This document shows, piece after piece, positions 1 to 64,000 of a stretch of DNA of 64,000 bases. Each line of letters opens with the position of its first letter. Within the stretch, counting starts at the first letter, position 1. The translations under genes were made by a program, and so were the position numbers. The DNA is taken from assembly GCF_001719045.1 (NCBI RefSeq), contig NZ_CP015423.1, forward strand, positions 1,116,001-1,180,000. The letters are read 5' to 3'. Below the pieces are notes generated by a model, which worked only from the letters and a program-made list of their open reading frames with translations, had not been told where the DNA came from and did no database searches. The stretch comes from Paenibacillus polymyxa. Lineage in GTDB: Bacteria > Bacillota > Bacilli > Paenibacillales > Paenibacillaceae.

Positions 1-218
1 TGAGTTTTGACCGAAATGTACTCTGCTGCCCGCTGCATTTCTTCCGCAGAATGGTTCATATTTTCGGTGTATGCCGAAGTCTCTTCCATAGCTGCTGACA
101 GCTGTTCGACCGTGGCAGATACATCTCTAATCCGCTCATTGAGATCTGTCATATTATGATTCGTCTGGTCACTCAGTTGGTTAATTTGGCGTGACTCATT
201 TCGTCTATGGATAATAGT
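1..218 (-). pseudogene. 5'-truncated methyl-accepting chemotaxis protein fragment
   Basis: On the minus strand this stretch encodes part of an MCP signalling domain, with the readable string SATVEQLSAAMEETSAYTEN followed by NHSAEEMQRAAEYI. The frame runs off the left edge, where the C-terminal half would lie. Going upstream, the frame meets a TGA at 219-221 with no start codon or ribosome binding site, so the periplasmic, HAMP and adaptation regions are absent. A neighbouring frame (around 186-235) reads DLQRELLSIDEMSH, which may be more of the same protein out of frame. I read this as a decayed or truncated chemoreceptor; a short expressed protein from an internal ATG is less likely. Confidence 0.6.
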
Positions 219-244
219 TCACGCTGCAGATCACAGAACGTGAT

Positions 245-264
245 GATATATATATCTATATATC
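245..264. repeat. AT-rich inverted repeat
   Basis: Perfect 8-bp arms GATATATA/TATATATC around a TATC loop, directly beside the point where the chemoreceptor fragment breaks off. The rest of 219-471 is AT-rich. It holds a 26-codon open stretch (358-438) ending LKEFVKLEEESLHEVGHI that looks like the tail of a lost gene but cannot be assigned. Confidence 0.4.
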
Positions 265-471
265 GGTAGAAAACGCTTAAATTTATAAGTAAAATAACGG
301 TACTGCAAAAATAAGAATATTATAGTAGGCAACTTCATATTTGGATTTGCTATGTAACTCAAAATTTTAGATATTCATGGGCTTAAAGAATTTGTTAAAC
401 TAGAAGAGGAGTCCTTACACGAAGTGGGGCACATATAAACAACGACGCTGAATGATGGGAGAGAAAGTATT

Positions 472-1056
472 GTGACAAACATACAAAATAAAAAACAAGT
501 ATATATAATCCACGGATACACAGCTTCGCCAGCCGATCATTGGTTCCCTTGGTTACAAGACAAATTACAGGAAGATGGAGTATCGGTAGGTATACTGGAG
601 ATGCCCAACTCGCAATCCCCCAAACTTAATGAGTGGATCGAGCATCTATTACAAAATATTAAAGTTCTACATAAAGACACCTATTTTATTGGTCATAGCT
701 TGGGATGTGTATCCATATTAAGATACCTACAGCAAGTAAGTATCCCAGAACCACTTGGTGGTCTCGTTTTCGTTTCCGGTTTTACTGATCCAGTGCCGAG
801 TCTACCGTCATTAGATGAATTTACAAATGGCCATTTGGATTATCAGCAAATCATGGATTCGCTAAAAGCGCGTTCAGTTATCGCTTCAAAGGATGACACA
901 ATTGTGCCCTTTGCACTCAGCAAGAAACTAGCTGAAGACATCCAAGCCGATTTCCATGAAGTAGACCATGGAGGACACTTTTTACAAAGTGACGGTTTTA
1001 CCACCTTACCGATGGTACATCAAGTGTTAATTGAAATGATGAATGCAAATAAGTAG
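472..1056 (+). CDS. RBBP9/YdeN-family serine hydrolase
   Basis: A 194-residue alpha/beta hydrolase. The nucleophile elbow is GHSLGC (Ser76), the acid is in SKDDTIVPF (Asp141/142) and the base is His169 in DHGGHF, giving a complete Ser-Asp-His triad. The N-terminal HGYTASPADHWFPWL matches the RBBP9/YdeN family of small cytosolic serine hydrolases, whose natural substrates are mostly unknown. Translation starts at GTG 472 behind GGGAGAG at 459-465. It stands alone, with a terminator-like hairpin directly downstream. Family confidence is high; substrate unknown. Confidence 0.85.
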   Translation: MTNIQNKKQVYIIHGYTASPADHWFPWLQDKLQEDGVSVGILEMPNSQSPKLNEWIEHLLQNIKVLHKDTYFIGHSLGCVSILRYLQQVSIPEPLGGLVFVSGFTDPVPSLPSLDEFTNGHLDYQQIMDSLKARSVIASKDDTIVPFALSKKLAEDIQADFHEVDHGGHFLQSDGFTTLPMVHQVLIEMMNANK

Positions 1057-1085
1057 CATGACAGGCTTAGTTTGAAAACTTACAT

Positions 1086-1128
1086 AACCCGCAAAATGGA
1101 ACCGGCGAAGGGTTCATTATTGCGGGTT
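1086..1128. terminator. Nested hairpin between convergent genes
   Basis: Outer arms AACCCGCAA/TTGCGGGTT enclose a second inverted repeat GGAACC/GGTTC. It sits between the hydrolase (+) and the SMI1/KNR4 gene (-). The T-run is weak, so this may be a bidirectional terminator of modest strength. Confidence 0.5.
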
Positions 1129-1135
1129 CAATACA

Positions 1136-1672
1136 TCAATATAATGCCCATTTTTCCGTACACAGCTCTATAAATGAATGGGCAACCTGTTCACATTCGT
1201 CATATCCCAAACTACCAGAATGAGCAAAAAGAACGGGATACTCATTGTTTCTTTTTTCCTCTCTCATATCAAACATATAGTGGTTTCCGCACCCATCCAT
1301 CGCAAACGACACAGCACCCGGCATATATTCCGGTAACTCGTAGGCGAGGTTCATTTCTCTCAAATCTTCGGTATTGAAAAACTGAAAATAACGTTCTCCA
1401 TTTTGAAACTCCCCGCCGTTAGAGTATCTCAAAAAATCCATATAGCTGTCAGGAAATTGCCCTTGGGGCAGATGCCAGCTCACAGGATCTAAAGGTTTAT
1501 ATTGATCATAGAATGGAGACGACTTTGGAAAAGGGTTCACTTGTCTTTGCTTGATTTCGTGAATCTCTTGTTCCGATAGCTTTATGTTCCATGTTTTTAA
1601 AAAATTCGCGATTTGTTCATCCGTTGCTTCCGGACTTTTTACAAATTGTTGTTCAAAGTGAATACTCCACAT
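1136..1672 (-). CDS. SMI1/KNR4 (SUKH) family protein
   Basis: A 178-residue protein with the SUKH-fold pattern: LPQGQFPDSYMDFLRYSNGGE, then FFNTEDLREMN, then AMDGCGNHYMFDMR. SUKH proteins are frequent immunity proteins against polymorphic nuclease toxins; some have other roles. I start it at ATG 1672 because GGAGG lies 9 bases upstream, while the longer TTG frame (1681) abuts that site. It is the last gene of a minus-strand run with three other immunity-like or orphan genes. No toxin is adjacent, so the immunity role is inferred. Confidence 0.75.
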   Translation of the reverse strand: MWSIHFEQQFVKSPEATDEQIANFLKTWNIKLSEQEIHEIKQRQVNPFPKSSPFYDQYKPLDPVSWHLPQGQFPDSYMDFLRYSNGGEFQNGERYFQFFNTEDLREMNLAYELPEYMPGAVSFAMDGCGNHYMFDMREEKRNNEYPVLFAHSGSLGYDECEQVAHSFIELCTEKWALY

Positions 1673-1728
1673 ATCAACCAACCTCCATACCTCGATGCCT
1701 CTAAGAGTTGTTATTTCTACCGAGCAAG

Positions 1729-2388
1729 CTATTCCTTATCCACTACCGCCTGCCATACTTTTGTAATGTCTATAGGCGACTTGCTGCTAGTCTCCCCTCC
1801 ACCTTCCTGAGTCCATAGCGGCGGATAATATGCAAATACCTCTCCCGGCTGAAGTTGCTCCATATCCTTCTGCCAACCGTTCCAGCGGAATGTCTGGTAG
1901 AACAAGTCCAAATCTCCCTCAGCCAACCAGCTCAAGAAACCGGAATAGGCCAGCTCTGTGGATTCCCATTCCAATGCATCTGGTGCAAAATAGTAGATAT
2001 GACCGCTACGTCCGAATTTCCCTGTATCCAATCCAAAAAATCCACCTGCTGCATCATAAGCCACCATTAGCATCCCCTCAAGCGCAGGAACACTTTCCGG
2101 CTCTTGAAGCCCGTTCCATGAGGTCAAGCTACCAAAAATTCCAGAGCCACCTGCACCCAGCAAGGTGATCCAACCGTAATCAAACACGATTCCTCCTGTC
2201 TCATAGGCAACTGTTCCCAAATACGATTTCGTACTCACCTGCAAACGGTACAGCGTGTCCCCTGGAGCGGATTCCGATTTGGACGATACAATGTGATGAG
2301 AATTCCGGCCTTCTTTCAGAATATTTGCGACCTCTTCCCATGCATGGTTATCCTTATCCACCAGTTCATCAACCGTTAAAGTATGCAT
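1729..2388 (-). CDS. DUF2625 family protein
   Basis: About 219 residues, resembling DUF2625: the central segment FDYGWITLLGAGGSGIFGSL followed by SWNGLQ, and FFGLDTGKFGRSGHIYYFAPD, are typical of that family. DUF2625 proteins have no established function; several sit in toxin/immunity clusters together with SUKH and Imm genes, as here. The ATG at 2388 is preferred over ATG 2394 because AAGGGG sits 7 bases before the former and almost touches the latter. No signal peptide or membrane segment, so cytosolic. Confidence 0.7.
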   Translation of the reverse strand: MHTLTVDELVDKDNHAWEEVANILKEGRNSHHIVSSKSESAPGDTLYRLQVSTKSYLGTVAYETGGIVFDYGWITLLGAGGSGIFGSLTSWNGLQEPESVPALEGMLMVAYDAAGGFFGLDTGKFGRSGHIYYFAPDALEWESTELAYSGFLSWLAEGDLDLFYQTFRWNGWQKDMEQLQPGEVFAYYPPLWTQEGGGETSSKSPIDITKVWQAVVDKE

Positions 2389-2424
2389 GTTCATTCCCCT
2401 TCCCGCATATCCTAAAATTCCCTT

Positions 2425-2943
2425 TCAACCTACAAACTGATGTTTGAAAACCTGCGTTTGATCTAAAATCACCCACTGATTCACTTCGTCGTATCCTTTT
2501 ACAATTGCCGTGACCTCATGCTTCGGATACATCCACTCGGATGGTGGCTTTTCCTCATATGTACGAGTGTCTGACAATCCGACCGCATGATACTGGAAAA
2601 TATGAATAAGCGTACCGTGTGGGAAAAATGCTTCAATATAACCCTTTACCTTAGTCCCAACGGGCAGGGCATTTTTGATTTGATGCCATTCCTTGTTGAA
2701 GGTGTGAAGATAATTGGACCAGATTTCTTCAAACTCTTTTTTTGTAATTTGCGTATAATAGGGCTCTGTATCATCAATCGCTTTCTCAGCTAATAAGAAA
2801 TGATACTGCTCGTGCTTGCGATTAGAGGCGATATACGTGCCATCATCCTGGATGACAATTTGTCGATAGGCTATTCCATCCGAATCTATTTCAAAATACC
2901 AGGTTCCCATGCCTGGCTCCGGGCAATCTCTAAGATACTTCAT
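2425..2943 (-). CDS. Uncharacterised protein with S1-like C-terminal half
   Basis: 172 residues, not recognised as a named family. The N-terminal half begins MKYLRDCPEPGMGTWYFEID and reads like a small mixed alpha/beta domain. The C-terminal half (about residues 92-165) has the strand spacing of an S1/OB fold: LPVGTKVKGYIEAFFPHGTL, then KHEVTAIVKGYDEVNQWVIL. An RNA-binding or ligand-binding OB fold is therefore plausible but unproven. AGGAGG precedes ATG 2943. It lies 32 bases downstream of the Imm26-like gene and in the same direction. Confidence 0.55.
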   Translation of the reverse strand: MKYLRDCPEPGMGTWYFEIDSDGIAYRQIVIQDDGTYIASNRKHEQYHFLLAEKAIDDTEPYYTQITKKEFEEIWSNYLHTFNKEWHQIKNALPVGTKVKGYIEAFFPHGTLIHIFQYHAVGLSDTRTYEEKPPSEWMYPKHEVTAIVKGYDEVNQWVILDQTQVFKHQFVG

Positions 2944-2975
2944 GTGCTCCTCCTATTAAAAAATCAAATCCGTTT

Positions 2976-4130
2976 TCATCCTTTTTTCCCGCCATAGATT
3001 CTTATCAAATATGCGAGATATTCTGAACGTGTCAGTCCTCCCGCTTGGCGGTTGAACTCATCATACGAAATGTCTTCCAGGAATCCGAATTCGGCCAGTG
3101 CTTTTCGACGCTCCTCCCGATGCAACGGATTATCCAGCGTTTTGTGCCACTCCCGCTCTTCCCAGGAGCCAAAACAGTCGGCAACGATACCTGAATAAGC
3201 ACCGTTATTTGAAAATTTTCGCGAGGACTTGAACACGGTCTCCCCTTCCGGTTTGGAAACCGTGCCCGTTCCCCAGGACAGACTATATGTTCTTTCTTTT
3301 CTGCTATCCGTACTACAGCAGTAGCCGATGGGGAACACAATATCCTCTTCCACCAACAGCTTATGCCCTACCCGCTCATAGGCCCCCCGCATAAAGGAAT
3401 CATCCATAACAATCCAGGTCGTTTCGGATAATGGGGCGTCTATGATGGACTCCAAAGCTGTTGAACGGTCACGACTCGTGAAGAAATACGGACGCACGAA
3501 TAAAGGCATGGTCATGACACTGTTCCAAATGCTTTCCTCTGCAAACAACTGATCCTTTTGCATTTGGCGCAGATCTCCAATGACCAGTACATATCCATCT
3601 GTGAAAAGGTCTATTTCCACGCGGAAGATGTCTCCCGGGATTGTTTTATAACGCTGATTTTTCATATGCTTCAGTCGGTGCAGCCTGCGATCGTAATCCT
3701 TGGGCACAAGTGACGGATATTGCTGAAGCCAATCGATGATCTCTTCTTTACTATGTAAATGCTCGCATCCCGTAATAGGGAGTTTCACACCCGTTTTGCT
3801 ATTCACAGCAGTAACATAACTAAGAGGACGATCCCTTCTAATGCCTGCTGAAAAGGTTACGCCTTCTGCCTTGATGCTCGAAACACTTGTGTAATTCAGC
3901 TTTTTCTCTTTGCCACGAGCCGTTTTAGGCAAAACAAATGCCCGGTCACGCGTAAGAATCTCTACATCGGTTTCTCCATAGGTATCCTCAGTGGAAGAAA
4001 TTCGCTTGCGAATGACATCCCCATCCATACAAATAAAGTATCCATTTTTAATTTCTACCACGTCCCAATGTTCTTCCAGCGTCTCCAGCCCGAAGTACGG
4101 TCGTAACGCGTTCGTTAGCCAACTATTCAT
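2976..4130 (-). CDS. Imm26-like domain protein
   Basis: A 384-residue cytosolic protein. The central part, about residues 165-210 (YKTIPGDIFRVEIDLFTDGY, then VLVIGDLRQM), has the GDIFRV...GYVLVIG pattern of immunity protein 26. The N- and C-terminal thirds are not recognised; the C-terminus holds SYDEFNRQAGGLTRSEYLAY. Start chosen at ATG 4130, five bases after AGGAGG, rather than ATG 4154 which has no visible site. It is the first gene of the immunity-like run 4130 to 1136. Much longer than a stand-alone Imm26 domain, so it may be a fusion with a different role. Confidence 0.5.
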   Translation of the reverse strand: MNSWLTNALRPYFGLETLEEHWDVVEIKNGYFICMDGDVIRKRISSTEDTYGETDVEILTRDRAFVLPKTARGKEKKLNYTSVSSIKAEGVTFSAGIRRDRPLSYVTAVNSKTGVKLPITGCEHLHSKEEIIDWLQQYPSLVPKDYDRRLHRLKHMKNQRYKTIPGDIFRVEIDLFTDGYVLVIGDLRQMQKDQLFAEESIWNSVMTMPLFVRPYFFTSRDRSTALESIIDAPLSETTWIVMDDSFMRGAYERVGHKLLVEEDIVFPIGYCCSTDSRKERTYSLSWGTGTVSKPEGETVFKSSRKFSNNGAYSGIVADCFGSWEEREWHKTLDNPLHREERRKALAEFGFLEDISYDEFNRQAGGLTRSEYLAYLIRIYGGKKG

Positions 4131-4209
4131 CTGCTCCTCCTGTTCCGAGTACATCTCAATGGACTCAGCTCAATTTTTCCAGAGACTATAACATAACATG
4201 GCATACAGC

Positions 4210-5220
4210 TCATTTATTCCTATACATTACAGCTTGGATCAACTCCTCCTGAATCCAGCTACTTTTGGTAGACAGTTGGAGCAAATCAGCAGAGATCTGT
4301 TTGACTTGCTCTTGCAACACGTGTGACTGATCCGTTCCTTCCAGAAAGCGACTCAAAAAATGAAAAAATACGTCTACCTTCCTAAGCAGCATCAAAATAG
4401 GCAAAGCATCAATCTCGTTGTGGCTTAGATGCACCTGGCGGCTGAAGCCTCGGCAAAAATCCCGAACTGCTGTCGTCTCCTCCGGTTGTCCCAAAAATCC
4501 AGATAAGATGACCGCCGGCTCCATGACCCGAACGTCTAGCGTACAAAATTCAAAATCAAGCAGTGCAGTTACTAGACTATGATCCGAATCCTTTACTAAC
4601 AAATTGGAAGCGTTCAAGTCTCCATGTACAAGCTGATGCGGCAACTCTTCTAATGCATGAAGCGAATCTGTAATCTCTTCATAAGCTGCTCCTATTAACC
4701 GCAGCTCTTCATGCAAATCCTTTAGAGGCTCAGGCGGATGTAAACAAAAGCCTTGAACCGTTTCCCGGTTACACAATGGATAGGATTGCTGCAAAGCATA
4801 ATACGGTCGATAGACTGGGGTCATATCAAGATTGAATGTCGCAAGCACAGCCGATAATTCGCCCGTAGCCTCACCCAAAGAATAGGCAAAGCTTGAATCC
4901 TGCTTCAGGGGTGATATGCCTTCTATGTATTTGAACAAACACACATATTTACCGCTTTCCCTCTCCAGTTGAGCAAGCGTCTCTCCCGTGACCGTCGGAA
5001 TAGGCTGTGGTATTCTGAATGATAGAGAATGCTTACTCAGCTCCTGCAAAACCGCATGCTCAAATTCAATTTTATCCCGATCCCTGTGTGTATCGTAGAC
5101 GCGCAGCACCCCGCTTCGTCCACCACTCTTAACAAAATACGTCGTATTATTCCAACCCCCGGTTCGTTTCTGCAGCATTCCGTTCCACTCCGGCCAGTGC
5201 CGTCTTAGTATTGCTTCCAA
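4210..5220 (-). CDS. Aminoglycoside phosphotransferase-fold small-molecule kinase
   Basis: 336 residues with the kinase-like APH fold: an N-terminal lobe with GGWNNTTYFV, the catalytic-loop motif HGDLNASNLLV, and the metal-binding LLDFEF that replaces DFD. This subfamily includes homoserine kinase type II-like and YcbJ-like enzymes; the actual substrate cannot be told. An antibiotic substrate is possible but not indicated by context. The start is TTG 5220, with GGGAGG nine bases upstream. It is a single gene with its own upstream intergenic region (5221-5431), where I see no certain promoter. Confidence 0.75.
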   Translation of the reverse strand: MEAILRRHWPEWNGMLQKRTGGWNNTTYFVKSGGRSGVLRVYDTHRDRDKIEFEHAVLQELSKHSLSFRIPQPIPTVTGETLAQLERESGKYVCLFKYIEGISPLKQDSSFAYSLGEATGELSAVLATFNLDMTPVYRPYYALQQSYPLCNRETVQGFCLHPPEPLKDLHEELRLIGAAYEEITDSLHALEELPHQLVHGDLNASNLLVKDSDHSLVTALLDFEFCTLDVRVMEPAVILSGFLGQPEETTAVRDFCRGFSRQVHLSHNEIDALPILMLLRKVDVFFHFLSRFLEGTDQSHVLQEQVKQISADLLQLSTKSSWIQEELIQAVMYRNK

Positions 5221-5431
5221 GGATGTATCCTCCCTTCTTCATGTCCATAGCATCGGCTGACTCCGGCATGCGAGAAGTATGGTTATAATAGCTTAACAGG
5301 TAATTTCATTATTTTAGCATAGCAGATAGCCTATTTTATAGCAGAGGGAGACTCTAATTCATAAGAATTTAAACCGAAGGAGGAATACCTCACTTACAAT
5401 GTGATCGAGTCTTTTTAAACAGGACGTACAC

Positions 5432-5461
5432 AAAAAATAGGACTGATTAATCAGCCCTGTC
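5432..5461 (-). terminator. Rho-independent terminator of hsp20
   Basis: Read on the minus strand, arms AGGGCTGA and TCAGTCCT around TTAA are followed by ATTTTTTG. It lies 18 bases past the hsp20 stop. Confidence 0.75.
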
Positions 5462-5478
5462 TTCTACATCATACCCCT

Positions 5479-5922
5479 TTAGTCAATCTGGATCTGTCTG
5501 CGGGAACGATCGTCACCCTGACGTTTAGGAATTTCAAGTTTCAATACGCCTTGATCCAGTTTTGCCTTAATGCCTTCTTCATCAACATGATCCACATAGA
5601 AGCGTCGGACAAATTCCCCAGAACGGCGCTCCCGTCGAATCATTTTATTCGTATCATCCTTCTCTTCATGATATTCATTCCGTTTAGCACGGATCGTCAA
5701 ATAATTATGGGCAATATCGATGTCGATATCTTCTTTTGCAATGCCTGGAAGCTCAGCTTCCACCAGATATCTGTCGTTTTCTTCACGAATATCCGTCCGA
5801 AATGTCTGAGAGTTGCTGCTAAATGGAGCAAGCCAGTGGTCATCAACCATACCATTGAAGGATTTAAACATTTGTCCAAAGAAGTCTTCATTTCTTTTAC
5901 GAAATGGGATCAGATCAAACAT
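5479..5922 (-). CDS. Hsp20/alpha-crystallin family small heat shock protein
   Basis: 147 residues: the N-terminal MFDLIPFRKRNEDFF, an alpha-crystallin domain at about 40-140 (ENDRYLVEAELPGIAKEDID, then GVLKLEIPKR) and a short tail. Such proteins are ATP-independent holdases that form oligomers and keep unfolding proteins soluble. The length matches bacterial members such as Hsp18. It is monocistronic, with a sigma-A promoter upstream and a terminator downstream. No CIRCE-like inverted repeat is visible near the promoter, so HrcA control is not supported by the sequence. Confidence 0.92.
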   Translation of the reverse strand: MFDLIPFRKRNEDFFGQMFKSFNGMVDDHWLAPFSSNSQTFRTDIREENDRYLVEAELPGIAKEDIDIDIAHNYLTIRAKRNEYHEEKDDTNKMIRRERRSGEFVRRFYVDHVDEEGIKAKLDQGVLKLEIPKRQGDDRSRRQIQID

Positions 5923-5972
5923 GAAAATCAGCTCCTTTTAATTGGTTGTTGTTTGTGTTCCTTACGATTCAT

Positions 5973-6001
5973 ATTATAGTACCGAAAGGAGCGAGGCTCA
6001 A
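5973..6001 (-). promoter_or_regulatory. Sigma-A promoter of hsp20
   Basis: On the minus strand TTGAGC (5996-6001), a 17-bp spacer and a perfect TATAAT (5973-5978). It lies 51 bp upstream of the start codon and in the correct orientation. Confidence 0.75.
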
Positions 6002-6136
6002 AGTTCAAAAGAGGCTGAAAATACTGAAATAACCCGATCCTAAGCGATCTGTCAAAAATAGTTTTAGATTTCAATCGATTTGACCTTTTTTGACCTTTTG
6101 ACTTCACAAGAGACTACATATTCTTTGCCAGCCAAC

Positions 6137-7138
6137 TCAGGCTTGCCCTGCTATCGCTTGTTCCGGTGTAGAAGCTGGGTACAAGTGACAGGCTACCTGC
6201 CGCCCTGGTGCAGCTTCGGCAAAGATGGGCTGTACTTTGCTGCATATCTCCATGGCTGCCGGGCAGCGGTTATGAAACGCACAACCACTTGGCGGATTTT
6301 CTGGACTGGGCACATCCCCTTTAAGTACAATCCGATCACGTTCCGCTTCCGGATCAGCTACAGGTACCGCAGACATTAACGCCTTTGTATACGGGTGCAG
6401 CGGCTCTCTGAACACTGCTTGGGTCGGTGCGAGTTCGACCAGCTTGCCCAGGTACATCACACCCACGCGGTCGCTGATAAATTTGACGACCGACAGATCA
6501 TGGGAAATGAACATATACGTCAGGTCATATTGTTTTTGCAGGTCCTTCATCAGATTGAGCACTTGCGCCTGAATCGACACATCGAGGGCCGAGACTGGCT
6601 CGTCACACACGATAAATTTGGGATGAAGCGCCAGTGCCCGTGCGATCCCGATCCGCTGGCGTTGACCACCCGAGAACTCATGCGGATAACGATGAGCGTG
6701 ATAAGGAGACAATCCGACCACTTCGAGCAGCTCTTCCACCCGCTCTTTGAGCTGCGTTTTGCTTAGCTTTTCATGCGTGATGAGCGGTTCTTCCAGCACC
6801 TGCTGTACTGTCCATCTGGGATCAAGCGAAGCAAACGGATCTTGAAACACCATCTGCATATCCGTTCTGAATTTGCGCAGCTGCTCTGTGTTTAGCTTAC
6901 GTATATCCGTGCCATTAAACAGAATCTCTCCATCCGTCGGTTCGATCAATCTGAGAATTGCCCGTCCAGTTGTGGATTTGCCGCAGCCGGATTCTCCCAC
7001 GATTGCCAGGGTTTCACCCTGCTGTACAGTCAGGTTAATACCATCCACCGCTTTGACTGCTCCCACCTGTTTGGAAAAAAGTCCTTTTTTGATCGGATAG
7101 TGTTTTTTCAAATTACGTATTTCAAGCAGTGTACTCAT
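6137..7138 (-). CDS. dppF: Dipeptide/oligopeptide ABC transporter ATPase (DppF type)
   Basis: A 333-residue ATPase that energises peptide import with its DppD-type partner. Walker A is GESGCGKST, the signature is [15 protein letters not shown], and Walker B is [12 protein letters not shown] with the H-loop ISHD. The C-terminal OppD/F domain holds the Cys cluster [15 protein letters not shown] typical of these subunits. Start ATG 7138 follows GGAGGG and overlaps the dppD end by 17 bases; a longer open frame to 7321 has no support. Last gene of the operon. No strong terminator is visible in 6002-6136. Confidence 0.9.
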
Positions 7139-8111
7139 GATATCCCTCCTGCTGTAGCAAGCAGCGGCTTTTGTGTCCGGGTTCCACTTCTGTAAGCTCC
7201 GGGGCCTCTGCACGGCAAATTTCCTTGGCAAACTGACAACGTGGTGCAAAGCGGCAGCCTTTTGGCATATCGAGCGGGTTGGGAACCTGGCCCGGAATGG
7301 AAGCCAGACGCTCCTGATCACTGTTCAATTGCGGCAGTGAGGCTAGCAAACTTTGTGTATACGGATGCTTGGGATCTTTAAAAAGCGTTTTAACATCCGT
7401 TTCTTCTACGACTTGTCCGGCATACATAATCACGACCCGATCGCACATTTCAGCAACGACACCAAGGTCATGAGTAATCATCAGAATGGAAGTTCCTTCG
7501 GACTTCTGTAGCTCACGCATCAAGTCAAGAATCTGTGCTTGAATGGTTACATCGAGTGCCGTTGTCGGTTCATCGGCGATCAGCAGCTTCGGATTGCACA
7601 CCATCGCCATCGCAATCATCACCCGTTGGCGCATACCGCCCGAGAGTTCATGCGGATAAGAAGCGGCTACTTTTTCTGGACGTGGAATTCCCACTTTCGT
7701 CAGCATTTCCACAGCCATGTCTTTTGCTTTGTGTTTGCTTACACCGTGGTGGTAGCGGGCAGACTCCGCAATTTGCTTGCCGATTTTGAACACAGGATTT
7801 AGCGAAGTCATGGGCTCCTGAAAAATCATAGCCATCTCGTTGCCACGAATCGAGCGCATTTTCCGCTCCGAAAAATCCAGCATGTTTTCACCGTTAAACC
7901 GTACTTCGCCAGCGGCTACTTTCCCAAGTCCCTTGGGGAGGAGCTGAATAATAGAAAGGGAGGTAATGCTCTTGCCGCACCCGGATTCGCCAACGATTCC
8001 GAGTGTTTCGCCTTTGCCAACCGATAGATCGACGCCGTCCACAGCCCGGATGGTGCCAGCCGCAGTCTTGAACTCCGTCCGAAGGTTGGTTACTTCAAGC
8101 AGTTGTGTCAT
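7122..8111 (-). CDS. dppD: Dipeptide/oligopeptide ABC transporter ATPase (DppD type)
   Basis: A 329-residue partner ATPase. Walker A is GESGCGKSI, the signature is [15 protein letters not shown], Walker B is [12 protein letters not shown], and the C-terminal peptide-transporter domain ends with [14 protein letters not shown]. It forms the cytosolic heterodimer with DppF on the two membrane permeases. Good ribosome binding site GGAGGG before ATG 8111. It follows the DUF1177 gene by 61 bases. Confidence 0.9.
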
Positions 8112-8172
8112 GCCCTCTTCCCTCCTTGTCCATCATTGAACCTTCATGTTCTTTTTATCTTAGGGAATAAGC

Positions 8173-9108
8173 TTATTCAGACTTACCCATCGTTTGCAGA
8201 TGCTTCATGGTACCGTACAATTTAGTAATATGTTGAAACTCCTTTTCCGAATGAAAAGAGCATTGCCCACGTCCATAAGCTTTGGCTGTTTCTACAGCCA
8301 ATTTGGCCGCCAGCGCAATATCGCTTTCGTGGCTGGCCCCCGTTGCACTGCCTGGGACAGGAGCAGCGGCCGTGATGGCTACACCAACCACTGGAGCGGA
8401 AGTGGCCACCGCTGGCTGCAAAATGCTGTTGATGTGATACAGATCGTTACCATAAGGTGTGATATCCTGCGTTGTTACAGCAAACGTGACACAGGGTTCG
8501 CCAGTAACAGTCTGAACAATATCGACGAGGTCTTCACTAATGCGTAGCACGTAGCCTTCACGTACCGTTGGGGAAATGGCAATACCTTTATGGTTAATGA
8601 CCCGATTCCCTTTGGTCGTATCAATGGACAGGATCGCTTCCATTTCGGGTGTCACTTCATATTTGTTCATTGTCAAAATATCTACGGGTGAATCCATAAA
8701 TGGAACCGGATCATGGGGCTGAGTAGGTGCATCTGGACAAATATGTGTACAGATGATCACATCTCCGTCAAGCGCATCTCCTTTGGACTGCATGCTCAAA
8801 AGTTTAGCCGCCGCCGAAATTGCCGCTGCCGCACCGTCACCATCGGATACAAATCCGATCATTTCCGGCCGTGCTCCTAGTCCACCAAGTCGCCCTACTA
8901 CACCCAAGGTTGGAGAATCGCCCCCCTGAATGCGACCCGTTTTACCGACAATGACAATTTTAATAAAATCCGTAGAACCCTTTTCACCTTGCACAGTGGT
9001 GACCGTAATCTCCGCTTGACCCAGTTGTTCCAAATAAGCTTTGACTTCTGCCCCGCTGGCGAACGGATTATCCAAAAGGTCATAAACTTCAAAAACTTGT
9101 TTCATCAT
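8173..9108 (-). CDS. DUF1177 family protein in the peptide operon
   Basis: 311 residues matching DUF1177. Landmarks are GKTGRIQGGDSPTLGVVGRL, MIGFVSDGDGAAAAIS and DVIICTHICPDAPTQPHDPV. The family has no established reaction; the conserved Asp, His and Cys residues in these stretches suggest a metal- or nucleophile-using enzyme. Its place between an M20 deacylase and peptide transporter ATPases implies a role in processing the imported substrate, but that is inference. It lies 13 bases from the M20 gene, so the two are almost certainly co-expressed. Confidence 0.75.
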   Translation of the reverse strand: MMKQVFEVYDLLDNPFASGAEVKAYLEQLGQAEITVTTVQGEKGSTDFIKIVIVGKTGRIQGGDSPTLGVVGRLGGLGARPEMIGFVSDGDGAAAAISAAAKLLSMQSKGDALDGDVIICTHICPDAPTQPHDPVPFMDSPVDILTMNKYEVTPEMEAILSIDTTKGNRVINHKGIAISPTVREGYVLRISEDLVDIVQTVTGEPCVTFAVTTQDITPYGNDLYHINSILQPAVATSAPVVGVAITAAAPVPGSATGASHESDIALAAKLAVETAKAYGRGQCSFHSEKEFQHITKLYGTMKHLQTMGKSE

Positions 9109-9121
9109 ACGGCAGATCCCC

Positions 9122-10399
9122 TTATGCTTCTTTTTGTGTTGTTTTCAGATATTTAAGCGCCGTCAAGGCGTATACTTTCGCAGATTGAATGATCTGCCAT
9201 ACCGGAGCTTTTTCATTAAAATTGTGAATGGTCGACAGTTCGGCAGGCCCGTATTGCAATACCGGGATATTGTATTTGCGGAATGCACGTGCATCGCTGG
9301 TTGCCCATTGCAGTACGCCATAGGCCTCTTTACCGCTGACTTCAGCGATAGATTCCACAAGCTCATGTACAATCGGCTCGGTGGGCGGGGTCCAGTTGGC
9401 ATTACCATAAAATCCGAATTGTCTGGGCTCCGCGTCAATGCCAACACTTGCAAGCAATTCTTTGGCTTTGGCCAGTACATCCTGGTGGTCTACGCCAAAT
9501 GGAACACGGGAATCCACTTGCACTGTGCAACGGTCCGCAACCACATTGACTTTCGTGCCCCCCTGGATCGTACCAATGTTCACCGTTACATGATCAAACG
9601 CTTGTCCATAGCTTGGGTTCTCTCGTTCGCTTGCATAACGCTTGGAAATTTCAATGATCTCTTTGACTTCTTCCGGGATGTCCGGCTTGATGTCCCACAG
9701 TTGTTGCAGCGCTTCAATCCCTTTTGCAGCCTTCAAAATAGCACTTTCACCTGCAATTGGCTGCAAACTGCCATGACCCGGTGTGCCTTCAACAGTAAAT
9801 TCAAACCAGCAGCTTCCTTTTTGACCGATGGTCGGGTTTTGCGGGCCTGAAGGCTCTGCAATCACAGCAGCTGTTCCTTCGATCAGTTTTCTTTCCAGCA
9901 CCCAAGGTACTCCAAGATGTCCCCCGGTTTCCTCGTCTGGAACTACAAGCAACGACAACGCACCTTCGAGCGGTACGCCCAATTTGGAGAACAGCGCAAC
10001 GGTAAATATTAATCCACCCAGGCCGGCTTTCATGTCCGAAGCGCCGCGGCCCAGGAGATAGCCATCACGAATTTCACCACAGAACGGATCAAAATCCCAA
10101 CGAGTACGATCCCCTGCCGGCACAACGTCTGTATGCCCACAGAAAATCAGTTTTTTTCCGTCCGCCGTTTCAATGCCATAATCAGAAATGAGATTCCACA
10201 TATTCGGCCCGGATTCATGCACCGTTGTTTTTATACCTGCTTCTTTAAGATAGTCCATAATGAACTGACTAATTTCGCGTGAATCACCTGGAGGATTTTC
10301 CGAAGGAAATTGAATCAACCGCGAGCATAGCTCAAGCAATTCGTCCTGCCGTTTATCTATTTCATCAAGAACTAACGTTTTCCAATCTGTCATTTCCAT
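9122..10399 (-). CDS. M20 family metallopeptidase/deacylase (ArgE/DapE-like)
   Basis: A 425-residue di-zinc hydrolase. Metal ligands sit in CGHTDVVPAGD and GRGASDMKAG, the catalytic Glu is in PDEETGGHLG, and the C-terminal metal His is in TIHNFNEKAP. The lid/dimerisation domain is present, so the protein is full length. M20 enzymes of this type hydrolyse N-acyl amino acids or dipeptides; with a peptide importer beside it, a dipeptidase or acyl-peptide deacylase role is likely. Starts at ATG 10399 behind GAAGGGA. It is preceded by a stable intercistronic stem-loop after the binding-protein gene. Confidence 0.85.
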   Translation of the reverse strand: MEMTDWKTLVLDEIDKRQDELLELCSRLIQFPSENPPGDSREISQFIMDYLKEAGIKTTVHESGPNMWNLISDYGIETADGKKLIFCGHTDVVPAGDRTRWDFDPFCGEIRDGYLLGRGASDMKAGLGGLIFTVALFSKLGVPLEGALSLLVVPDEETGGHLGVPWVLERKLIEGTAAVIAEPSGPQNPTIGQKGSCWFEFTVEGTPGHGSLQPIAGESAILKAAKGIEALQQLWDIKPDIPEEVKEIIEISKRYASERENPSYGQAFDHVTVNIGTIQGGTKVNVVADRCTVQVDSRVPFGVDHQDVLAKAKELLASVGIDAEPRQFGFYGNANWTPPTEPIVHELVESIAEVSGKEAYGVLQWATSDARAFRKYNIPVLQYGPAELSTIHNFNEKAPVWQIIQSAKVYALTALKYLKTTQKEA

Positions 10400-10484
10400 T
10401 CAGTCCCTTCACGTTTTCCATTTAGCCAACTACATTTTTTACGATCCATCGGGATCAGCTTCATCCTTCAGGTGTAAAATGATA

Positions 10485-10509
10485 GCCTTCGGCTGTAAAA
10501 ACCGAAGGC
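10485..10509 (-). other. Intercistronic stem-loop after the binding-protein gene
   Basis: Perfect 8-bp arms GCCTTCGG/CCGAAGGC just past the dppA stop, followed on the minus strand by TATCATTTTA. Such hairpins usually protect the upstream mRNA or partly terminate, giving more binding protein than downstream products. That role is inferred. Confidence 0.55.
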
Positions 10510-10527
10510 ATAAGGTAAGATCACAAC

Positions 10528-12120
10528 TTACTCTTTATTCAATGAATAGAATCGGATAACCTCATCTGGGTAGTAGACATATCCAGTGACGTCTTTGCTC
10601 ATGCCAACAACCCGATTGTATTCATACAGGTACGCCCATGGCGAATCTTGATTTATAAGCTCTTGTGCTTTGCCATACAGCTCTTTACGTTTATTTTCAT
10701 CTTGCTCTTTGCCTGCTTGCTCCCAAAGCTTATCCACTTCTGCATTAGCGTAATGCATATAATTCGATGAACCGCCGCTGTACATCAGAAACCCGAGATG
10801 ATAACCAGGGTCGTTGACGAAGGAAGTCCATTTGGAAATGTATGCTGTCAGGTTGCCTTCTCGTTGCTGTTCAAGGAACTGTGCACGAGCAACATTGACA
10901 ACATTCATCTTTACGCCAATCTTGGCAAGTTCAGCTTGAATCAATACGGCATCATCTGCCCAGTCCTGGAAGCCGGAACCCAGTGTCAGGTCAAAATTAA
11001 ACCCATTAGGATAACCCGCTTCTGTAAGCAGCTGTTTTGCTTTGTCCAGGTCGTGCTTATAGCTGTAACCCGCATCGGTGTAGCCAGGCGTGTTACTCGC
11101 TACAGAACTCTTCATTTGTTTCGCTTGACCGTACATGACATCATCGATTAATTGGTCGTAAGGGATGGCATAAGCAATCGCTTGACGCACTTTTGGATCA
11201 TTAAAAGGTTTGACTTTGTTATTCATGGCGAAATATAGAATCCGGTTACTTGCATTGGATTGAACCTTCAGATCAGCGTTGGTTTCCAGCTTCGAAACAT
11301 CCTTTGCAGGAATCTCAATCGCCATGTCCACATCGCCTTTATCCAGCAAAAGTACACGGTTGGAAGCTTCCTTGGTAAACTTCATCGTTACTTTGCTCAG
11401 ATTTGGCGCTCCTTGCCAGTAGCTGTCATTAGCATTAAAGACAGCTTCTGTCGCAGGGTCCCATTTTTCAAGTTTGAACGGGCCTGAACCTGCCGCATGT
11501 GTTTTCAAATAGTCACCATCGCCATTTTCTTTGACAAGCACATCATCCACAATGGAGAAGTTGTACAATGACAGGATTTGCAGAAACATATGATTGGGTT
11601 GGGACAATGTAACGACAACGGTGTGCTCATCTGGCGCTGTAGCGGTTTTAATGGAGCTCATACCATACAGAAAGCTACCGGAATCGGAATTTTTAAGCCG
11701 CTCAAAGGAATACAACACGGAATTGGCGGTTAGCGGGTTGCCGCTTTGGAATTTAACGTCTTTACGCAGATGGAGCGTATAAGTCATGTTATCTGCGGAC
11801 ACATCCCATTTTTCAGCCAGCATGGGCTTAATGGCTTCCGTATCTGCCACTTCGCCGCTATCCGTAGACTTTTTGCCGTAGGTCACAAGCTGATCATAGA
11901 GCGCAAGCACAAGGGTGTCCGATGTAAGATCACTTGCTTCAGCAGGGTCCATGGTTGACCCTCCCTCCGAGTAAGCAAGTGTAATCGTCTTTGGTGGGGA
12001 TGGGGCATCTGTGCCCTTCTCTCCAGATGAAGCGGACGGGCTGTTAGCATTGCTCGCACAACCTGCCGTCCATAGCAACGTAGACAAGACGAAAATTAGA
12101 GAAAGACTTTTTTTCAACAT
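10528..12120 (-). CDS. dppA: Peptide ABC transporter substrate-binding lipoprotein
   Basis: 530 residues. The signal peptide ends in the lipobox LLWTAGC (Cys21), followed by a Ser/Pro-rich linker. The family 5 binding fold shows LAYSEGGSTMDPAEASDLTS and the motif YTLHLRKDVKFQSGNPLTA. It would be anchored outside the membrane and deliver peptides to the two permeases. The presumed pocket gives no safe clue to peptide length; the M20 and DUF1177 neighbours suggest short or modified peptides. ATG 12120 has GGGGAG upstream. The symbol is given by analogy with dpp systems. Confidence 0.88.
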   Translation of the reverse strand: MLKKSLSLIFVLSTLLWTAGCASNANSPSASSGEKGTDAPSPPKTITLAYSEGGSTMDPAEASDLTSDTLVLALYDQLVTYGKKSTDSGEVADTEAIKPMLAEKWDVSADNMTYTLHLRKDVKFQSGNPLTANSVLYSFERLKNSDSGSFLYGMSSIKTATAPDEHTVVVTLSQPNHMFLQILSLYNFSIVDDVLVKENGDGDYLKTHAAGSGPFKLEKWDPATEAVFNANDSYWQGAPNLSKVTMKFTKEASNRVLLLDKGDVDMAIEIPAKDVSKLETNADLKVQSNASNRILYFAMNNKVKPFNDPKVRQAIAYAIPYDQLIDDVMYGQAKQMKSSVASNTPGYTDAGYSYKHDLDKAKQLLTEAGYPNGFNFDLTLGSGFQDWADDAVLIQAELAKIGVKMNVVNVARAQFLEQQREGNLTAYISKWTSFVNDPGYHLGFLMYSGGSSNYMHYANAEVDKLWEQAGKEQDENKRKELYGKAQELINQDSPWAYLYEYNRVVGMSKDVTGYVYYPDEVIRFYSLNKE

Positions 12121-12155
12121 GGCTTACGTTCTCCCCTTTAATGATCTATTTATTT

Positions 12156-13064
12156 TTATTTGCTAGAGCGCAGTCTAGGATCAAGAACATCCCGCAAACC
12201 GTCTCCAAGCAAATTGAAGCCCAAAATAGCTGTCGCAATTCCAAGACCCGGGAAGGTTACAATCCACCACTCACCGGAAATGATATACGCTCGCCCTTCT
12301 GAAATCATTGCGCCCCATTCAGCAATTGGGGGTTTCACACCGAGTCCCAGGAAGCTGAGACTGGCTGAGGTCAGGATGGCGAAGCCCATTCCAAGCGTTG
12401 CATTCACAAGCAGTGGGGCAAGTGCATTAGGCAAGATGTGGCGAAACAGAATCGTTCCGTTCGTTACACCAATCGCCCGGCTGGCCTCAACAAACTCCTT
12501 TTCCCGGAGAGAGATGGTTTGTCCGTGAATCAGCCTGGCGAATTCGGGTATGCCTACAATACCCACAGCGATAAGTGCACTCATCAGTCCCGGTCCCATC
12601 GCTGCAGCAATGGCCATGGCAAGTACCAGCGACGGGAAAGCCAACAGAATATCCATACAGCGCATAATAATGCTACCCATTCGCCCGCCATAGAAACCTG
12701 CGATGGCTCCAAGCGGTACGCCGATGATAAATGAGATCGACACGGCGATCATTCCGGTCCATATGCTGATTCTAGCTCCGTAAATAACACGGCTGAGAAT
12801 GTCGCGTCCGTAATTATCGGTCCCAAACCAATGTTCTACACTTGGCGGCAGCAGCTTGTTCGCCGGGTCGGTTACATAAGGATCATGTGGAACGATCCAT
12901 GATGAGAGGATGGCAATGAGCGTCCAGCCAACGATAAAAATGAATCCGATTAAAGCGAGTTTATTGCCAAACAGTAATCGCCAAAAGGTCTTACGTTTCG
13001 GTATAGCGGCTGCATTGGGCTGAGGTACAGCCGCTTTTGCCACCAAATCACTTGCAGTGCTCAT
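12156..13064 (-). CDS. dppC: Peptide ABC transporter permease (DppC type)
   Basis: A 302-residue inner-membrane permease with six predicted helices. The N-terminal OppC-N segment starts at WRLLFGNKLALIGFIFIVGW, the periplasmic landmark is HWFGTDNYGRDILSRVIYGA, and the EAA loop EASRAIGVTNGTILFRHILP contacts the ATPases. ATG 13064 follows GGGGGAGG. It sits 36 bases after dppB and 35 bases before dppA in one operon. Confidence 0.9.
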   Translation of the reverse strand: MSTASDLVAKAAVPQPNAAAIPKRKTFWRLLFGNKLALIGFIFIVGWTLIAILSSWIVPHDPYVTDPANKLLPPSVEHWFGTDNYGRDILSRVIYGARISIWTGMIAVSISFIIGVPLGAIAGFYGGRMGSIIMRCMDILLAFPSLVLAMAIAAAMGPGLMSALIAVGIVGIPEFARLIHGQTISLREKEFVEASRAIGVTNGTILFRHILPNALAPLLVNATLGMGFAILTSASLSFLGLGVKPPIAEWGAMISEGRAYIISGEWWIVTFPGLGIATAILGFNLLGDGLRDVLDPRLRSSK

Positions 13065-13100
13065 CCGAGTACCTCCCCCTACTTTTGTGCTTCATTGTTA

Positions 13101-14111
13101 TCACTCGTACCGGATACGTGGGTCAATCAATCCGTAGACCAAGTCGACTCCAAGATTGATAAAGCTGTAAATCAGCGCACTTACGAGGGTAAATGCTTGA
13201 ATCGGTGCGTAATCAGCTGCCAAAATGGAGTCCGTCACATAACTGCCCACTCCTGGCCAGGTAAAAATGGTTTCTGTAATAACCGCTCCACCAATCAGGT
13301 AACCGACCTGCAAACCAAGTACGGTAAGCGTTGGAATAAAAGCGTTAATGAGTGCGTGCTTATAGATGACAATTCCTTCGCGCAGACCTTTGGCTCTGGC
13401 TGTGCGAACAAAATCCTGACCGATGACTTCCAGCATACTGGAGCGCATCATCCGTGCCACAATCGCCATAGTGCCTGTGCTGAGACAGACAGCTGGTAGA
13501 ACCAAATGGGATAAACTGCTTTTTAAAGCTACAAAATCACCGGTCATCAGACTATCGAGTACATAAAGTCCCGTAACGTGCGTCGGCGGATTGATATCAC
13601 CGCTAATTCGACCCATGGGCGCAGGAGCGATGCCCCATTTAGCATAGAAAATATAAATGAATAACAGGCCAATCCAGAAAATGGGCATACATGCACCGAT
13701 CAAGGAAAACACGCGCGAAATGTGATCAACAATCGATTCTTTACGGGTTGCCGCCAGAATACCGATCGGGATTGCCACCAGAATCGCAATAACCAAGCTT
13801 GCCAGCGCCAACTCGATGGTTGCTGGAAACCGGGTAGCAAAGTCGCTTGCCACTGACTGTCCGGTGTGATAAGCCTGACCCAGATCACCATGGAACAATC
13901 CCACTACATAATGAAAGAATTGAATGTACTTCGGTTGATCCAGTCCCATACTGCTGCGAATATTTTCAATCGTCTCGGGTGTAGCCTGTTCCCCCGCAAG
14001 CATCACAGCAGGATCACCTGGAAGCACTCTTGAGATCATGAATGTAATGACGACAATACCAAGCAGTGCTGGAATCATTTGTACCAATCTACGTAGTGTG
14101 TATACGGCCAC
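13101..14111 (-). CDS. dppB: Peptide ABC transporter permease (DppB type)
   Basis: A 336-residue permease with six helices. It begins VAVYTLRRLVQMIPALLGIV, and the EAA motif is in RTARAKGLREGIVIYKHALI. The start is taken as GTG 14111, seven bases after AAGGGGGG; the open frame extends to ATG 14165, but that extension is charged and lacks a ribosome binding site. First gene of a seven-gene unit of permeases, binding protein, M20 deacylase, DUF1177 and two ATPases. Confidence 0.88.
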   Translation of the reverse strand: MAVYTLRRLVQMIPALLGIVVITFMISRVLPGDPAVMLAGEQATPETIENIRSSMGLDQPKYIQFFHYVVGLFHGDLGQAYHTGQSVASDFATRFPATIELALASLVIAILVAIPIGILAATRKESIVDHISRVFSLIGACMPIFWIGLLFIYIFYAKWGIAPAPMGRISGDINPPTHVTGLYVLDSLMTGDFVALKSSLSHLVLPAVCLSTGTMAIVARMMRSSMLEVIGQDFVRTARAKGLREGIVIYKHALINAFIPTLTVLGLQVGYLIGGAVITETIFTWPGVGSYVTDSILAADYAPIQAFTLVSALIYSFINLGVDLVYGLIDPRIRYE

Positions 14112-14182
14112 AGTCCGTCCCCCCTTATCCGTAATCCCTCGTCTCTTTGTCATCTTTCTTTTCATAACTTGTTATTTTTATC

Positions 14183-14211
14183 ATTGTACTAAGGAACAAG
14201 AACGGTTTCCA
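14183..14211 (-). promoter_or_regulatory. Candidate promoter of the dpp operon
   Basis: On the minus strand TGGAAA (14206-14211), a 17-bp spacer and TACAAT (14183-14188), about 70 bp before the dppB GTG. The -10 is good and the -35 weak, as expected for a regulated promoter. I see no clear CodY-type box. Confidence 0.4.
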
Positions 14212-14329
14212 CGTCCTGAATAACTAAAAATAATGACGAAATTTGTCGTCCGTGCACTAAAGTGACTCAATATGTAGTTTAAATGTTATGTATTCATCCG
14301 GTTTGAGAAATCAAAAACAGCATAATGCA

Positions 14330-14370
14330 AAACAGGCAATCCCCTTTTAAAAGGAAATCGCTTGTTTTTT
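14330..14370 (+). terminator. Hairpin with T-run upstream of the 14421 gene
   Basis: Nested arms AAACAGGC/GCTTGTTT and CCTTTT/AAAAGG are followed by TTTTTT. It lies in a divergent intergenic region, 50 bases before the start of the plus-strand gene. It could therefore be an attenuator of that gene rather than the end of another. Confidence 0.45.
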
Positions 14371-14420
14371 GTAAATATGGATTGTAGTATTAGGTCGATC
14401 AGGAAAGGAGAATCACAGTA

Positions 14421-15422
14421 TTGGAAACGAACTACAGAAAGCTGTTGGATCAGATGATAACACCCTATGATGAAATGCTGCAGAGTCTAATAGGTAATCA
14501 CGCCGATTTTTCGAAGGTCGATTATTTGGAAAAGCACAGTGAGAAATATGGAAAAAGTGATGCCAATTATACCAATCGCTTGAAGGTGCTTTTGGCTTTG
14601 TATAATCGCGAGGATCGATATGCCCCGCATTACGAACCGATTGTTAGAAGGTTGCTCGTTAATGAGATTATAGACAGGGAAACGAACAGTTTTCAGGGGA
14701 TTGGCGATGCTCTGTATTACGCCGTTTTTTTACTGCAAAAGTATGAGCGTGAGCAGGACCAAATCTTGTTCCAGCAGGCCAAGGAGGCCAATTTCGATAC
14801 ATATGCCGGGTTTGACCCAGAGTTGATTTTGGAAAAATATTTATTCAGCAAAGATGCAGCTAATATCGAGGATTGCATCAATATCGCGAGCGAGCTCGGG
14901 GAAGATGTTTATCTATCATTATTTATCGATTTGTGGATCAAGGATCAGACGAATTGGAACAAAGAAAATTTGCAGACACTCGTTTATCATGAGAGATGGC
15001 GCAACCATGCAGAAGGTGAAATTGAAGCTCTTAAAAAGCTGACCGAAATAGAGAAAACCGAAGGGAATCATCATAACTACTGTTTTACTGCATCTAGCCT
15101 GGCAGAGAAGTTCATTGAAGCAGGACGATTGGATGAGGCATGGGAAACGATGGAAACCATTATTCCGCTTATTACTAAGGAAGAAGAATGGTTTCTGTAC
15201 GGACTTGGACGCAATATTATTACGGTCTGTATCCACATCATCTTCCATTTTGGAGCAGAAAGCCGGCAGGCCGCTTCGTTATGGCAAACGATAAAAGAGA
15301 TTCTTCAACCTGCCGCTAACCATATGGGGACCGATCAATATCAGCTTGCTGTATCTGCCAGCAAATTTATGGGAGATACCAAATTGGAGCAGAGATTAAT
15401 CAGACTTCAGAAGCAAAGGTAG
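14421..15422 (+). CDS. Uncharacterised alpha-helical protein
   Basis: 333 residues, all-alpha and acidic, not recognised as a named family. The middle and C-terminal parts look like helical repeats of TPR or HEAT style, for example SLAEKFIEAGRLDEAWETME and FGAESRQAASLWQTIKEI. No signal peptide or membrane segment, so probably a cytosolic scaffold or regulator. The TTG start at 14421 has AAAGGAG about ten bases upstream. It stands alone, divergent from the peptide operon. Confidence 0.7.
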   Translation: METNYRKLLDQMITPYDEMLQSLIGNHADFSKVDYLEKHSEKYGKSDANYTNRLKVLLALYNREDRYAPHYEPIVRRLLVNEIIDRETNSFQGIGDALYYAVFLLQKYEREQDQILFQQAKEANFDTYAGFDPELILEKYLFSKDAANIEDCINIASELGEDVYLSLFIDLWIKDQTNWNKENLQTLVYHERWRNHAEGEIEALKKLTEIEKTEGNHHNYCFTASSLAEKFIEAGRLDEAWETMETIIPLITKEEEWFLYGLGRNIITVCIHIIFHFGAESRQAASLWQTIKEILQPAANHMGTDQYQLAVSASKFMGDTKLEQRLIRLQKQR

Positions 15423-15469
15423 TAATCCAGTTGCGATGAGGGGCCTGTCGCGTGTTCTGCAAGGAACGA

Positions 15470-15660
15470 GGCATTCGACTCAGCGCTCGCCGCTCGGTCG
15501 CCCCCCGAAGCAGCGGTTCAAAGGTATATCCAATATTGTCTTCGGCTACAGCTCGAACCATTCCGCAGCACGCTCCTCTTCTTCCAGCACCCTGTACATT
15601 CCTTCCCTCCACTTCACCGCATCTTCGCCACCAATATGAAATAGACAATTGAGACTTTTT
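15470..15660 (-). pseudogene. Possible decayed coding relic
   Basis: Two minus-strand frames read like one protein broken by a shift near 15555. The first ends GMYRVLEEEERAAEWFEL and then a stop; the next frame continues AVAEDNIGYTFEPLLRG. No start or ribosome binding site is present, and the family is not recognised. The rest of 15423-15732 shows only the terminator of the exporter gene. Confidence 0.3.
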
Positions 15661-15680
15661 GACTATCATTCAAACCAGCA

Positions 15681-15720
15681 AACAAAATAGGCTTCTCGTG
15701 AATATAGCGCGAAAGCCTAT
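15681..15720 (-). terminator. Terminator of the MFS gene
   Basis: On the minus strand arms ATAGGCTT and AAGCCTAT enclose a second short repeat (TCGCG..CACGA) and are followed by TTTTGTT. It lies 13 bases past the MFS stop. Confidence 0.75.
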
Positions 15721-15732
15721 GGGTTCATCAAA

Positions 15733-16935
15733 TTATTTGGCCTTCTGAGATACCAGTTCACTATTCCCTTTTCTCTTTCTTATCCCCAACATAATGACGG
15801 CCATAACAGCTACCAGAACTGCTATAAGAGCAAAAGGAATATATTTATCCACCCGATATAGCGTCGTTGTCAAAATAGGAGCAATAATCGCAGAAATGCC
15901 TTGGACAGTGGCCACCAGACCAGCGGCTCCTCCTTGCTGTTTTTTACTGACAGAAAGAGAAGCCCCGGCCATAAATCCAGGCATTAGCAAGCCTGTACCT
16001 ATACCAAACATAAAGAACGCAAAATAGTACACGACCATGCTGGCTGACATGAGGAATAGCAGCATACCGACAATAAGGAACAGAGAGCCGAGCAAAATCA
16101 TCGGCTTGGGTTGCCATTTAAGCCATTTCATTTGAACGATCTGTACAATCAACATCGCTGCCCCAGAAAACATAAGCCCAAAGGAAACCACTCTTGCTGT
16201 TTCTTCGGATGAAAGGCCTAATTGATCTTGAAAATAAAATCCACCTATAACCTGGATGGTGACAATACTAATCATCGTAACCAAACCTGCAAACAAATAC
16301 ATTCGTAGACCAGGTTGAAAAGGGTTAATCCGAGCTGGCTTTTGCTGAATAACGGGCTTGGCAGACGGAATTGCCAGCAAGGCCACTACAAATGCTACAG
16401 CCGCAATCACGATTCCAAAATACAGAGGCCACAGCAAGCCTATTAAAGTAAAGGCGCCTGCAATAGCGGGCCCAAATACTAATCCAAGTCCATTGGCCGC
16501 GCTAATGATAGCCATCCCACTACCTCGATCTTCTCCCTCGGTCACGTCTCCCATGTAAGCTTGGGAGGATGATAATACCGCCGGGATAAACCCGCCGATC
16601 AAGCCGCGTGTAACAATCAGCAGGACTAACAGCATTCCCCCGCTGAGCCAACCCTTTAATCCTGCAAAAAGAGTAAGCGTAAACAGCAAGCAGCTTACAC
16701 ACATCCCTATGAATCCAAGCAAAATCACAGGCTTGCGTCCCTTTGCATCACTCAGATTCCCCCAAATTGGAGCCATTAAGGCCATCGTTATGGAGCCAAG
16801 CGATATAATTAACCCAGAATGACTTTCTCTTAACCCCAGCTCACGAATAAGGGGCGGCATAATTGGAGCAATGAGCATGAGCCCTAGCATAGCCACAAAA
16901 ACACTGAAAAAGATGCTCCCTTTGATTCTGTTCAT
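15733..16935 (-). CDS. MFS drug-efflux type transporter (DHA1-like)
   Basis: 400 residues with twelve predicted membrane helices. The loop 2-3 signature is GNLSDAKGRKPVILLGFIGM, and the helix 5 motif C-like segment is GLGLVFGPAIAGAF. These features fit the 12-helix proton-coupled DHA1 exporters such as NorA, Bmr and TetA relatives; the exported compound is unknown. AGAGGAG precedes ATG 16935. Monocistronic with a terminator. No adjacent TetR or MarR regulator is present to hint at the substrate. Confidence 0.85.
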   Translation of the reverse strand: MNRIKGSIFFSVFVAMLGLMLIAPIMPPLIRELGLRESHSGLIISLGSITMALMAPIWGNLSDAKGRKPVILLGFIGMCVSCLLFTLTLFAGLKGWLSGGMLLVLLIVTRGLIGGFIPAVLSSSQAYMGDVTEGEDRGSGMAIISAANGLGLVFGPAIAGAFTLIGLLWPLYFGIVIAAVAFVVALLAIPSAKPVIQQKPARINPFQPGLRMYLFAGLVTMISIVTIQVIGGFYFQDQLGLSSEETARVVSFGLMFSGAAMLIVQIVQMKWLKWQPKPMILLGSLFLIVGMLLFLMSASMVVYYFAFFMFGIGTGLLMPGFMAGASLSVSKKQQGGAAGLVATVQGISAIIAPILTTTLYRVDKYIPFALIAVLVAVMAVIMLGIRKRKGNSELVSQKAK

Positions 16936-17412
16936 CCTCGCACACTCCTCTGGTATAGATTCTCTCTATGCAGAAGTATACGGAGCATACCAAGAAACTA
17001 CTGCCTGTATACGGATAAATTTGCGGTTAAACGGATTTAATTTAGCATATAAAACAACGGCCAGCCTTCAGCACAGTATAAGATGATCTTAATTCTATGA
17101 TCCAATGGGTTCCGTTGATTATAGTGGCCTTGACGCATAGTTCACCTGGGGGCCGTAACATGATACGAAGTTTAGACGGTTGGAAAGATATTATCTTTCC
17201 CGAAAAGGGAAGTCTCTGAAAGAACCGGTCTCTTTTATAAAGGTCGCTCCTTCGTTGTGAAATGAACCACATCGCTCTCTTCATCGCTGACTAGATGAAA
17301 GAGCTTAATTTCCTGGCATGTTATTACGATATAGGATGTACAGTCTTTTATCTTTTGTAACTACCGTAGTTGTGGGTTGAGTCTGTATATCGATGTCTAA
17401 GGGGGAAATGCA
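16936..17412. other. Intergenic region between exporter and chemoreceptor, with stem-loop
   Basis: 477 bases without a convincing gene. It holds a strong stem-loop at 17274-17304 (GCTCTCTTCATC/GATGAAAGAGC, one bulge) and a 13-bp inverted repeat AACTACCGTAGTT about 50 bases before the chemoreceptor start. An 80-codon minus-strand frame (17042-17284) lacks a ribosome binding site. No clear sigma-D promoter could be fixed. Confidence 0.4.
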
Positions 17413-19176
17413 GTGAACAAAACAAAGATAGGATCAATAATGAAGGTAAGATCGTTAAGAACAAAGTTAACCATAATGTGCTTGATTATTTTAATTGTAC
17501 CCACTTTCGTGATTGGAATCAGTTCTTATTTTGTTTCCAAGAATGAAATGAATGAATCAGGCAAAGTGGCACTTAAGAATAGTGTGCAAATGGTAATTGG
17601 TATGATTAGTTTCCTCAATGGGCAAGTCGAAGCCGGTAATTTAACATTGGAGGAAGCACAGGAAAAACTGCGCATCGAGCTGCTCGGTGTAAAAGATGCT
17701 AATAACAAAAGACCGATAAAGATTAAATATACTGTAGGTAAAACAGGTTATCCGTGGGCAGTCAACCAAGATGCCGTTTCAATGATGAACCCTTCAAATG
17801 AAGGCCAGAATTTAATGAATGCCGTGTCGGAAGACGGTGTGCATGTGGGAAAAGAGTTTGTAGAAGTCGGTACAAACGGCGGGGGATTCGTCACTTATAA
17901 ATGGGCTTTACCTGATACAGATCAAGTGGAGACGAAAATTTCGTATGTTGAAAAGGATCCTTATTGGGGATGGATCATCGGTTCTGGAGCATATTTTAAC
18001 GAATTTAACAGCGGAGCGACCAAAGTCCTTTATATTGTCCTGATTATTACGACTGTTGCGGTTATTCTGGGAGCAATTATCGTAAGCTTTGTTTCGGGAC
18101 GTTTTACGAAGCCTATCATCATGATCGCAAAACGACTTAACGCAGTTGCGGACGGTGATTTAACGGTCGAAGAAGTCAAAATTCATTCAAAAGATGAGAT
18201 CGGCGAGCTTGCACAGGACTTCAATCATATGATTAAAAATATTAGATTTCTGATCGGTGAGGTAAATTTGTCCACAAAGCAGGTAGCTACTTCCTCGAAA
18301 GAATTGACCCTTGGAGCAGAGCACACTGGACAGGCAACCGAGCACATCACCATCGCGATTCAAGAATCGGCGGCCGGTGCTAAGGAGCAGCAGGTGATGC
18401 TCCAGAAGACAACCAGCTCGCTTGAAGAAATTTCAATAGGTATGCAGCGGATCACGGAGAGCTCCTTGGCCATTGCTGATTCGTCTGCAGACGCGATGGA
18501 AATGGCGAGCGTTGGTGGTACTGCTGTACAACATACGGTGAAGCAAATGGACCTGATTAACCATTCCGTCAATGAAACCGATGCGGTTATGAGAATGCTG
18601 GATGAACGCACTCAACAGATCGACACGATGCTGCATGCCATTACAGATATCGCACAGCAGACCAACCTGCTTGCATTAAATGCTTCGATTGAGGCTGCTC
18701 GTGCAGGCGAAGAAGGCCGCGGTTTCTCCGTCGTTGCTTCAGAGGTAAGAAAGCTGGCCGAACAATCAAACCAGTCTTCCGGGCAGATTTCCGAGTTGAT
18801 TCAGAATATGCGCAAAGATATGGAGCATTCGCTTAAGACCATGGAACGCGTAAAACAGGATGTAGACTCCGGTATTAAAATTGCCAATGAGACGGAGCAG
18901 CAGTTTAACAAAATTGTGGCGTCCACCAATCATATCGCACAGCAAACGGAAGAGCTCGCGAGCATTACGGAGCAAATAACCGCAAGTGTCCAGGAAATTT
19001 CAGCGAGCGGAGAGAACGTATCGAGTCTAGCGCTTCAAGCGGCGGACAACTCGCAGAATATTGCAGCGTCTGCAGAAGAGCAGCTGGCTTCGATGCAGCA
19101 GATCACCAGCTTGGCAACAACCTTGTCGGATATGTCACAGAAATTACAGGATCTAACGGTCAAATTTAAATACTAG
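17413..19176 (+). CDS. Methyl-accepting chemotaxis protein with single Cache domain
   Basis: 587 residues. A membrane helix at about 17-40 is followed by an extracellular sCache_2-type ligand domain ([18 protein letters not shown], then [15 protein letters not shown]), a second helix at about 207-230 and a HAMP domain ([20 protein letters not shown]). The signalling hairpin has the conserved tip [20 protein letters not shown]. It reports ligand binding to CheA/CheW and tunes swimming. Single Cache receptors often sense small organic acids, but the ligand here is unknown. Start GTG 17413 behind GGGGGAA. Monocistronic with a strong terminator. Confidence 0.92.
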
Positions 19177-19211
19177 TGGAATAAACTGTAGTTTCCAATA
19201 TGGTTTCATGA

Positions 19212-19268
19212 AGAGCCTTCTTACCGTGAGATTAGCATTAGTTCATGGTAAGAAGGCTCTTTTTTTTT
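19212..19268 (+). terminator. Strong terminator of the chemoreceptor gene
   Basis: Arms AGAGCCTTCTTACC and GGTAAGAAGGCTCT, extended by TGA/TCA, are followed by eight T. It is a textbook intrinsic terminator. Confidence 0.92.
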
Positions 19269-19345
19269 CCGAAAACGTCGCGCTAAACTGACCATTTGTA
19301 TTATGAAGGGCTCGCAAATCGTGATCTGTTAATTGGGCATGGTTT

Positions 19346-19384
19346 TGTCGATTTTGTTCAGAATTGGTTCAGAAACATTTAGTA
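19346..19384 (+). promoter_or_regulatory. Hexamer direct repeats with 11-bp period before the S-layer gene
   Basis: TTCAGA at 19357, TTCAGA at 19368 and TTAGTA at 19379 repeat every 11 bp, with a weaker TGTCGA at 19346. TATAGT at 19383-19388 could be the -10. The arrangement recalls PhoP boxes, but the sequences match only partly, so the regulator is uncertain. Confidence 0.25.
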
Positions 19385-19480
19385 TAGTAATCCAGTAGTG
19401 TAAGAAATCATATTAGCAGGTTAGTCATCATGGAGGATCCTTAGTCTGTTCATCGTGCCAGAAATTTATGGAGGAAGTTT

Positions 19481-21058
19481 ATGAGTAAAATCAAGTCTTT
19501 TTGTTTATCTTATCTTGCTGTTATCGTCTTATTTGGGACCTGGACATGGAGTTTTTCTGGGAGTGCTGTGTATGCGACCTCCTCACCAGTACCTAGTGTA
19601 ACAGATGCTGTGTATGCTACTGAAACCACGGTAACGAGTTGGACAAATCCTTCTAAACAAGGTCAATCCGTAACGTTTAGCATCAAAACCATCTCAACCC
19701 CACAAATTACGAAGGATTTAACTGGCACCGTGGTTCTTATGGATGGTACGAATATATTAGATACGCTTACGATGACGCCAAATGGCATTGCGAATGGATA
19801 TGCCACTGCGACCTATACCACAAGCAATTTAAGCGTGGGAAGTCACCCGATTACTGCTATATATAGTGGGGATGCTCGATTTGTCCCCAGTACATCTGAG
19901 CCATACATTCAGGTCGTAAATGCACCTGCGCCTACAACTTCACTGAGACCTACAGCAACTACAGTATTGAGTTCGCTGAATCCGTCTAAGCAAGGTCAAG
20001 AAGTAAGATTTAGCGTGAGGACAACTTCAAACCCACAGACTTCGGGCGACTTAACCGGAACGGTCATCCTTATGGACGGCACGGATGTATTAGATACGCT
20101 TACGATGGAGCCAGTGGGCATTTCGAATGGCTATGCCAATGGGTACTACACTACAAGCGACTTAAGTGTGGGAAGTCACTCGATCACTGCTATTTACAGT
20201 GGAGATGTTCGATTTGCCCCGAGTACCTCTGAAGCGTATATACAGGTTGTAAATGGAGATGCAGACACTGGGAATACTGGCGGAACTGGTGCTACTACTG
20301 GTAACGGCAGCAGTAGCAGTAAAAAAGATAAGAAGGATAGTACAGATAGTAGTGAGTCTATTTCTTCTAGCGAAACAACCACACCTTCATCACCATCGGT
20401 TTTACCGACAGATTTGCCGACTCCGGAAATCATGCCAGTAGAGCAATCAGAGGTTGTGCATGAAAAATATATAACCGGTTATCAGGATGGCACATTCCGG
20501 CCGGACCAGTCAATTACACGAGCTGAAACTGCCGCGATGATGGCTAGAATTATGAAGTTGGAAACAAAAGAAAGCTCATTGGCATACAAAGATGTACCTA
20601 ACACGTATTGGGCGAAGGATTCGATTATAGCACTCACGACACAACACTTCATGAATGGATATGCAGATGGAACATTTCGGCCAGAGCAACCCATTACCCG
20701 TGCAGAAATGGCAGCAATACTCGCATCCTGGAAGCAGCTTAAAGGAACGCAAACCGCAGCATCTCCTTATACCGATATCGAAAAGCATTGGGCAAGAGAT
20801 TCAATTAAAGCGCTAGCTGAGGCAGGATGGATTACTGGTTTTAACGACAGTAGCTTCCAACCCAATCAATATATAACACGAGTGGAAACCGTTACAATTT
20901 TGAACACTATCTTAAAACGAGGACCCCTGGAAGGTACGACCCAGGCTACATGGAAGGATGTACCCGCAGATTACTGGGCATTTAAAAATATTGAGGAAGC
21001 GTCTCGTACCCATACTTCAACCATCAATTCAGAGGGTACTGAAACTATCGTGAATTAA
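19481..21058 (+). CDS. S-layer homology surface protein with two Ig-like repeats
   Basis: 525 residues. A signal peptide of about 31 residues is followed by two near-identical Ig-like repeats of about 100 residues (each has NPSKQGQ, DLTGTV, DGT, LDTLTM, TAIYSGD). Then comes a low-complexity linker rich in Ser, Thr, Lys and Asp, and three SLH domains (first: YITGYQDGTFRPDQSITRAE). SLH domains hold proteins on pyruvylated secondary cell wall polymer, so this is a cell-surface protein; the Ig-like part may be an adhesive stalk. ATG 19481 follows GGAGGAAG. It has its own terminator. Confidence 0.9.
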   Translation: MSKIKSFCLSYLAVIVLFGTWTWSFSGSAVYATSSPVPSVTDAVYATETTVTSWTNPSKQGQSVTFSIKTISTPQITKDLTGTVVLMDGTNILDTLTMTPNGIANGYATATYTTSNLSVGSHPITAIYSGDARFVPSTSEPYIQVVNAPAPTTSLRPTATTVLSSLNPSKQGQEVRFSVRTTSNPQTSGDLTGTVILMDGTDVLDTLTMEPVGISNGYANGYYTTSDLSVGSHSITAIYSGDVRFAPSTSEAYIQVVNGDADTGNTGGTGATTGNGSSSSKKDKKDSTDSSESISSSETTTPSSPSVLPTDLPTPEIMPVEQSEVVHEKYITGYQDGTFRPDQSITRAETAAMMARIMKLETKESSLAYKDVPNTYWAKDSIIALTTQHFMNGYADGTFRPEQPITRAEMAAILASWKQLKGTQTAASPYTDIEKHWARDSIKALAEAGWITGFNDSSFQPNQYITRVETVTILNTILKRGPLEGTTQATWKDVPADYWAFKNIEEASRTHTSTINSEGTETIVN

Positions 21059-21067
21059 GCACCAAAT

Positions 21068-21110
21068 AAAAGCTGGAATCCTTTCTATACAGGGTTCCAG
21101 CTTTTTATTT
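21068..21110. terminator. Bidirectional terminator between S-layer and AraC genes
   Basis: Arms AAAGCTGGAA and TTCCAGCTTT with T-runs on both strands, between convergent genes. Confidence 0.8.
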
Positions 21111-21146
21111 ACCTGATATTTTTAAAAAAAGGTCAAAAAATAAATT

Positions 21147-22109
21147 TTAAAATACCTTCTTTAAGGAGGATGGCTTCACTCCGTATTCCCGGAAAAATTG
21201 CTCTGAAAATGCACTCACATTGCTATATCCTACAGCCATCGCAGCTTCAGTCACATTGCTTTCTTGGCTTCGGAGCAGCTTCATCGCATAATCGAGACGA
21301 ATTTGGCGCAAATATTCAAATACAGTAGTTCCAAAGCAGGCTTTGAATCCTTTTTTTAATTTAAAATCGTTTAATCCAACCTTTTGGGATAATGTGATCA
21401 GCGAAGGTGGATCAATCATGCTGGATTCAAGGATCTCCCGAGCCATATGCAGCTTTCTGACATCTTCTTTAGACAAACCTTCGGGCATAGGTGTTAAATC
21501 AAATAATTGAATCATAAATCGATTTAAAATCTCAAGTGCTGCTGCTTCCATTAACAAAGGCGATTTATGCACACTTTTCAAGTCTTTGATCAAATGTTCA
21601 ATCATCACTATACTTCTGTGATCCAGTTCAAAACTAAAGTGATGGAATGCAGCTCCCTTAAGAATTTGATTAAATTCAATAGCTACCTGCCGACGAGCCG
21701 CTAACTGTGAAGCCGCATAATTAAACAACGAAATCGGAATGCCAAGTGCAAATGATTGGTATTGTTCGTTAACCGGAGGATGGAAACATGCTTTGAAATC
21801 CTGTAAAAAAATAAGAGCACCCTGCCCCATCGGGAGTGTATAATCCAGACCAGCCACATTCACATGACGTTGACCGGAAAGCGCAAATTGAAGTTCAATC
21901 ATTTGTCCTCTGGAAGAAAAATTGGTCGGATACGGCTCGTGATATTGAATGTGCGAATATACAATTTCAATTCCGCTGTAAGTTGTAACTCGGTAAATAT
22001 GCCCATGACCCGCTTCCGGTAACATCATATACGTATGCTCATTCTGTTGTCTAAACGGAGTTTTTTCCAAATAATGCTGATATATTAATGATAACGAGTT
22101 TGAATTCAC
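21147..22109 (-). CDS. AraC-family regulator, iron-responsive type
   Basis: 320 residues. The C-terminal AraC domain has two helix-turn-helix units (SLITLSQKVGLNDFKLKKGF and VTEAAMAVGYSNVSAFSEQF). The N-terminal sensing part has FALSGQRHVNVAGLDYTLP. The phrase LNDFKLKKGFKACFGTTVFE is typical of siderophore-linked activators such as PchR and YbtA, which bind an iron chelate. Start GTG 22109 lies six bases after GAGGTGG, preferred over the TTG at 22124. A Fur-type operator lies 44 bases upstream. No siderophore genes are in the window, so targets are elsewhere. Confidence 0.8.
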   Translation of the reverse strand: MNSNSLSLIYQHYLEKTPFRQQNEHTYMMLPEAGHGHIYRVTTYSGIEIVYSHIQYHEPYPTNFSSRGQMIELQFALSGQRHVNVAGLDYTLPMGQGALIFLQDFKACFHPPVNEQYQSFALGIPISLFNYAASQLAARRQVAIEFNQILKGAAFHHFSFELDHRSIVMIEHLIKDLKSVHKSPLLMEAAALEILNRFMIQLFDLTPMPEGLSKEDVRKLHMAREILESSMIDPPSLITLSQKVGLNDFKLKKGFKACFGTTVFEYLRQIRLDYAMKLLRSQESNVTEAAMAVGYSNVSAFSEQFFREYGVKPSSLKKVF

Positions 22110-22152
22110 AAGCGTCCACCTCAAATGTTTTCATTCATTCCGATGCCCCAAA

Positions 22153-22167
22153 TGAGAATCGTTATCA
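22153..22167 (-). promoter_or_regulatory. Fur box before the AraC gene
   Basis: TGAGAATCGTTATCA matches the Fur 7-1-7 consensus TGATAATNATTATCA at 13 of the 14 fixed-arm positions except two. It lies just upstream of the AraC-type gene, which implies repression when iron is plentiful. Confidence 0.65.
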
Positions 22168-22256
22168 ATAATAGTAGCCGAATTTGAATGGTTTGACCAG
22201 ACCTATTGGAGTAAGCTCAACTCTTCATTCAGTTTAAGAAGCCTCTATCTATTTCT

Positions 22257-23231
22257 TTACGAGACTGCTGAATGCGTGACCCGGTTTCTCCCGCCACTCT
22301 TGGAAGCATACAGTGCCAAATCCGCTTGATGAACAATCGTTTGTTCCGTATCCTCTTGCGTAACCGTTGCCACACCAATACTCACAGTAATGGCATATTC
22401 TCCCCAATCCATCGAGGCTGTCGTGGAGCGGTATCTTTCTGCTGTACGAATGGCTTCTTCTTGATCGTTGTCTGGAAGAATAATTACGAACTCCTCGCCC
22501 CCATATCGAGCGACAATGTCCCTGTCCCGTGACATGGATTGGAGTATTTCTGCCAGATTAGTGAGCACCAGGTCGCCCACCGGATGACCGTAAGTGTCGT
22601 TAATGCTTTTGAAATGATCAATATCAATGAGCAGCAGCGAAAAAGGTATTCCAGTCTCTTGAAAGGAGGCTAGGCTAGCCAGTAACTGATCTTGAAAATA
22701 TCTTCGATTTCTAAGACCGGTTAACGGGTCAGTTGACGCCATCGTTTCTAGCTGGAGATTGATCCGTACCAGTTCCTGCTGTTTGATTTCATATTCTGCG
22801 TGCAACCGTTCAAGCTTCTGGTTCGCTTCATTCGTAGCTTGATATAATTCCTGAAGCTTGGTTTTGGTCTGTAGTATATCTTTCTCGTGTTCAATACGCT
22901 TACGCATCACAAGCACTACACAGTCAATAACAAATTCTCCATTTCGCTCCTGGCGAACTCCGTTTAGTAGTACAGGCACATCCTGTCGATCACTTGTGCG
23001 AAACGAAAAGTACATCTCATCGACACGCCCGTACAACTGGATGTAGGGATAAAAATAAGTATGAAAAAATAGCTTGTTGGTAACAGACATTGTCATTTCA
23101 ATCGGTCGTCCGAGCAATTGATCACGTTCATACAGAAGCATGTCCAACAAAGTTTGATTTACCGATTGAATGATCCCAGTGTCCGAAATTGAAAAGTATC
23201 CACAGGGAGCTTTATCTAATTGAATATCCAT
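22257..23231 (-). CDS. PAS-GGDEF diguanylate cyclase, RsbQ partner
   Basis: 324 residues. A PAS domain (about 5-110; LDKAPCGYFSISDTGIIQSV, then VPVLLNGVRQERNG) is followed by a coiled coil (about 115-165) and a GGDEF domain. The active loop is GGEEF (244-248), and the product-inhibition site RxxD is intact as RDRD (235-238), so it should make cyclic di-GMP. The PAS sequence resembles that of RsbP, the phosphatase controlled by RsbQ. Start ATG 23231 follows GAAAGG; the ATG at 23249 has no site. It lies 24 bases after an RsbQ-type hydrolase gene. Confidence 0.88.
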   Translation of the reverse strand: MDIQLDKAPCGYFSISDTGIIQSVNQTLLDMLLYERDQLLGRPIEMTMSVTNKLFFHTYFYPYIQLYGRVDEMYFSFRTSDRQDVPVLLNGVRQERNGEFVIDCVVLVMRKRIEHEKDILQTKTKLQELYQATNEANQKLERLHAEYEIKQQELVRINLQLETMASTDPLTGLRNRRYFQDQLLASLASFQETGIPFSLLLIDIDHFKSINDTYGHPVGDLVLTNLAEILQSMSRDRDIVARYGGEEFVIILPDNDQEEAIRTAERYRSTTASMDWGEYAITVSIGVATVTQEDTEQTIVHQADLALYASKSGGRNRVTHSAVS

Positions 23232-23255
23232 TGCATGACTGCCTTTCATACGATA

Positions 23256-24062
23256 TTACACACTGGCTAAATATTCTTTGATTAAATCGCTCGTTTCTCC
23301 TGGTTGACTTAAATGAGGATAATGCCCCTTTGCCCTCATCTGTTGAAGCATGCTGTTTTTAAGATGACTATGTAAATAATCCCCTACCTCAATCGGAGCA
23401 ATACTATCGTCTGAGCACTGGAGAATAAGTGTAGGAACCGAAGCATGCTGAAGATCGACACGGCAATCCGAAAAAAATGTAACCTCTGCGAATTGCCGTG
23501 CAATATGAGGATCTCTTGAGCAAAATGCCTTTTCCAATTCTTCGGTTAATTCCTGTCGTTCAGGATTCTGCATAACAATGGGTGCCAGGTAACTAGCCCA
23601 GCCAATAAAGTTCATTTGCATCATATCCAGTAATTCATCAATATCACTCTTATCGAAGCCTCCATAATAAGAAGGCAGGTCATTCACATAGCGTGGAGAA
23701 GGACCGAGCATGACAATGCGTTCAAAATATTGAGGGCTGCGGATGGAGGCGAGCATTCCGATCATACTGCTAACGGAGTGTCCGACAAATATGGTATTTC
23801 TTAAGTCTAACGCTTCCATAATATCCAGCACATCTTGGGCATACCCTTGCAAGTCACTGTATTTTTTCGAGTCATAATACTTTATTTGAGAATCTCCGGA
23901 ACCTACGTAATCAAACAAGACGATTTGGTAGTTGTCGATAAAGCTAGGGACGATATAACGCCACATATCCTGGTCGCATCCAAAGCCGTGAGCAAACACA
24001 ATCGTCTGGCTGCCTGTGCCTATTACTTTTACATTATTACGTCGGAGAATATCAACGGTCAT
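23256..24062 (-). CDS. rsbQ: RsbQ-family alpha/beta hydrolase
   Basis: 268 residues with the RsbQ layout: nucleophile GHSVSS (Ser96), Asp219 in CSDDSIAP and His247 in GHYPHLS, the same residue numbers as the known B. subtilis triad. N-terminal VKVIGTGSQTIVFAHGFGCD is typical. RsbQ makes or binds a small hydrophobic signal read by a PAS domain, and is related to plant D14/KAI2 receptors. In B. subtilis the partner is the RsbP phosphatase of the energy stress path; here it is a PAS-GGDEF protein. ATG 24062 behind GAGAGGTG; a TATAAT-like -10 lies at 24111-24116. Confidence 0.88.
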   Translation of the reverse strand: MTVDILRRNNVKVIGTGSQTIVFAHGFGCDQDMWRYIVPSFIDNYQIVLFDYVGSGDSQIKYYDSKKYSDLQGYAQDVLDIMEALDLRNTIFVGHSVSSMIGMLASIRSPQYFERIVMLGPSPRYVNDLPSYYGGFDKSDIDELLDMMQMNFIGWASYLAPIVMQNPERQELTEELEKAFCSRDPHIARQFAEVTFFSDCRVDLQHASVPTLILQCSDDSIAPIEVGDYLHSHLKNSMLQQMRAKGHYPHLSQPGETSDLIKEYLASV

Positions 24063-24148
24063 TGTGAATCACCTCTCTGAGGTAGTATCTGTTCTATAGC
24101 TTCTCTTCCCTATTATATCGGAAAAGTTTCGATTATGGATAATGACTC

Positions 24149-24499
24149 TCATTCATAAATCCAGCGTTCAATGATCCCCTTTACTCTTTGCACATGTTGC
24201 TGTGATAAGGAACAAATAATAACCAATTCGTTTTTCCCATTCGTATCTAACCATTGGTGAACGTCATCCTCTTCATTAACCGTTTCATGAATGATTCTGA
24301 TGGATTTATGACTTATTTCTGACTTAGCCGAAAAAATGGGGTTCATATCCATGATTTTCTGACCATTAGAAAAGGAGGTGTTGTAATAAGGAATCACCCA
24401 GTTCTCCTTATCCTGATCTTGTACTACATTAAGAAATACACGCACCCAATAATCCTCTAGTTCTGTGTAACTCTGTTCATTCAACCCATTCAAATTCAT
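24149..24499 (-). CDS. Uncharacterised 116-residue protein
   Basis: Not recognised. A small cytosolic acidic protein with YWVRVFLNVVQDQDKENWVI near the N-terminus and a C-terminal Rossmann-like half, NELVIICSLSQQHVQRVKGI. Start ATG 24499 is chosen because TGGAGTGG lies about 11 bases upstream; the GTG at 24511 touches it. It follows a terminator and lies upstream of rsbQ on the same strand, 86 bases apart, but rsbQ has its own likely promoter. Confidence 0.6.
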   Translation of the reverse strand: MNLNGLNEQSYTELEDYWVRVFLNVVQDQDKENWVIPYYNTSFSNGQKIMDMNPIFSAKSEISHKSIRIIHETVNEEDDVHQWLDTNGKNELVIICSLSQQHVQRVKGIIERWIYE

Positions 24500-24534
24500 A
24501 TATGTATCCACTCCAAGTTATTCATTAAATAAAC

Positions 24535-24599
24535 ATAAAAAAGTCTCGTCCAGTGATCTACATTTCCATGACGGAAGCACAATTCACAGACCGAGACTT
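24535..24599 (-). terminator. Terminator of the soluble chemoreceptor gene
   Basis: On the minus strand arms AAGTCTCG/CGAGACTT are followed by TTTTTT. The long inner loop pairs partly. Confidence 0.75.
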
Positions 24600-24611
24600 C
24601 TTTTTCATTCT

Positions 24612-25448
24612 TTATTTTACATCAACATCATTTGTGATTTTCTCTATTAAACCTCTCAAACCTTGGTTGGTTTCATTTAATTGATCGATAATATTCATAA
24701 ACTCCGACACAAGCTTGGCCTGCTCTTGGGAAGATACAGTAATCTGCGTAATCTCTTGTTCCATGTTATAAACGGATTGTCTGACAGCTTGCAAGGATTG
24801 CTCGATTCGTCCAGTTGCTTCCTTGGTGCCCGTAGACATCTTGCGGATTTCAGCAGCGACAACTCCAAACCCTGCTCCTGCCTCACCCACCCGAGCAGCT
24901 TCAATGGCTGCATTTAATCCAAGCAAGTTTGTCTGCTCTGAAATATCCTTGATGTAGCCTGCCACCTCAGTCACATTACCAGAGTCCTCAACCGCCTTTT
25001 TCGTATTGCTTAAAATGTCCTCGGCCGTCGCACTAAGCTCCTCCGAATGAGCCGCCACATGCTGAATCCCTTCAACTAGCTTGCTTGTAACATCCTCTGC
25101 TTGACTCATCAACTTCTTCAATTGATCTTGATCATCCATACTATAGGTGATGCACATTACTGCCTCGATCTCATTCTGTTCATTCTTAATCGGATGAAAG
25201 TAAGCATCGGCAGCAAACCCGAAAACTTCGGCATCATAACGCACTCTGGTCTTTTCTCCGCCTACTAGCATTTTGAAGTTCTTGTGTACATCAGGAAGAG
25301 CTTCGCCTGCCTTGAAGTCGTAGACTAAACTTTTACCCGACTGAAAGAATAGAAATTTTTCCCGATCCATTACGGAAATTAAAACATCTTGTCGTGCAGC
25401 TTCTTTGATAAATGGCATGGCGGTCAAAACAGCTTCTACTTGATTCAT
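24612..25448 (-). CDS. Soluble chemoreceptor, YfmS-like
   Basis: 278 residues without membrane segments. The N-terminal domain of about 110 residues has [20 protein letters not shown] and [20 protein letters not shown], a Cache/PAS-like cytoplasmic sensor. The short MCP signalling domain has the tip [20 protein letters not shown]. Size and layout match B. subtilis YfmS, a cytoplasmic receptor that joins the chemosensory arrays. It lacks the long methylation helices, so adaptation would be limited. ATG 25448 behind AGGAAGTGG. Monocistronic. Confidence 0.85.
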
Positions 25449-25650
25449 AATATGTATCCACTTCCTTATATTTTGATATAAGTCCTATCCTCTATTTCGA
25501 CATTTTCATCCCACGTGTTTAGTGAATTTAAAAGATGTTGAGTCCCTAACCTATAAACAATCTCCGTAGTTTCCTGAAGGAAATCCATTTTTACGGCCGG
25601 GATACATATCCATTCAAGGTATTGCTTTCATGTCAAAATGTAAATTCAAA

Positions 25651-25681
25651 CAGCGCATGCCTACTGAATAGGCACGCGCTG
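25651..25681 (-). terminator. Terminator of the beta-glucoside operon
   Basis: On the minus strand 13-bp arms CAGCGCGTGCCTA and TAGGCATGCGCTG (one mismatch) are followed by TTTGAATTT. Confidence 0.75.
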
Positions 25682-25714
25682 ACGGTATGACTTTTATGAA
25701 ACAGGTACTAAGAT

Positions 25715-27175
<1,461 letters not shown>

Positions 27176-27203
27176 TTAATTCCTCCTCAACATTTAATTA
27201 AGA

Positions 27204-29214
<2,011 letters not shown>

Positions 29215-29223
29215 AAGGGTTAT

Positions 29224-30057
29224 TCAATTTTGTCTTTGGGTCACACGCTGAATATGAATCGTTATATACAGCTTCTCCTCATCTGACAATACCGTATCCA
29301 AGTATTTCTCAATCTTCAGCATGCACCCATAGGCCTTTTTGTACTTTGCTTTCACTTGCCTCCACAAAAAATCGTCTTCCAGTTCTACTTTTTCTTTTTT
29401 ATTTAATCGCTGAAAGAAGAATCTTAAATGTGTAATAAATCGCTCATAACTGATCGAGTGTTCATCTATGGTGGTATTATAAGAGTATTTAATAATATTC
29501 AAGATGTCGTGTATTTTTTGAGTTTGCTGAGCAACGTCTGCTACCTTGTTGTAGGAGCTGTTTACTTGAGCGTTGATTAAATGAAGAGCAATATTACCTG
29601 CTTCATCTTCTGACAATCGTTTGTCTGTTTCTTCTTCAATAAACTCCAGTGCTTTTAAGCCAACCGCAAATTCTTTGGGATAAAATTTTTTAATCTCCCA
29701 AATTAACGGATTTGCATTTTTAAACCCTTCATCAAACATTTTAAATGCATTGTTCATGTGATCTGTAAGCGAAACATATATATAATCGCTCAATTGTGCT
29801 TCTAATATGCTTTTTCCATATTCAATGATGTCATAGCATAACGAAACATATTCTGATGGAACATCCTCTAACAATAACTTGAATTTCTCTGAAGCATCTT
29901 TATGTTTAAGCACAAAGACCTTTTCAATTAGATGCTCTTCTACTTGTTCGCCTGCACTCTTTTTGAATGCAATACCACGACCCATAACAACAAATTCATC
30001 TCTTTTTTGATCTTTGGCTATTATGGCGTTGTTATTAAATATCTTCGTTATGATCAT
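29224..30057 (-). CDS. licT: BglG/LicT-family transcription antiterminator
   Basis: 277 residues. An RNA-binding CAT domain (1-57) is followed by two PRD domains. The phosphorylatable His residues are visible in SLTDHMNNA, IALHLINAQ, FITHLRFFF and ITIHIQRVT. Dimeric LicT binds the RAT hairpin and blocks the terminator when the inducing sugar drains phosphate from BglP and HPr activates PRD2. Start ATG 30057 behind AAGGGGGG. It has its own RAT and terminator about 430 bases upstream, so it also controls itself. Confidence 0.93.
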   Translation of the reverse strand: MIITKIFNNNAIIAKDQKRDEFVVMGRGIAFKKSAGEQVEEHLIEKVFVLKHKDASEKFKLLLEDVPSEYVSLCYDIIEYGKSILEAQLSDYIYVSLTDHMNNAFKMFDEGFKNANPLIWEIKKFYPKEFAVGLKALEFIEEETDKRLSEDEAGNIALHLINAQVNSSYNKVADVAQQTQKIHDILNIIKYSYNTTIDEHSISYERFITHLRFFFQRLNKKEKVELEDDFLWRQVKAKYKKAYGCMLKIEKYLDTVLSDEEKLYITIHIQRVTQRQN

Positions 30058-30065
30058 CTAACTGC

Positions 30066-30400
30066 CCCCCTTATCCCATCAAATTTAAAAAAGGATTTAG
30101 ATGCTGGGCGAAATTTCAGATAGGTCACAAGACGGTAATAGCCGATCAAATCTTCGTCGTAAATCAAATTCAAATGTATTGATTTACAACTTCACTTTAT
30201 GAAAACGCATTCATAATAAGAGACAAAAGCCTTACGTTTTCCATCATTGATCTTTAGTGCTCCCAAACCGATCTGATATTCCGTTCTGAAAATGGATATA
30301 GTCGGTTAACCACGTCCCATGACATCATTTTTCGGATGTCGATTCGTTGGTCGACGTCATCATCTTTGTTGTTCAGCACTTGTAAGGCTTTATATCACTC
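30066..30400 (-). pseudogene. Decayed coding relic inside the licT leader
   Basis: Minus-strand reading gives YKALQVLNNKDDVDQRIDIR and SWDVVNRLYPFSERN, then a shift to another frame with IGLGALKINDGKRKAFVSYY. An in-frame TGA follows, then LIYDEDLIGYYRLVTYLKFR. The sequence looks like one protein with a frameshift and a nonsense codon. No start or ribosome binding site is clear, and the family is not recognised. It lies between the leader terminator and licT, so it is transcribed whenever licT is. Confidence 0.4.
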
Positions 30401-30463
30401 ACCTTTCTGCGTTATGGCTGGGCAGATATTCATATCATGCAGGATATCGTAAAGCTTGTATTC

Positions 30464-30526
30464 TAAAAAGAAAAGGCAAAACCCAACACATGGAAATTGA
30501 ATTCCATGCCTCGGGTTTTGCCTTTT
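30464..30526 (-). terminator. Leader terminator upstream of licT
   Basis: On the minus strand arms AAAAGGCAAAACCC and GGGTTTTGCCTTTT, with an inner repeat ATGGAA/TTCCAT, end in TTTTCTTTTTAG. The first arm overlaps the RAT. Confidence 0.9.
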
Positions 30527-30539
30527 CAGTAACAATCCC
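30513..30539 (-). promoter_or_regulatory. RAT antiterminator upstream of licT
   Basis: On the minus strand GGGATTGTTACTG, AAAA, GGCAAAACCC, a second close match to the BglG-family RAT. It makes licT expression subject to its own product. Confidence 0.9.
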
Positions 30540-30545
30540 AAAATC

Positions 30546-30574
30546 ATAATAACATCGAATTTAAGTTTTGCCAA
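30546..30574 (-). promoter_or_regulatory. Sigma-A promoter of licT-bglP-bglA
   Basis: On the minus strand TTGGCA (30569-30574), 17 bp, TATTAT (30546-30551). The RAT begins about seven bases past the -10, so it would be at the very 5' end of the mRNA. Confidence 0.7.
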
Positions 30575-30580
30575 CAAAAA

Positions 30581-30594
30581 TGTTTGCGCTTTCT
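30581..30594 (-). promoter_or_regulatory. Candidate cre site before the licT promoter
   Basis: On the minus strand AGAAAGCGCAAACA matches TGWAANCGNTNWCA at all but two positions. It lies just upstream of the -35, consistent with CcpA catabolite control. Confidence 0.45.
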
Positions 30595-30643
30595 TTTCCG
30601 GAGCAACCACATCAAATACAGCACATTATTATGGTATAAAATG

Positions 30644-31660
30644 TCATCCACCAATGTAGGACATGTTAATCTTTTTTTTGTTGTTGGCTGTCTGCTCCGT
30701 ACGTTCATCGGAATACCGATCTGTGCGTTGTTCCCATACTGAAGTAATCACATCGAGCAATTCCTGGTCATTCGCCCCGTTGCGAAGCATCTGGCGTAAA
30801 TCAAATCCGCCTGAAGCAAACAAACATGTATAAAACTTGCCATCGCACGATAAGCGGGCACGTGTACAAGACGAACAAAACGATTCAGAAACTGAAGTAA
30901 TAAAACCAATCTGTGCGTTGCTGTCTTTATAACGATAACGCTTTGCCACTTCTCCAAAGTAATCCCGATCCATCGGCTCCAGCTCGTACGCACTCTTAAG
31001 TCGTTCAACGATTTCTTTTTTGGTTAGTACCTTTTTGAAGCTCCATCCGTTGTCATTCCCTACATCCATAAACTCGATAAAGCGAAGGGTTATTCCCTGC
31101 TCCTTAAAATAAGTAGCCATCGGCAAAATCTCCGAGTCATTAACGCCTTTTTGAACTACCATATTGATCTTGATTTCAAAGCCGATTTCTCTTGCATATT
31201 CGATCTGCTTCAAAATAACATCAGGCTTAATCCCCCGGCCATTCAACCGCCCAAATAGCTCGGGGTCGAGAGCGTCCAGACTGACATTAAGCCGTCGTAG
31301 CCCCGCGTCATAGAGAGGCTTAGCCTGCTGTCCTAGCAGCACACCGTTGGTGGTCAAGCCGACATCTTCCACTCCGTCAATGGACAGGATTTGGGAGACC
31401 AGGTCGGATAGATTCCTGCGCATTAATGGTTCACCGCCCGTGAGTCGGATCTTTTTTACGCCCAGGGATACAAAGAGCTTCGTCAGCCGGTGAATCTCTT
31501 CAAACGACAGACATTCATTTTGGGGAAGAAAGGCGTAATCGTCACCGAAAATTTCTTTAGGCATGCAATAGGAACAGCGGAAATTGCAGCGGTCTGTAAC
31601 CGATATACGCAGGTCACGAATGGGCCGCTGCAACTTGTCTTTCAGTGGATGAAAATTCAT
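30644..31660 (-). CDS. moaA: GTP 3',8-cyclase MoaA
   Basis: A 338-residue radical SAM enzyme. The N-terminal 4Fe-4S ligands are Cys25, Cys29 and Cys32 (CNFRCSYC), the C-terminal cluster is in [18 protein letters not shown], and the tail ends in the conserved Gly-Gly. It converts GTP to the cyclic precursor of molybdopterin, with MoaC (not in the window). Start ATG 31660 behind GGAGGGGG; longer frames overlap the moaD end. Last gene of narK-moeB-moaE-moaD-moaA, tying cofactor supply to nitrate respiration. Confidence 0.95.
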
Positions 31661-31703
31661 ACGCCCCCTCCTTTCTAGTTGTTTAGCATCGTTATCGTTA
31701 TCA

Positions 31704-31937
31704 TTAGCCGCCGCTGACTGGGGGAATGAAGGCTGCAATGTCTCCATCCTGTAATACATCCGTAGACAACGCATACTCTTCGTTTATCGCAATTCGTACA
31801 GACTGGATTGGCATATCTGGATATTGATCTGTTATCCAATTGGATAAATCGCCTACCGTTTGGCCCGCCAAATCTGCCAATTCTTCTGTTTTTCCCGTCA
31901 CCTCACGGAGTCCCGCAAAGTAGTACAGCTTAATCAT
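31704..31937 (-). CDS. moaD: Molybdopterin synthase small subunit MoaD
   Basis: A 77-residue ubiquitin-like sulfur carrier: [16 protein letters not shown] at the start and the functional C-terminus PPVSGG, whose Gly is adenylated by MoeB and thiocarboxylated. Start ATG 31937 overlaps the moaE stop in an eight-base ATGATTAA, with GGGGGAG upstream, so translation is coupled. Works as a heterotetramer with MoaE. Confidence 0.93.
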
Positions 31938-32373
31938 GACTGATCTCCCCCGGCTTTTTCTTTTGACCTCCGACCCACTGCGTTCCATCTTCCCAAATCT
32001 CTCGTTTCCAAATAGGAACTATTTCTTTAATTCGTTCGATCGCGTATTCATTTGCCTCATACGCATCCGAACGGTGAGGTGAAGAAACGGCAATGACAAC
32101 GGCGATATCACCGATTTGAAGCTCGCCAATGCGGTGCGCGATTGCCACTCGCGTCCCTTCCCATTTCTGTTCGATTTCGCGACCAATCTCTGTGAGTTTT
32201 TTTTGGGCCATGGGGACATAGGCCTCATAAGCAAGGTATAAGGTCCGTACGCCTTGAGTCCATTCTCGTACGTGCCCTGTAAAAATAGTCACCGCTCCTG
32301 CTTCCGGCCTTAGGACATAATCCGCATAAGCCTGCGGGATAATGGGCTCCGTTACGATTTCAAATACACTCAT
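31930..32373 (-). CDS. moaE: Molybdopterin synthase large subunit MoaE
   Basis: 147 residues. Family landmarks are GAVTIFTGHVREWTQG, SPHRSDAYEANEYAIERIKE and the catalytic Lys region PIWKREIWEDGTQWVG. It transfers two sulfurs from MoaD to precursor Z, making molybdopterin. ATG 32373 behind GGAAGGTGG is preferred to 32400, which falls in an intercistronic hairpin. Confidence 0.93.
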   Translation of the reverse strand: MSVFEIVTEPIIPQAYADYVLRPEAGAVTIFTGHVREWTQGVRTLYLAYEAYVPMAQKKLTEIGREIEQKWEGTRVAIAHRIGELQIGDIAVVIAVSSPHRSDAYEANEYAIERIKEIVPIWKREIWEDGTQWVGGQKKKPGEISHD

Positions 32374-32390
32374 CTTTTCCACCTTCCAGC

Positions 32391-32414
32391 CACCGGACAA
32401 GCCACTCTCCGGTG
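32391..32414 (-). other. Intercistronic stem-loop between moeB and moaE
   Basis: Arms CACCGGA/TCCGGTG around a ten-base loop, ending about 18 bases before the moaE start. No T-run follows, so it is not a terminator; mRNA stability or translation tuning is possible. Confidence 0.5.
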
Positions 32415-32458
32415 ACAGACTCTTTTAAATGTTTCTGCTTTTTGTATCTACATCTCAT

Positions 32459-33478
32459 TTAACCGAACAGCTGATGATATAGTTTTTGACCGTTGGCAAC
32501 ACTCCGTACACCGTGTATGAGAAGCCTTCCGTTTTTGAATAAAATCATTCGATGCTTAAAAGCATAAAATTCAACGAAATAAGGGGTTCTTTTTACACGA
32601 TCTGCTATAAGCCTGCCCATTTTCTCTGCATCATCGAGCGTGATCGGACGTTGTGGGTCTGGAAGAACCTGTACCACGTTCCGTCCGCACAGAGCCGCAT
32701 ACGCCGAGCGACGTGATGCTGTCAGTGCAGGAAACGTAGGATGCTCTCCACAGGTTGGACAATCTTGGTTACGGATGCGGGAAATCCCTATGTCCATCTG
32801 CGTATTCTCCCATAGATCAAAAAGATGAACCTTGCGGCGCATCTTATCACGCCTGCCGCTCAGCCACTTCATGGCTTCTGCACATTGGAGGGCAGCTGTC
32901 ACCTGGACTGCGGGTGAGATGATTCCAGCCGTATCGCAGGTCTGATTGATCGCAGGCAATGATGGCAGAAGGCAGCGTAAACAAGCAGACTCTCCCGGCA
33001 CGAATGGAAAAACAACGCCTGTGCTTCCAACACAGGCTCCGTAAATCCATGGAATTCCTGTCTTCAGTGCAGCATCGTTGATAAGTAGACGAGTTTCGAA
33101 ATTGTCCGTAGCATCCATTAGCAATATACTTTTGCTGGCAAGTTCTTGAACAAGCTCGGCATCCAAGTTATCGAGATATGTGTGCAAGCGCACGTCTTCT
33201 CGTATGGCTTTCAGCCTTTTTTCGGCTGCCATGACCTTGGGCTGCATTTCCGCAGCGTCCTGCTCCGTAAACAACTGCTGACGTTGCAGATTCGACACCT
33301 CTACATAATCCCGGTCAACAAGATGCAGCTCTCCAACGCCCGCTCTTACCAATGTTTCGGCAATGGCGGAACCCAGTGCCCCGCAACCGATAATGGTGAC
33401 GACAGCAGCGGATAGATTACGCTGCCCTTCGCCACCAATGGGTCTAAATAAGATCTGTCTGGAATAACGTTCATTCAT
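32459..33478 (-). CDS. moeB: MoaD/ThiS-activating adenylyltransferase (MoeB/ThiF)
   Basis: 339 residues. ATP-binding GCGALGSAIAETLVRAGVG, LVDRDYVEVSNLQRQ and DATDNFETR, with the zinc motif CLRCLLP...CPTCG. A C-terminal extension (about 255-339) is typical of Firmicute MoeB/ThiF proteins, ending near LLIHGVRSVANGQKLY. It adenylates the MoaD C-terminus. The start overlaps the narK stop in ATGAATGA. The position beside moaD and moaE makes MoeB more likely than ThiF. Confidence 0.9.
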   Translation of the reverse strand: MNERYSRQILFRPIGGEGQRNLSAAVVTIIGCGALGSAIAETLVRAGVGELHLVDRDYVEVSNLQRQQLFTEQDAAEMQPKVMAAEKRLKAIREDVRLHTYLDNLDAELVQELASKSILLMDATDNFETRLLINDAALKTGIPWIYGACVGSTGVVFPFVPGESACLRCLLPSLPAINQTCDTAGIISPAVQVTAALQCAEAMKWLSGRRDKMRRKVHLFDLWENTQMDIGISRIRNQDCPTCGEHPTFPALTASRRSAYAALCGRNVVQVLPDPQRPITLDDAEKMGRLIADRVKRTPYFVEFYAFKHRMILFKNGRLLIHGVRSVANGQKLYHQLFG

Positions 33479-34625
33479 TAGATTGTGTCCCTTGATAATA
33501 CAGCCATATGACGAGGATCAGGCTAGCCAGCGCCACTTGGGAGAGGAGCATGAATCCAATGGAATATTGGCCAGTAGCGGCATGAATCGTCGATAACAGG
33601 ATCGGAGGGAAAAAGCCACCGAGACCGCCCATCATGGATACAATTCCGTTAACTATACCTGCTTGTTTATTAAAATAAAATGGAACTAGCTTGAAAATGA
33701 CACCGTTCCCCACTCCAGCACTTACAGCGATCGCCAAGCAGCCTACTGTATACAGGGTAATCCCTGGTGAAAAAGCCAAAAGAATCGCAGCGACCGTATA
33801 AACTGTGAACGTGCCTACCAGCAGGAACAGGGGCTGAAACCGATCCGCCAGCCAGCCACCGATGGGACGGAAGAATGTGGCAATCGCAATAAAGCCTGCT
33901 GTACGCATCCCTGCATCCACTTTAGCCAGCTCAAAATTCGATACCAGGAAATTCGGCAAGTACACCGTGAACGCTACAAATGAGCCAAAAGTAATAAAAT
34001 AAAAGAGCGAGAAAAACCAAAGCTTTTCATTTTTGTAAACCCCTTTGATCTGTTCCATAATAGGCGTCTTTACTTTAGCTTCATGACGATCCCCTAAGAA
34101 GAAATTCAAAACGATAAAAACAAGCAGCAGAATGAGATACAGCTTCACTGTAAGGGCCCAGCCAATTTGTGTAGCCACAATAGGGGCCGAGAAGGTAGTG
34201 ACGGCTGTTCCCAAATTCCCTATACCATACATTCCATTTACAAACCCATGTTTTTCCTTTGGATAATACTTCGGTAGCGAAGTCACCCCAACCGAGAACA
34301 CAGCTCCTCCAATCCCAAGGAACAAGCCACCGATAATTAAATCCGTCATCGTAGAAGCTTCACTAATGTAGTAGACGGGAAACAAAAGCAAAATAAAGCT
34401 AACGAGAAAAACGATTCTTGCTCCAACGATGTTGGCATAATAACCAAGCGGAATGCGCAGAATCGATCCAAGCACGACCGGAATCGCCGTAACCATGGCC
34501 AATTTCCCGGGTGGAATAGCAATATCCTCCGTAATGAACGGCATAAGAGAAGAAATGATAACCCATACCATGAATCCAAGAATCAAGTTCAATGTTTGTA
34601 GCGGCAACTGCATTTTTCTAATCAT
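33471..34625 (-). CDS. narK: Nitrate/nitrite transporter NarK
   Basis: A 384-residue MFS protein with twelve helices. The nitrate-transporter signatures are GMYGIGNLGTAVTTFSAP in helix 5 and GGLGGFFPPILLS in helix 11. It exports nitrite and/or imports nitrate during nitrate respiration. ATG 34625 behind AAAGGTGAG. First gene of the narK-moeB-moaEDA operon, with two palindromic NreC-type boxes upstream. Confidence 0.93.
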   Translation of the reverse strand: MIRKMQLPLQTLNLILGFMVWVIISSLMPFITEDIAIPPGKLAMVTAIPVVLGSILRIPLGYYANIVGARIVFLVSFILLLFPVYYISEASTMTDLIIGGLFLGIGGAVFSVGVTSLPKYYPKEKHGFVNGMYGIGNLGTAVTTFSAPIVATQIGWALTVKLYLILLLVFIVLNFFLGDRHEAKVKTPIMEQIKGVYKNEKLWFFSLFYFITFGSFVAFTVYLPNFLVSNFELAKVDAGMRTAGFIAIATFFRPIGGWLADRFQPLFLLVGTFTVYTVAAILLAFSPGITLYTVGCLAIAVSAGVGNGVIFKLVPFYFNKQAGIVNGIVSMMGGLGGFFPPILLSTIHAATGQYSIGFMLLSQVALASLILVIWLYYQGTQSNE

Positions 34626-34682
34626 TTAACTCACCTTTTCAACGTTTTTTCTGTCGAATTATTGATTTGAATTTATGTCCCC

Positions 34683-34748
34683 ATTGTAGCCGCTAGTTGA
34701 TCTGTTCGAATATAGGGGACTCCCCTTTACCTGACAGGGGACTCCCTG
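34683..34748 (-). promoter_or_regulatory. narK promoter with twin NreC-type boxes
   Basis: -10 TACAAT at 34683-34688 (minus). Box 1 is TAGGG-GACT-CCCCT at 34713-34726, centred 34 bp from the -10 centre. Box 2 is CAGGG-GACT-CCCTG at 34735-34748, 22 bp further. Both match the TAGGG-N4-CCCTA palindrome known for staphylococcal NreC. No good -35 is present, as expected for an activated promoter. Confidence 0.75.
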
Positions 34749-34751
34749 AAA

Positions 34752-34783
34752 ATATAAAAAGCCGCTTCTATAAGAAGCGGCTT
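34752..34783 (-). terminator. Terminator of the narGHJI-nreABC operon
   Basis: On the minus strand perfect arms AAGCCGCTTC/GAAGCGGCTT around TTATA are followed by TTTATATTTT, right after the hemerythrin gene. Confidence 0.88.
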
Positions 34784-34790
34784 GGTCAAT

Positions 34791-35321
34791 TCAAGAGATA
34801 AGCGTATTTAATTTGTCACATAACTTGGTCAGATCATTCCGATTGATCTGTTGCTCTGCCATAGGAAAAAGTACGGTTTCTTCTTTTATAAAATGTACAG
34901 TCAGCACTTCAAAGGCCTCTCCCGCGTTCTTGGCTGCCTCTTGAATGTCATCAAGCGTGAGCAAACTCAAATCGCCCTCCGTCTGATGAAGAAAATGATC
35001 GATATAGCCCTCTATTTCACGGTGCTCCTCCTGTATACCGACGAGCGGCCCCTGCTCAAAACCAATGTAGGTTCCTAGCATAGAAAAGAAGTGTTCTTCT
35101 TCCTTTTCGGTATGTTTCTTGAGGGGTACCCTAAAGTCGATAATCTGCATTCTCAGTTTTTCCAGTTGCTTGCGGCCTTCTTCCAAATCTAGTATTCTGT
35201 GCTGCTCAAACCACAATACAATGGCATGCCATTCATCCATCAGATAGGTTAGATATCGATGCTCATTTTCAAGAATACGCATGGCAGGTTTGGAAAAGCG
35301 CAGTTTCTCATTTTCCAGCAC
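34791..35321 (-). CDS. Hemerythrin-domain protein in the nar-nre operon
   Basis: A 176-residue four-helix di-iron protein. Ligand His and Glu occur in ILENEHRYLTYLMDEWHA, KKHTEKEEEHFF, IQEEHREIEGYIDH and TVHFIKEETVLFPM. Likely roles are NO, oxygen or iron handling during nitrate/nitrite metabolism. The start is set at GTG 35321, eight bases after GGAGG; ATG 35336 lacks a site. It follows nreC by 22 bases and ends the operon. Confidence 0.78.
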   Translation of the reverse strand: MLENEKLRFSKPAMRILENEHRYLTYLMDEWHAIVLWFEQHRILDLEEGRKQLEKLRMQIIDFRVPLKKHTEKEEEHFFSMLGTYIGFEQGPLVGIQEEHREIEGYIDHFLHQTEGDLSLLTLDDIQEAAKNAGEAFEVLTVHFIKEETVLFPMAEQQINRNDLTKLCDKLNTLIS

Positions 35322-35343
35322 GCGGATTTCCTCCATTCATCGG

Positions 35344-35994
35344 CTAAAAATCCAGCATTTTTTTCTTTAATGCATATTGGACCAGTTCAGGCCGGCTTCT
35401 TAAATTCAATTTTTCCATGATCTTCGCTTTGTTCGCTTCCACCGTCTTGACAGAGATGAACAGCTTTTCCGCAACTTCCTTGTTACCGTAACCTTTTGCG
35501 ACCAGAGGCAGAATCTCCAGTTCCCGCTTGGACAGGATCTCATAAGGATCTTCTGATTGTGACGTCGTATCTTTTTTGATGAACTCACGAACGAGAGAAG
35601 TAGCCATTTTAGGATGGATATAAGTCCCACCCCCATGAATGGTTCGTATAGCAAGCAATAGCTCCTCATCTGGAGCATTTTTCAAAACATACCCTGAAGC
35701 ACCATTCTTTAAAATATGAAAAAGATATTCTTCATCATCATGCATGGTCAGAATCAGAATTTTAGTATCAGGGTGGTCTTCTTTAATCTTGCCTGTGGCG
35801 ATCAATCCACTCTCGCCTGGGGGCATGCTGAGGTCCATGATCAGAATATCTGGACGATATTTAGCTACCATTGTATACGCTTCAATGCCGTCTGCAGCCG
35901 TTCCAACAACCTCCATATCCGATTGGAAGTTCAAAATCATGGAAAATCCGCTCCGTACAATTGCATGGTCATCCGCTAACACAATTTTGATCAC
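35344..35994 (-). CDS. nreC: Response regulator NreC
   Basis: 216 residues. A receiver domain ([19 protein letters not shown], with the phospho-Asp in [15 protein letters not shown]) is joined to a LuxR/NarL helix-turn-helix ([20 protein letters not shown], then [16 protein letters not shown]). Phosphorylated NreC activates narG, narK and related promoters. Start GTG 35994 follows AGGAGGAG and lies four bases past the nreB stop. The same window carries palindromes fitting its known site. Confidence 0.9.
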
Positions 35995-35998
35995 GTCT

Positions 35999-37063
35999 TT
36001 ACTCCTCCTCATGTCCAATCGGAATTTTTAAAAATACTTTGGTTCCTTGACCAACATTTGAAAGAACGCCAAAACTTCCACCTACCAGTTCTGCTCTCTC
36101 CTGCATGCCATATAAACCAAGTCCCGTTCCAATAGGATTGCTCCCCTTTTCAAAGCCAACCCCATCGTCCTCTACAGTCAAACGAAGCGTATGATCGTGC
36201 TCAGACAAAGAAACTTTAACCATATCTACCTGGGCATACTTCAAGGCATTGAGAACAGCCTCCTGGCAGACACGGTAAATGACCGTTTCCTTTTCACTTC
36301 CATATCGCTTTTGGGGAAGATCCGACACAAATTCAACGACAAGACCAAAGCTTTGTTCAACCCTCTTAAAGTGGGAACGAAATGCTGCTTCAAGCCCAAA
36401 ATCATCAAGTGTGGCGGGGCGTAGTTCCACAGACAGGTTGCGGATATCATCCAGCAATCGCGTCATGGATGCTTCAGTCTGCTTCATGTTTTTGATAAGC
36501 TGTTCATCATTCGTCATGTATTTTAACACCCGCAGCTCAACAACCGCACTCATCAATTCCTGGGCGACGCTGTCGTGCAGTTCCCTGGAAAGCCGTTTAC
36601 GCTCATTTTCCTGCGCTTCAATGACATGCTTCATCATTTTGTTTTGATACAATTTTTCCTGCGTCTGAAATTGCGGAGTCAAGTCCCTCAACATCAACAC
36701 CCTTGTTCCATGTTCAGAATCAATGGTGTGAAAAGAAGCGGCATAGGGGATCATTCCGTTGCTCTTTGTTTCCAGATAAACCTGAAAAGAAGCGAAATCC
36801 TTGGATTCTGGCATATTGAAATAACAATCAAGGCAGGTACGGGGCTCCGTTTCGCTTGTATAGCCCCTGCATGTTCCACACAAAGCTTTTTCCTTCCCTT
36901 CATAGAGTTGAATGAGGACGTCATCGCTCACAATCTCCTCCGCTGCCGGGTTCATAGCTAGGGTGTTCCCTTGCCCATCAAAAAAGAAAATGGCTTCTGT
37001 ACTGTTCTCAAACAACTTCACCATTAGCGCATTCAAAGAGCCAGTCCCTACAGATAATGTCAA
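35999..37063 (-). CDS. nreB: Oxygen-sensing histidine kinase NreB
   Basis: A 354-residue soluble kinase. The N-terminal PAS has four Cys at 62, 65, 77 and 80 with spacing C-x2-C-x11-C-x2-C, as in staphylococcal NreB where they bind an oxygen-labile 4Fe-4S cluster. A HisKA_3 dimer helix follows with [15 protein letters not shown], then an ATPase domain with DDGVGFE and GTGLGLYGM. Active without oxygen, it phosphorylates NreC. The TTG start at 37063 directly follows the nreA stop codon. Confidence 0.9.
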
Positions 37064-37516
37064 TTACATCACTTCCTTCCCGTTCAACTCTCCAAATCCC
37101 CTATGCGCCAAAGCTTCCAAATCACGCATCATGGCTGCGGTCATCAGCAGTTCTTCCCGAAATCCACCAAGCAGTACGCCCGCGACGCGAGCATCATTCC
37201 ATAGGGGAACAGCCCCGAGACTCTTGAGCTTCTCGGATTGAACGATCGGGTAGTTAAACAGGTTGTCTGCCCCCACATATTGATGAACAGATGGAATGAA
37301 AACGGATTTCCCAGTTTTGAACACGACTCCTGCTATGCCCTTTCCGGATTGCAGTACAATTCGCTTAAAGCGATCATTTAAATTACCGGCTGCATTTTTC
37401 CATTTAATTACGTATTGATATTCGGCCGGTTCAACCAGAGCAAGCGCCATGAAATCATAACCGAAATGTTCGCGTATTCGCTCAAGCTCCCTTTGATAAT
37501 CCATCCTATTATTCAT
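37064..37516 (-). CDS. nreA: Nitrate-sensing GAF protein NreA
   Basis: A 150-residue single GAF domain: QYVIKWKNAAGNLNDRFKRI, VLQSGKGIAGVVFKTGKSVF and GVLLGGFREELL. NreA binds nitrate and, when empty, holds NreB in the inactive state; length and operon order (nreA-nreB-nreC) match the staphylococcal system. It follows narI by 45 bases, so sensor and enzyme share one transcript. Confidence 0.85.
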   Translation of the reverse strand: MNNRMDYQRELERIREHFGYDFMALALVEPAEYQYVIKWKNAAGNLNDRFKRIVLQSGKGIAGVVFKTGKSVFIPSVHQYVGADNLFNYPIVQSEKLKSLGAVPLWNDARVAGVLLGGFREELLMTAAMMRDLEALAHRGFGELNGKEVM

Positions 37517-37561
37517 CGCTCTCTCCTAATAGAATTAGGAAAGAAGGCAGAGCCCGCTTTC

Positions 37562-38248
37562 CTAATTCGATTTATGTCTTCTGTAAAGGATATAACTTCT
37601 GCGCACATAATTCAACGGAACACTCCACACATGTACAAGCCGGGTAAACGGCCAGAATGCAAAAATCGCAAAGGCCATAAGGATATGAAGCTTGAAGGAC
37701 ATCGGTACGTCTCTCATCAGTGTCGGGTCGACACGGAATATGAATAAACCGCGGAACCAGATTGAGATCGTCTCTCGATAATCGAATTCTGGCTGTACCG
37801 CATTCGTTACGAGAGTCGCAAACATCCCCATGCATACAATGGCCAAAAGCAATACGTTTACGATCAAATCAGACGCTGTACTTAAACGGCGCACATTGCG
37901 TATTGTAAAACGGCGAGAGGTGAGAATCAACATACCGAGGAACGTCATGGCTCCGAATATACCACCAATATAAACTGCCCCAATATGATACAGATGATCA
38001 TTTACACCCAGTGCATGCATCCAGGTTTTCGGTATGCCCAGACCGGACACATGCCCCATAATAACCGGGATGATACCCAGGTGGAACAAGAGGCTTCCGA
38101 TCATCAATTGTTTTTTTTCAATAAACTCACTTGATTTCGCTGTCCAATTGAACTGGTCGTTTCTGTAGCGGAAAATATGGCCTACAATAAAGACGACCAC
38201 GCACATATAAGGGAAAATGACCCATAAAAACTGCTCTAGCATCATCAT
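37562..38248 (-). CDS. narI: Respiratory nitrate reductase gamma subunit NarI
   Basis: A 228-residue membrane cytochrome b with five helices and haem-ligand His residues in FIVGHIF, FHLGIIPVIMGHVSG and FKLHILMAF. It takes electrons from menaquinol and passes them to NarH. The start is ATG 38248 behind AGGAGG and overlaps the narJ stop by four bases; the frame open to 38275 lies inside narJ. Confidence 0.93.
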   Translation of the reverse strand: MMMLEQFLWVIFPYMCVVVFIVGHIFRYRNDQFNWTAKSSEFIEKKQLMIGSLLFHLGIIPVIMGHVSGLGIPKTWMHALGVNDHLYHIGAVYIGGIFGAMTFLGMLILTSRRFTIRNVRRLSTASDLIVNVLLLAIVCMGMFATLVTNAVQPEFDYRETISIWFRGLFIFRVDPTLMRDVPMSFKLHILMAFAIFAFWPFTRLVHVWSVPLNYVRRSYILYRRHKSN

Positions 38249-38811
38249 TGCGCGGCCGCCTCCTGTTCTACGCAAGCTTTAAGCGTTTCGCGCAGTCCCT
38301 TCACCAGATGAAAATACGGGCTTTCCATTTTTTCCAGTGCTTTAAGCAAATGATATGTGCCGTCTTCCAGGATCGCGATTGGCATGCGGAAGTTTTCTGT
38401 CGTCTTCGGATCTTGCGCCCATTCGGCGGCATACAGAAATTCACACATGAGCGGAAGGTAATCTGGCAGCTCTCCATCTGGCATTTCAAGACCGTACATC
38501 TCATATAGCACCTTTAACTTGACCAACATTTGTCCCCGTTCTTTTGCATCTTCGAATTTAAAGTAAGTCATATATAGTGCACAATTCTTTTGAAAATCAA
38601 AGGTTTCCGTATACATTTCCTGAATCTCTTCCATACTGAACTCTTGCATAAGGGACCAGTAGGTGTTCGCATACGTATATGCCGGATGGTTCGGATCAAA
38701 CGATGCTTCCAGAAAAGCTGGATGAAAATCCAGCTTTTCCGGGTACATGAGTTGCTGAGCGAAAAACCCGAATGATGGCTTGCATTCATACAACTTCGCT
38801 ACATTAATCAC
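38245..38811 (-). CDS. narJ: Nitrate reductase assembly chaperone NarJ
   Basis: 188 residues of the TorD/NarJ type. It is helical, with PDYLPLMCEFLYAAEW as the family core. It binds the NarG twin-arginine-like N-terminus and assists molybdenum cofactor insertion. Start taken as GTG 38811, which overlaps the narH stop in GTGATTAA with GGGGG eight bases upstream; ATG 38841 would lie deep in narH. Confidence 0.88.
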   Translation of the reverse strand: MINVAKLYECKPSFGFFAQQLMYPEKLDFHPAFLEASFDPNHPAYTYANTYWSLMQEFSMEEIQEMYTETFDFQKNCALYMTYFKFEDAKERGQMLVKLKVLYEMYGLEMPDGELPDYLPLMCEFLYAAEWAQDPKTTENFRMPIAILEDGTYHLLKALEKMESPYFHLVKGLRETLKACVEQEAAAQ

Positions 38812-40381
38812 GCCAAATACCCCCGTAGAAGTTTTCTTCATACATTTCTTTGCCCGTTTTCAAAGGCTCTTCCATCCCCATCGAACTTGCCATACTACAG
38901 CCGTCACATCCAGAGCCAGAACCCATGTTTCCCATGGTATCGCCGTAACCAGCAGATCCTTGAGCCCGGTACGGATTCGAATATCCTTCTTTATGTGATG
39001 TCGGAATGACGAAACGATCCTCATACTTGGCAATCGCCAGAAGTCGATACATCTGCTCAGTCTGCCGCGGTGTCATGCCGATGCGCTCAAGACGGCTTTC
39101 ATCGAAAGGTTGTCCTGTGGATTGGGCACGCATATAGGAGCGCATCATAGCCATTCGCTGCAAGGATTCCTTCACAGTTTGCGTGTCGCCCGCTGTCAGC
39201 ATATTGGCAAGGTACTGAATAGGGGTGCGCATCTCTTCGATAGCCGGAAAGATCATATCGGGATTCTCAATTGAGTCTTTCCCTTCAAAGTAATTCATGA
39301 TCGGACTGAGTGGTGGCACATACCAGACCATAGGTAATGTGCGGTATTCCGGATGAAGCGGGAATGCCAGCTTGTGCTCAATAGCAAGCTTGTAGACCGG
39401 CGAGTTCTGCGCTGCTTCAATCCAGTCCTCCGAGATACCGTCTTTTCTCGCTTGAGCAATCACTGCCGGATCACTTGGATCCATGAACAGGTCGCATTGC
39501 GCTTTATAAAGCTCTTTCTCATCCTGCGTAGAAGCGGCCTCAAGCACTCGATCCGCGTCATACAGCATAACGCCGAGGTAGCGAATTCGTCCTGTACATG
39601 TCTCGGAGCAGACTGTCGGCAGACCAGCTTCCACACGTGGGAAACAGAAGGTACATTTTTCCGCTTTGTTCGTCTGCCAGTTAAAGTACACTTTTTTGTA
39701 TGGGCAGCCCGTCATGCAATACCGCCAGCCACGGCAGGCTTCCTGATCCACGAGCACGATTCCGTCCTCGTCCCGTTTGTACATGGCACCCGAAGGACAT
39801 GACGCGACACAGCTCGGATTTAAACAATGTTCGCAAAGCCGTGGGAGATAAACCATGAACGACTTCTCAAAGTTAAATTTAATTTCTTCTTCAATTTTTT
39901 GAATATTTGGATCAAGCGGACCCGTTACATGCGCACCCGCCAGATCATCTTCCCAGTTTGGACCCCACTCCAAATCCATTTTCTCACCGGTTACCGCAGA
40001 ATGTGCACGTGCCACAGGTGAATGCTTCTGTTCGCCAGCGTTGGTCAGTTGCTCGTAATTATAAGTCCAGGGCTCATAATAATCTTTCATTTCCGGCATG
40101 TCTGGATTGTAAAAAATCTTACCCAGTGCTATCTTGGACAGCTTGTTGCCTGACTTCAGTTCTAGTTTCCCTTTGCGGAGCTGCCAGCCCCCTTTATATA
40201 ATTCCTGATCTTCCCAGCGCTTCGGATAACCGATACCCGGTTTGGTTTCCACATTGTTAAACCACATATATTCCGCACCTTTGCGGTTCGTCCAGGTTGT
40301 TTTACATGTCACGCTGCACGTATGACAGCCAATACACTTATCCAGGTTCATGACCATGGCAATTTGAGCTTTAATCTTCAA
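38804..40381 (-). CDS. narH: Respiratory nitrate reductase beta subunit NarH
   Basis: A 525-residue iron-sulfur subunit with four Cys clusters: CIGCHTCSVTC, CEHCLNPSCVASC, CRGWRYCMTGC (the Trp marks the 3Fe-4S site) and CTFC...CSETC. It shuttles electrons from NarI haems to NarG. TTG 40381 follows GGAGG by nine bases and overlaps narG by 11. Its C-terminus ends in a Gly/Ser/Cys-rich stretch (SGSGCDGCSMASSMG) that I do not recall as a core NarH feature. Confidence 0.95.
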   Translation of the reverse strand: MKIKAQIAMVMNLDKCIGCHTCSVTCKTTWTNRKGAEYMWFNNVETKPGIGYPKRWEDQELYKGGWQLRKGKLELKSGNKLSKIALGKIFYNPDMPEMKDYYEPWTYNYEQLTNAGEQKHSPVARAHSAVTGEKMDLEWGPNWEDDLAGAHVTGPLDPNIQKIEEEIKFNFEKSFMVYLPRLCEHCLNPSCVASCPSGAMYKRDEDGIVLVDQEACRGWRYCMTGCPYKKVYFNWQTNKAEKCTFCFPRVEAGLPTVCSETCTGRIRYLGVMLYDADRVLEAASTQDEKELYKAQCDLFMDPSDPAVIAQARKDGISEDWIEAAQNSPVYKLAIEHKLAFPLHPEYRTLPMVWYVPPLSPIMNYFEGKDSIENPDMIFPAIEEMRTPIQYLANMLTAGDTQTVKESLQRMAMMRSYMRAQSTGQPFDESRLERIGMTPRQTEQMYRLLAIAKYEDRFVIPTSHKEGYSNPYRAQGSAGYGDTMGNMGSGSGCDGCSMASSMGMEEPLKTGKEMYEENFYGGIWRD

Positions 40382-43300
40382 GCCAGTTAACCTCCTTCAT
40401 TTTACGTACCGCAACGTACACATCGCGCTGGTTGCCGATCGGACCATAATAGTTGAATCCATAACTAAGCTGAGCATATCCACCGACCATCTGAGTTGGT
40501 TTGAGATGAATTCTTGTAGGTGCGTTATGACTACCGCCGCGTGTATCCGTGATTTCGGAGCCTGGCACTTGAATGTGCTTATCCTGAGCATGGTACATGA
40601 ACATCGTTCCTCTTGGCATCCGATGGCTGACAACGGTCCGGGCGGTTACGACGCCGTTACGGTTGTATACCTCTACCCAGTCATTGTCGGCAAGATCGTG
40701 TGCCTCTGCGTCTTCGTTGTTGATCCACACCGTAGGACCTCCGCGAAACAGTGTAAGCATGTGCTGGTTATCCTGGTAGGTGGAGTGAATATTCCATTTA
40801 CCGTGCGGTGTCAGATAACGGAGCACGAGTGAATCTTGCCCGCCTTTTATTTCCCGATCGCGAGGGCCGAACACCATTGGCGGTAGCGTCGGTTTGTAGA
40901 TCGGCAATGATTCCCCAAATTGTTGGAAAATCTCATGATCAATATAGAAATGCTGTCTTCCCGTCAAAGTACGAAACGGAACGAGACGTTCAATATTCGT
41001 TGTAAATGGTGAATAGCGGCGTCCCTTCTTGTTCGATCCAGTGAATACTGGTGTCGGTATAACTTCCCGTGGCTGCGCCGTTATACTTTGGAAAGTGATC
41101 CTTTCCGCTGCCCGATCGGCCGAGATATCTTTGAGTTCCACACCGTGAAGCTCTTCTGCCTGCTCATAAGCCTTTTGCGACACCCGTCCATTAGTCGCGG
41201 ATGAAAGGTGCAGAATTGCATTGGCTACTTGGCGAGCTGTCTGGATTTTGGGCAGCCCGTCTTTAATGGATTCATCGTAGTAAACTCCGTTCAACTTTTT
41301 CATTTCCTCATATTCGTCCGCTACGGAGAAGCTGACGCCATGCGCACCTGCTTTCCCACTAGTCAAATTCGGACCGAGTGAGATAAATTTATCGTGAATT
41401 TTAGTATAATCGCGTTCGATGATGCTGAAATTCGGCATGGTTTTACCCGGAGTCGCTTCAATCTCGCCCTTCGTCCAATCCTTTACAAGACCCATCGGCT
41501 GTGAAATTTCGCCTATACTATCGTGTGCGAGCGGCGCAGTCACAAGGTCTTTATATATGCCTGGCAGGTACTCTTTTGCCATATCGGAAAAGACTTCGGA
41601 AAGCTGGCGGTAAATATCCCAGTCCGCGCGGGATTCCCACAGAGGGTTTACAGCCGGATTAAACGGATGCACGAAAGGATGCATGTCTGTTGACGACAAG
41701 TCTGTTTTTTCGTACCAGGTTGCCGCCGGAAGCACGATGTCCGCGTACAATGGAGTTGTTGTCATCCGGAAATCAAGTGCTACCATCAAATCAAGCTTTC
41801 CTTCTACATCTTCTCTCCAGACAATTTCCTCAGGTTTCTGTTCTTCGTTCGGCCGGGCAAGCAGGGCATCAGATGCTCCGAGTAAATGTTTCATGAAATA
41901 CTCTTGTCCCTTCGCCGAACTGGAAATCAGATTTGACCGCCAAACAAAGAGTGAACGCGGGAAGTTCTCGGCTGCCCCAGGATCTTCTACAGCGAAGCGT
42001 GTCTTACGTGATTTAATCTCTTCCACAGAATGATTGATGATGTCCTCGTTCGACTTCTTGCCTAATTGTGCAGCCTCTTCGGCGAACAACAGACTGTTTT
42101 TATTAAACTGTGGATAAGAAGGCAGCCAACCCAGACGTGCTGCGAGCACGTTGTAGTCTGCTGGATGTCTGTAACTGACATCCCCGCCAATCGGTGACTT
42201 CAAGGTGTCTGTTCCACTTTCTTCGTAACGCCACTGCTCTGTTGCAAAGTAGAAAAACGATGTAGCATTTTGCTGCCGAGCCGCCCCTTGCCAGTCTTTT
42301 GCAAAAGCAATCGTTGACCAGCCTTCGATTGGGCGGAGCTTTTCTTGACCCACATAATGCGCCCAGCCTCCACCGTTTACACCTTGGGAAGCAGTCAACA
42401 CGACAAGATTCAAGATGGATCGATAGATCGTGTCACTATTGAACCAGTGGTTGATACCCGCACCCATAATAATCATGGAGCGACCTTTAGTATCGATAGC
42501 ATTTTGGGCAAATTCCCGAGCAATCTGTACCACAACAGACGCCTTCACACCTGTGATCTTCTCCTGCCAGGCAGGGGTATAATGCGAAGCTTCGTCGTAA
42601 TAATTTTTGGCGTTATGAGAGCTGTCATTGCGTGCGACACCGTACTGGCTCATCATCAAATCGTACACAGTTGCTACGTAACGTTCCGAGCCATCTGCCA
42701 TGCGTACTTTTTTGGCCGGAATTACACGTTTGAACGTTCCATTACCGGCGTTATCAAAGTAAGGGAATACGATTTCTTCCCATTGCTCGCCATGACCTTC
42801 CACAGTGAGCGCGGGCTCAACCTTTGTTCCATCTTCCCGTTCCAGAATCAGGTTCCATTTCTTATCCTGCTCCCAGCGCTGTCCCATCGTACCGTTCGGG
42901 ACCAGCATTTCCCCCGCCGCTTCGTCATATATGACCGGCTTCCAGTCCGCATGCGGCGAAGCATCCCCCAGGTCACTCGCCCGTAGAAAACGTCCACCTT
43001 TCCAGGCTCCCTCGTGTGGATCAAGCAGAATCATAAACGGCATATCCGTATATTGTTTGGCATAGTTAATGAACATCGGTTCTTGGCGATCTTTGTAAAA
43101 CTCATCCAAAATAACATGCGTCATAGCCTGGGCTACGGCAGCATCTGTACCCGGATTTGGGGCAAGCCAGTTGTCAGCGAACTTCACATTCTCCGCCAAG
43201 TCGGGAGCCACTGATACGACTTTTGTTCCCTTATATCGTACTTCCGTCATAAAATGAGCATCTGGCGTCCGGGTAAGCGGTACGTTCGATCCCCACATAA

Positions 43301-44045
43301 TCAGGTAACCCGCATTGTACCAATCAGAAGATTCCGGTACATCCGTCTGCTCACCCCAAATTTGAGGAGATGAAGGAGGAAGATCGGCATACCAGTCATA
43401 AAAACTCAACATCTGCCCACCCAGTAGCGAAATGAATCGGGCTCCTGAAGCGTAGCTTATCATTGACATCGCCGGGATTGGCGTAAAGCCCGCAATCCGG
43501 TCAGGACCGTATTTACGAATGGTATAGATGAGTTGTGCCGAGATCAGACGCAGGACATCGTCCCAAGTGACACGGACATGACCGCCTTTTCCGCGAGCTG
43601 ATTTGTAGAGCTTGGCTTTCTCTGGATCTTCCACAATGCTTGCCCATGCTTCCACCGGATTGGTATGCTCCTGGATGGCCGCCTGCCAAAGCCGCAACAG
43701 CTTACCGCGCATATAGGGATATTTAACGCGTAATGGACTGTATTCATACCAGGAAAATGTAGCCCCACGCGGGCATCCCCGCGGTTCAAATTCTGGCATA
43801 TCTACACCGCAGGAAGGATAATCGATCTGTTGATTTTCCCAGGTAATGATGCCGTTTTTGACAAAAACCTTCCAACTACAGGAACCGGTGCAGTTCACTC
43901 CGTGAGTCGTCCGAACCACTTTGTCGTGAGACCAACGCTGACGATACACGTTTTCCCATTCTCTATTTTTTTCCTCAAGGATTGACCAATTTCCCGAATA
44001 GCTTTCGATCGGTTTAAAAAAGTTGAGGTTGTATTTCTTTTTCAT
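40371..44045 (-). CDS. narG: Respiratory nitrate reductase alpha subunit NarG
   Basis: 1224 residues. The FS0 cluster ligands are His48, Cys52, Cys56 and Cys91 (HGVNCTGSCSW...RGCPRG), and the molybdenum Asp lies in FYDWYADLPPSSPQIWGEQT. It reduces nitrate to nitrite at the cytosolic face as part of NarGHI. ATG 44045 after AAAGGAGTG; the extra 13 codons to 44084 have no support. First gene of an eight-gene operon ending at 34791, with NreC-type boxes upstream. Confidence 0.96.
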   Translation of the reverse strand: MKKKYNLNFFKPIESYSGNWSILEEKNREWENVYRQRWSHDKVVRTTHGVNCTGSCSWKVFVKNGIITWENQQIDYPSCGVDMPEFEPRGCPRGATFSWYEYSPLRVKYPYMRGKLLRLWQAAIQEHTNPVEAWASIVEDPEKAKLYKSARGKGGHVRVTWDDVLRLISAQLIYTIRKYGPDRIAGFTPIPAMSMISYASGARFISLLGGQMLSFYDWYADLPPSSPQIWGEQTDVPESSDWYNAGYLIMWGSNVPLTRTPDAHFMTEVRYKGTKVVSVAPDLAENVKFADNWLAPNPGTDAAVAQAMTHVILDEFYKDRQEPMFINYAKQYTDMPFMILLDPHEGAWKGGRFLRASDLGDASPHADWKPVIYDEAAGEMLVPNGTMGQRWEQDKKWNLILEREDGTKVEPALTVEGHGEQWEEIVFPYFDNAGNGTFKRVIPAKKVRMADGSERYVATVYDLMMSQYGVARNDSSHNAKNYYDEASHYTPAWQEKITGVKASVVVQIAREFAQNAIDTKGRSMIIMGAGINHWFNSDTIYRSILNLVVLTASQGVNGGGWAHYVGQEKLRPIEGWSTIAFAKDWQGAARQQNATSFFYFATEQWRYEESGTDTLKSPIGGDVSYRHPADYNVLAARLGWLPSYPQFNKNSLLFAEEAAQLGKKSNEDIINHSVEEIKSRKTRFAVEDPGAAENFPRSLFVWRSNLISSSAKGQEYFMKHLLGASDALLARPNEEQKPEEIVWREDVEGKLDLMVALDFRMTTTPLYADIVLPAATWYEKTDLSSTDMHPFVHPFNPAVNPLWESRADWDIYRQLSEVFSDMAKEYLPGIYKDLVTAPLAHDSIGEISQPMGLVKDWTKGEIEATPGKTMPNFSIIERDYTKIHDKFISLGPNLTSGKAGAHGVSFSVADEYEEMKKLNGVYYDESIKDGLPKIQTARQVANAILHLSSATNGRVSQKAYEQAEELHGVELKDISADRAAERITFQSITAQPREVIPTPVFTGSNKKGRRYSPFTTNIERLVPFRTLTGRQHFYIDHEIFQQFGESLPIYKPTLPPMVFGPRDREIKGGQDSLVLRYLTPHGKWNIHSTYQDNQHMLTLFRGGPTVWINNEDAEAHDLADNDWVEVYNRNGVVTARTVVSHRMPRGTMFMYHAQDKHIQVPGSEITDTRGGSHNAPTRIHLKPTQMVGGYAQLSYGFNYYGPIGNQRDVYVAVRKMKEVNWLED

Positions 44046-44119
44046 CGATGACCAACACTCCTTTTTAGAAAGAATCATCCCCACGCAAGTTCCAAGGGAA
44101 GACTCATTCGCTTACTCTC

Positions 44120-44184
44120 ATTATGTAATTCATTCATCTCTGTTCCCATTAGGGAATGTCCTATAGCGCTACAGGAAATCCCTC
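44120..44184 (-). promoter_or_regulatory. narG promoter with twin NreC-type boxes
   Basis: -10 CATAAT at 44120-44125 (minus). Box 1 at 44150-44163 reads TAGGG-AATG-TCCTA, again centred exactly 34 bp from the -10 centre. Box 2 at 44171-44184 reads GAGGG-ATTT-CCTGT on the minus strand and is 21 bp further. No TGTGA-N6-TCACA type Fnr site is visible here. Confidence 0.7.
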
Positions 44185-44201
44185 GTTCTATGGAAAGATA
44201 C

Positions 44202-44232
44202 AAAAAAGCCTCCCCCTGCTACAGGGAAGCTT
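44202..44232 (-). terminator. Terminator of ric-modA-modB
   Basis: On the minus strand AAGCTTCCCTG/CAGGGGGAGGCTT, with a bulge, is followed by TTTTTTG, twelve bases past the modB stop. Confidence 0.8.
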
Positions 44233-44243
44233 GTATGAAGTAA

Positions 44244-44921
44244 TTAATTGTTCTTTTGACCCGTTAACAGGAGCATGATAAAAGAAATGAGTATGATAGA
44301 GCATGTCCACGCCCACGCCATAGGAAGATGACCAGCATCCACTGCAATATAAATGGCCGTCGGAATCGTTTGAGTTTTACCCGGAATATTTCCGGCAATC
44401 ATCAGCGTAGCACCAAATTCGCCCAGGCCACGGGCAAAACCGAGTATGAAGGCAGCTTTAAAAGAAGGGAAAATTAAAGGGAAGGTGATGTATCGAAAAA
44501 CCTGCCATTCACTTGCACCCATCGAACGTCCCGCGTTTTCCAAGTCCCGGTCAACAGAAGACAATCCCATTCTCAGCGTCCGATAGACTAGAGGAAAAGC
44601 TACTACCACCGCTGCTATAACCCCTGCCCACCACGAGAATATAATAGGCTCGCCAAACCATTGCTCCACAAACCGTCCGAACCCGCTTTTTCGTCCAAGT
44701 AATATGAGCAGTAAAAAACCAACAACCGTCGGTGGGAGTACCAAAGGCAGCATAAGCACGGTTTCAACAACCGTTTTCCCTTTAAATAATCCCAACCGCG
44801 ACATTGACCATGCCACAAGCAAGCCTAATATGATTACGAGAACGCTAGATAACAGTGCAACCTGCAACGATAATCGGATAGGAGGCCAATATTCATTCCA
44901 ATCTATATCTTGCATGCTCAC
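44244..44921 (-). CDS. modB: Molybdate ABC transporter permease ModB
   Basis: 225 residues with five helices. The permease EAA loop is ENAGRSMGASEWQVFRYITF, and TVVGFLLLILLGRKSGFGRF and GEFGATLMIAGNIPGKTQTI are typical of ModB. The GTG at 44921 overlaps the modA stop by four bases; ATG 44915 is an alternative. No modC ATPase gene follows: a terminator ends the unit, so the ATPase must be encoded elsewhere. Confidence 0.9.
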   Translation of the reverse strand: MSMQDIDWNEYWPPIRLSLQVALLSSVLVIILGLLVAWSMSRLGLFKGKTVVETVLMLPLVLPPTVVGFLLLILLGRKSGFGRFVEQWFGEPIIFSWWAGVIAAVVVAFPLVYRTLRMGLSSVDRDLENAGRSMGASEWQVFRYITFPLIFPSFKAAFILGFARGLGEFGATLMIAGNIPGKTQTIPTAIYIAVDAGHLPMAWAWTCSIILISFIMLLLTGQKNN

Positions 44922-45769
44922 TTCGGTATGTTAAATCCATACTTATCCATAATATTCAGAGATTCTTGCGATTGTAAGTATGCATAAAAGTCTTCGGCTT
45001 CTTGAATGTGCTTTGTAGCTTTGACAATCCCGATTGGATACTCAACAGGTGAATAGGTTTTGGGATTCACCTCAAAGGCGATTTTTGCCTTTTGTGAAGT
45101 CAATGCATCTGTTTTATATACAAATCCGACATCTGCATTCCCAGTTTCCACATATTGCAGCACTTGTCTAACGTCTTTCGCTTGAACCAGCTTGCTCTGT
45201 AACGTGTCCCAAAGCTTCGCTTTCGTCAGCGCTTCCTGTGCGTAGTTACCCGCTGGAACACTTTCAGGAATTCCGATTGCAACTTTCTTCACTTCTTTTT
45301 TTGTTAAATCGGTTACACTCGCGATGTTCATCGTCCCATCTTCAGGGCTAACCGCGACCAATTCGTTCGTCAGCCACGTTTTTTGTTTTTTCGTATCTAT
45401 TAACTGCTGATCAACAAGGGGCTTCATGTTTTTGGTCGAAGCGGACAGAAACAAATCCGACGGCGCTCCTTGCTCAATTTGTTTTTCCAACGCACCAGAG
45501 CCGCCGAAGTTAAAATTCAATTTAATGCCTGTATGGGTTGATTCGTATGAATGCTGAATTTCTTTGAGCGCATCCGTTAAACTTGCTGCTGCGGATATGG
45601 TAAGCTCAATAGTTTCAGCCGTTTTCGAAGATGTCTGGCTGGAAGATCCGTTCTGATCCGAACTGCTAACATTTGAATCTAGTTGTTGTTTCGTACCGCA
45701 TCCTGATAATAATAAAATGATGGACATAACCAAAACGAAAACAGTGCTACTTTTAATTAATTTATGCAT
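44918..45769 (-). CDS. modA: Molybdate-binding lipoprotein ModA
   Basis: 283 residues. The lipobox is LLLSGC (Cys24), then a Ser-rich linker and the ModA fold (LTISAAASLTDALKEIQHSY, then NFGGSGALEKQIEQGAPSDL). It captures molybdate or tungstate for ModB. Directly after ric (29-base gap) and in the same unit, so molybdenum uptake rises with nitrate reductase. Confidence 0.92.
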   Translation of the reverse strand: MHKLIKSSTVFVLVMSIILLLSGCGTKQQLDSNVSSSDQNGSSSQTSSKTAETIELTISAAASLTDALKEIQHSYESTHTGIKLNFNFGGSGALEKQIEQGAPSDLFLSASTKNMKPLVDQQLIDTKKQKTWLTNELVAVSPEDGTMNIASVTDLTKKEVKKVAIGIPESVPAGNYAQEALTKAKLWDTLQSKLVQAKDVRQVLQYVETGNADVGFVYKTDALTSQKAKIAFEVNPKTYSPVEYPIGIVKATKHIQEAEDFYAYLQSQESLNIMDKYGFNIPK

Positions 45770-45798
45770 TTGGTTCGGCTCCTCATGTTAGTTCATCA

Positions 45799-46518
45799 TC
45801 AATTAATCGGTTTCGCTATTAGCTGTGCCTGTCTCGTACGTTCGATCAGTGTACAATTTTCAAGAAGAATATGATTAAAAATATCTGCTTCCAGGTCTTC
45901 TAACCGCTTCAATACGAGTCGGTGCGTACCACAAGCTTCCTGCATCGGCTCAAAGCCGTTTGTGATCAAGCGCATTTCCTTCAGGAACTCCACCACCGTT
46001 TGATGCTCGTCTTGCAACTTGGACAAAATTAGATTCAACTCATCTGCTCGTTCCACTGTTGATTCTTGTAAAAATGCTTCAATCATCGGAAACACAAGGT
46101 CCTCCTCATTTTGAATATGTTCCGATAATTCCTGTTTAAGCAAGGTGAACAATTCATTAACTCGCTTGAGATGCGAATAACGTTCACCGTGAACCCGCGT
46201 TAGTTTGGTTACATACGGCGTTAAGGCCGATAGTTCTTCCCGAAGCTTCGTATGATACTCATTTTGAATATAGGCGATTAGTTCTTTTGGTTCGAGTGAA
46301 GGAGGTTGCATTTGCTTATGCTGTGCCTGCTTTTCTTCCACTTCATGTATCTGCGTCAGCAGTTCACCAGCGTGGAGGCCTCGATTGGCTGCTGCTTCAC
46401 GGAGCGATATTTTCCCTCCACAGCAGAAATCAATTCTCAGTTTGCGGAACAGATCTCCCGTTTTGGGTACTGCTTTCACGATGTCCGCCACCCATGTTTC
46501 TTCCGTTAACTGGCTCAT
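45799..46518 (-). CDS. ric: Iron-sulfur cluster repair di-iron protein (Ric/ScdA)
   Basis: 239 residues. The N-terminal ScdA domain has KLRIDFCCGGKISLREAAAN, followed by a hemerythrin domain with di-iron ligands in LTRVHGERYSHLKRV, SEHIQNEEDLVFPM and LQDEHQTVVEF. Ric proteins restore Fe-S clusters damaged by NO or oxidants, a need during nitrite reduction. ATG 46518 behind GGAGGAA is preferred to ATG 46533. First gene of ric-modA-modB, with an NreC-type box upstream. Confidence 0.9.
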   Translation of the reverse strand: MSQLTEETWVADIVKAVPKTGDLFRKLRIDFCCGGKISLREAAANRGLHAGELLTQIHEVEEKQAQHKQMQPPSLEPKELIAYIQNEYHTKLREELSALTPYVTKLTRVHGERYSHLKRVNELFTLLKQELSEHIQNEEDLVFPMIEAFLQESTVERADELNLILSKLQDEHQTVVEFLKEMRLITNGFEPMQEACGTHRLVLKRLEDLEADIFNHILLENCTLIERTRQAQLIAKPIN

Positions 46519-46560
46519 CTTCCATTCCTCCATTTTACTTCGATTTTATACTCAACTTTC

Positions 46561-46604
46561 ATTCTACGTCTCCCTTAAAGCTGAACCAATCAGGGGGTTC
46601 CCTC
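46561..46604 (-). promoter_or_regulatory. ric promoter with NreC-type box
   Basis: -10 TAGAAT at 46561-46566 (minus). The box CAGGG-GGTT-CCCTC at 46591-46604 is centred 34 bp from the -10 centre. The position 22 bp further upstream holds only a poor match. Confidence 0.65.
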
Positions 46605-46622
46605 TTTCACTAGTGGAAAGAG
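46602..46622 (-). other. Hairpin after hemY, next to the ric control region
   Basis: CTCTTT-CACTAGTG-GAAAGAG forms a near-perfect inverted repeat six bases past the hemY stop. There is no T-run, so it is at best a weak terminator; it may also insulate the ric promoter. Confidence 0.45.
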
Positions 46623-46627
46623 CCTGA

Positions 46628-48049
46628 TTATAACAAATCAGAAAGCAACTGTTCAGCCGCTTCTTTCCCTTGAGCGATACAATCTGGAATTCCAACGCCC
46701 CCATAGCCGGCACCGCATAGAAAAACACCCGGTAAATACTGTGCGAAGTCCTGTCTCATCTTCGCCATATGCTCTTTGTGTCCAATCGGATATTGCGGCA
46801 TCGATCGATCACACCTACTGACTTCAACGAATTCCGGTTCCGCTTCCAGGCCCATTAAATCTTTCAAATCTTTGCGCGCGGCATCCACAAGTTGATCGTC
46901 TGTCATCTGAATCCAATCCTGTGCGCCTGCATGTCCGATGTAGGTCCGTAAAAGCGTATATCCTTCAGGAGCAGTATGGCTCCACTTCGTCGAAGACCAA
47001 GTACATGCTGTAATCTTTTTGCCTTCTTTGCGAGGGACTAGAAATCCCGTTCCCTCAAAAGCAAAATTAAGATCTGTGTTTTTATAAGCAAGAGCAATAT
47101 TGGCTACGGAAACATAGTGAATCTTGTGTAACCAGCTAGCGCTTGCAACGCCGGAAAATAATGTAGCCGCTTCAAAAGCTGGAACAGCGCAGATCACCGC
47201 ATCCGCATCTATTTTTTGTCCGTGTTCTAAAATGACCTGATAACCGCTTTCCTTCCTTACTTCAACTACACCTTGCCCCATAACAAAACGTACGGTATCC
47301 AGCCTTTCCTTTAGCCGCTCCACGATCGTAGATAATCCTAGCCGATAAGAAAGAAACATACTTTTCTTAGCGATATCCGGCAGTTTGTCTTGTACTGCTG
47401 GCTTTCTTCCCGCCCCTTTAGACATACCCTTAATCAAACTTCCATGCTTTTGTTCCATTAGTTTAAATTGAGGGAAAGTTGACATAAGGCTCAGAGAATG
47501 AGTATCCCCAGCGTAAATTCCAGACAGCAGAGGTTCTGTAATCTGGTCCAGAACTTCTTTGCCAAGACGCCGTTTGATAAAATCACCTAGAGATTCGTCC
47601 GCATCACCTTTCTTCGCCGGAATGATTAAATCCAGGGCTGCCCGTGCTTTTCCCAGTGGAGAAATAAGTCCTGTCCGAATGAAAGGAGTCAGCTTTGTTG
47701 GGATGCCCAGAATGAAGCCCATCGGCATCGTATGAAGTTTGCCCTTATGCAAAATGCAAGCAGATTTGGCTTTCGGGTTTGTCGATACCAGCTCTGCTTC
47801 CAGCCCCAACTCCATGGTCAGATCCAATATTGCCGTCTTTCTGGCCAAGAAAGCATCCGGTCCTTTTTCGATCATAAAATCGTTTTGGCGAACGGTTTGC
47901 AGCTTTCCTCCCAGACGTTCACTTTTCTCCACCAGTGTAATCTCCACTTCAAGCTGCCGATCCTCAGCCAGCTTTTTCACATAAAAGGCAGCACTTAAAC
48001 CACTTATTCCTCCACCGAGAATAACGACTTTTTTAGAACTTTTTTTCAT
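46628..48049 (-). CDS. hemY: Coproporphyrinogen III oxidase HemY/CgoX
   Basis: 473 residues. N-terminal FAD-binding VVILGGGISGLSAAFYVKKL, and the C-terminal CGAGYGGVGIPDCIAQGKEA closes the FAD site. In Gram-positives this enzyme makes coproporphyrin III by a six-electron oxidation in the coproporphyrin-dependent haem pathway. Start ATG 48049 behind GGAAAAG overlaps the radical SAM gene by 17 bases. A separate hemEHY operon is usual in Firmicutes, so this may be a second copy dedicated to nitrate respiration. Confidence 0.88.
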   Translation of the reverse strand: MKKSSKKVVILGGGISGLSAAFYVKKLAEDRQLEVEITLVEKSERLGGKLQTVRQNDFMIEKGPDAFLARKTAILDLTMELGLEAELVSTNPKAKSACILHKGKLHTMPMGFILGIPTKLTPFIRTGLISPLGKARAALDLIIPAKKGDADESLGDFIKRRLGKEVLDQITEPLLSGIYAGDTHSLSLMSTFPQFKLMEQKHGSLIKGMSKGAGRKPAVQDKLPDIAKKSMFLSYRLGLSTIVERLKERLDTVRFVMGQGVVEVRKESGYQVILEHGQKIDADAVICAVPAFEAATLFSGVASASWLHKIHYVSVANIALAYKNTDLNFAFEGTGFLVPRKEGKKITACTWSSTKWSHTAPEGYTLLRTYIGHAGAQDWIQMTDDQLVDAARKDLKDLMGLEAEPEFVEVSRCDRSMPQYPIGHKEHMAKMRQDFAQYLPGVFLCGAGYGGVGIPDCIAQGKEAAEQLLSDLL

Positions 48050-49148
48050 GAAAACACTTTTCCTCTCCAACCCCGGGTATATAAGCGCAATAAGGGTCAC
48101 TCTCCAAATAGTCTCCTGTTATTGCAAAAGCCCTTGCTCTGGAGCCCCCACAGATGGCCTTGAATTCACAGACTCCACATTTACCTTTAAGTAGGGACTT
48201 ATCTCTAAGATTCATCATGATCGGAGAGTTGCGATAAATATCTGCCAGGCTATCGTTTCGTACATTCCCGCACATAAGAGGCAGAAAACCGCTCGGGTAT
48301 ACTTCTCCGATATGACTAATAAAAACAAATCCATCTCCATCATTTACGCCTTTAGGAGCACGTCCTAAAACATCTGCCCTCTTTTGTTCGTCTGCTACAC
48401 TGCTCTCACCTGCATTGTGCTTTTGCTGCAGTACGACCCTCCGGTAGTGGGGAGCTTCTGTAGCCTTCACACCGTACGGCATCTGTTGCTGTATTTGATA
48501 CAACCATTTCATTACGGCTTCATGCTCATCAGGAGTAATCATATCTTTCTCCATGCCACGTCCGGTTGGAACAAGGAAAAATAAACTCCATAACACGGCC
48601 TGCATTTCCTTTACCCTTTCTGCAATTCGCTCCAGATCATGGAGGTTGTACCGGGACACCGTAGTGTTCACTTGAATAGGGATATTCAGCTCCTTTAAAT
48701 AACCAATTCCTCGCATGGTTGTATCGTAGGAACCCACCGTACCCCGAAAATGATCGTGAATGTCTGCACATGAACCGTCCAGACTAAACGCCCACCGCGA
48801 TAACCCAACTTGCTTTGCTTTTTCTACCGCTGCTCGTGTCACTTTAGGTGTGGCACTGGGGGTCATCGAAACCGACAGATTTTTCTCTTCAATTGCATAT
48901 CGAGCCAGTTCAAACAGATCAGGACGCATCAAAGGATCTCCGCCTGTGAACACAACCAACGGATGATTCATTTCAGCGATTTGATCTATCAGCTTCTTAC
49001 CTTCTTCTAGTGTCAGCTGGCGAGGATCAGGTTTGTACTGAGCTTCCGCTCTACAGTGAAGGCACTTTAAAGCACAAGCTCGTGTAACCTCCCAGATGAC
49101 TATAAACGGATCTGTATGATAATCACGCGGCGTTTTCAAAGATATCAT
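48033..49148 (-). CDS. Radical SAM/SPASM protein, NirJ/AhbD-like
   Basis: 371 residues. The radical SAM cluster is Cys25, Cys29, Cys32 (CALKCLHC), with GGDPLMR as the SAM-binding motif. A C-terminal SPASM-like Cys set includes CGVCEFKAICGG and SDPYCAYIP. Such proteins include AhbD and NirJ, which modify haem side chains, and uncharacterised Bacillus relatives (I recall family TIGR04053). Its overlap with hemY supports a porphyrin substrate. It could act as an oxygen-independent step of haem synthesis, but the reaction is not proven. Confidence 0.8.
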   Translation of the reverse strand: MISLKTPRDYHTDPFIVIWEVTRACALKCLHCRAEAQYKPDPRQLTLEEGKKLIDQIAEMNHPLVVFTGGDPLMRPDLFELARYAIEEKNLSVSMTPSATPKVTRAAVEKAKQVGLSRWAFSLDGSCADIHDHFRGTVGSYDTTMRGIGYLKELNIPIQVNTTVSRYNLHDLERIAERVKEMQAVLWSLFFLVPTGRGMEKDMITPDEHEAVMKWLYQIQQQMPYGVKATEAPHYRRVVLQQKHNAGESSVADEQKRADVLGRAPKGVNDGDGFVFISHIGEVYPSGFLPLMCGNVRNDSLADIYRNSPIMMNLRDKSLLKGKCGVCEFKAICGGSRARAFAITGDYLESDPYCAYIPGVGEEKCFHEKKF

Positions 49149-49162
49149 TGATGTCTCTCCTT

Positions 49163-49876
49163 TTAGAAGTATAAAAACAACACAAAAACATAGAGCATCA
49201 TTGAAAATCCAATTTCCGCCATGCCAACTTGTTTTGCCTTTAATCCAAGTTTAGGAAGCCATATGGCCCGTATCAAAAAAATCGAAAAAGGAACAAACAG
49301 AGCTAACTTTAACCAAGTAGCAAACAACAAAATCACCAAATGATAGATGATGGAAGCATAATGGTAACGTATATTTTTTCTTTCACGAATGATCGTTTTG
49401 ACATACAAAGCAGTTCCGATAAAGTAAAGCACCAAAAGCAAGAATAACTCTGTTGCTACTCTCCAATCCTCTCCTCCCCCCATATAAATAACGGGGTATA
49501 TAAAAGAACAAAAGAGTAGAATTGCAACAATGTCATTGAGTAAAGCACGTTCATTTTTCGTTTTTGCAAAATAAATATTAGCCATAAAAAAGAGCAATAG
49601 AAGAACCCCATACCAGATCAAGGCAGGCTCAAACCATATCAGTGAAATTAACAAAGGAAGTAATATCACTCCGTATACAACGGCGGGTTTGCGGTATCTT
49701 TCACTGCTGCCTGTTTTGATCCATTGGAGGACAGGAAAACTGAATAAGTAGATAAAAAACCAGCACACAAATAGGGGGATATGAATGAGTTCCCCTCGAG
49801 AAGCAGCTAAACCGAATAAAAATGGAAGAATGAGCATGGCCCAAGCTCCATGTTGATTGGGTATGTATCTGCTCAT
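49163..49876 (-). CDS. YwiC-like integral membrane protein
   Basis: About 237 residues with seven or so membrane helices. The conserved YIPNQHGAWAMLILPFLFGL opens the family domain known as YwiC-like, named for a B. subtilis gene beside narGHJI; the fold has similarity to polyprenyl transferases such as CtaB. ATG 49876 is preferred because it lies directly before the family domain; ATG 49951 sits too close to its GGGGG. Function unknown; the neighbours suggest haem or quinone biosynthesis. First gene of ywiC-radical SAM-hemY. Confidence 0.72.
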   Translation of the reverse strand: MSRYIPNQHGAWAMLILPFLFGLAASRGELIHIPLFVCWFFIYLFSFPVLQWIKTGSSERYRKPAVVYGVILLPLLISLIWFEPALIWYGVLLLLFFMANIYFAKTKNERALLNDIVAILLFCSFIYPVIYMGGGEDWRVATELFLLLVLYFIGTALYVKTIIRERKNIRYHYASIIYHLVILLFATWLKLALFVPFSIFLIRAIWLPKLGLKAKQVGMAEIGFSMMLYVFVLFLYF

Positions 49877-49983
49877 CCCCTTCAAACCCTTGATCCTTTT
49901 TTCACAATCTTTTTTATGTCTGTTATTTCGGTTAATCGATTCATCATCCATTCCCCCAAGATTGAGTTTTATCTTCTAACTTC

Positions 49984-50049
49984 ATTCTAAGTATTATATG
50001 AAATTGAACCAATTAGGGAGTTCCCTTTTCCTTAGGGGGGAAAATCCTA
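49984..50049 (-). promoter_or_regulatory. ywiC promoter with twin NreC-type boxes
   Basis: -10 TAGAAT at 49984-49989 (minus). Box 1 TAGGG-AGTT-CCCTT at 50014-50027 is centred 34 bp from it. Box 2 GGGGG-AAAA-TCCTA at 50036-50049 is 22 bp further. The plus-strand hemerythrin gene starts at 50121, with TATACT at 50079-50084, so the boxes could serve both directions. Confidence 0.65.
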
Positions 50050-50120
50050 ACCGGAAAAATAACGCTATTTTCTTATGCTATACTGTACTAAAAAAGGGTA
50101 CAAAGAAAGGATGAACTGTT

Positions 50121-50543
50121 ATGGGAGGACCTTCTTTACGTCAACTGCATGCTCATCATGCCATTCATCAAGGCGGGCTATCTGGCGCTCTAGATAAGAC
50201 GAGAGAAGTAGAGGAATTACTCGAAGCAAAAGAATTCAAGGTGGCGCGCCAGGCTGCCGACCACTTGATCGAATATTGGGAAACCCGCATTCTTAGCCAT
50301 GCTGATGCAGAAGAGGAAGGATTCTATCAGGAAATGGTCGAGAAAAAACCGGAACTGCAGGAGGCTGTCGTCAAACTTACACGGGATCATGATCTGCTCC
50401 GAATCATTGTAAAAGAGCTCAAAGCCATGATCCGTGAAGAAGGGCTTACGCCTGAAGTTCTTCAGCAGTTCCACGCGCTTCTGGTTGTCAATGCCATCCA
50501 TAGTCGGGAAGAAGAACGTTTGTTGTTTGAGGAACCGTCATGA
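50121..50543 (+). CDS. Hemerythrin-domain protein
   Basis: 140 residues, a single HHE di-iron four-helix bundle. His-rich N-terminus LRQLHAHHAIHQGG, then ILSHADAEEEGFYQ, RDHDLLRIIVKEL and AIHSREEERLLFEE. It probably binds NO or oxygen or helps Fe-S repair. Third di-iron protein within 16 kb of nar genes. ATG 50121 behind GAAAGGATG. Divergent from ywiC across shared NreC-type boxes. Confidence 0.8.
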   Translation: MGGPSLRQLHAHHAIHQGGLSGALDKTREVEELLEAKEFKVARQAADHLIEYWETRILSHADAEEEGFYQEMVEKKPELQEAVVKLTRDHDLLRIIVKELKAMIREEGLTPEVLQQFHALLVVNAIHSREEERLLFEEPS

Positions 50544-50572
50544 TCAAGATGTGGCATAACGATTCACTTTCT

Positions 50573-51370
50573 CTATAAAAACGTACCGAAGAAATAGTCC
50601 AACGCCTCCTGCGAGTATCCGTCATCTCCTTGCCAAGCTGCTACGGAATAAAAGTCATGATTGCCGTGCTGTCGTTTACGAGGCGTGTCCTGTGGAACCA
50701 GCAGTCCGGCATATCCCCACACCTCCATGACTACATCACGCTCGTTTTTGCTGGATGGAAACACATCCTTCCAGCGCTTTTCCAATTGACGTGCACTGCT
50801 TTGAGCATCACAGTTCTGAACAGCTTCGAGCATGTTATGAAGTATAGTCAGATCCTCATCGGAAATCTGAACAGCCTCTTCTTGACTGAACAATTCAAGG
50901 TCCATCCAGCAATACAGAAGGTGGTTCAGACGAATACCGCCCCATTTGATTCGTTCAAAATTCAGTACATTCAAATCTTCATTGACATATTCCTTATCAG
51001 ACATCAATTTATTAAAATTACAATCCCCACAGCTACTGTAATTGGGCAAGACGACAGGCCGCTCCCCATAGGTGTGCAAAGGAAGCCCTGCGGTTAATGC
51101 CCAGCTCGATAAGGCGCTTCGTAAATGAACCTTTTTCGTGGAAAGACTGTGCAAAAACGCTACTGCCACTCGCTCTTTTGTAGCCTTTTGCTGGTGCAGC
51201 TCATGCAGCCTGTTTATAATCTCGTTATGTGTAATGGTGATCGGATCGAACATCAAGCCCTTACTTTTGGCATATTCAAAATCCTCACCCGAAAAAGATC
51301 CCCGCTCCTGCTTCCAGCCGCTAGAGGACCAGAATGTGTTCATCAGTATTTTTTTCGCCTTTTTATCCAC
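50573..51370 (-). CDS. Uncharacterised 265-residue protein
   Basis: Not recognised. Cytosolic, with NYSSCGDCNFNKLMSDKEYV (a CxxC that might bind metal), RIKWGGIRLNHLLYCWMDLE and a C-terminal HDFYSVAAWQGDDGYSQEAL. GTG 51370 follows GGGAGA. Convergent with the hemerythrin gene. The following genes are immunity-like, so it may belong to that group; this is only context. Confidence 0.6.
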   Translation of the reverse strand: MDKKAKKILMNTFWSSSGWKQERGSFSGEDFEYAKSKGLMFDPITITHNEIINRLHELHQQKATKERVAVAFLHSLSTKKVHLRSALSSWALTAGLPLHTYGERPVVLPNYSSCGDCNFNKLMSDKEYVNEDLNVLNFERIKWGGIRLNHLLYCWMDLELFSQEEAVQISDEDLTILHNMLEAVQNCDAQSSARQLEKRWKDVFPSSKNERDVVMEVWGYAGLLVPQDTPRKRQHGNHDFYSVAAWQGDDGYSQEALDYFFGTFL

Positions 51371-51448
51371 AACACATCTCCCTTACTCATCCAACACCCT
51401 CACCTCCAGCACAAAGAGCAGGGTTGTCATGTATTTTATGTAAGATCA

Positions 51449-51916
51449 CTACTCATCTTTATACTTAAAAGCAATGGCCGTATTTCCCGACCGGGGGTCA
51501 AAATAAGAAGAGATTTTCCCCCAGTTCAGTTCATATTCCATATAGGGGTAAGGCTTTGTTTGACGATAGCTTGGCTTTACGGACAAATGTTGCTGTAACA
51601 AACGATCATGCTCCCTTTGTCGCTTTCTCTCTCCTTCCTCAGACCAATTATCCCACGAAGTTGGAAATTCATCTCCCTGGAGCGAAATCTCCACGACAAT
51701 TAGGTTTGTATCCTTAAAGCATACAGACACAAAAAAATGCCGACACAGCAAAGAAACCTGATCGAAATGATACCAGATGTAGTCATTCCCTAGCTTTCTT
51801 ACAGAATGAAAATATTTCGAATACCAAGTGGTCTCTAACAACTGATCTTCCGTTAAAGATGAGTAGATAGCACGCTCACCATCGACCTGAATGATTCCCG
51901 ATTCCCAGTCATTCAT
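51449..51916 (-). CDS. Uncharacterised 155-residue protein
   Basis: Not recognised. Rich in Trp, Tyr and His, with WYSKYFHSVRKLGNDYIWYH, then KDTNLIVVEISLQGDEFPTS and a C-terminal ISSYFDPRSGNTAIAFKYKD. The size and single-domain look are those of immunity proteins. Start ATG 51916 behind AAGGAGTG, in preference to GTG 51925 which is part of that site. Confidence 0.55.
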   Translation of the reverse strand: MNDWESGIIQVDGERAIYSSLTEDQLLETTWYSKYFHSVRKLGNDYIWYHFDQVSLLCRHFFVSVCFKDTNLIVVEISLQGDEFPTSWDNWSEEGERKRQREHDRLLQQHLSVKPSYRQTKPYPYMEYELNWGKISSYFDPRSGNTAIAFKYKDE

Positions 51917-52040
51917 TGCTGTCACTCCTTCAGCTATTATGCCAATCTCCTACAGTTACTCTCTGTCCTCATTTGTCCACATGATTGAAAATGGCCTGCC
52001 AGCAATATGATCACAGATATGAACATAAGCATTGCATTGA

Positions 52041-52160
52041 TTACTTTGTATTTAGCAAGCCCTCGCTGAAATACGCGAGTTCCCGCATATTGCTAAAACA
52101 TTCATATCTTTTCACTCCATTTTCGATAGCTTCTAAACTACGAGTATATTGGGTTGCCAT
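52041..52160 (-). CDS. Possible 39-codon ORF or gene relic
   Basis: A minus-strand frame from ATG 52160 to TAA 52041: MATQYTRSLEAIENGVKRYE, then CFSNMRELAYFSEGLL. The composition is protein-like, but no ribosome binding site precedes it and no family is recognised. It may be the remnant of a larger gene in 51917-52205. Confidence 0.25.
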   Translation of the reverse strand: MATQYTRSLEAIENGVKRYECFSNMRELAYFSEGLLNTK

Positions 52161-52205
52161 GCTCTACAAAACGATCGGTTCCAGACTGCTCTCTAAATGA
52201 GCCTA

Positions 52206-52907
52206 TTAGTAAAAATCAAAGTACCCCCGCCAGACTCCTTCATTCTGATGCTTGGCAAAATAAAAGCTACCTCCATCCACAATATTCAATTGGGCTTTGG
52301 CATCTGAGGCAATCTGAAATACAAATTCATAGCCCTCGCCAAAGTCGATGCCTGGTTGAATAAAGCTGGGATAGCCACCGATTTTGTGAACCGCATATAT
52401 TTCCTCTACGATGTCCTCAAAATAGTCGGGTTCCTCCTCGTCCATCTGGTTGAGAACATCGCCGTATTCCTCAGGGATATCTTCACCGTCCCAGACCGGA
52501 TAATCATTCTCTTTAAGTTCGGGGAACAGCGGAAATGCTTTGATTTGCATAAATGCCGGATCAAAATTTTTTTCAACCAAATCCTCTACCGACGTATACT
52601 CACGAATACACATATATCCTTCCATGTCCTCATGATCCAGTACATCGGGAGACAGGAAGACCGTCAACAGCTTGACACTGTGCATAGCTTCAGGGACAAA
52701 GGGCAAGGCAGGCAAATACAATTGCATGATCGGAGCCATAACATTCCCCTGTACATCAATGGGTTGTTCCTCCGTTGGCAAAGCCACTGTAACTCTACCA
52801 ATCCAGCTCTGTTCAAGGGAACCCGACGGTCTGCGACCCCCTGTATGAAAAATAGTAGCTTTACGTTTTAGAATCGTTCTTAGCTTCTCAATAGAGTTGC
52901 TGGACAA
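52206..52907 (-). CDS. DUF1963 (YwqG-like) protein
   Basis: About 233 residues. DUF1963 pattern: MAPIMQLYLPALPFV, then FPELKENDYPVWDGEDIPEE, KIGGYPSFIQPGIDFGEGYE, FVFQIASDA and VDGGSFYFAKHQ. The IGGYPSFIQ segment is the family hallmark. Function unknown; members occur with polymorphic toxin immunity genes. Start TTG 52907 after AAGGAG, since GTG 52916 is part of that site. It follows the ZipA-like gene by about 20 bases. Confidence 0.75.
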   Translation of the reverse strand: MSSNSIEKLRTILKRKATIFHTGGRRPSGSLEQSWIGRVTVALPTEEQPIDVQGNVMAPIMQLYLPALPFVPEAMHSVKLLTVFLSPDVLDHEDMEGYMCIREYTSVEDLVEKNFDPAFMQIKAFPLFPELKENDYPVWDGEDIPEEYGDVLNQMDEEEPDYFEDIVEEIYAVHKIGGYPSFIQPGIDFGEGYEFVFQIASDAKAQLNIVDGGSFYFAKHQNEGVWRGYFDFY

Positions 52908-52927
52908 TGAAATCACTCCTTTCTAAT

Positions 52928-53657
52928 CTAGAATAGAAACGCAACAACATCCTCGCCTGCTTTAAATCCAAACTCACTTAATCGATCTTCCATCTCTTGA
53001 ATCTGATGTAGATAATCTTCCGGCATAGCTGGCAGACCCTGTTCATTCACTAATGTCCCGCCGAGTCTGGCGCGCGCATATTCGGCACTTTTCCACATTG
53101 CCTCAAACACAGTTTGCGGCTGCACGGTCCGTACCCCATCCATACTGAAAATCAAATCTGCAAAGCGATCCTCCGCGAGTGTACTCAACCCAAAAAAGCC
53201 AGGCTCGGTTCCCGTATGTACGCTAAATAGTTCATCATAGCCTCCCGGCCCGTGATGGTGTGCATGGAAAATATCCATATCTCCCCACTCCATTCCGAGG
53301 CTCAGCATGACATCCCAGATATCCGCTCCACGGTAAGATTGGCCTTGATCCGCCACCAGCCTAAGCATCACAGCGTGTTCCCTTTCACCTTCCTGATCTG
53401 TAAATGCTTTAAGTTTTTCCGCTTTTGTACGTACATGGGCAGCATCCTCCCGAGGAAGCACATGAACGGTGCCCTTCTCCTGAAAACGCGCTGGCAGTGT
53501 GTTCATAAAGTCTGCTGAATTCCACATCAATCAGCCAATAAATATTAGCATCAGGCTCCACTTGATGGATTCCTTTTATGGTCTTCACAGGCTCATATTC
53601 CAACTCCACGGCAAGGATGCTAGATACATCCTCACTCCCATGTTCAGGTAAATTCAT
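52928..53657 (-). pseudogene. Frameshifted gene resembling a ZipA C-terminal domain protein
   Basis: Two frames join into one protein of about 240 residues. Frame A starts at ATG 53657 behind TTAGGAGAG and reads ILAVELEYEPVKTIKGIHQV up to YWLIDVE. Frame B continues from about 53525 with NSADFMNTLPARFQEKGTVH to the stop at 52928. One extra base near 53519-53526 (GTGGAATTCA) separates them. The second half (GADIWDVMLSLGMEWGDMDI, then FHAHH, DELFSVHTGTEPGFFGLSTL and MWKSAEYARARLGGTLVNEQ) follows the fold pattern of the ZipA C-terminal domain. Whether the shift is a mutation, sequencing error or programmed is open. Confidence 0.6.
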
Positions 53658-53814
53658 GAATCTCTCTCCTAACTAGCTGTTTTCACTTTACAGTTTCCTA
53701 TAATTCTCAATCTATATTAAACTATAAATCACCAAGCACAAAATAGTATAAAAACGGTGCTGGGTTGTTGAACATAACTTTTTAGAATTTCAAAGCTTCG
53801 AAAGGGGAGAAATC

Positions 53815-54564
53815 ATGATGCAAAAACTTTGGCAAAAAGGGAAAGCTCTGTCTCTGCCTATTATGGTGTCCGCATCGCTGATATCTGGAGCGCTGTCTGT
53901 AAGTACACCTGCGGCGAATGCGGCTGCAACCAAGGAATTGCTTCAGCTATCTGGTCAGACGACTTACTATGGAGAGGTTGAGAATGGGCAGCCCAACGGA
54001 CGTGGTACGATCAAATGGAGCGAATATAAGCAATATTCGGGTGATTTTGTGAATGGCAAGCGTTCAGGTACTGGAAAATATATAAATCAATACACGGATG
54101 CAGATGGACAAAATCATAAAATCGTATACAACGGCACATGGAACAATGACACGATGAGCGGCAAGGGTACGCAGACTGAAAAAGTGACACAAATGGACGG
54201 AACCGTACGTTCGAACGAGATTCAAGTAGGTACTTTTCAGAACAATGGATTACAGAACGGCTACCAAGTGATCCACGCTGTGGCCGATCCAGACTACAGC
54301 TTCACTTATAAAAATGGAAAAGAAGTGTTAAATATCTTGCACAGTAATCAAGATCTGGTCCAAAGGTGGCAAAAAGGAGAGCTCTTCTCCGTAAATTATA
54401 AAAATGGCTCTGTCCAAAAGGAATACTCCATGTTCCCTGAAGAGACTGCTACCAAAGAACGTCAAAGACAAGCGTCCATCAAGTATTTCAAAGGAATTAC
54501 CGCCAAGGTCACTCCTCACTTGCAGCAGTTTGAAAAGCTGTCCAAGCAGATTCCGCTAAAATAA
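53815..54564 (+). CDS. Secreted MORN-repeat protein
   Basis: 249 residues. A signal peptide ends about residue 38 (SVSTPAANAAA). Three to four MORN-type repeats follow: YYGEVENGQPNGRGTIKW, YSGDFVNGKRSGTGKYI, YNGTWNNDTMSGKGTQ and VGTFQNNGLQNG. The C-terminal third is helical. MORN repeats can bind lipids or form rods; a cell-envelope role is likely but not defined. ATG 53815 behind AAGGGGAG; monocistronic with a terminator. Confidence 0.8.
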   Translation: MMQKLWQKGKALSLPIMVSASLISGALSVSTPAANAAATKELLQLSGQTTYYGEVENGQPNGRGTIKWSEYKQYSGDFVNGKRSGTGKYINQYTDADGQNHKIVYNGTWNNDTMSGKGTQTEKVTQMDGTVRSNEIQVGTFQNNGLQNGYQVIHAVADPDYSFTYKNGKEVLNILHSNQDLVQRWQKGELFSVNYKNGSVQKEYSMFPEETATKERQRQASIKYFKGITAKVTPHLQQFEKLSKQIPLK

Positions 54565-54605
54565 TTAATACGACGCGAAACATGCATTAGCCTCTACGCA
54601 AGAAG

Positions 54606-54652
54606 GCCTCTCTTTCTAATGGAAAGCTCCATTTGAAAAGAGGGGCTTTTTT
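54606..54652 (+). terminator. Terminator of the MORN gene
   Basis: Arms GCCTCTCTTTC and GAAAAGAGGGGC around an 18-base loop are followed by TTTTTT. Confidence 0.8.
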
Positions 54653-54771
54653 CGTTTCGTTATGAATGACATATAAGAACTTCGGATCATAACACCTCCT
54701 ACTATTCTCCCTTATGCACCCTCATGAACTCATACAAATGACTTATTTTTCACTTAAATCCCCTCCTTTTT

Positions 54772-54800
54772 TTGCTAACCCACACTAGATTCACTAAAAT
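54772..54800 (+). promoter_or_regulatory. Promoter of the WXG100 cassette
   Basis: TTGCTA (54772-54777), 17 bp, TAAAAT (54795-54800), 36 bases before the start codon. Confidence 0.5.
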
Positions 54801-54835
54801 ATAAGTAATTATTTTAATCATCCGAGGTGGACATC

Positions 54836-55921
54836 ATGGCTAAAATTATGGTTCCTCCTGAGAAACTAGAGGCGGTTTCCAGGCAGTTCGCACAGGCACG
54901 TGAGCTGGGGGCACAAATTTGCGGACAACTGTCACAGCATATTCAGATGTTGGAAAATAGCTGGGCAGGAACAACACAGCAGCGCTTTTATCAGGATTTT
55001 CATAAAGCTCGTGGACAAATGGATGCTTTCACTCAAACTGTCGGTTCTGTCAGCACAGAGCTGCGTTCCATTGCAGTAAAATTCAAGGAAACAGATACCC
55101 AAGCAGACACGGGTATTAATAAAGGAGATCACAGCGGACAGATCGGCAGCAGTGAAGGGACAACTTCCGGGAAAAAAGGACCCGATCCAGCAGATATAGC
55201 CATTAACAGCATTTCAGAAGCCAATAAATGGCGCGGGCAACTGGGATTTGCCGGAACAGCTATCTATAGCGGTCTGGCTTCCACACTTGTGCTCACCAAA
55301 ACAGTAGAATTCAAGAAAAGTCTGAAGAATCCCACTCGAGCGGTTATACATAATGCGGCATGGGTGAAAGGCAAGGGCAACAATGCTTTTATGCGTAATT
55401 TAGGCAAAAGCCTAAACCGCCAATTCGCCAAACCCGGTATTGTGATGAAGGGGTTAAAGGGCTTTGATCGATTAGCTGGAAAGCTTCAAATGGGTAAGCT
55501 CGGCCTCGGATTCAATAAAGCCAACAGCTTTCCTCAGTGGACGCGGAACGTCATCGCCGGGGTGGAAAAAGGCCGATATGGCATAGCCACCCGCCAAATT
55601 CCTGGCATGATTGCCAAAAAGCTGTACCCTATTAATGCCACCATGAATATTGTGGGCGAGGGTATCAGTCTGGCTGGAAAATGGAAAAGCGGGAAGCTTA
55701 CCGGAACGGATGTGGCTGTATCCGCTTCTAACGTAGCGATTAAAACCGCCGCAACTTATGGCGGTGCTGTCGCTTTGGGAGCCGTAGGCGGCGCTATCGG
55801 TGGTCCGGTCGGTGCAGCCGTCGGTGCTTATGTCGGGGGTACGGTGGGAAGCTGGGCAGGTGGAAAAGTCGCCAAATTCGCCGAAAAAGGGATACGTTGG
55901 GCCAGCAAACTATTTAAATGA
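54836..55921 (+). CDS. WXG100-domain protein with glycine-zipper C-terminus
   Basis: 361 residues. The N-terminal 90 residues form a WXG100 helical hairpin with W43-A-G45 (MLENSWAGTTQQRF), the signature of type VII (ESX/Yuk) substrates. A linker rich in Gly, Ser and Thr follows, then a basic middle part and a C-terminal Gly/Ala-rich segment at about 310-345 (GAVGGAIGGPVGAAVGAYVG) with small residues every four positions, like pore-forming or colicin-type hairpins. It may be a secreted toxin. ATG 54836 behind GAGGTGG. First of three close genes. Confidence 0.75.
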   Translation: MAKIMVPPEKLEAVSRQFAQARELGAQICGQLSQHIQMLENSWAGTTQQRFYQDFHKARGQMDAFTQTVGSVSTELRSIAVKFKETDTQADTGINKGDHSGQIGSSEGTTSGKKGPDPADIAINSISEANKWRGQLGFAGTAIYSGLASTLVLTKTVEFKKSLKNPTRAVIHNAAWVKGKGNNAFMRNLGKSLNRQFAKPGIVMKGLKGFDRLAGKLQMGKLGLGFNKANSFPQWTRNVIAGVEKGRYGIATRQIPGMIAKKLYPINATMNIVGEGISLAGKWKSGKLTGTDVAVSASNVAIKTAATYGGAVALGAVGGAIGGPVGAAVGAYVGGTVGSWAGGKVAKFAEKGIRWASKLFK

Positions 55922-55954
55922 CATACACCTAACAGATGGAGAAGGAGCCTGACT

Positions 55955-56791
55955 ATGGATAAACAAACGGTAATTTTAACGCTTGAGGAACTAGGCTTTG
56001 CCTTGACCGCACTGGGCGCAGAAGATATGGCTTCTGGTCTGCTCCAATCTTATTACGGGGAACTAACCGAAGATCGCTGGGAACTGCTTTTTCATGCTGC
56101 AACGCATAGCCTGATATCCAAGGGTCTGATGGAACAACGGGATGACGAGCAACAACAGCTCGAATTTGATGAGTTCATTGTTGAAATGCTAGCTCATCTG
56201 GTACAAAGTCGTCAGATGCTACGTGGCTACAAGGAGCAACAGGATAAGCAAAATACATTAACGATACACCATGGAAATGAACGTTTTCTGTATCATTTCT
56301 CCAGTCACAATGAACTCCATTTCTTTCGCTGGTCTTCCCCAGAAGACTGGCATCATGACATTGATCAATTGTTCGGCCTGCTTGCTTCGAACTTCAATGC
56401 GTACAGCCGATACGTCGATCTGACCGAAGAACAGTGGAATGAGTTAACCTCATCCAACTTCAGCATGCAGCAAATGACAACGTGGAAGCTTCATGAGTCG
56501 GCCCAACAAATAATACAAGACTGGCGAGAGGATTTTGATCGTAATCAGTGTAGCCTTAATAATTTGAGCCAAATGGTATACACGGATACGGATGAAGATG
56601 GTCCTTCTGTTACGAATCTGCTATTTGTTCTTAAAGGAACGAATGATGTGTGGATCGTAAGAAATACAGAACTGGATATGCAGGCCACCCCATGTCTGCG
56701 TATTGAAAGTGTAACCGAAGCTGACTGGAGAGAACGGATAACATATTTCATTCAGGAGTTTGTTCGCGACGAGGCGGTATTCCGTGGATAG
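55955..56791 (+). CDS. Partner protein of the WXG100 gene, unknown family
   Basis: 278 residues, acidic, cytosolic. MDKQTVILTLEELGFALTAL at the start and CLRIESVTEADWRERITYFI at the end, with an inner FLYHFSSHNELHFFRWSSPE. Not recognised by name; size, acidity and location downstream of a WXG100 protein recall EspG-type chaperones or an immunity protein. Strong site GGAGAAGGAG. It overlaps the next gene by eight bases. Confidence 0.6.
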   Translation: MDKQTVILTLEELGFALTALGAEDMASGLLQSYYGELTEDRWELLFHAATHSLISKGLMEQRDDEQQQLEFDEFIVEMLAHLVQSRQMLRGYKEQQDKQNTLTIHHGNERFLYHFSSHNELHFFRWSSPEDWHHDIDQLFGLLASNFNAYSRYVDLTEEQWNELTSSNFSMQQMTTWKLHESAQQIIQDWREDFDRNQCSLNNLSQMVYTDTDEDGPSVTNLLFVLKGTNDVWIVRNTELDMQATPCLRIESVTEADWRERITYFIQEFVRDEAVFRG

Positions 56792-57269
56792 AATTGTATA
56801 TCGCAGATCTTTGGCATTTTGGAAGGCCATGGGCAGCTTGATGTTTGTGCTGATTTGTCTGTTTTTGCTGCTGCTCATTTTTATCGACAAAGATATCTCA
56901 GCTCTACAAATCTTCTTCTTTATTACGTCTGCCATTGTCGGACTTCCTTTTTTTGGTAGCTATCTCGTGGTTTGTTTGAGCAGAACGCTTCGTAAGGATA
57001 CCTACCTGTTCATCTTTGACGAACACAGCATTTCCGATGGTATTCGAACTGTCCCGTGGGCTGCAATCACTAAAGTTGAATTCGAAGGGGCCTCCATCCG
57101 CAAATGGCTGCGCCCTCGCTTTCCCGCCTTTATTTTTCATCTGAATGACCGCAGCACCTGGGAAGTCAGCACCGATTATGTGTTGAACGATATGGAGCTG
57201 AACCAAGCAGGGAAACAACTTCGAACTCTCATTAACCAGCATGGCAAGCCAAAGAAAAAACGTTCCTGA
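56784..57269 (+). CDS. Small membrane protein of the WXG100 cassette
   Basis: 161 residues. Two membrane helices (about 15-35 and 45-65: FWKAMGSLMFVLICLFLLLL and IFFFITSAIVGLPFFGSYLV) are followed by a cytosolic beta-rich domain (TYLFIFDEHSISDGIRTVPW, AFIFHLNDRSTWEVST) like bacterial PH-type or DUF5381 proteins. A membrane immunity factor against the adjacent WXG100 protein would fit. Start GTG 56784 overlaps the previous stop in GTGGATAG and has GAGGCGG six bases upstream. Confidence 0.65.
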   Translation: MDRIVYRRSLAFWKAMGSLMFVLICLFLLLLIFIDKDISALQIFFFITSAIVGLPFFGSYLVVCLSRTLRKDTYLFIFDEHSISDGIRTVPWAAITKVEFEGASIRKWLRPRFPAFIFHLNDRSTWEVSTDYVLNDMELNQAGKQLRTLINQHGKPKKKRS

Positions 57270-57287
57270 ATAGTGCCATTGAATATA

Positions 57288-57998
57288 TCAAAGCTTGTCT
57301 CTATCATATGCAGCTACAAGAGCCACAACCACTGCTGCCGAGTTGGCCGCAGCCAAATCAAGATTGGAGTCAAAAGAATCCGCCGCTTCTACACCGGCAA
57401 GATCAGACAAAGAACGGACAGCCAAAAATGGAACACCAAACTGGTACGCAGTCTGAACGACCGCGGCCCCTTCCATATCCGTCACTTTCGCTTCAGGAAA
57501 CTGGCTACGGATAAAATGGGCGCGCTCAGCCTGGGAGATAAAAGAGTCTGCCGTCGTAATCAAACCGTTGACGATCTGCCCCTCAATCCTGGTCTCCGCC
57601 AGCGCTTCTGTCGCAAAAGCAAGCAGCGCTGGATCGACAGGATAACTTGCCGGCATCTGTGGCACCTGTCCGTAGGTATAGCCGAACGCCGTTCCGTCCA
57701 CATCGCTGTAAGTCAGCTCGGTCGCCACTACGACATCGCCAACATGCAGCGCTGGATCAAGCCCACCCGCAGATCCGGTATTAATGACAAGCTCCGGGCT
57801 AAATCGCTCAATCAACAGCGCCGTAGTCGAGGCTGCGTTCGCTTTGCCAATTCCTGATTGCAGCAGAATAACTTCCTTGCCCTCAAGCTGGCCCGTATAA
57901 AAAATCCCGTTCGCAATCTGGGTCCTCTTTATCCCTTCGATCTGCGCTTTCAAATCTGCTATTTCTTCCTCCATAGCTCCGATAATCGCTATACTCAA
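57288..57998 (-). CDS. mtnN: 5'-methylthioadenosine/S-adenosylhomocysteine nucleosidase
   Basis: 236 residues. The N-terminal IAIIGAMEEEIADLKAQIEG holds the catalytic Glu. VINTGSAGGLDPALHVGDVV and VTDMEGAAVVQTAYQFGVPF (the ribose-binding MEGAA) follow, with a C-terminal SDLAGVEAADSFDSNL that carries the purine-binding Asp in a slightly changed context. It hydrolyses MTA and SAH, feeding methionine salvage and relieving methylation inhibition. The TTG start at 57998 has GGGAAAAG upstream. 42 bases downstream of the aminotransferase gene. Confidence 0.92.
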   Translation of the reverse strand: MSIAIIGAMEEEIADLKAQIEGIKRTQIANGIFYTGQLEGKEVILLQSGIGKANAASTTALLIERFSPELVINTGSAGGLDPALHVGDVVVATELTYSDVDGTAFGYTYGQVPQMPASYPVDPALLAFATEALAETRIEGQIVNGLITTADSFISQAERAHFIRSQFPEAKVTDMEGAAVVQTAYQFGVPFLAVRSLSDLAGVEAADSFDSNLDLAAANSAAVVVALVAAYDRDKL

Positions 57999-58040
57999 AG
58001 TTCTTTTCCCGCTCCCTCCATGAATTCCTTGTATTCCAGC

Positions 58041-59222
58041 TTATACTTGAAAAACGCCCGTTGCTGCGATGCGATGCACCGCCTCCAGCAGCCTTTCCTC
58101 ACTGTTTACCAGACTGACCCGCACATGAGAAGCTCCTGCACGACCAAAGCCTTCTCCAGGAGCGACCGCAACATGCGCCTCGTCCAATAAAAAGTCTGCA
58201 AAGGAAGCAGATGTATACCCCTCTGGCACCTTGAACCAGGCAAAAAAAGACCCTTGGGGAGCAGCTACATCCCAGCCAATACCCCGTAACGCTGCAATGA
58301 GAACATCACGGCGCCGCTCATATAACGCCGCGAGCCCCCGTACCGGTTCCTGCGTGCCCAGCAATGCCACAGCTCCCGCATCCTGTACCGCTCCAAAAAC
58401 AGTGCTGTAGGCATGCGTATGATAATGCTTGAGCGCACCAATGATGGACGAATTTCCCACTGCAAATCCGAAGCGCCATCCAGCCATGTTATACGTTTTG
58501 GAAGCCGTATACGTCTCGACGCCATACTCCTTGCCGCCGGGGATTTGCAATAAACTAATCGGCTTATATCCGTCAAATCCAAGAGCACCGTAAGCAAAAT
58601 CATTCATAACCGGAAACTGGTACCGAGCGGCATAATTCAGCGTCTTTGTCAGGAAATCTGCTGTAGCTACTGCTCCAGTCGGATTGTTCGGATAATTAAT
58701 CATGAGCAATTTGACCTGCTCTGCAATTTCTTCCGGCACGGTTGTATAATCAGGCAAGAAACCATGCTTCTCATCAAGCGGAATCGTATGAATTTTGGCT
58801 CTTGCCAGCGCAGCAGCGGAATAATATTGGGGATATGCCGGATCGGTCGTCAATAACCAATCACCTGGATTCAATAGCGCCTGTGGAATCCCCATTACGC
58901 CTATGGCTGAGCCGTTGAATATGGCAATCTCTCGGTCAGGATCCAGTTCCACGTGATACTCCCGTTTATAGAACGCGGCGACAGCCTCCAGCGTGCTTTT
59001 TTTTCCATGAAAAGGCGGATAACCCTGATTGATCGGTTGATCGACCGCTTCCTTCAAAGCGCTGATGATATGCGCCGGTGTCGGCTGATCCGGGTTGCCG
59101 GCTGCCAAATTGATTACATCTATTCCCTTACTTTTATGCAGATTCACCTTGTCATCCATTGCGCTAAAATAGTTGTCAGGCAGAGCCTTGACGAGATCAG
59201 AGGATGAAAAAATCACGTTCAT
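58041..59222 (-). CDS. PLP-dependent class I aminotransferase
   Basis: 393 residues. PLP site: YPNNPTGAVA, NDFAYGALGFDGYKP and the Schiff-base Lys in TYTASKTYNMAGWRFGFAVG; the closing Arg is in HVRVSLVN. Of the LL-diaminopimelate/alanine aminotransferase type. Between mtnN and metQ, it may transaminate ketomethylthiobutyrate to methionine (MtnE role); that is inferred. ATG 59222 is preferred over GTG 59228, which overlaps AAGGTGG. Confidence 0.85.
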   Translation of the reverse strand: MNVIFSSSDLVKALPDNYFSAMDDKVNLHKSKGIDVINLAAGNPDQPTPAHIISALKEAVDQPINQGYPPFHGKKSTLEAVAAFYKREYHVELDPDREIAIFNGSAIGVMGIPQALLNPGDWLLTTDPAYPQYYSAAALARAKIHTIPLDEKHGFLPDYTTVPEEIAEQVKLLMINYPNNPTGAVATADFLTKTLNYAARYQFPVMNDFAYGALGFDGYKPISLLQIPGGKEYGVETYTASKTYNMAGWRFGFAVGNSSIIGALKHYHTHAYSTVFGAVQDAGAVALLGTQEPVRGLAALYERRRDVLIAALRGIGWDVAAPQGSFFAWFKVPEGYTSASFADFLLDEAHVAVAPGEGFGRAGASHVRVSLVNSEERLLEAVHRIAATGVFQV

Positions 59223-59247
59223 CTCCACCTTCTATCCATAAGATACA

Positions 59248-59264
59248 GGCTGACAACGTCAGCC
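59248..59264 (-). other. Intercistronic stem-loop before the aminotransferase gene
   Basis: Perfect arms GGCTGAC/GTCAGCC with a three-base loop between metQ and the aminotransferase gene. No T-run; probably an mRNA processing or stability element. Confidence 0.45.
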
Positions 59265-59285
59265 CGCAGAAGATAATACCCCATA

Positions 59286-60125
59286 TTATTTGAAATAGCT
59301 TGGCAGCTTGTAGCCTTCATAATCAGGATTCGATTGGATGTACTTTTGGAATTCATCTGAATGATATCCTTCAATAATGTCTTTGACGAAGGGCTTATCC
59401 TTGTTCTTGCTGTCCACAGCGACCACGTTCGTGAACGGATCTGTCATATTTTCAAGCTTTAATGCCGAGGTCAGCTTTATTCCATTCGATACAGCAAAGT
59501 TCCCTTGTATAGCCGCAAAATCAACATCCTCCAGTGCACGTGGCCCCTGTGCCGGGTCGGTAGCAACAAATTGCAGATGATGCGGATTAGAGGTGATATC
59601 GTTCACCGAGGTTTGCAATGGATCGATATTGTCCTTTAACGTAATCCAGCCTACTTCCTTCAAAATATTCAGCGCACGCAGCATATTGACTGGCTCGTTG
59701 GGCAGGTTGATTTGGGCTCCCTCACTGATTTCGTCAAGGCTGGTATGCTTGCTGGAGTACAATCCCATTGGAGGAGTCGGGACCTGCACAGCACCAATCA
59801 GATCAATATTCTCCCGCTTATTCATAGAATCCAGGTAGAGCGAATGCTGGAACACATTGGCATCAATATCCCCCTTAGCCACGGCTACATTGGGCTGAAC
59901 ACCGTCTGTAAACTCTTTATATGTAATCGTATATCCTTTCTTCTCCAAATATGGAGCCACACCATTCTTAAACTGATCGCTATATGGACCGGGATTAAAG
60001 CTGATATGCAGTGTTTTCTTTTCTTCACCCGCAGCGTTGCCCGACGTATTCTTGCTGCCGCAGCCTGAAATAAAAAGCACGACTGCTCCCAGCAGCAATA
60101 TAAATGAAATCCATGGTTTCTTCAT
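59286..60125 (-). CDS. metQ: Methionine-binding lipoprotein MetQ
   Basis: 279 residues. Lipobox LFISGC (Cys22), NlpA fold: VAPYLEKKGYTITYKEFTDG, NVAVAKGDIDANVFQHSLYL, LIGAVQVPTPPMGLYSSKH. It presents methionine or its derivatives to a MetNI transporter, but no metN or metI is next to it. A sigma-A promoter lies upstream. The short leader (about 90 bases) shows no S-box riboswitch. Confidence 0.9.
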   Translation of the reverse strand: MKKPWISFILLLGAVVLFISGCGSKNTSGNAAGEEKKTLHISFNPGPYSDQFKNGVAPYLEKKGYTITYKEFTDGVQPNVAVAKGDIDANVFQHSLYLDSMNKRENIDLIGAVQVPTPPMGLYSSKHTSLDEISEGAQINLPNEPVNMLRALNILKEVGWITLKDNIDPLQTSVNDITSNPHHLQFVATDPAQGPRALEDVDFAAIQGNFAVSNGIKLTSALKLENMTDPFTNVVAVDSKNKDKPFVKDIIEGYHSDEFQKYIQSNPDYEGYKLPSYFK

Positions 60126-60222
60126 TTTGATGTCTCCCCCTGCTCCTTGATATCATCTACTTTTGGTGAGTTAGAATGTTTACAATCGCTCAAAATACCA
60201 AGTAACTTGATGCGTTTTATAG

Positions 60223-60252
60223 ATATTACAATGATTTTTTATTCACTGTCAA
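60223..60252 (-). promoter_or_regulatory. metQ promoter
   Basis: On the minus strand a perfect TTGACA (60247-60252), 18 bp, TAATAT (60223-60228), about 100 bases before the metQ ATG. Confidence 0.65.
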
Positions 60253-60334
60253 CAACATTTAATTACGCATCTTCTGCATAGCAAAAAAGAGGGCATAACA
60301 GGAGATCCCCTTGAAAGCAAAACACTTCACACGT

Positions 60335-60379
60335 TTGTCATATACTTCCGTTTTAAATATACCCCTTAGGGGTATATTT
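60335..60379 (+). promoter_or_regulatory. Promoter with CsoR-type copper operator
   Basis: -35 TTGTCA (60335-60340), 17 bp, -10 TATACC (60358-60363). A perfect inverted repeat at 60355-60379, arms AAATATACCCC and GGGGTATATTT around TTA, covers the -10. The core ATACCCC/GGGGTAT matches the operator of the copper repressor CsoR, which leaves DNA when it binds Cu(I). Confidence 0.8.
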
Positions 60380-60415
60380 AAAATAAGTAATTAAAACCCT
60401 AAAGGAGCTGTAAAT

Positions 60416-60973
60416 ATGAGAATGCAATGGGCTTTGCTCGCTGGTACAATTATGATTATTTTGAGTGGGTGCGGAAACAGTAACACGCCGAACCAGGAGC
60501 ACACAACAAACAGCAGTCAACAGCACGACACATCGGATATGAACCATTCCACTTCCAGTGAGCTTCCTACCGGACTAAAAGAAGCGGAAAATCCAGCCTT
60601 CAAAGTTGGTAGCCAAGCGACTATTCGAGCTGACCATATGGCAGGCATGAATGGGGCTACTGCCACGATTGTTGGTGCTTATACGACTACTGCTTATACG
60701 GTCTCATATACTCCAACCACTGGAGAAAAAAAAGTGAATAATCATAAGTGGGTTATTCATGAAGAGATTAAAGATGCAGGCAGCGAGCCTTATGCACCGG
60801 GAACGGAGGTTATCCTTACAGCAGATCATATGAAAGGGATGGATGGGGCTAAGGCTACCATTGACTCCGTAGAGCCAACGACCGTATATATGGTAGATTA
60901 TACGCCGACTACAGGAGGAGAGCCTGTCAAAAATCATAAATGGGTGACGGAGAGTGAGCTTTCAGCCCATTAG
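60416..60973 (+). CDS. YdhK-family (DUF1541) lipoprotein
   Basis: 185 residues. Lipobox IILSGC (Cys19), a His/Thr/Met-rich linker (QHDTSDMNHSTSSEL), then two DUF1541 repeats of about 60 residues, each with ADHM.GM.GA.ATI, Y...YTPTTG and NHKWV. Such proteins accompany copper exporters and probably bind copper outside the cell with the Met and His residues. AAAGGAG precedes ATG 60416. The operator upstream supports copper induction. Single gene. Confidence 0.85.
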   Translation: MRMQWALLAGTIMIILSGCGNSNTPNQEHTTNSSQQHDTSDMNHSTSSELPTGLKEAENPAFKVGSQATIRADHMAGMNGATATIVGAYTTTAYTVSYTPTTGEKKVNNHKWVIHEEIKDAGSEPYAPGTEVILTADHMKGMDGAKATIDSVEPTTVYMVDYTPTTGGEPVKNHKWVTESELSAH

Positions 60974-61004
60974 AACTCTTACAACACAGGCGCTTATGAT
61001 AGCA

Positions 61005-61031
61005 AAAGGGAGCCTTACATCGGCTCCCTTT
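61005..61031. terminator. Bidirectional hairpin between convergent genes
   Basis: Perfect arms AAAGGGAGCC/GGCTCCCTTT with a seven-base loop between the YdhK-type and VWA genes. Confidence 0.75.
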
Positions 61032-61059
61032 ATACGGCTTTATTTGAGTTTGGACAAAC

Positions 61060-62937
61060 CTACTTCGCTAAATTCAGCTTGGCATCCTTGATATTATACA
61101 AAGCCCCATTGTTGGTATCTACAAGCTTTTTCATTTGTTTGTTGGCTGGTCCATTTGCAGGCACGATTGCATTAAAAATAACACCATTTTTCTGTAATTG
61201 CTCGTTGATTTCATCTACTGAAAAACGTGCTTTACCCAGATCTGTATTCTTATCATGAACTGGTGCATCTGTAATGAATATGATCGTTTTGGAATTAGAA
61301 TTTTTGGGGAATTTACTTATAGCTAACTGAATAGCCTCTAATCCCGATTCCTTCAAATCCCCACCAGCGGAAGGGCGCAGCATATTCAAATTACCTTTTA
61401 ACTTGTTTTTATCGGTCGTAAACTCCAAAAATTCTAAATCTTTATCTGCCTTCAGATTGATATCCCGAAATGCAACGACAGCAAATTGGGAACCTGCTGG
61501 AACGGAATCAACAAAGCCTTTCACCTTCTGTCTCACATAATCCAGCGTCCCTGTCATACTACTTGTAACATCTATGACGAACACAATATCCGTAGATTTG
61601 GAGAAGGTGGTGGATATCTTTTTCAGAATCGTTGTATTGGATTGTGATTCGGAAGCATCTTCATTATCCTCCATTAATTGTTCACTTTCGCTGGTTGTCA
61701 AAACCTGCGGTGGAGCAAGAAAAATCACAACGCTCTGAGCTGCAATATTCCACTTTACCTTCGCACCTAGCGCCTCACTTACAAAGCGAATAGGAACCAT
61801 TACTTTGCCGTTAATGAGCCTCGGCGCCGCATTGAGACGCACTAATTTACCGTTGATATAGGCATCTCTGGAGCCTACAGTTAACTTGATCGTTGTATTT
61901 CCTTTGGTTGCAGTAACGGTCTTGGTAGCTCCATCCCATTTCACTTTCGCCCCAAGCGCCTCAAAAACGGCACGAAATGGCACCAGCATACTTCCGCTAA
62001 TAGAGGTCGCAGGCTGCTCATATTGTTGCAGTTTCCCGTCTATAAACACCTCAACCTGCTGAGCCTTGTTATTATTTATGGGAACAAATTGGGGTACAGA
62101 CGCTGCCGAATTTCCCGACTGGTCGATCATTTTGATATAAAAGTAGTATCCACCCGTAGATAAATTCAGGTTACTCAAAGGGTAGGTAAACGTTGTTTCC
62201 GGATCGAACTGAATCCGTTTAATTAATTGAGCATCTGCATTTTTGACCAAAACGTATGAAGTATACGTGGGTTGAATATTTTTTATTTTCAAACGAACCG
62301 AAAATGACGTACCTGAAGAGTTGATTGTAAATGTACCCGGAAAATTTTCTCCAGACGGGATAGTCAAAGGGATTTCCGGTGACTCATCAACCGCTTGGTC
62401 CACTTTAGGCTCCACGACAGGCTGGGTTACTTGAGGTTCAATTACTTTCGGTTCGTCCAACTGTTGAGCAACCTCGGGTTTACTGGGAGTGGAAATCTCT
62501 TTTATATTGGTCTCTACCTCAGGCTGCGTTACTTTCGGCTCCTCCTCAAGTGGAGTTACTGTAGATTCATCGACTGACTGCACAGACCCTTTCATAGTTA
62601 TAGGAAGTTCTATATGATTTTCTGATCCTGGATAAGGTGCTGGTCGTGAATCCGCAATCGTAATTGTAGAGTTGGCATAATCAATCGTAAAGTCACCAGA
62701 AGGAATTTCAGTATAGTTGCTATACAGACGAATTGGCGTATCAGGCTTAATCGTAAACGGGAGATCGAATTTAAACACTCTGTTTACTCCATTACCATCA
62801 TCAAGGGTAAGCTTAAGCTTATCTCCATCTCTGAATACTGTCGAATTGGCAGCATGAACACTTTCTGTACACAAAGTGAACAACCCTACGAGTATCGTTA
62901 AAAACGAAAGTAGGAACATCATTCTTTTGAGCTTCAT
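61060..62937 (-). CDS. Surface protein with copper-amine-oxidase-N and VWA domains
   Basis: 625 residues. A signal peptide ends about residue 29 (TESVHAAN). It is followed by a beta-rich domain, a Pro/Glu/Val-rich linker with repeated EPKV.QP units (about 125-190) and an Ig-like part. A copper amine oxidase N-terminal-like domain has two repeats (SMLVPFRAVFEALGAKVKWD and VMVPIRFVSEALGAKVKWN). A VWA domain has the metal site DVTSSM and FITDAPVHD. No amine oxidase catalytic part exists; in Paenibacillus the N-domain acts as a wall-associated module. Binding partner unknown. ATG 62937 behind AAGGGGAA. Confidence 0.85.
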   Translation of the reverse strand: MKLKRMMFLLSFLTILVGLFTLCTESVHAANSTVFRDGDKLKLTLDDGNGVNRVFKFDLPFTIKPDTPIRLYSNYTEIPSGDFTIDYANSTITIADSRPAPYPGSENHIELPITMKGSVQSVDESTVTPLEEEPKVTQPEVETNIKEISTPSKPEVAQQLDEPKVIEPQVTQPVVEPKVDQAVDESPEIPLTIPSGENFPGTFTINSSGTSFSVRLKIKNIQPTYTSYVLVKNADAQLIKRIQFDPETTFTYPLSNLNLSTGGYYFYIKMIDQSGNSAASVPQFVPINNNKAQQVEVFIDGKLQQYEQPATSISGSMLVPFRAVFEALGAKVKWDGATKTVTATKGNTTIKLTVGSRDAYINGKLVRLNAAPRLINGKVMVPIRFVSEALGAKVKWNIAAQSVVIFLAPPQVLTTSESEQLMEDNEDASESQSNTTILKKISTTFSKSTDIVFVIDVTSSMTGTLDYVRQKVKGFVDSVPAGSQFAVVAFRDINLKADKDLEFLEFTTDKNKLKGNLNMLRPSAGGDLKESGLEAIQLAISKFPKNSNSKTIIFITDAPVHDKNTDLGKARFSVDEINEQLQKNGVIFNAIVPANGPANKQMKKLVDTNNGALYNIKDAKLNLAK

Positions 62938-62998
62938 TCTTATTTCCCCTTTTGCATCTATTCTTGTCGGTAAATCATAGCATAGGGTTAGATGAAGT

Positions 62999-63079
62999 TC
63001 ATGCCATCTGATTACAGTTATGGATATGCGAACTCACTTTTTCCATCATTCGCGCTCTGTTCATCTGTTCAATGTTCAT
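62999..63079 (-). CDS. Small 26-codon ORF in the ada operon
   Basis: ATG 63079 to TGA 62999, starting MNIEQMNRARMMEKVSSH and rich in Met and basic residues. A near-ideal AAGGAG lies seven bases upstream, much better than chance for a random short frame. It follows the ParS/MbcA-like gene by 23 bases. No family recognised. Confidence 0.45.
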   Translation of the reverse strand: MNIEQMNRARMMEKVSSHIHNCNQMA

Positions 63080-63102
63080 ATGTATCTCCTTGGCCCGCTT
63101 CT

Positions 63103-63390
63103 TCAACGTGGCATACGTAATATGGCCGCCTTCAGTGCTTTAGTGCCTTCTTCGCTTTTCAAATAATCCGACGGTGTTTCGTTGCCGAGTGCGGGGACTT
63201 TTCGATCCATCCAAGTCAGCAAATACTCCCCCATATCGGGCAGCAGCACAATCTGAATCTCCTTTGGAATTTTACTTTCGGCCACTTTTACTCTTATAGC
63301 CGGATCTACCTGATCATACCGCTCCTGATAGAGCTGAACCATGTTGGCCCAGCTCTCCAGCTTAAACTCTTTCAAATATATGTCTCTCAT
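63103..63390 (-). CDS. Small protein with MbcA/ParS-like C-terminal region
   Basis: 95 residues. The C-terminal half, ALGNETPSDYLKSEEGTKAL, has the G..TP..YL...EG...L pattern of the Xre/MbcA/ParS antitoxin toxin-binding region. The N-terminal half (YLKEFKLESWANMVQLYQER) is helical and no RES-type toxin gene is next to it. AAGGAGGG lies seven bases before ATG 63390. It follows ogt by 13 bases and probably shares its transcript. Confidence 0.55.
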   Translation of the reverse strand: MRDIYLKEFKLESWANMVQLYQERYDQVDPAIRVKVAESKIPKEIQIVLLPDMGEYLLTWMDRKVPALGNETPSDYLKSEEGTKALKAAILRMPR

Positions 63391-63403
63391 CTACGAGCCC
63401 TCC

Positions 63404-63889
63404 TTAGGGCCTCAGACAACGCTTCTCATGCTGGAGCAACCATTCTTTTCTCCATAGCCCTCCTGCATAGCCCGTTAGTTTCTGATTGGAACCGATAATT
63501 CGGTGACATGGAATCACAATGCTTAGCTTATTTTTTCCATTAGCATTGCCTACGGCTCGGATCGCTTTTTCATTCCCAATAGCAAGAGCAATATCTTTAT
63601 AAGCTGTCGTTTTACCGTACCCCACGGACACCAGAGCATTCCATACTTTTTTTTGAAAATCCGTACCTTCAAAGGCATAAGGAAACGTAAACTCAAAGCG
63701 CTCACCTTTAAAATACTCGTCAAGCTGGGTAGCGCATTCCGCTAATACTTGGATTGGAACCTCTTCTATAGCCCTCGTTAAGAGCTCATTCCGATTAGAG
63801 AACATAATAGAATAGACAGCCTCATTTGTGCCCTGTATCTCTATCTCTCCAATCGGCGATACATACTTCAATACGTATAGTTCGCTCAT
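63404..63889 (-). CDS. ogt: Methylated-DNA--protein-cysteine methyltransferase
   Basis: 161 residues. Active-site Cys128 in IVIPCHRII, the DNA-binding helix with YGKTTAYKDIALAIGNEKAI and the C-terminal TGYAGGLWRKEWLLQHE. It removes methyl groups from O6-methylguanine by irreversible transfer to its own Cys. The gene upstream encodes an AraC-type domain, so the pair matches the adaA-adaB adaptive response operon of bacilli; adaB is the alternative name. AAGGAGG precedes ATG 63889. Confidence 0.93.
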   Translation of the reverse strand: MSELYVLKYVSPIGEIEIQGTNEAVYSIMFSNRNELLTRAIEEVPIQVLAECATQLDEYFKGERFEFTFPYAFEGTDFQKKVWNALVSVGYGKTTAYKDIALAIGNEKAIRAVGNANGKNKLSIVIPCHRIIGSNQKLTGYAGGLWRKEWLLQHEKRCLRP

Positions 63890-63915
63890 AAAAGGATACG
63901 ACCTCCTTCCTTTTC

Positions 63916-64000
63916 TAATCCTTACTCAACTTTCTATACTCACTAGGAGAACAATGGTTCAAGCTGCGAAACGCCTTATAGAAATGGGAGGGACTTTGGA
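63916..64000 (-). CDS. C-terminal end of an AraC-type (AdaA-like) regulator, partial
   Basis: The last 27 codons, SPSHFYKAFRSLNHCSPSEY and a short tail, are the second helix-turn-helix of an AraC domain. The rest lies beyond the right edge. Being 26 bases upstream of ogt, it is most likely AdaA, the methyl-phosphotriester sensor and activator. The methyl-acceptor Cys region cannot be seen. Confidence 0.65.

Follow-up and report, generated by a model that had tools for sequence, protein, structure and literature searches.

The closest described relative of the locus considered here is the staphylococcal NreABC regulon, which is marked by an NreC box and takes in narGHJI, nir and narT, according to the excerpted text of PMC8139620. 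In Bacillus licheniformis, an NreBC system that responds to sulfide controls sqr/pdo; its NreC-type regulator works without an NreA, and the site recognised is reportedly similar to that of staphylococcal NreC (PMC9918477, in the part available). With regard to anaerobic haem synthesis, the accessible sections of PMC5746218 describe a Haloferax AhbD that is required for anaerobic growth only, haem being able to rescue, and report that in Haloferax volcanii the AhbD gene (HVO_2144) shares a promoter palindrome with denitrification genes while a ChdC-type protein serves aerobic growth. Within the coproporphyrin pathway, CgoN/YtpQ is an oxygen-independent coproporphyrinogen oxidase that solves an O2-requiring step, and according to the same account no O2-independent substitute for ChdC has yet been identified (PMC10965808, in excerpt).

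Organization of the nar-nre island

The window, by which we mean the whole 64-kb stretch of Paenibacillus polymyxa DNA that was analysed, contains the following genes of a nar-nre island.

33471..34625, (-) strand: narK, nitrate/nitrite transporter (TIGR00886, 206 bits, below the cut-off of 312)
35344..36018, (-) strand: nreC, LuxR-type response regulator (Pfam Response_reg and GerE)
35999..37063, (-) strand: nreB, sensor kinase (Pfam HisKA_3/HATPase) with CX2C-X11-CX2C at Cys 62, 65, 77 and 80
37064..37516, (-) strand: nreA, GAF nitrate-receptor homologue (NCBIfam NF038250, E 1.9e-42, 144 bits, below the cut-off of 175)
37562..44084, (-) strand: narGHJI (NCBIfam narG, narH, narJ and narI, over cut-off)
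44244..46533, (-) strand: ric-modA-modB unit behind the ric promoter, assumed to be a single transcript
46628..48100, (-) strand: second HemY, of the coproporphyrinogen/protoporphyrinogen oxidase family (TIGR00562, 389 bits, cut-off 98)
48033..49148, (-) strand: TIGR04053 radical SAM/SPASM protein, AhbD-like (492 bits, cut-off 395)
49163..49951, (-) strand: ywiC, first gene of its operon (Pfam YwiC)

The cysteine arrangement in NreB is that of the NreB Fe-S motif, and NreC is 69-73% identical to the NreC of three genomes from a genus (g54) taken as Staphylococcus. The narG reading frame covers 40371-44084, an ATG at 44045 behind AGGAGTG being, by eye, the likelier start. The nreA, nreB and nreC genes follow directly behind narGHJI in the window and in 17 of 18 relatives' loci, the 18th (L076) being without narG. 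The preliminary description had also placed nreABC in the same island as the boxes.

Promoter architecture

That description had assigned to narK, narG, ric and ywiC a palindrome of the form TAGGG-N4-CCCTA, which we take to be the NreC-box consensus, with its centre exactly 34 bp from the centre of the -10 hexamer. The elements found are as follows.

34683..34688, (-) strand: narK -10 hexamer TACAAT, 34 bp to the box centre, kept in 14/14 clade islands
34713..34726, (-) strand: narK proximal NreC-like box, with the 12-mer GGGGAGTCCCCT at 34714-34725
34735..34748, (-) strand: narK distal box AGGGAGTCCCCT, 22 bp upstream of the proximal box, the genome's best twin-box match (1 mismatch)
44120..44125, (-) strand: narG -10 hexamer CATAAT, 34 bp to the box centre
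44150..44163, (-) strand: narG proximal NreC-like box AGGACATTCCCT, palindrome with 1 mismatch
44172..44184, (-) strand: narG distal half-degenerate box AGGGATTTCCTG / GAGGGATTTCCT, 21-22 bp upstream depending on register
46561..46566, (-) strand: ric -10 hexamer TAGAAT, 34 bp to the box centre
46591..46604, (-) strand: ric proximal NreC-like box AGGGAACCCCCT, exact composite match
46614..46625, (-) strand: ric distal degenerate box AGGCTCTTTCCA, 22 bp upstream, a weak copy
49984..49989, (-) strand: ywiC -10 hexamer TAGAAT, 34 bp to the box centre
50014..50027, (-) strand: ywiC proximal NreC-like box AGGGAACTCCCT, exact composite match
50037..50048, (-) strand: ywiC distal box AGGATTTTCCCC, 22 bp upstream of the proximal box

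Palindromes are present at the coordinates given for all four promoters and the distance measures exactly 34 bp in each, although none of the four is perfect, with one mismatch in narG and ywiC and two in narK and ric. The twin copies ascribed to narG, narK and ywiC, at 21 or 22 bp, are likewise present but are not limited to these three, since ric also has a degenerate one; the spacing is 22 bp in narK, ywiC and ric, and either value in narG. All four -10 hexamers score 5/6. At the ywiC promoter a second candidate -10, TATAAT, lies at 25 bp; it was set aside because it is not conserved, whereas TAGAAT at 34 stays in 14/14 island promoters of the ywiC clade.

Conservation of the layout in relatives

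A scan of related genomes had been set beforehand as the test that could refute this reading, and it found the layout, defined as a box plus a -10 at exactly 34 bp, conserved upstream of orthologues. It occurs in 98/113 narG upstream regions (52/64 with near-copies removed; simulated mean 0.05), in 60/93 for narK (30/51; simulated mean 0), in 12/33 for ric (3/17) and in 14/55 for ywiC (6/42), where simulation gives a mean of 0 to 0.1 sequences per orthologue set and where the larger counts take in seven genomes twice. The proposed extension to ric-mod and to a porphyrin unit is supported. Only the island clade has the ywiC box; elsewhere no ywiC has a box with a -10 at 34. Within the clade the ric box is lost in one member (L070), and the ric gene is broken in L061. 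The 80 loci that carry names in one of the searches are the best of 110.

The fixed spacing, though conserved, is not peculiar to this genome. In probable Staphylococcus, 20/20 narG promoters examined (from 26 such genomes found) combine the box at 34 bp with an AGGG lying 21-22 bp further upstream, which is the same twin box and spacing, and because these promoters share it the 34-bp distance is, to judge by the promoter sequences, a known NreC design and not new. What is new here is that ric is a predicted target in several genera, and that the operon of YwiC, the TIGR04053 radical SAM protein and a second HemY is a predicted target as well.

The ywiC operon and a possible anaerobic haem synthesis

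The operon's promoter alternates between two kinds of site. In island genomes the radical SAM/HemY operon carries the NreC box at 34 in 14/14, with no Fnr palindrome of at least 9/10 upstream of ywiC in any of the 14, whereas NreA-negative carriers of the same genus have an Fnr/Crp palindrome of 9/10 on the operon in 9/9. Neither count represents independent events, since all the island genomes belong to a single clade and two near-identical sites are shared among the nine operons of the Fnr type. Both NreA-positive genomes with the operon on another contig have an 8/8 box with the -10 at 35. Among TIGR04053 carriers outside the genus, 10/15 are without a palindrome of at least 9/10 within 300 bp.

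Within the genus TIGR04053 is found in 25/46 narG-positive genomes and 0/29 narG-negative ones; 9/40 TIGR04053-positive genomes are without a narG match. The control genomes included Bacillus subtilis, in which it was not detected, and since B. subtilis respires nitrate the candidate cannot be a general answer. The gene lies near nitrite reductase genes in 3/5 plasmid records examined, of 37 found. The island HemY is a paralogue of G000:C1:4777511 (50% identity), and in a HemY tree, built without the two pieces of the G010 HemY, a single branch (98/100) divides the island type from what is presumably the housekeeping HemY; the HemY of G136 lies about 1.9 kb from its own radical SAM gene.

Because of the alternation with the Fnr palindrome and the denitrification neighbours of TIGR04053 elsewhere, the radical SAM/HemY operon is a candidate for the oxygen-independent end of haem synthesis. 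In the alternative, which we consider fairly unlikely, the radical SAM protein would take part in nitrite or NO metabolism, either as a NirJ-like enzyme of haem d1 synthesis or as a modifier of peptides, and not decarboxylate coproheme, as might be suspected from the Thermus gene, which adjoins nitrite reductase, and from a score on the AhbD model TIGR04545 (371 bits) that does not reach the equivalog cut-off of 500, the related models including NirJ and peptide maturases. AhbD is nevertheless the best model after TIGR04053, ahead of NirJ2 (230 bits), NirJ1 (189) and NirJ (161); moreover, TIGR04053 is paired with HemY in Paenibacillus and lies near an annotated protoporphyrinogen oxidase in Halorussus, and two of its haloarchaeal neighbours are the copper enzyme NirK, for which no haem d1 is needed. 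A search of solved structures with the radical SAM protein returned six distant radical SAM proteins. A literature search found no paper naming TIGR04053 and none combining AhbD, nitrate, Fnr and heme, and the papers combining NreC, nitrate and Paenibacillus look unrelated.

Returning to the haem reading, its fuller form is that Paenibacillus has a dedicated anaerobic haem branch, in which a TIGR04053 coproheme decarboxylase and an O2-free HemY would be the missing ChdC replacement in this group, the operon having passed in the course of evolution between Fnr, in genomes without NreABC, and NreC, in those that have it; on this we find the case evenly balanced. HemY-type oxidases are described as oxygen-dependent (PMC10965808, in excerpt), so that a HemY would be unexpected in an anaerobic regulon, which counts against the haem reading.

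Genome-wide searches and the NreC2 paralogue

The palindrome alone was rejected as evidence: at up to two mismatches the 64-kb window holds 13 against 15.4 expected, which is no enrichment. The composite of box, fixed spacing and -10 occurs exactly at three places in the 5.76-Mb genome (none in the reversed-pattern control). Two of them are the ric and ywiC sites and the third is a promoter next to a paralogue of nreC, and every one of these loci has an nreC gene; narK departs from the composite by one mismatch and narG by two. At up to two mismatches the composite is hardly above the control (123 against 100), and only exact matches and orthologue tests were therefore used. A twin-box search of the same genome at up to three mismatches gave nine places against four in the control, with one mismatch at narK, two at ywiC and at a further place whose setting is not a known one, and three at ric and five others; narG was not recovered by it.

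Across 149 genomes, this one included, 66 exact composite places were found against 17 in the reversed control. Of these, 22 are of the ric/ywiC type, as classed by sequence, and every one of them comes from the NreA-positive island genomes, which number 14; a further 29 directly precede an NreC2 gene, a class that includes the gafA2-type promoters of G017, G037 and G076 because each stands just upstream of an NreC2 match; and the remaining 15 are no more than the control. The paralogue belongs to an fnr-linked GAF-NreC2-NreB2 operon elsewhere in the genome, and the promoter of this module, also new here, has the same layout as an exact composite; a scan of seven ORFs from the surrounding 16-kb stretch showed no sqr/pdo. 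The earlier picture of a local nitrate regulon accordingly holds in that the island promoters share one layout, but not in the sense of being only local or only nitrate.

The island might then be under two inputs, with its boxes read by NreC2 instead of, or together with, NreC. NreC2 is found in 108/149 genomes, its own operon has the same box and spacing, and it shares with NreC the recognition helix ISVKTVE.(H/N)K, which is missing from all six further LuxR-type regulators compared from this genome. Against this, the exact ric/ywiC-type sites are restricted to NreA-positive genomes (14/14) while NreC2 is far more widespread, nreABC is located in the island itself, and in G062 the ric/ywiC sites occur although no NreC2 match is seen there at E 1e-75, so we regard a role for NreC2 here as rather doubtful. 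That the palindromes are chance GC-rich repeats in promoters governed by Fnr or ResD only is extremely improbable: the bare palindrome is indeed at chance level and some relatives' narK promoters have Fnr-like sites, but the constant spacing, the paired boxes and a conservation that far exceeds simulation refute chance statistically, and an Fnr palindrome of at least 9/10 is missing upstream of ywiC throughout the island genomes.

Proposed mechanism and comparison with known systems

The explanation that we consider likely joins NreC twin-box activation of all four units with an anaerobic haem end supplied by the ywiC operon. We infer from the sequences that dimers of phosphorylated NreC would occupy a tandem pair of palindromes separated by two helical turns and would activate weak promoters in a class-II-like manner at low oxygen with nitrate. 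The proximal palindrome would adjoin the -35 region, with its centre 34 bp from that of the -10 and, by estimate, at about -43 relative to the start. Four units, each presumably one transcript, are the predicted targets: narGHJI-nreABC, narK, ric-modAB (Fe-S repair and molybdate) and ywiC-radical SAM-hemY. The ywiC unit would most likely supply an oxygen-independent final stage of haem synthesis, for the haem b in NarI. Oxidation of the porphyrinogen would fall to HemY, and the decarboxylation of coproheme, in place of the H2O2-dependent ChdC, to the AhbD-like radical SAM protein; one promoter, that of ywiC, thus probably turns on oxygen-free haem synthesis.

The NreC promoter grammar, a pair of boxes with the -10 at 34 bp, is portable across Bacilli and lets regulons be read from sequence. 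It links Paenibacillus nitrate respiration to Fe-S repair and to a candidate for the ChdC-replacement gap stated in the excerpt of PMC10965808, and a single operon that bears an NreC box in some genomes and an Fnr palindrome in others offers a testable case of regulator replacement.

The island resembles the staphylococcal NreABC system in having nreA behind narGHJI, the O2-sensing cysteine motif in NreB, and twin palindromes with the 34-bp spacing at narG; it differs in that the predicted targets include ric-modAB and ywiC-radical SAM-hemY, and in its divergent NreA, which falls below the family cut-off. With the NreBC of Bacillus licheniformis it shares the type of regulator, whereas the signal there differs and the fnr-linked GAF-NreC2-NreB2 module here has a GAF partner. 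The Haloferax volcanii palindrome is the archaeal CGAA-X4-TTCG, to go by the excerpt of PMC5746218, while the radical SAM gene here is preceded by either an NreC box or an Fnr palindrome and followed by a HemY paralogue. CgoN/YtpQ, finally, acts in the same pathway, but at another step than the one proposed for the radical SAM protein here.

Promoter architecture and its probable regulators

Read in the direction of transcription, the four promoters share one layout, in which a box is followed, 25 bases from its 12-base core (AGGGN4CCCT), by a -10 hexamer.

Box and -10 hexamer of the four promoters in the window
narK promoter: GGGGAGTCCCCT, TACAAT
narG promoter: AGGACATTCCCT, CATAAT
ric promoter: AGGGAACCCCCT, TAGAAT
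ywiC promoter: AGGGAACTCCCT, TAGAAT

The distance of 34 bp between box centre and -10 centre claimed in the preliminary description was found in all four, and the second copy it reported upstream lies at 22 bp in narK and ywiC and at 21 or 22 bp in narG. The ric promoter has in addition a degenerate distal copy at 22 bp (AGGCTCTTTCCA), absent from that description, near-identical versions of which are present in relatives' ric promoters. On its own the palindrome is no commoner in the window than chance predicts: with up to two mismatches allowed it occurs 13 times, against an expectation of 15.4. If the -10 is centred near -9.5, the centres of the proximal and distal boxes would fall at about -43.5 and -65.5 respectively, so that a proximal dimer would sit against the -35 region, which is TTGGTT in ric and ywiC and has no recognisable -35 element in narK and narG; all four would be weak promoters in need of an activator. 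An 8/8 core palindrome (AGGGAACACCCT) at 36959-36972, within nreB and about 90 bases past its start, may be a codon coincidence.

NreB carries CX2C-X11-CX2C at residues 62-80, the motif associated in staphylococcal NreB with an oxygen-labile cluster. Three NreC proteins of g54, a genus taken as probably Staphylococcus, share 69-73% identity with the NreC of the window, and NreA is similar to the NCBIfam NreA family but scores under its cut-off. The recognition helix of NreC (window 35344-36018) reads VKTVEANKA in the window's clade and VKTVEAHKA in most relatives. The N variant occurs in 20 of 97 NreC rows, of which 19 belong to the clade (with some genomes represented twice) and one to locus L135; it alters the helix that reads DNA, with no evident change in the box.

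Conservation at orthologous promoters

Upstream regions were taken from the window itself and from three sets of loci: 18 islands of relatives (L059-L076), the best 80 of 110 named loci, and 20 g54 loci, which represent 20 of 26 genomes of this kind. A hit was a -10 of at least 5/6 whose distance from a box scoring at least 7/8 was exactly 34 bp.

Promoters with box and -10 at 34 bp: all (seven genomes counted twice); near-copies removed; simulated mean number of sequences (first-order, 20 per set)
narG: 98/113; 52/64; 0.05
narK: 60/93; 30/51; 0
ric: 12/33; 3/17; 0.05
ywiC: 14/55; 6/42; 0.1

Upstream of orthologues, where the preliminary description had placed its check, the boxes are conserved, most widely at narG and narK. 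Many misses are register shifts by one base, and for narG and narK spacings of 55 and 56, which correspond to the distal box, are among the next peaks. Outside the clade an 8/8 box occurs in four of 14 ric promoters, those of Indiicoccus, Paenisporosarcina and Sporosarcina (Caryophanaceae) and of Psychrobacillus (Bacillaceae), with a hexamer at 34 of 6/6 in Sporosarcina, 2/6 in Psychrobacillus and 4/6 in the other two; none of the ten ric promoters of Paenibacillus and Shouchella outside the clade has a box. Among the ywiC promoters examined, only those of the window's clade have a box with this spacing.

The narK promoters of L143, L146, L147, L149, L155-L159, L161, L163 and L164 have the box AGGGAACTTCCC, its palindrome shifted by one base, and a TGTGAA...CAC-like element between box and -10, hinting at joint control by NreC and Fnr. 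The island is decaying in L061 (narJ matched in two frames, ric as fragments only) and in L070 (ric box lost), and genomes G006, G032 and G033 have a second, distinct narG elsewhere.

Genome-wide occurrence and a second module

A search of the 5.76-Mb genome for the composite site (core, 25 bases, TANAAT) gave three exact matches and none for the reversed control pattern; at up to two mismatches there were 123 places against 100, so that exact matches alone are informative. The three are ric, ywiC and a site (G000:C1:3253334) adjoining an nreC paralogue of 53% identity. Across 149 genomes, this one included, 66 exact places were found in 43 genomes, against 17 for the control: 22 belong to the ric or ywiC type, spread over 14 genomes, all NreA-positive; 29 stand directly upstream of an NreC2 gene; and the remaining 15 do not exceed the control count.

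The third site stands upstream of gafA2-nreC2-nreB2, which a Crp/Fnr-type gene flanks in divergent orientation; the protein encoded by that gene has a cluster of cysteines at its C-terminus. NreC2 is present in 108 of the 149 genomes, and 27 of the best-scoring 30 NreC2 loci have a box at 34. The recognition helix ISVKTVE-(H/N)K is common to NreC and NreC2 and absent from the six other LuxR-type regulators of this genome that were compared; NreC and NreC2 could possibly read each other's boxes. NreB2 is without the NreB cysteine motif, and its signal is therefore probably different.

NreC2-like regulators (54-60% identity) are also found some 3.5-6 kb away from narG in G005, G018, G051, G053, G081, G120 and G141, where a search for NreA (E 1e-20) gave no match; this is possibly a third arrangement of nitrate control. 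Adjoining the nreC2 module of L058, long open frames run on both strands at 8856-11703; the sole frame scanned there (8992-11703) had no Pfam match, and the stretch is perhaps ribosomal RNA.

The putative haem operon and its probable regulators

Downstream of ywiC lie genes for a radical SAM protein of the TIGR04053 family (492 bits; 371 bits against the AhbD model, which requires 500) and HemY. A further HemY, with 50% identity to that of the island, and one ChdC are also encoded in the genome. In a search of 15 genomes, all 12 with the radical SAM gene gave two or more HemY genes or matches (two of the three in G010 being pieces of one gene), and of the three lacking it two have one HemY and G086 has two. 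One branch of the HemY tree (98/100) parts radical SAM-linked from presumed housekeeping HemYs, with deep rooting unsure and G136 on a long branch. Within the genus the radical SAM gene occurs in 25 of 46 narG-positive and 0 of 29 narG-negative genomes; among all 149, no match to narG was found in nine of its 40 carriers. NZ_CP029056.1 (2.9 kb, labelled a Campylobacter jejuni plasmid), which looks like a contaminating contig, has a TIGR04053 gene with 61.5% identity to that of the window.

In all 14 island genomes the operon begins with ywiC, has the NreC box at 34 ahead of it and shows no Fnr palindrome of at least 9/10. Two further NreA-positive genomes (G017 and G037), with radical SAM-hemY on another contig, have AGGGAAGTCCCT with TAGAAT at 35 and likewise no such palindrome. 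In contrast, all nine same-genus carriers without NreA, which are not independent events, have a 9/10 Crp/Fnr palindrome (TGTGATTCATCTCACT or TGTGATTCTTCTCACT) 75-107 bases ahead of the start codon, as against 15 of 1740 simulated sequences; eight have no box of 7/8 within 300 bp, and in the ninth (G072) the 7/8 box, at 294 bases, is remote from the promoter. This pattern suggests a regulator swap, with an NreC box in NreA-positive and a Crp/Fnr palindrome in NreA-negative genomes. Of 15 carriers outside the genus, five have a Crp/Fnr palindrome of at least 9/10; the gene adjoins narK in four and ywiC and ric in one, and five show neither palindrome nor those neighbours.

Comparison with known systems

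According to PMC5746218, deletion of ahbD (HVO_2144) in Haloferax volcanii strongly impairs anaerobic growth only, haem rescues the mutant (denitrifying growth partly, and only with added DMSO), and the ahbD promoter has a palindrome common to denitrification genes. Five of the 37 plasmid records found with a relative of the radical SAM protein were examined. In Halobellus and Halorussus the neighbours of the relative include nirK and what is annotated as subunit I of a cbb3-type oxidase (norB-like in our reading), and in Halorussus also a protoporphyrinogen oxidase; this is the setting described for HVO_2144 (PMC5746218). In Halarchaeum that oxidase-like gene is nearby and nirK is absent, and in Thermus the neighbours are nitrite reductase, an oxidase-like gene, YwiC and a DUF542 protein. 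The Deinococcus ficus relative, adjoining sirohaem and sulfite/nitrite assimilation genes, does not fit the pattern. TIGR04053 matched three control genomes including H. volcanii, two of them over the cut-off; HVO_2144 is presumably a TIGR04053 protein. In an anaerobic haem branch HemY would have to act without oxygen.

The observation in the preliminary description stands, as does its reading of a putative NreC regulon. The box and its spacing are real in the window, but the spacing is not new: all 20 g54 narG promoters have a box of at least 7/8 at 34 bp from the -10, with AGGG 21-22 bp upstream of it. The known NreC promoter (reviewed in PMC8139620 and PMC5694512) is common to this probable Staphylococcus and to Paenibacillus. 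What the window shows is thus an established promoter design in a host group new to it; the analysis adds the putative ric and haem targets, the suggested regulator swap and the paralogous module.
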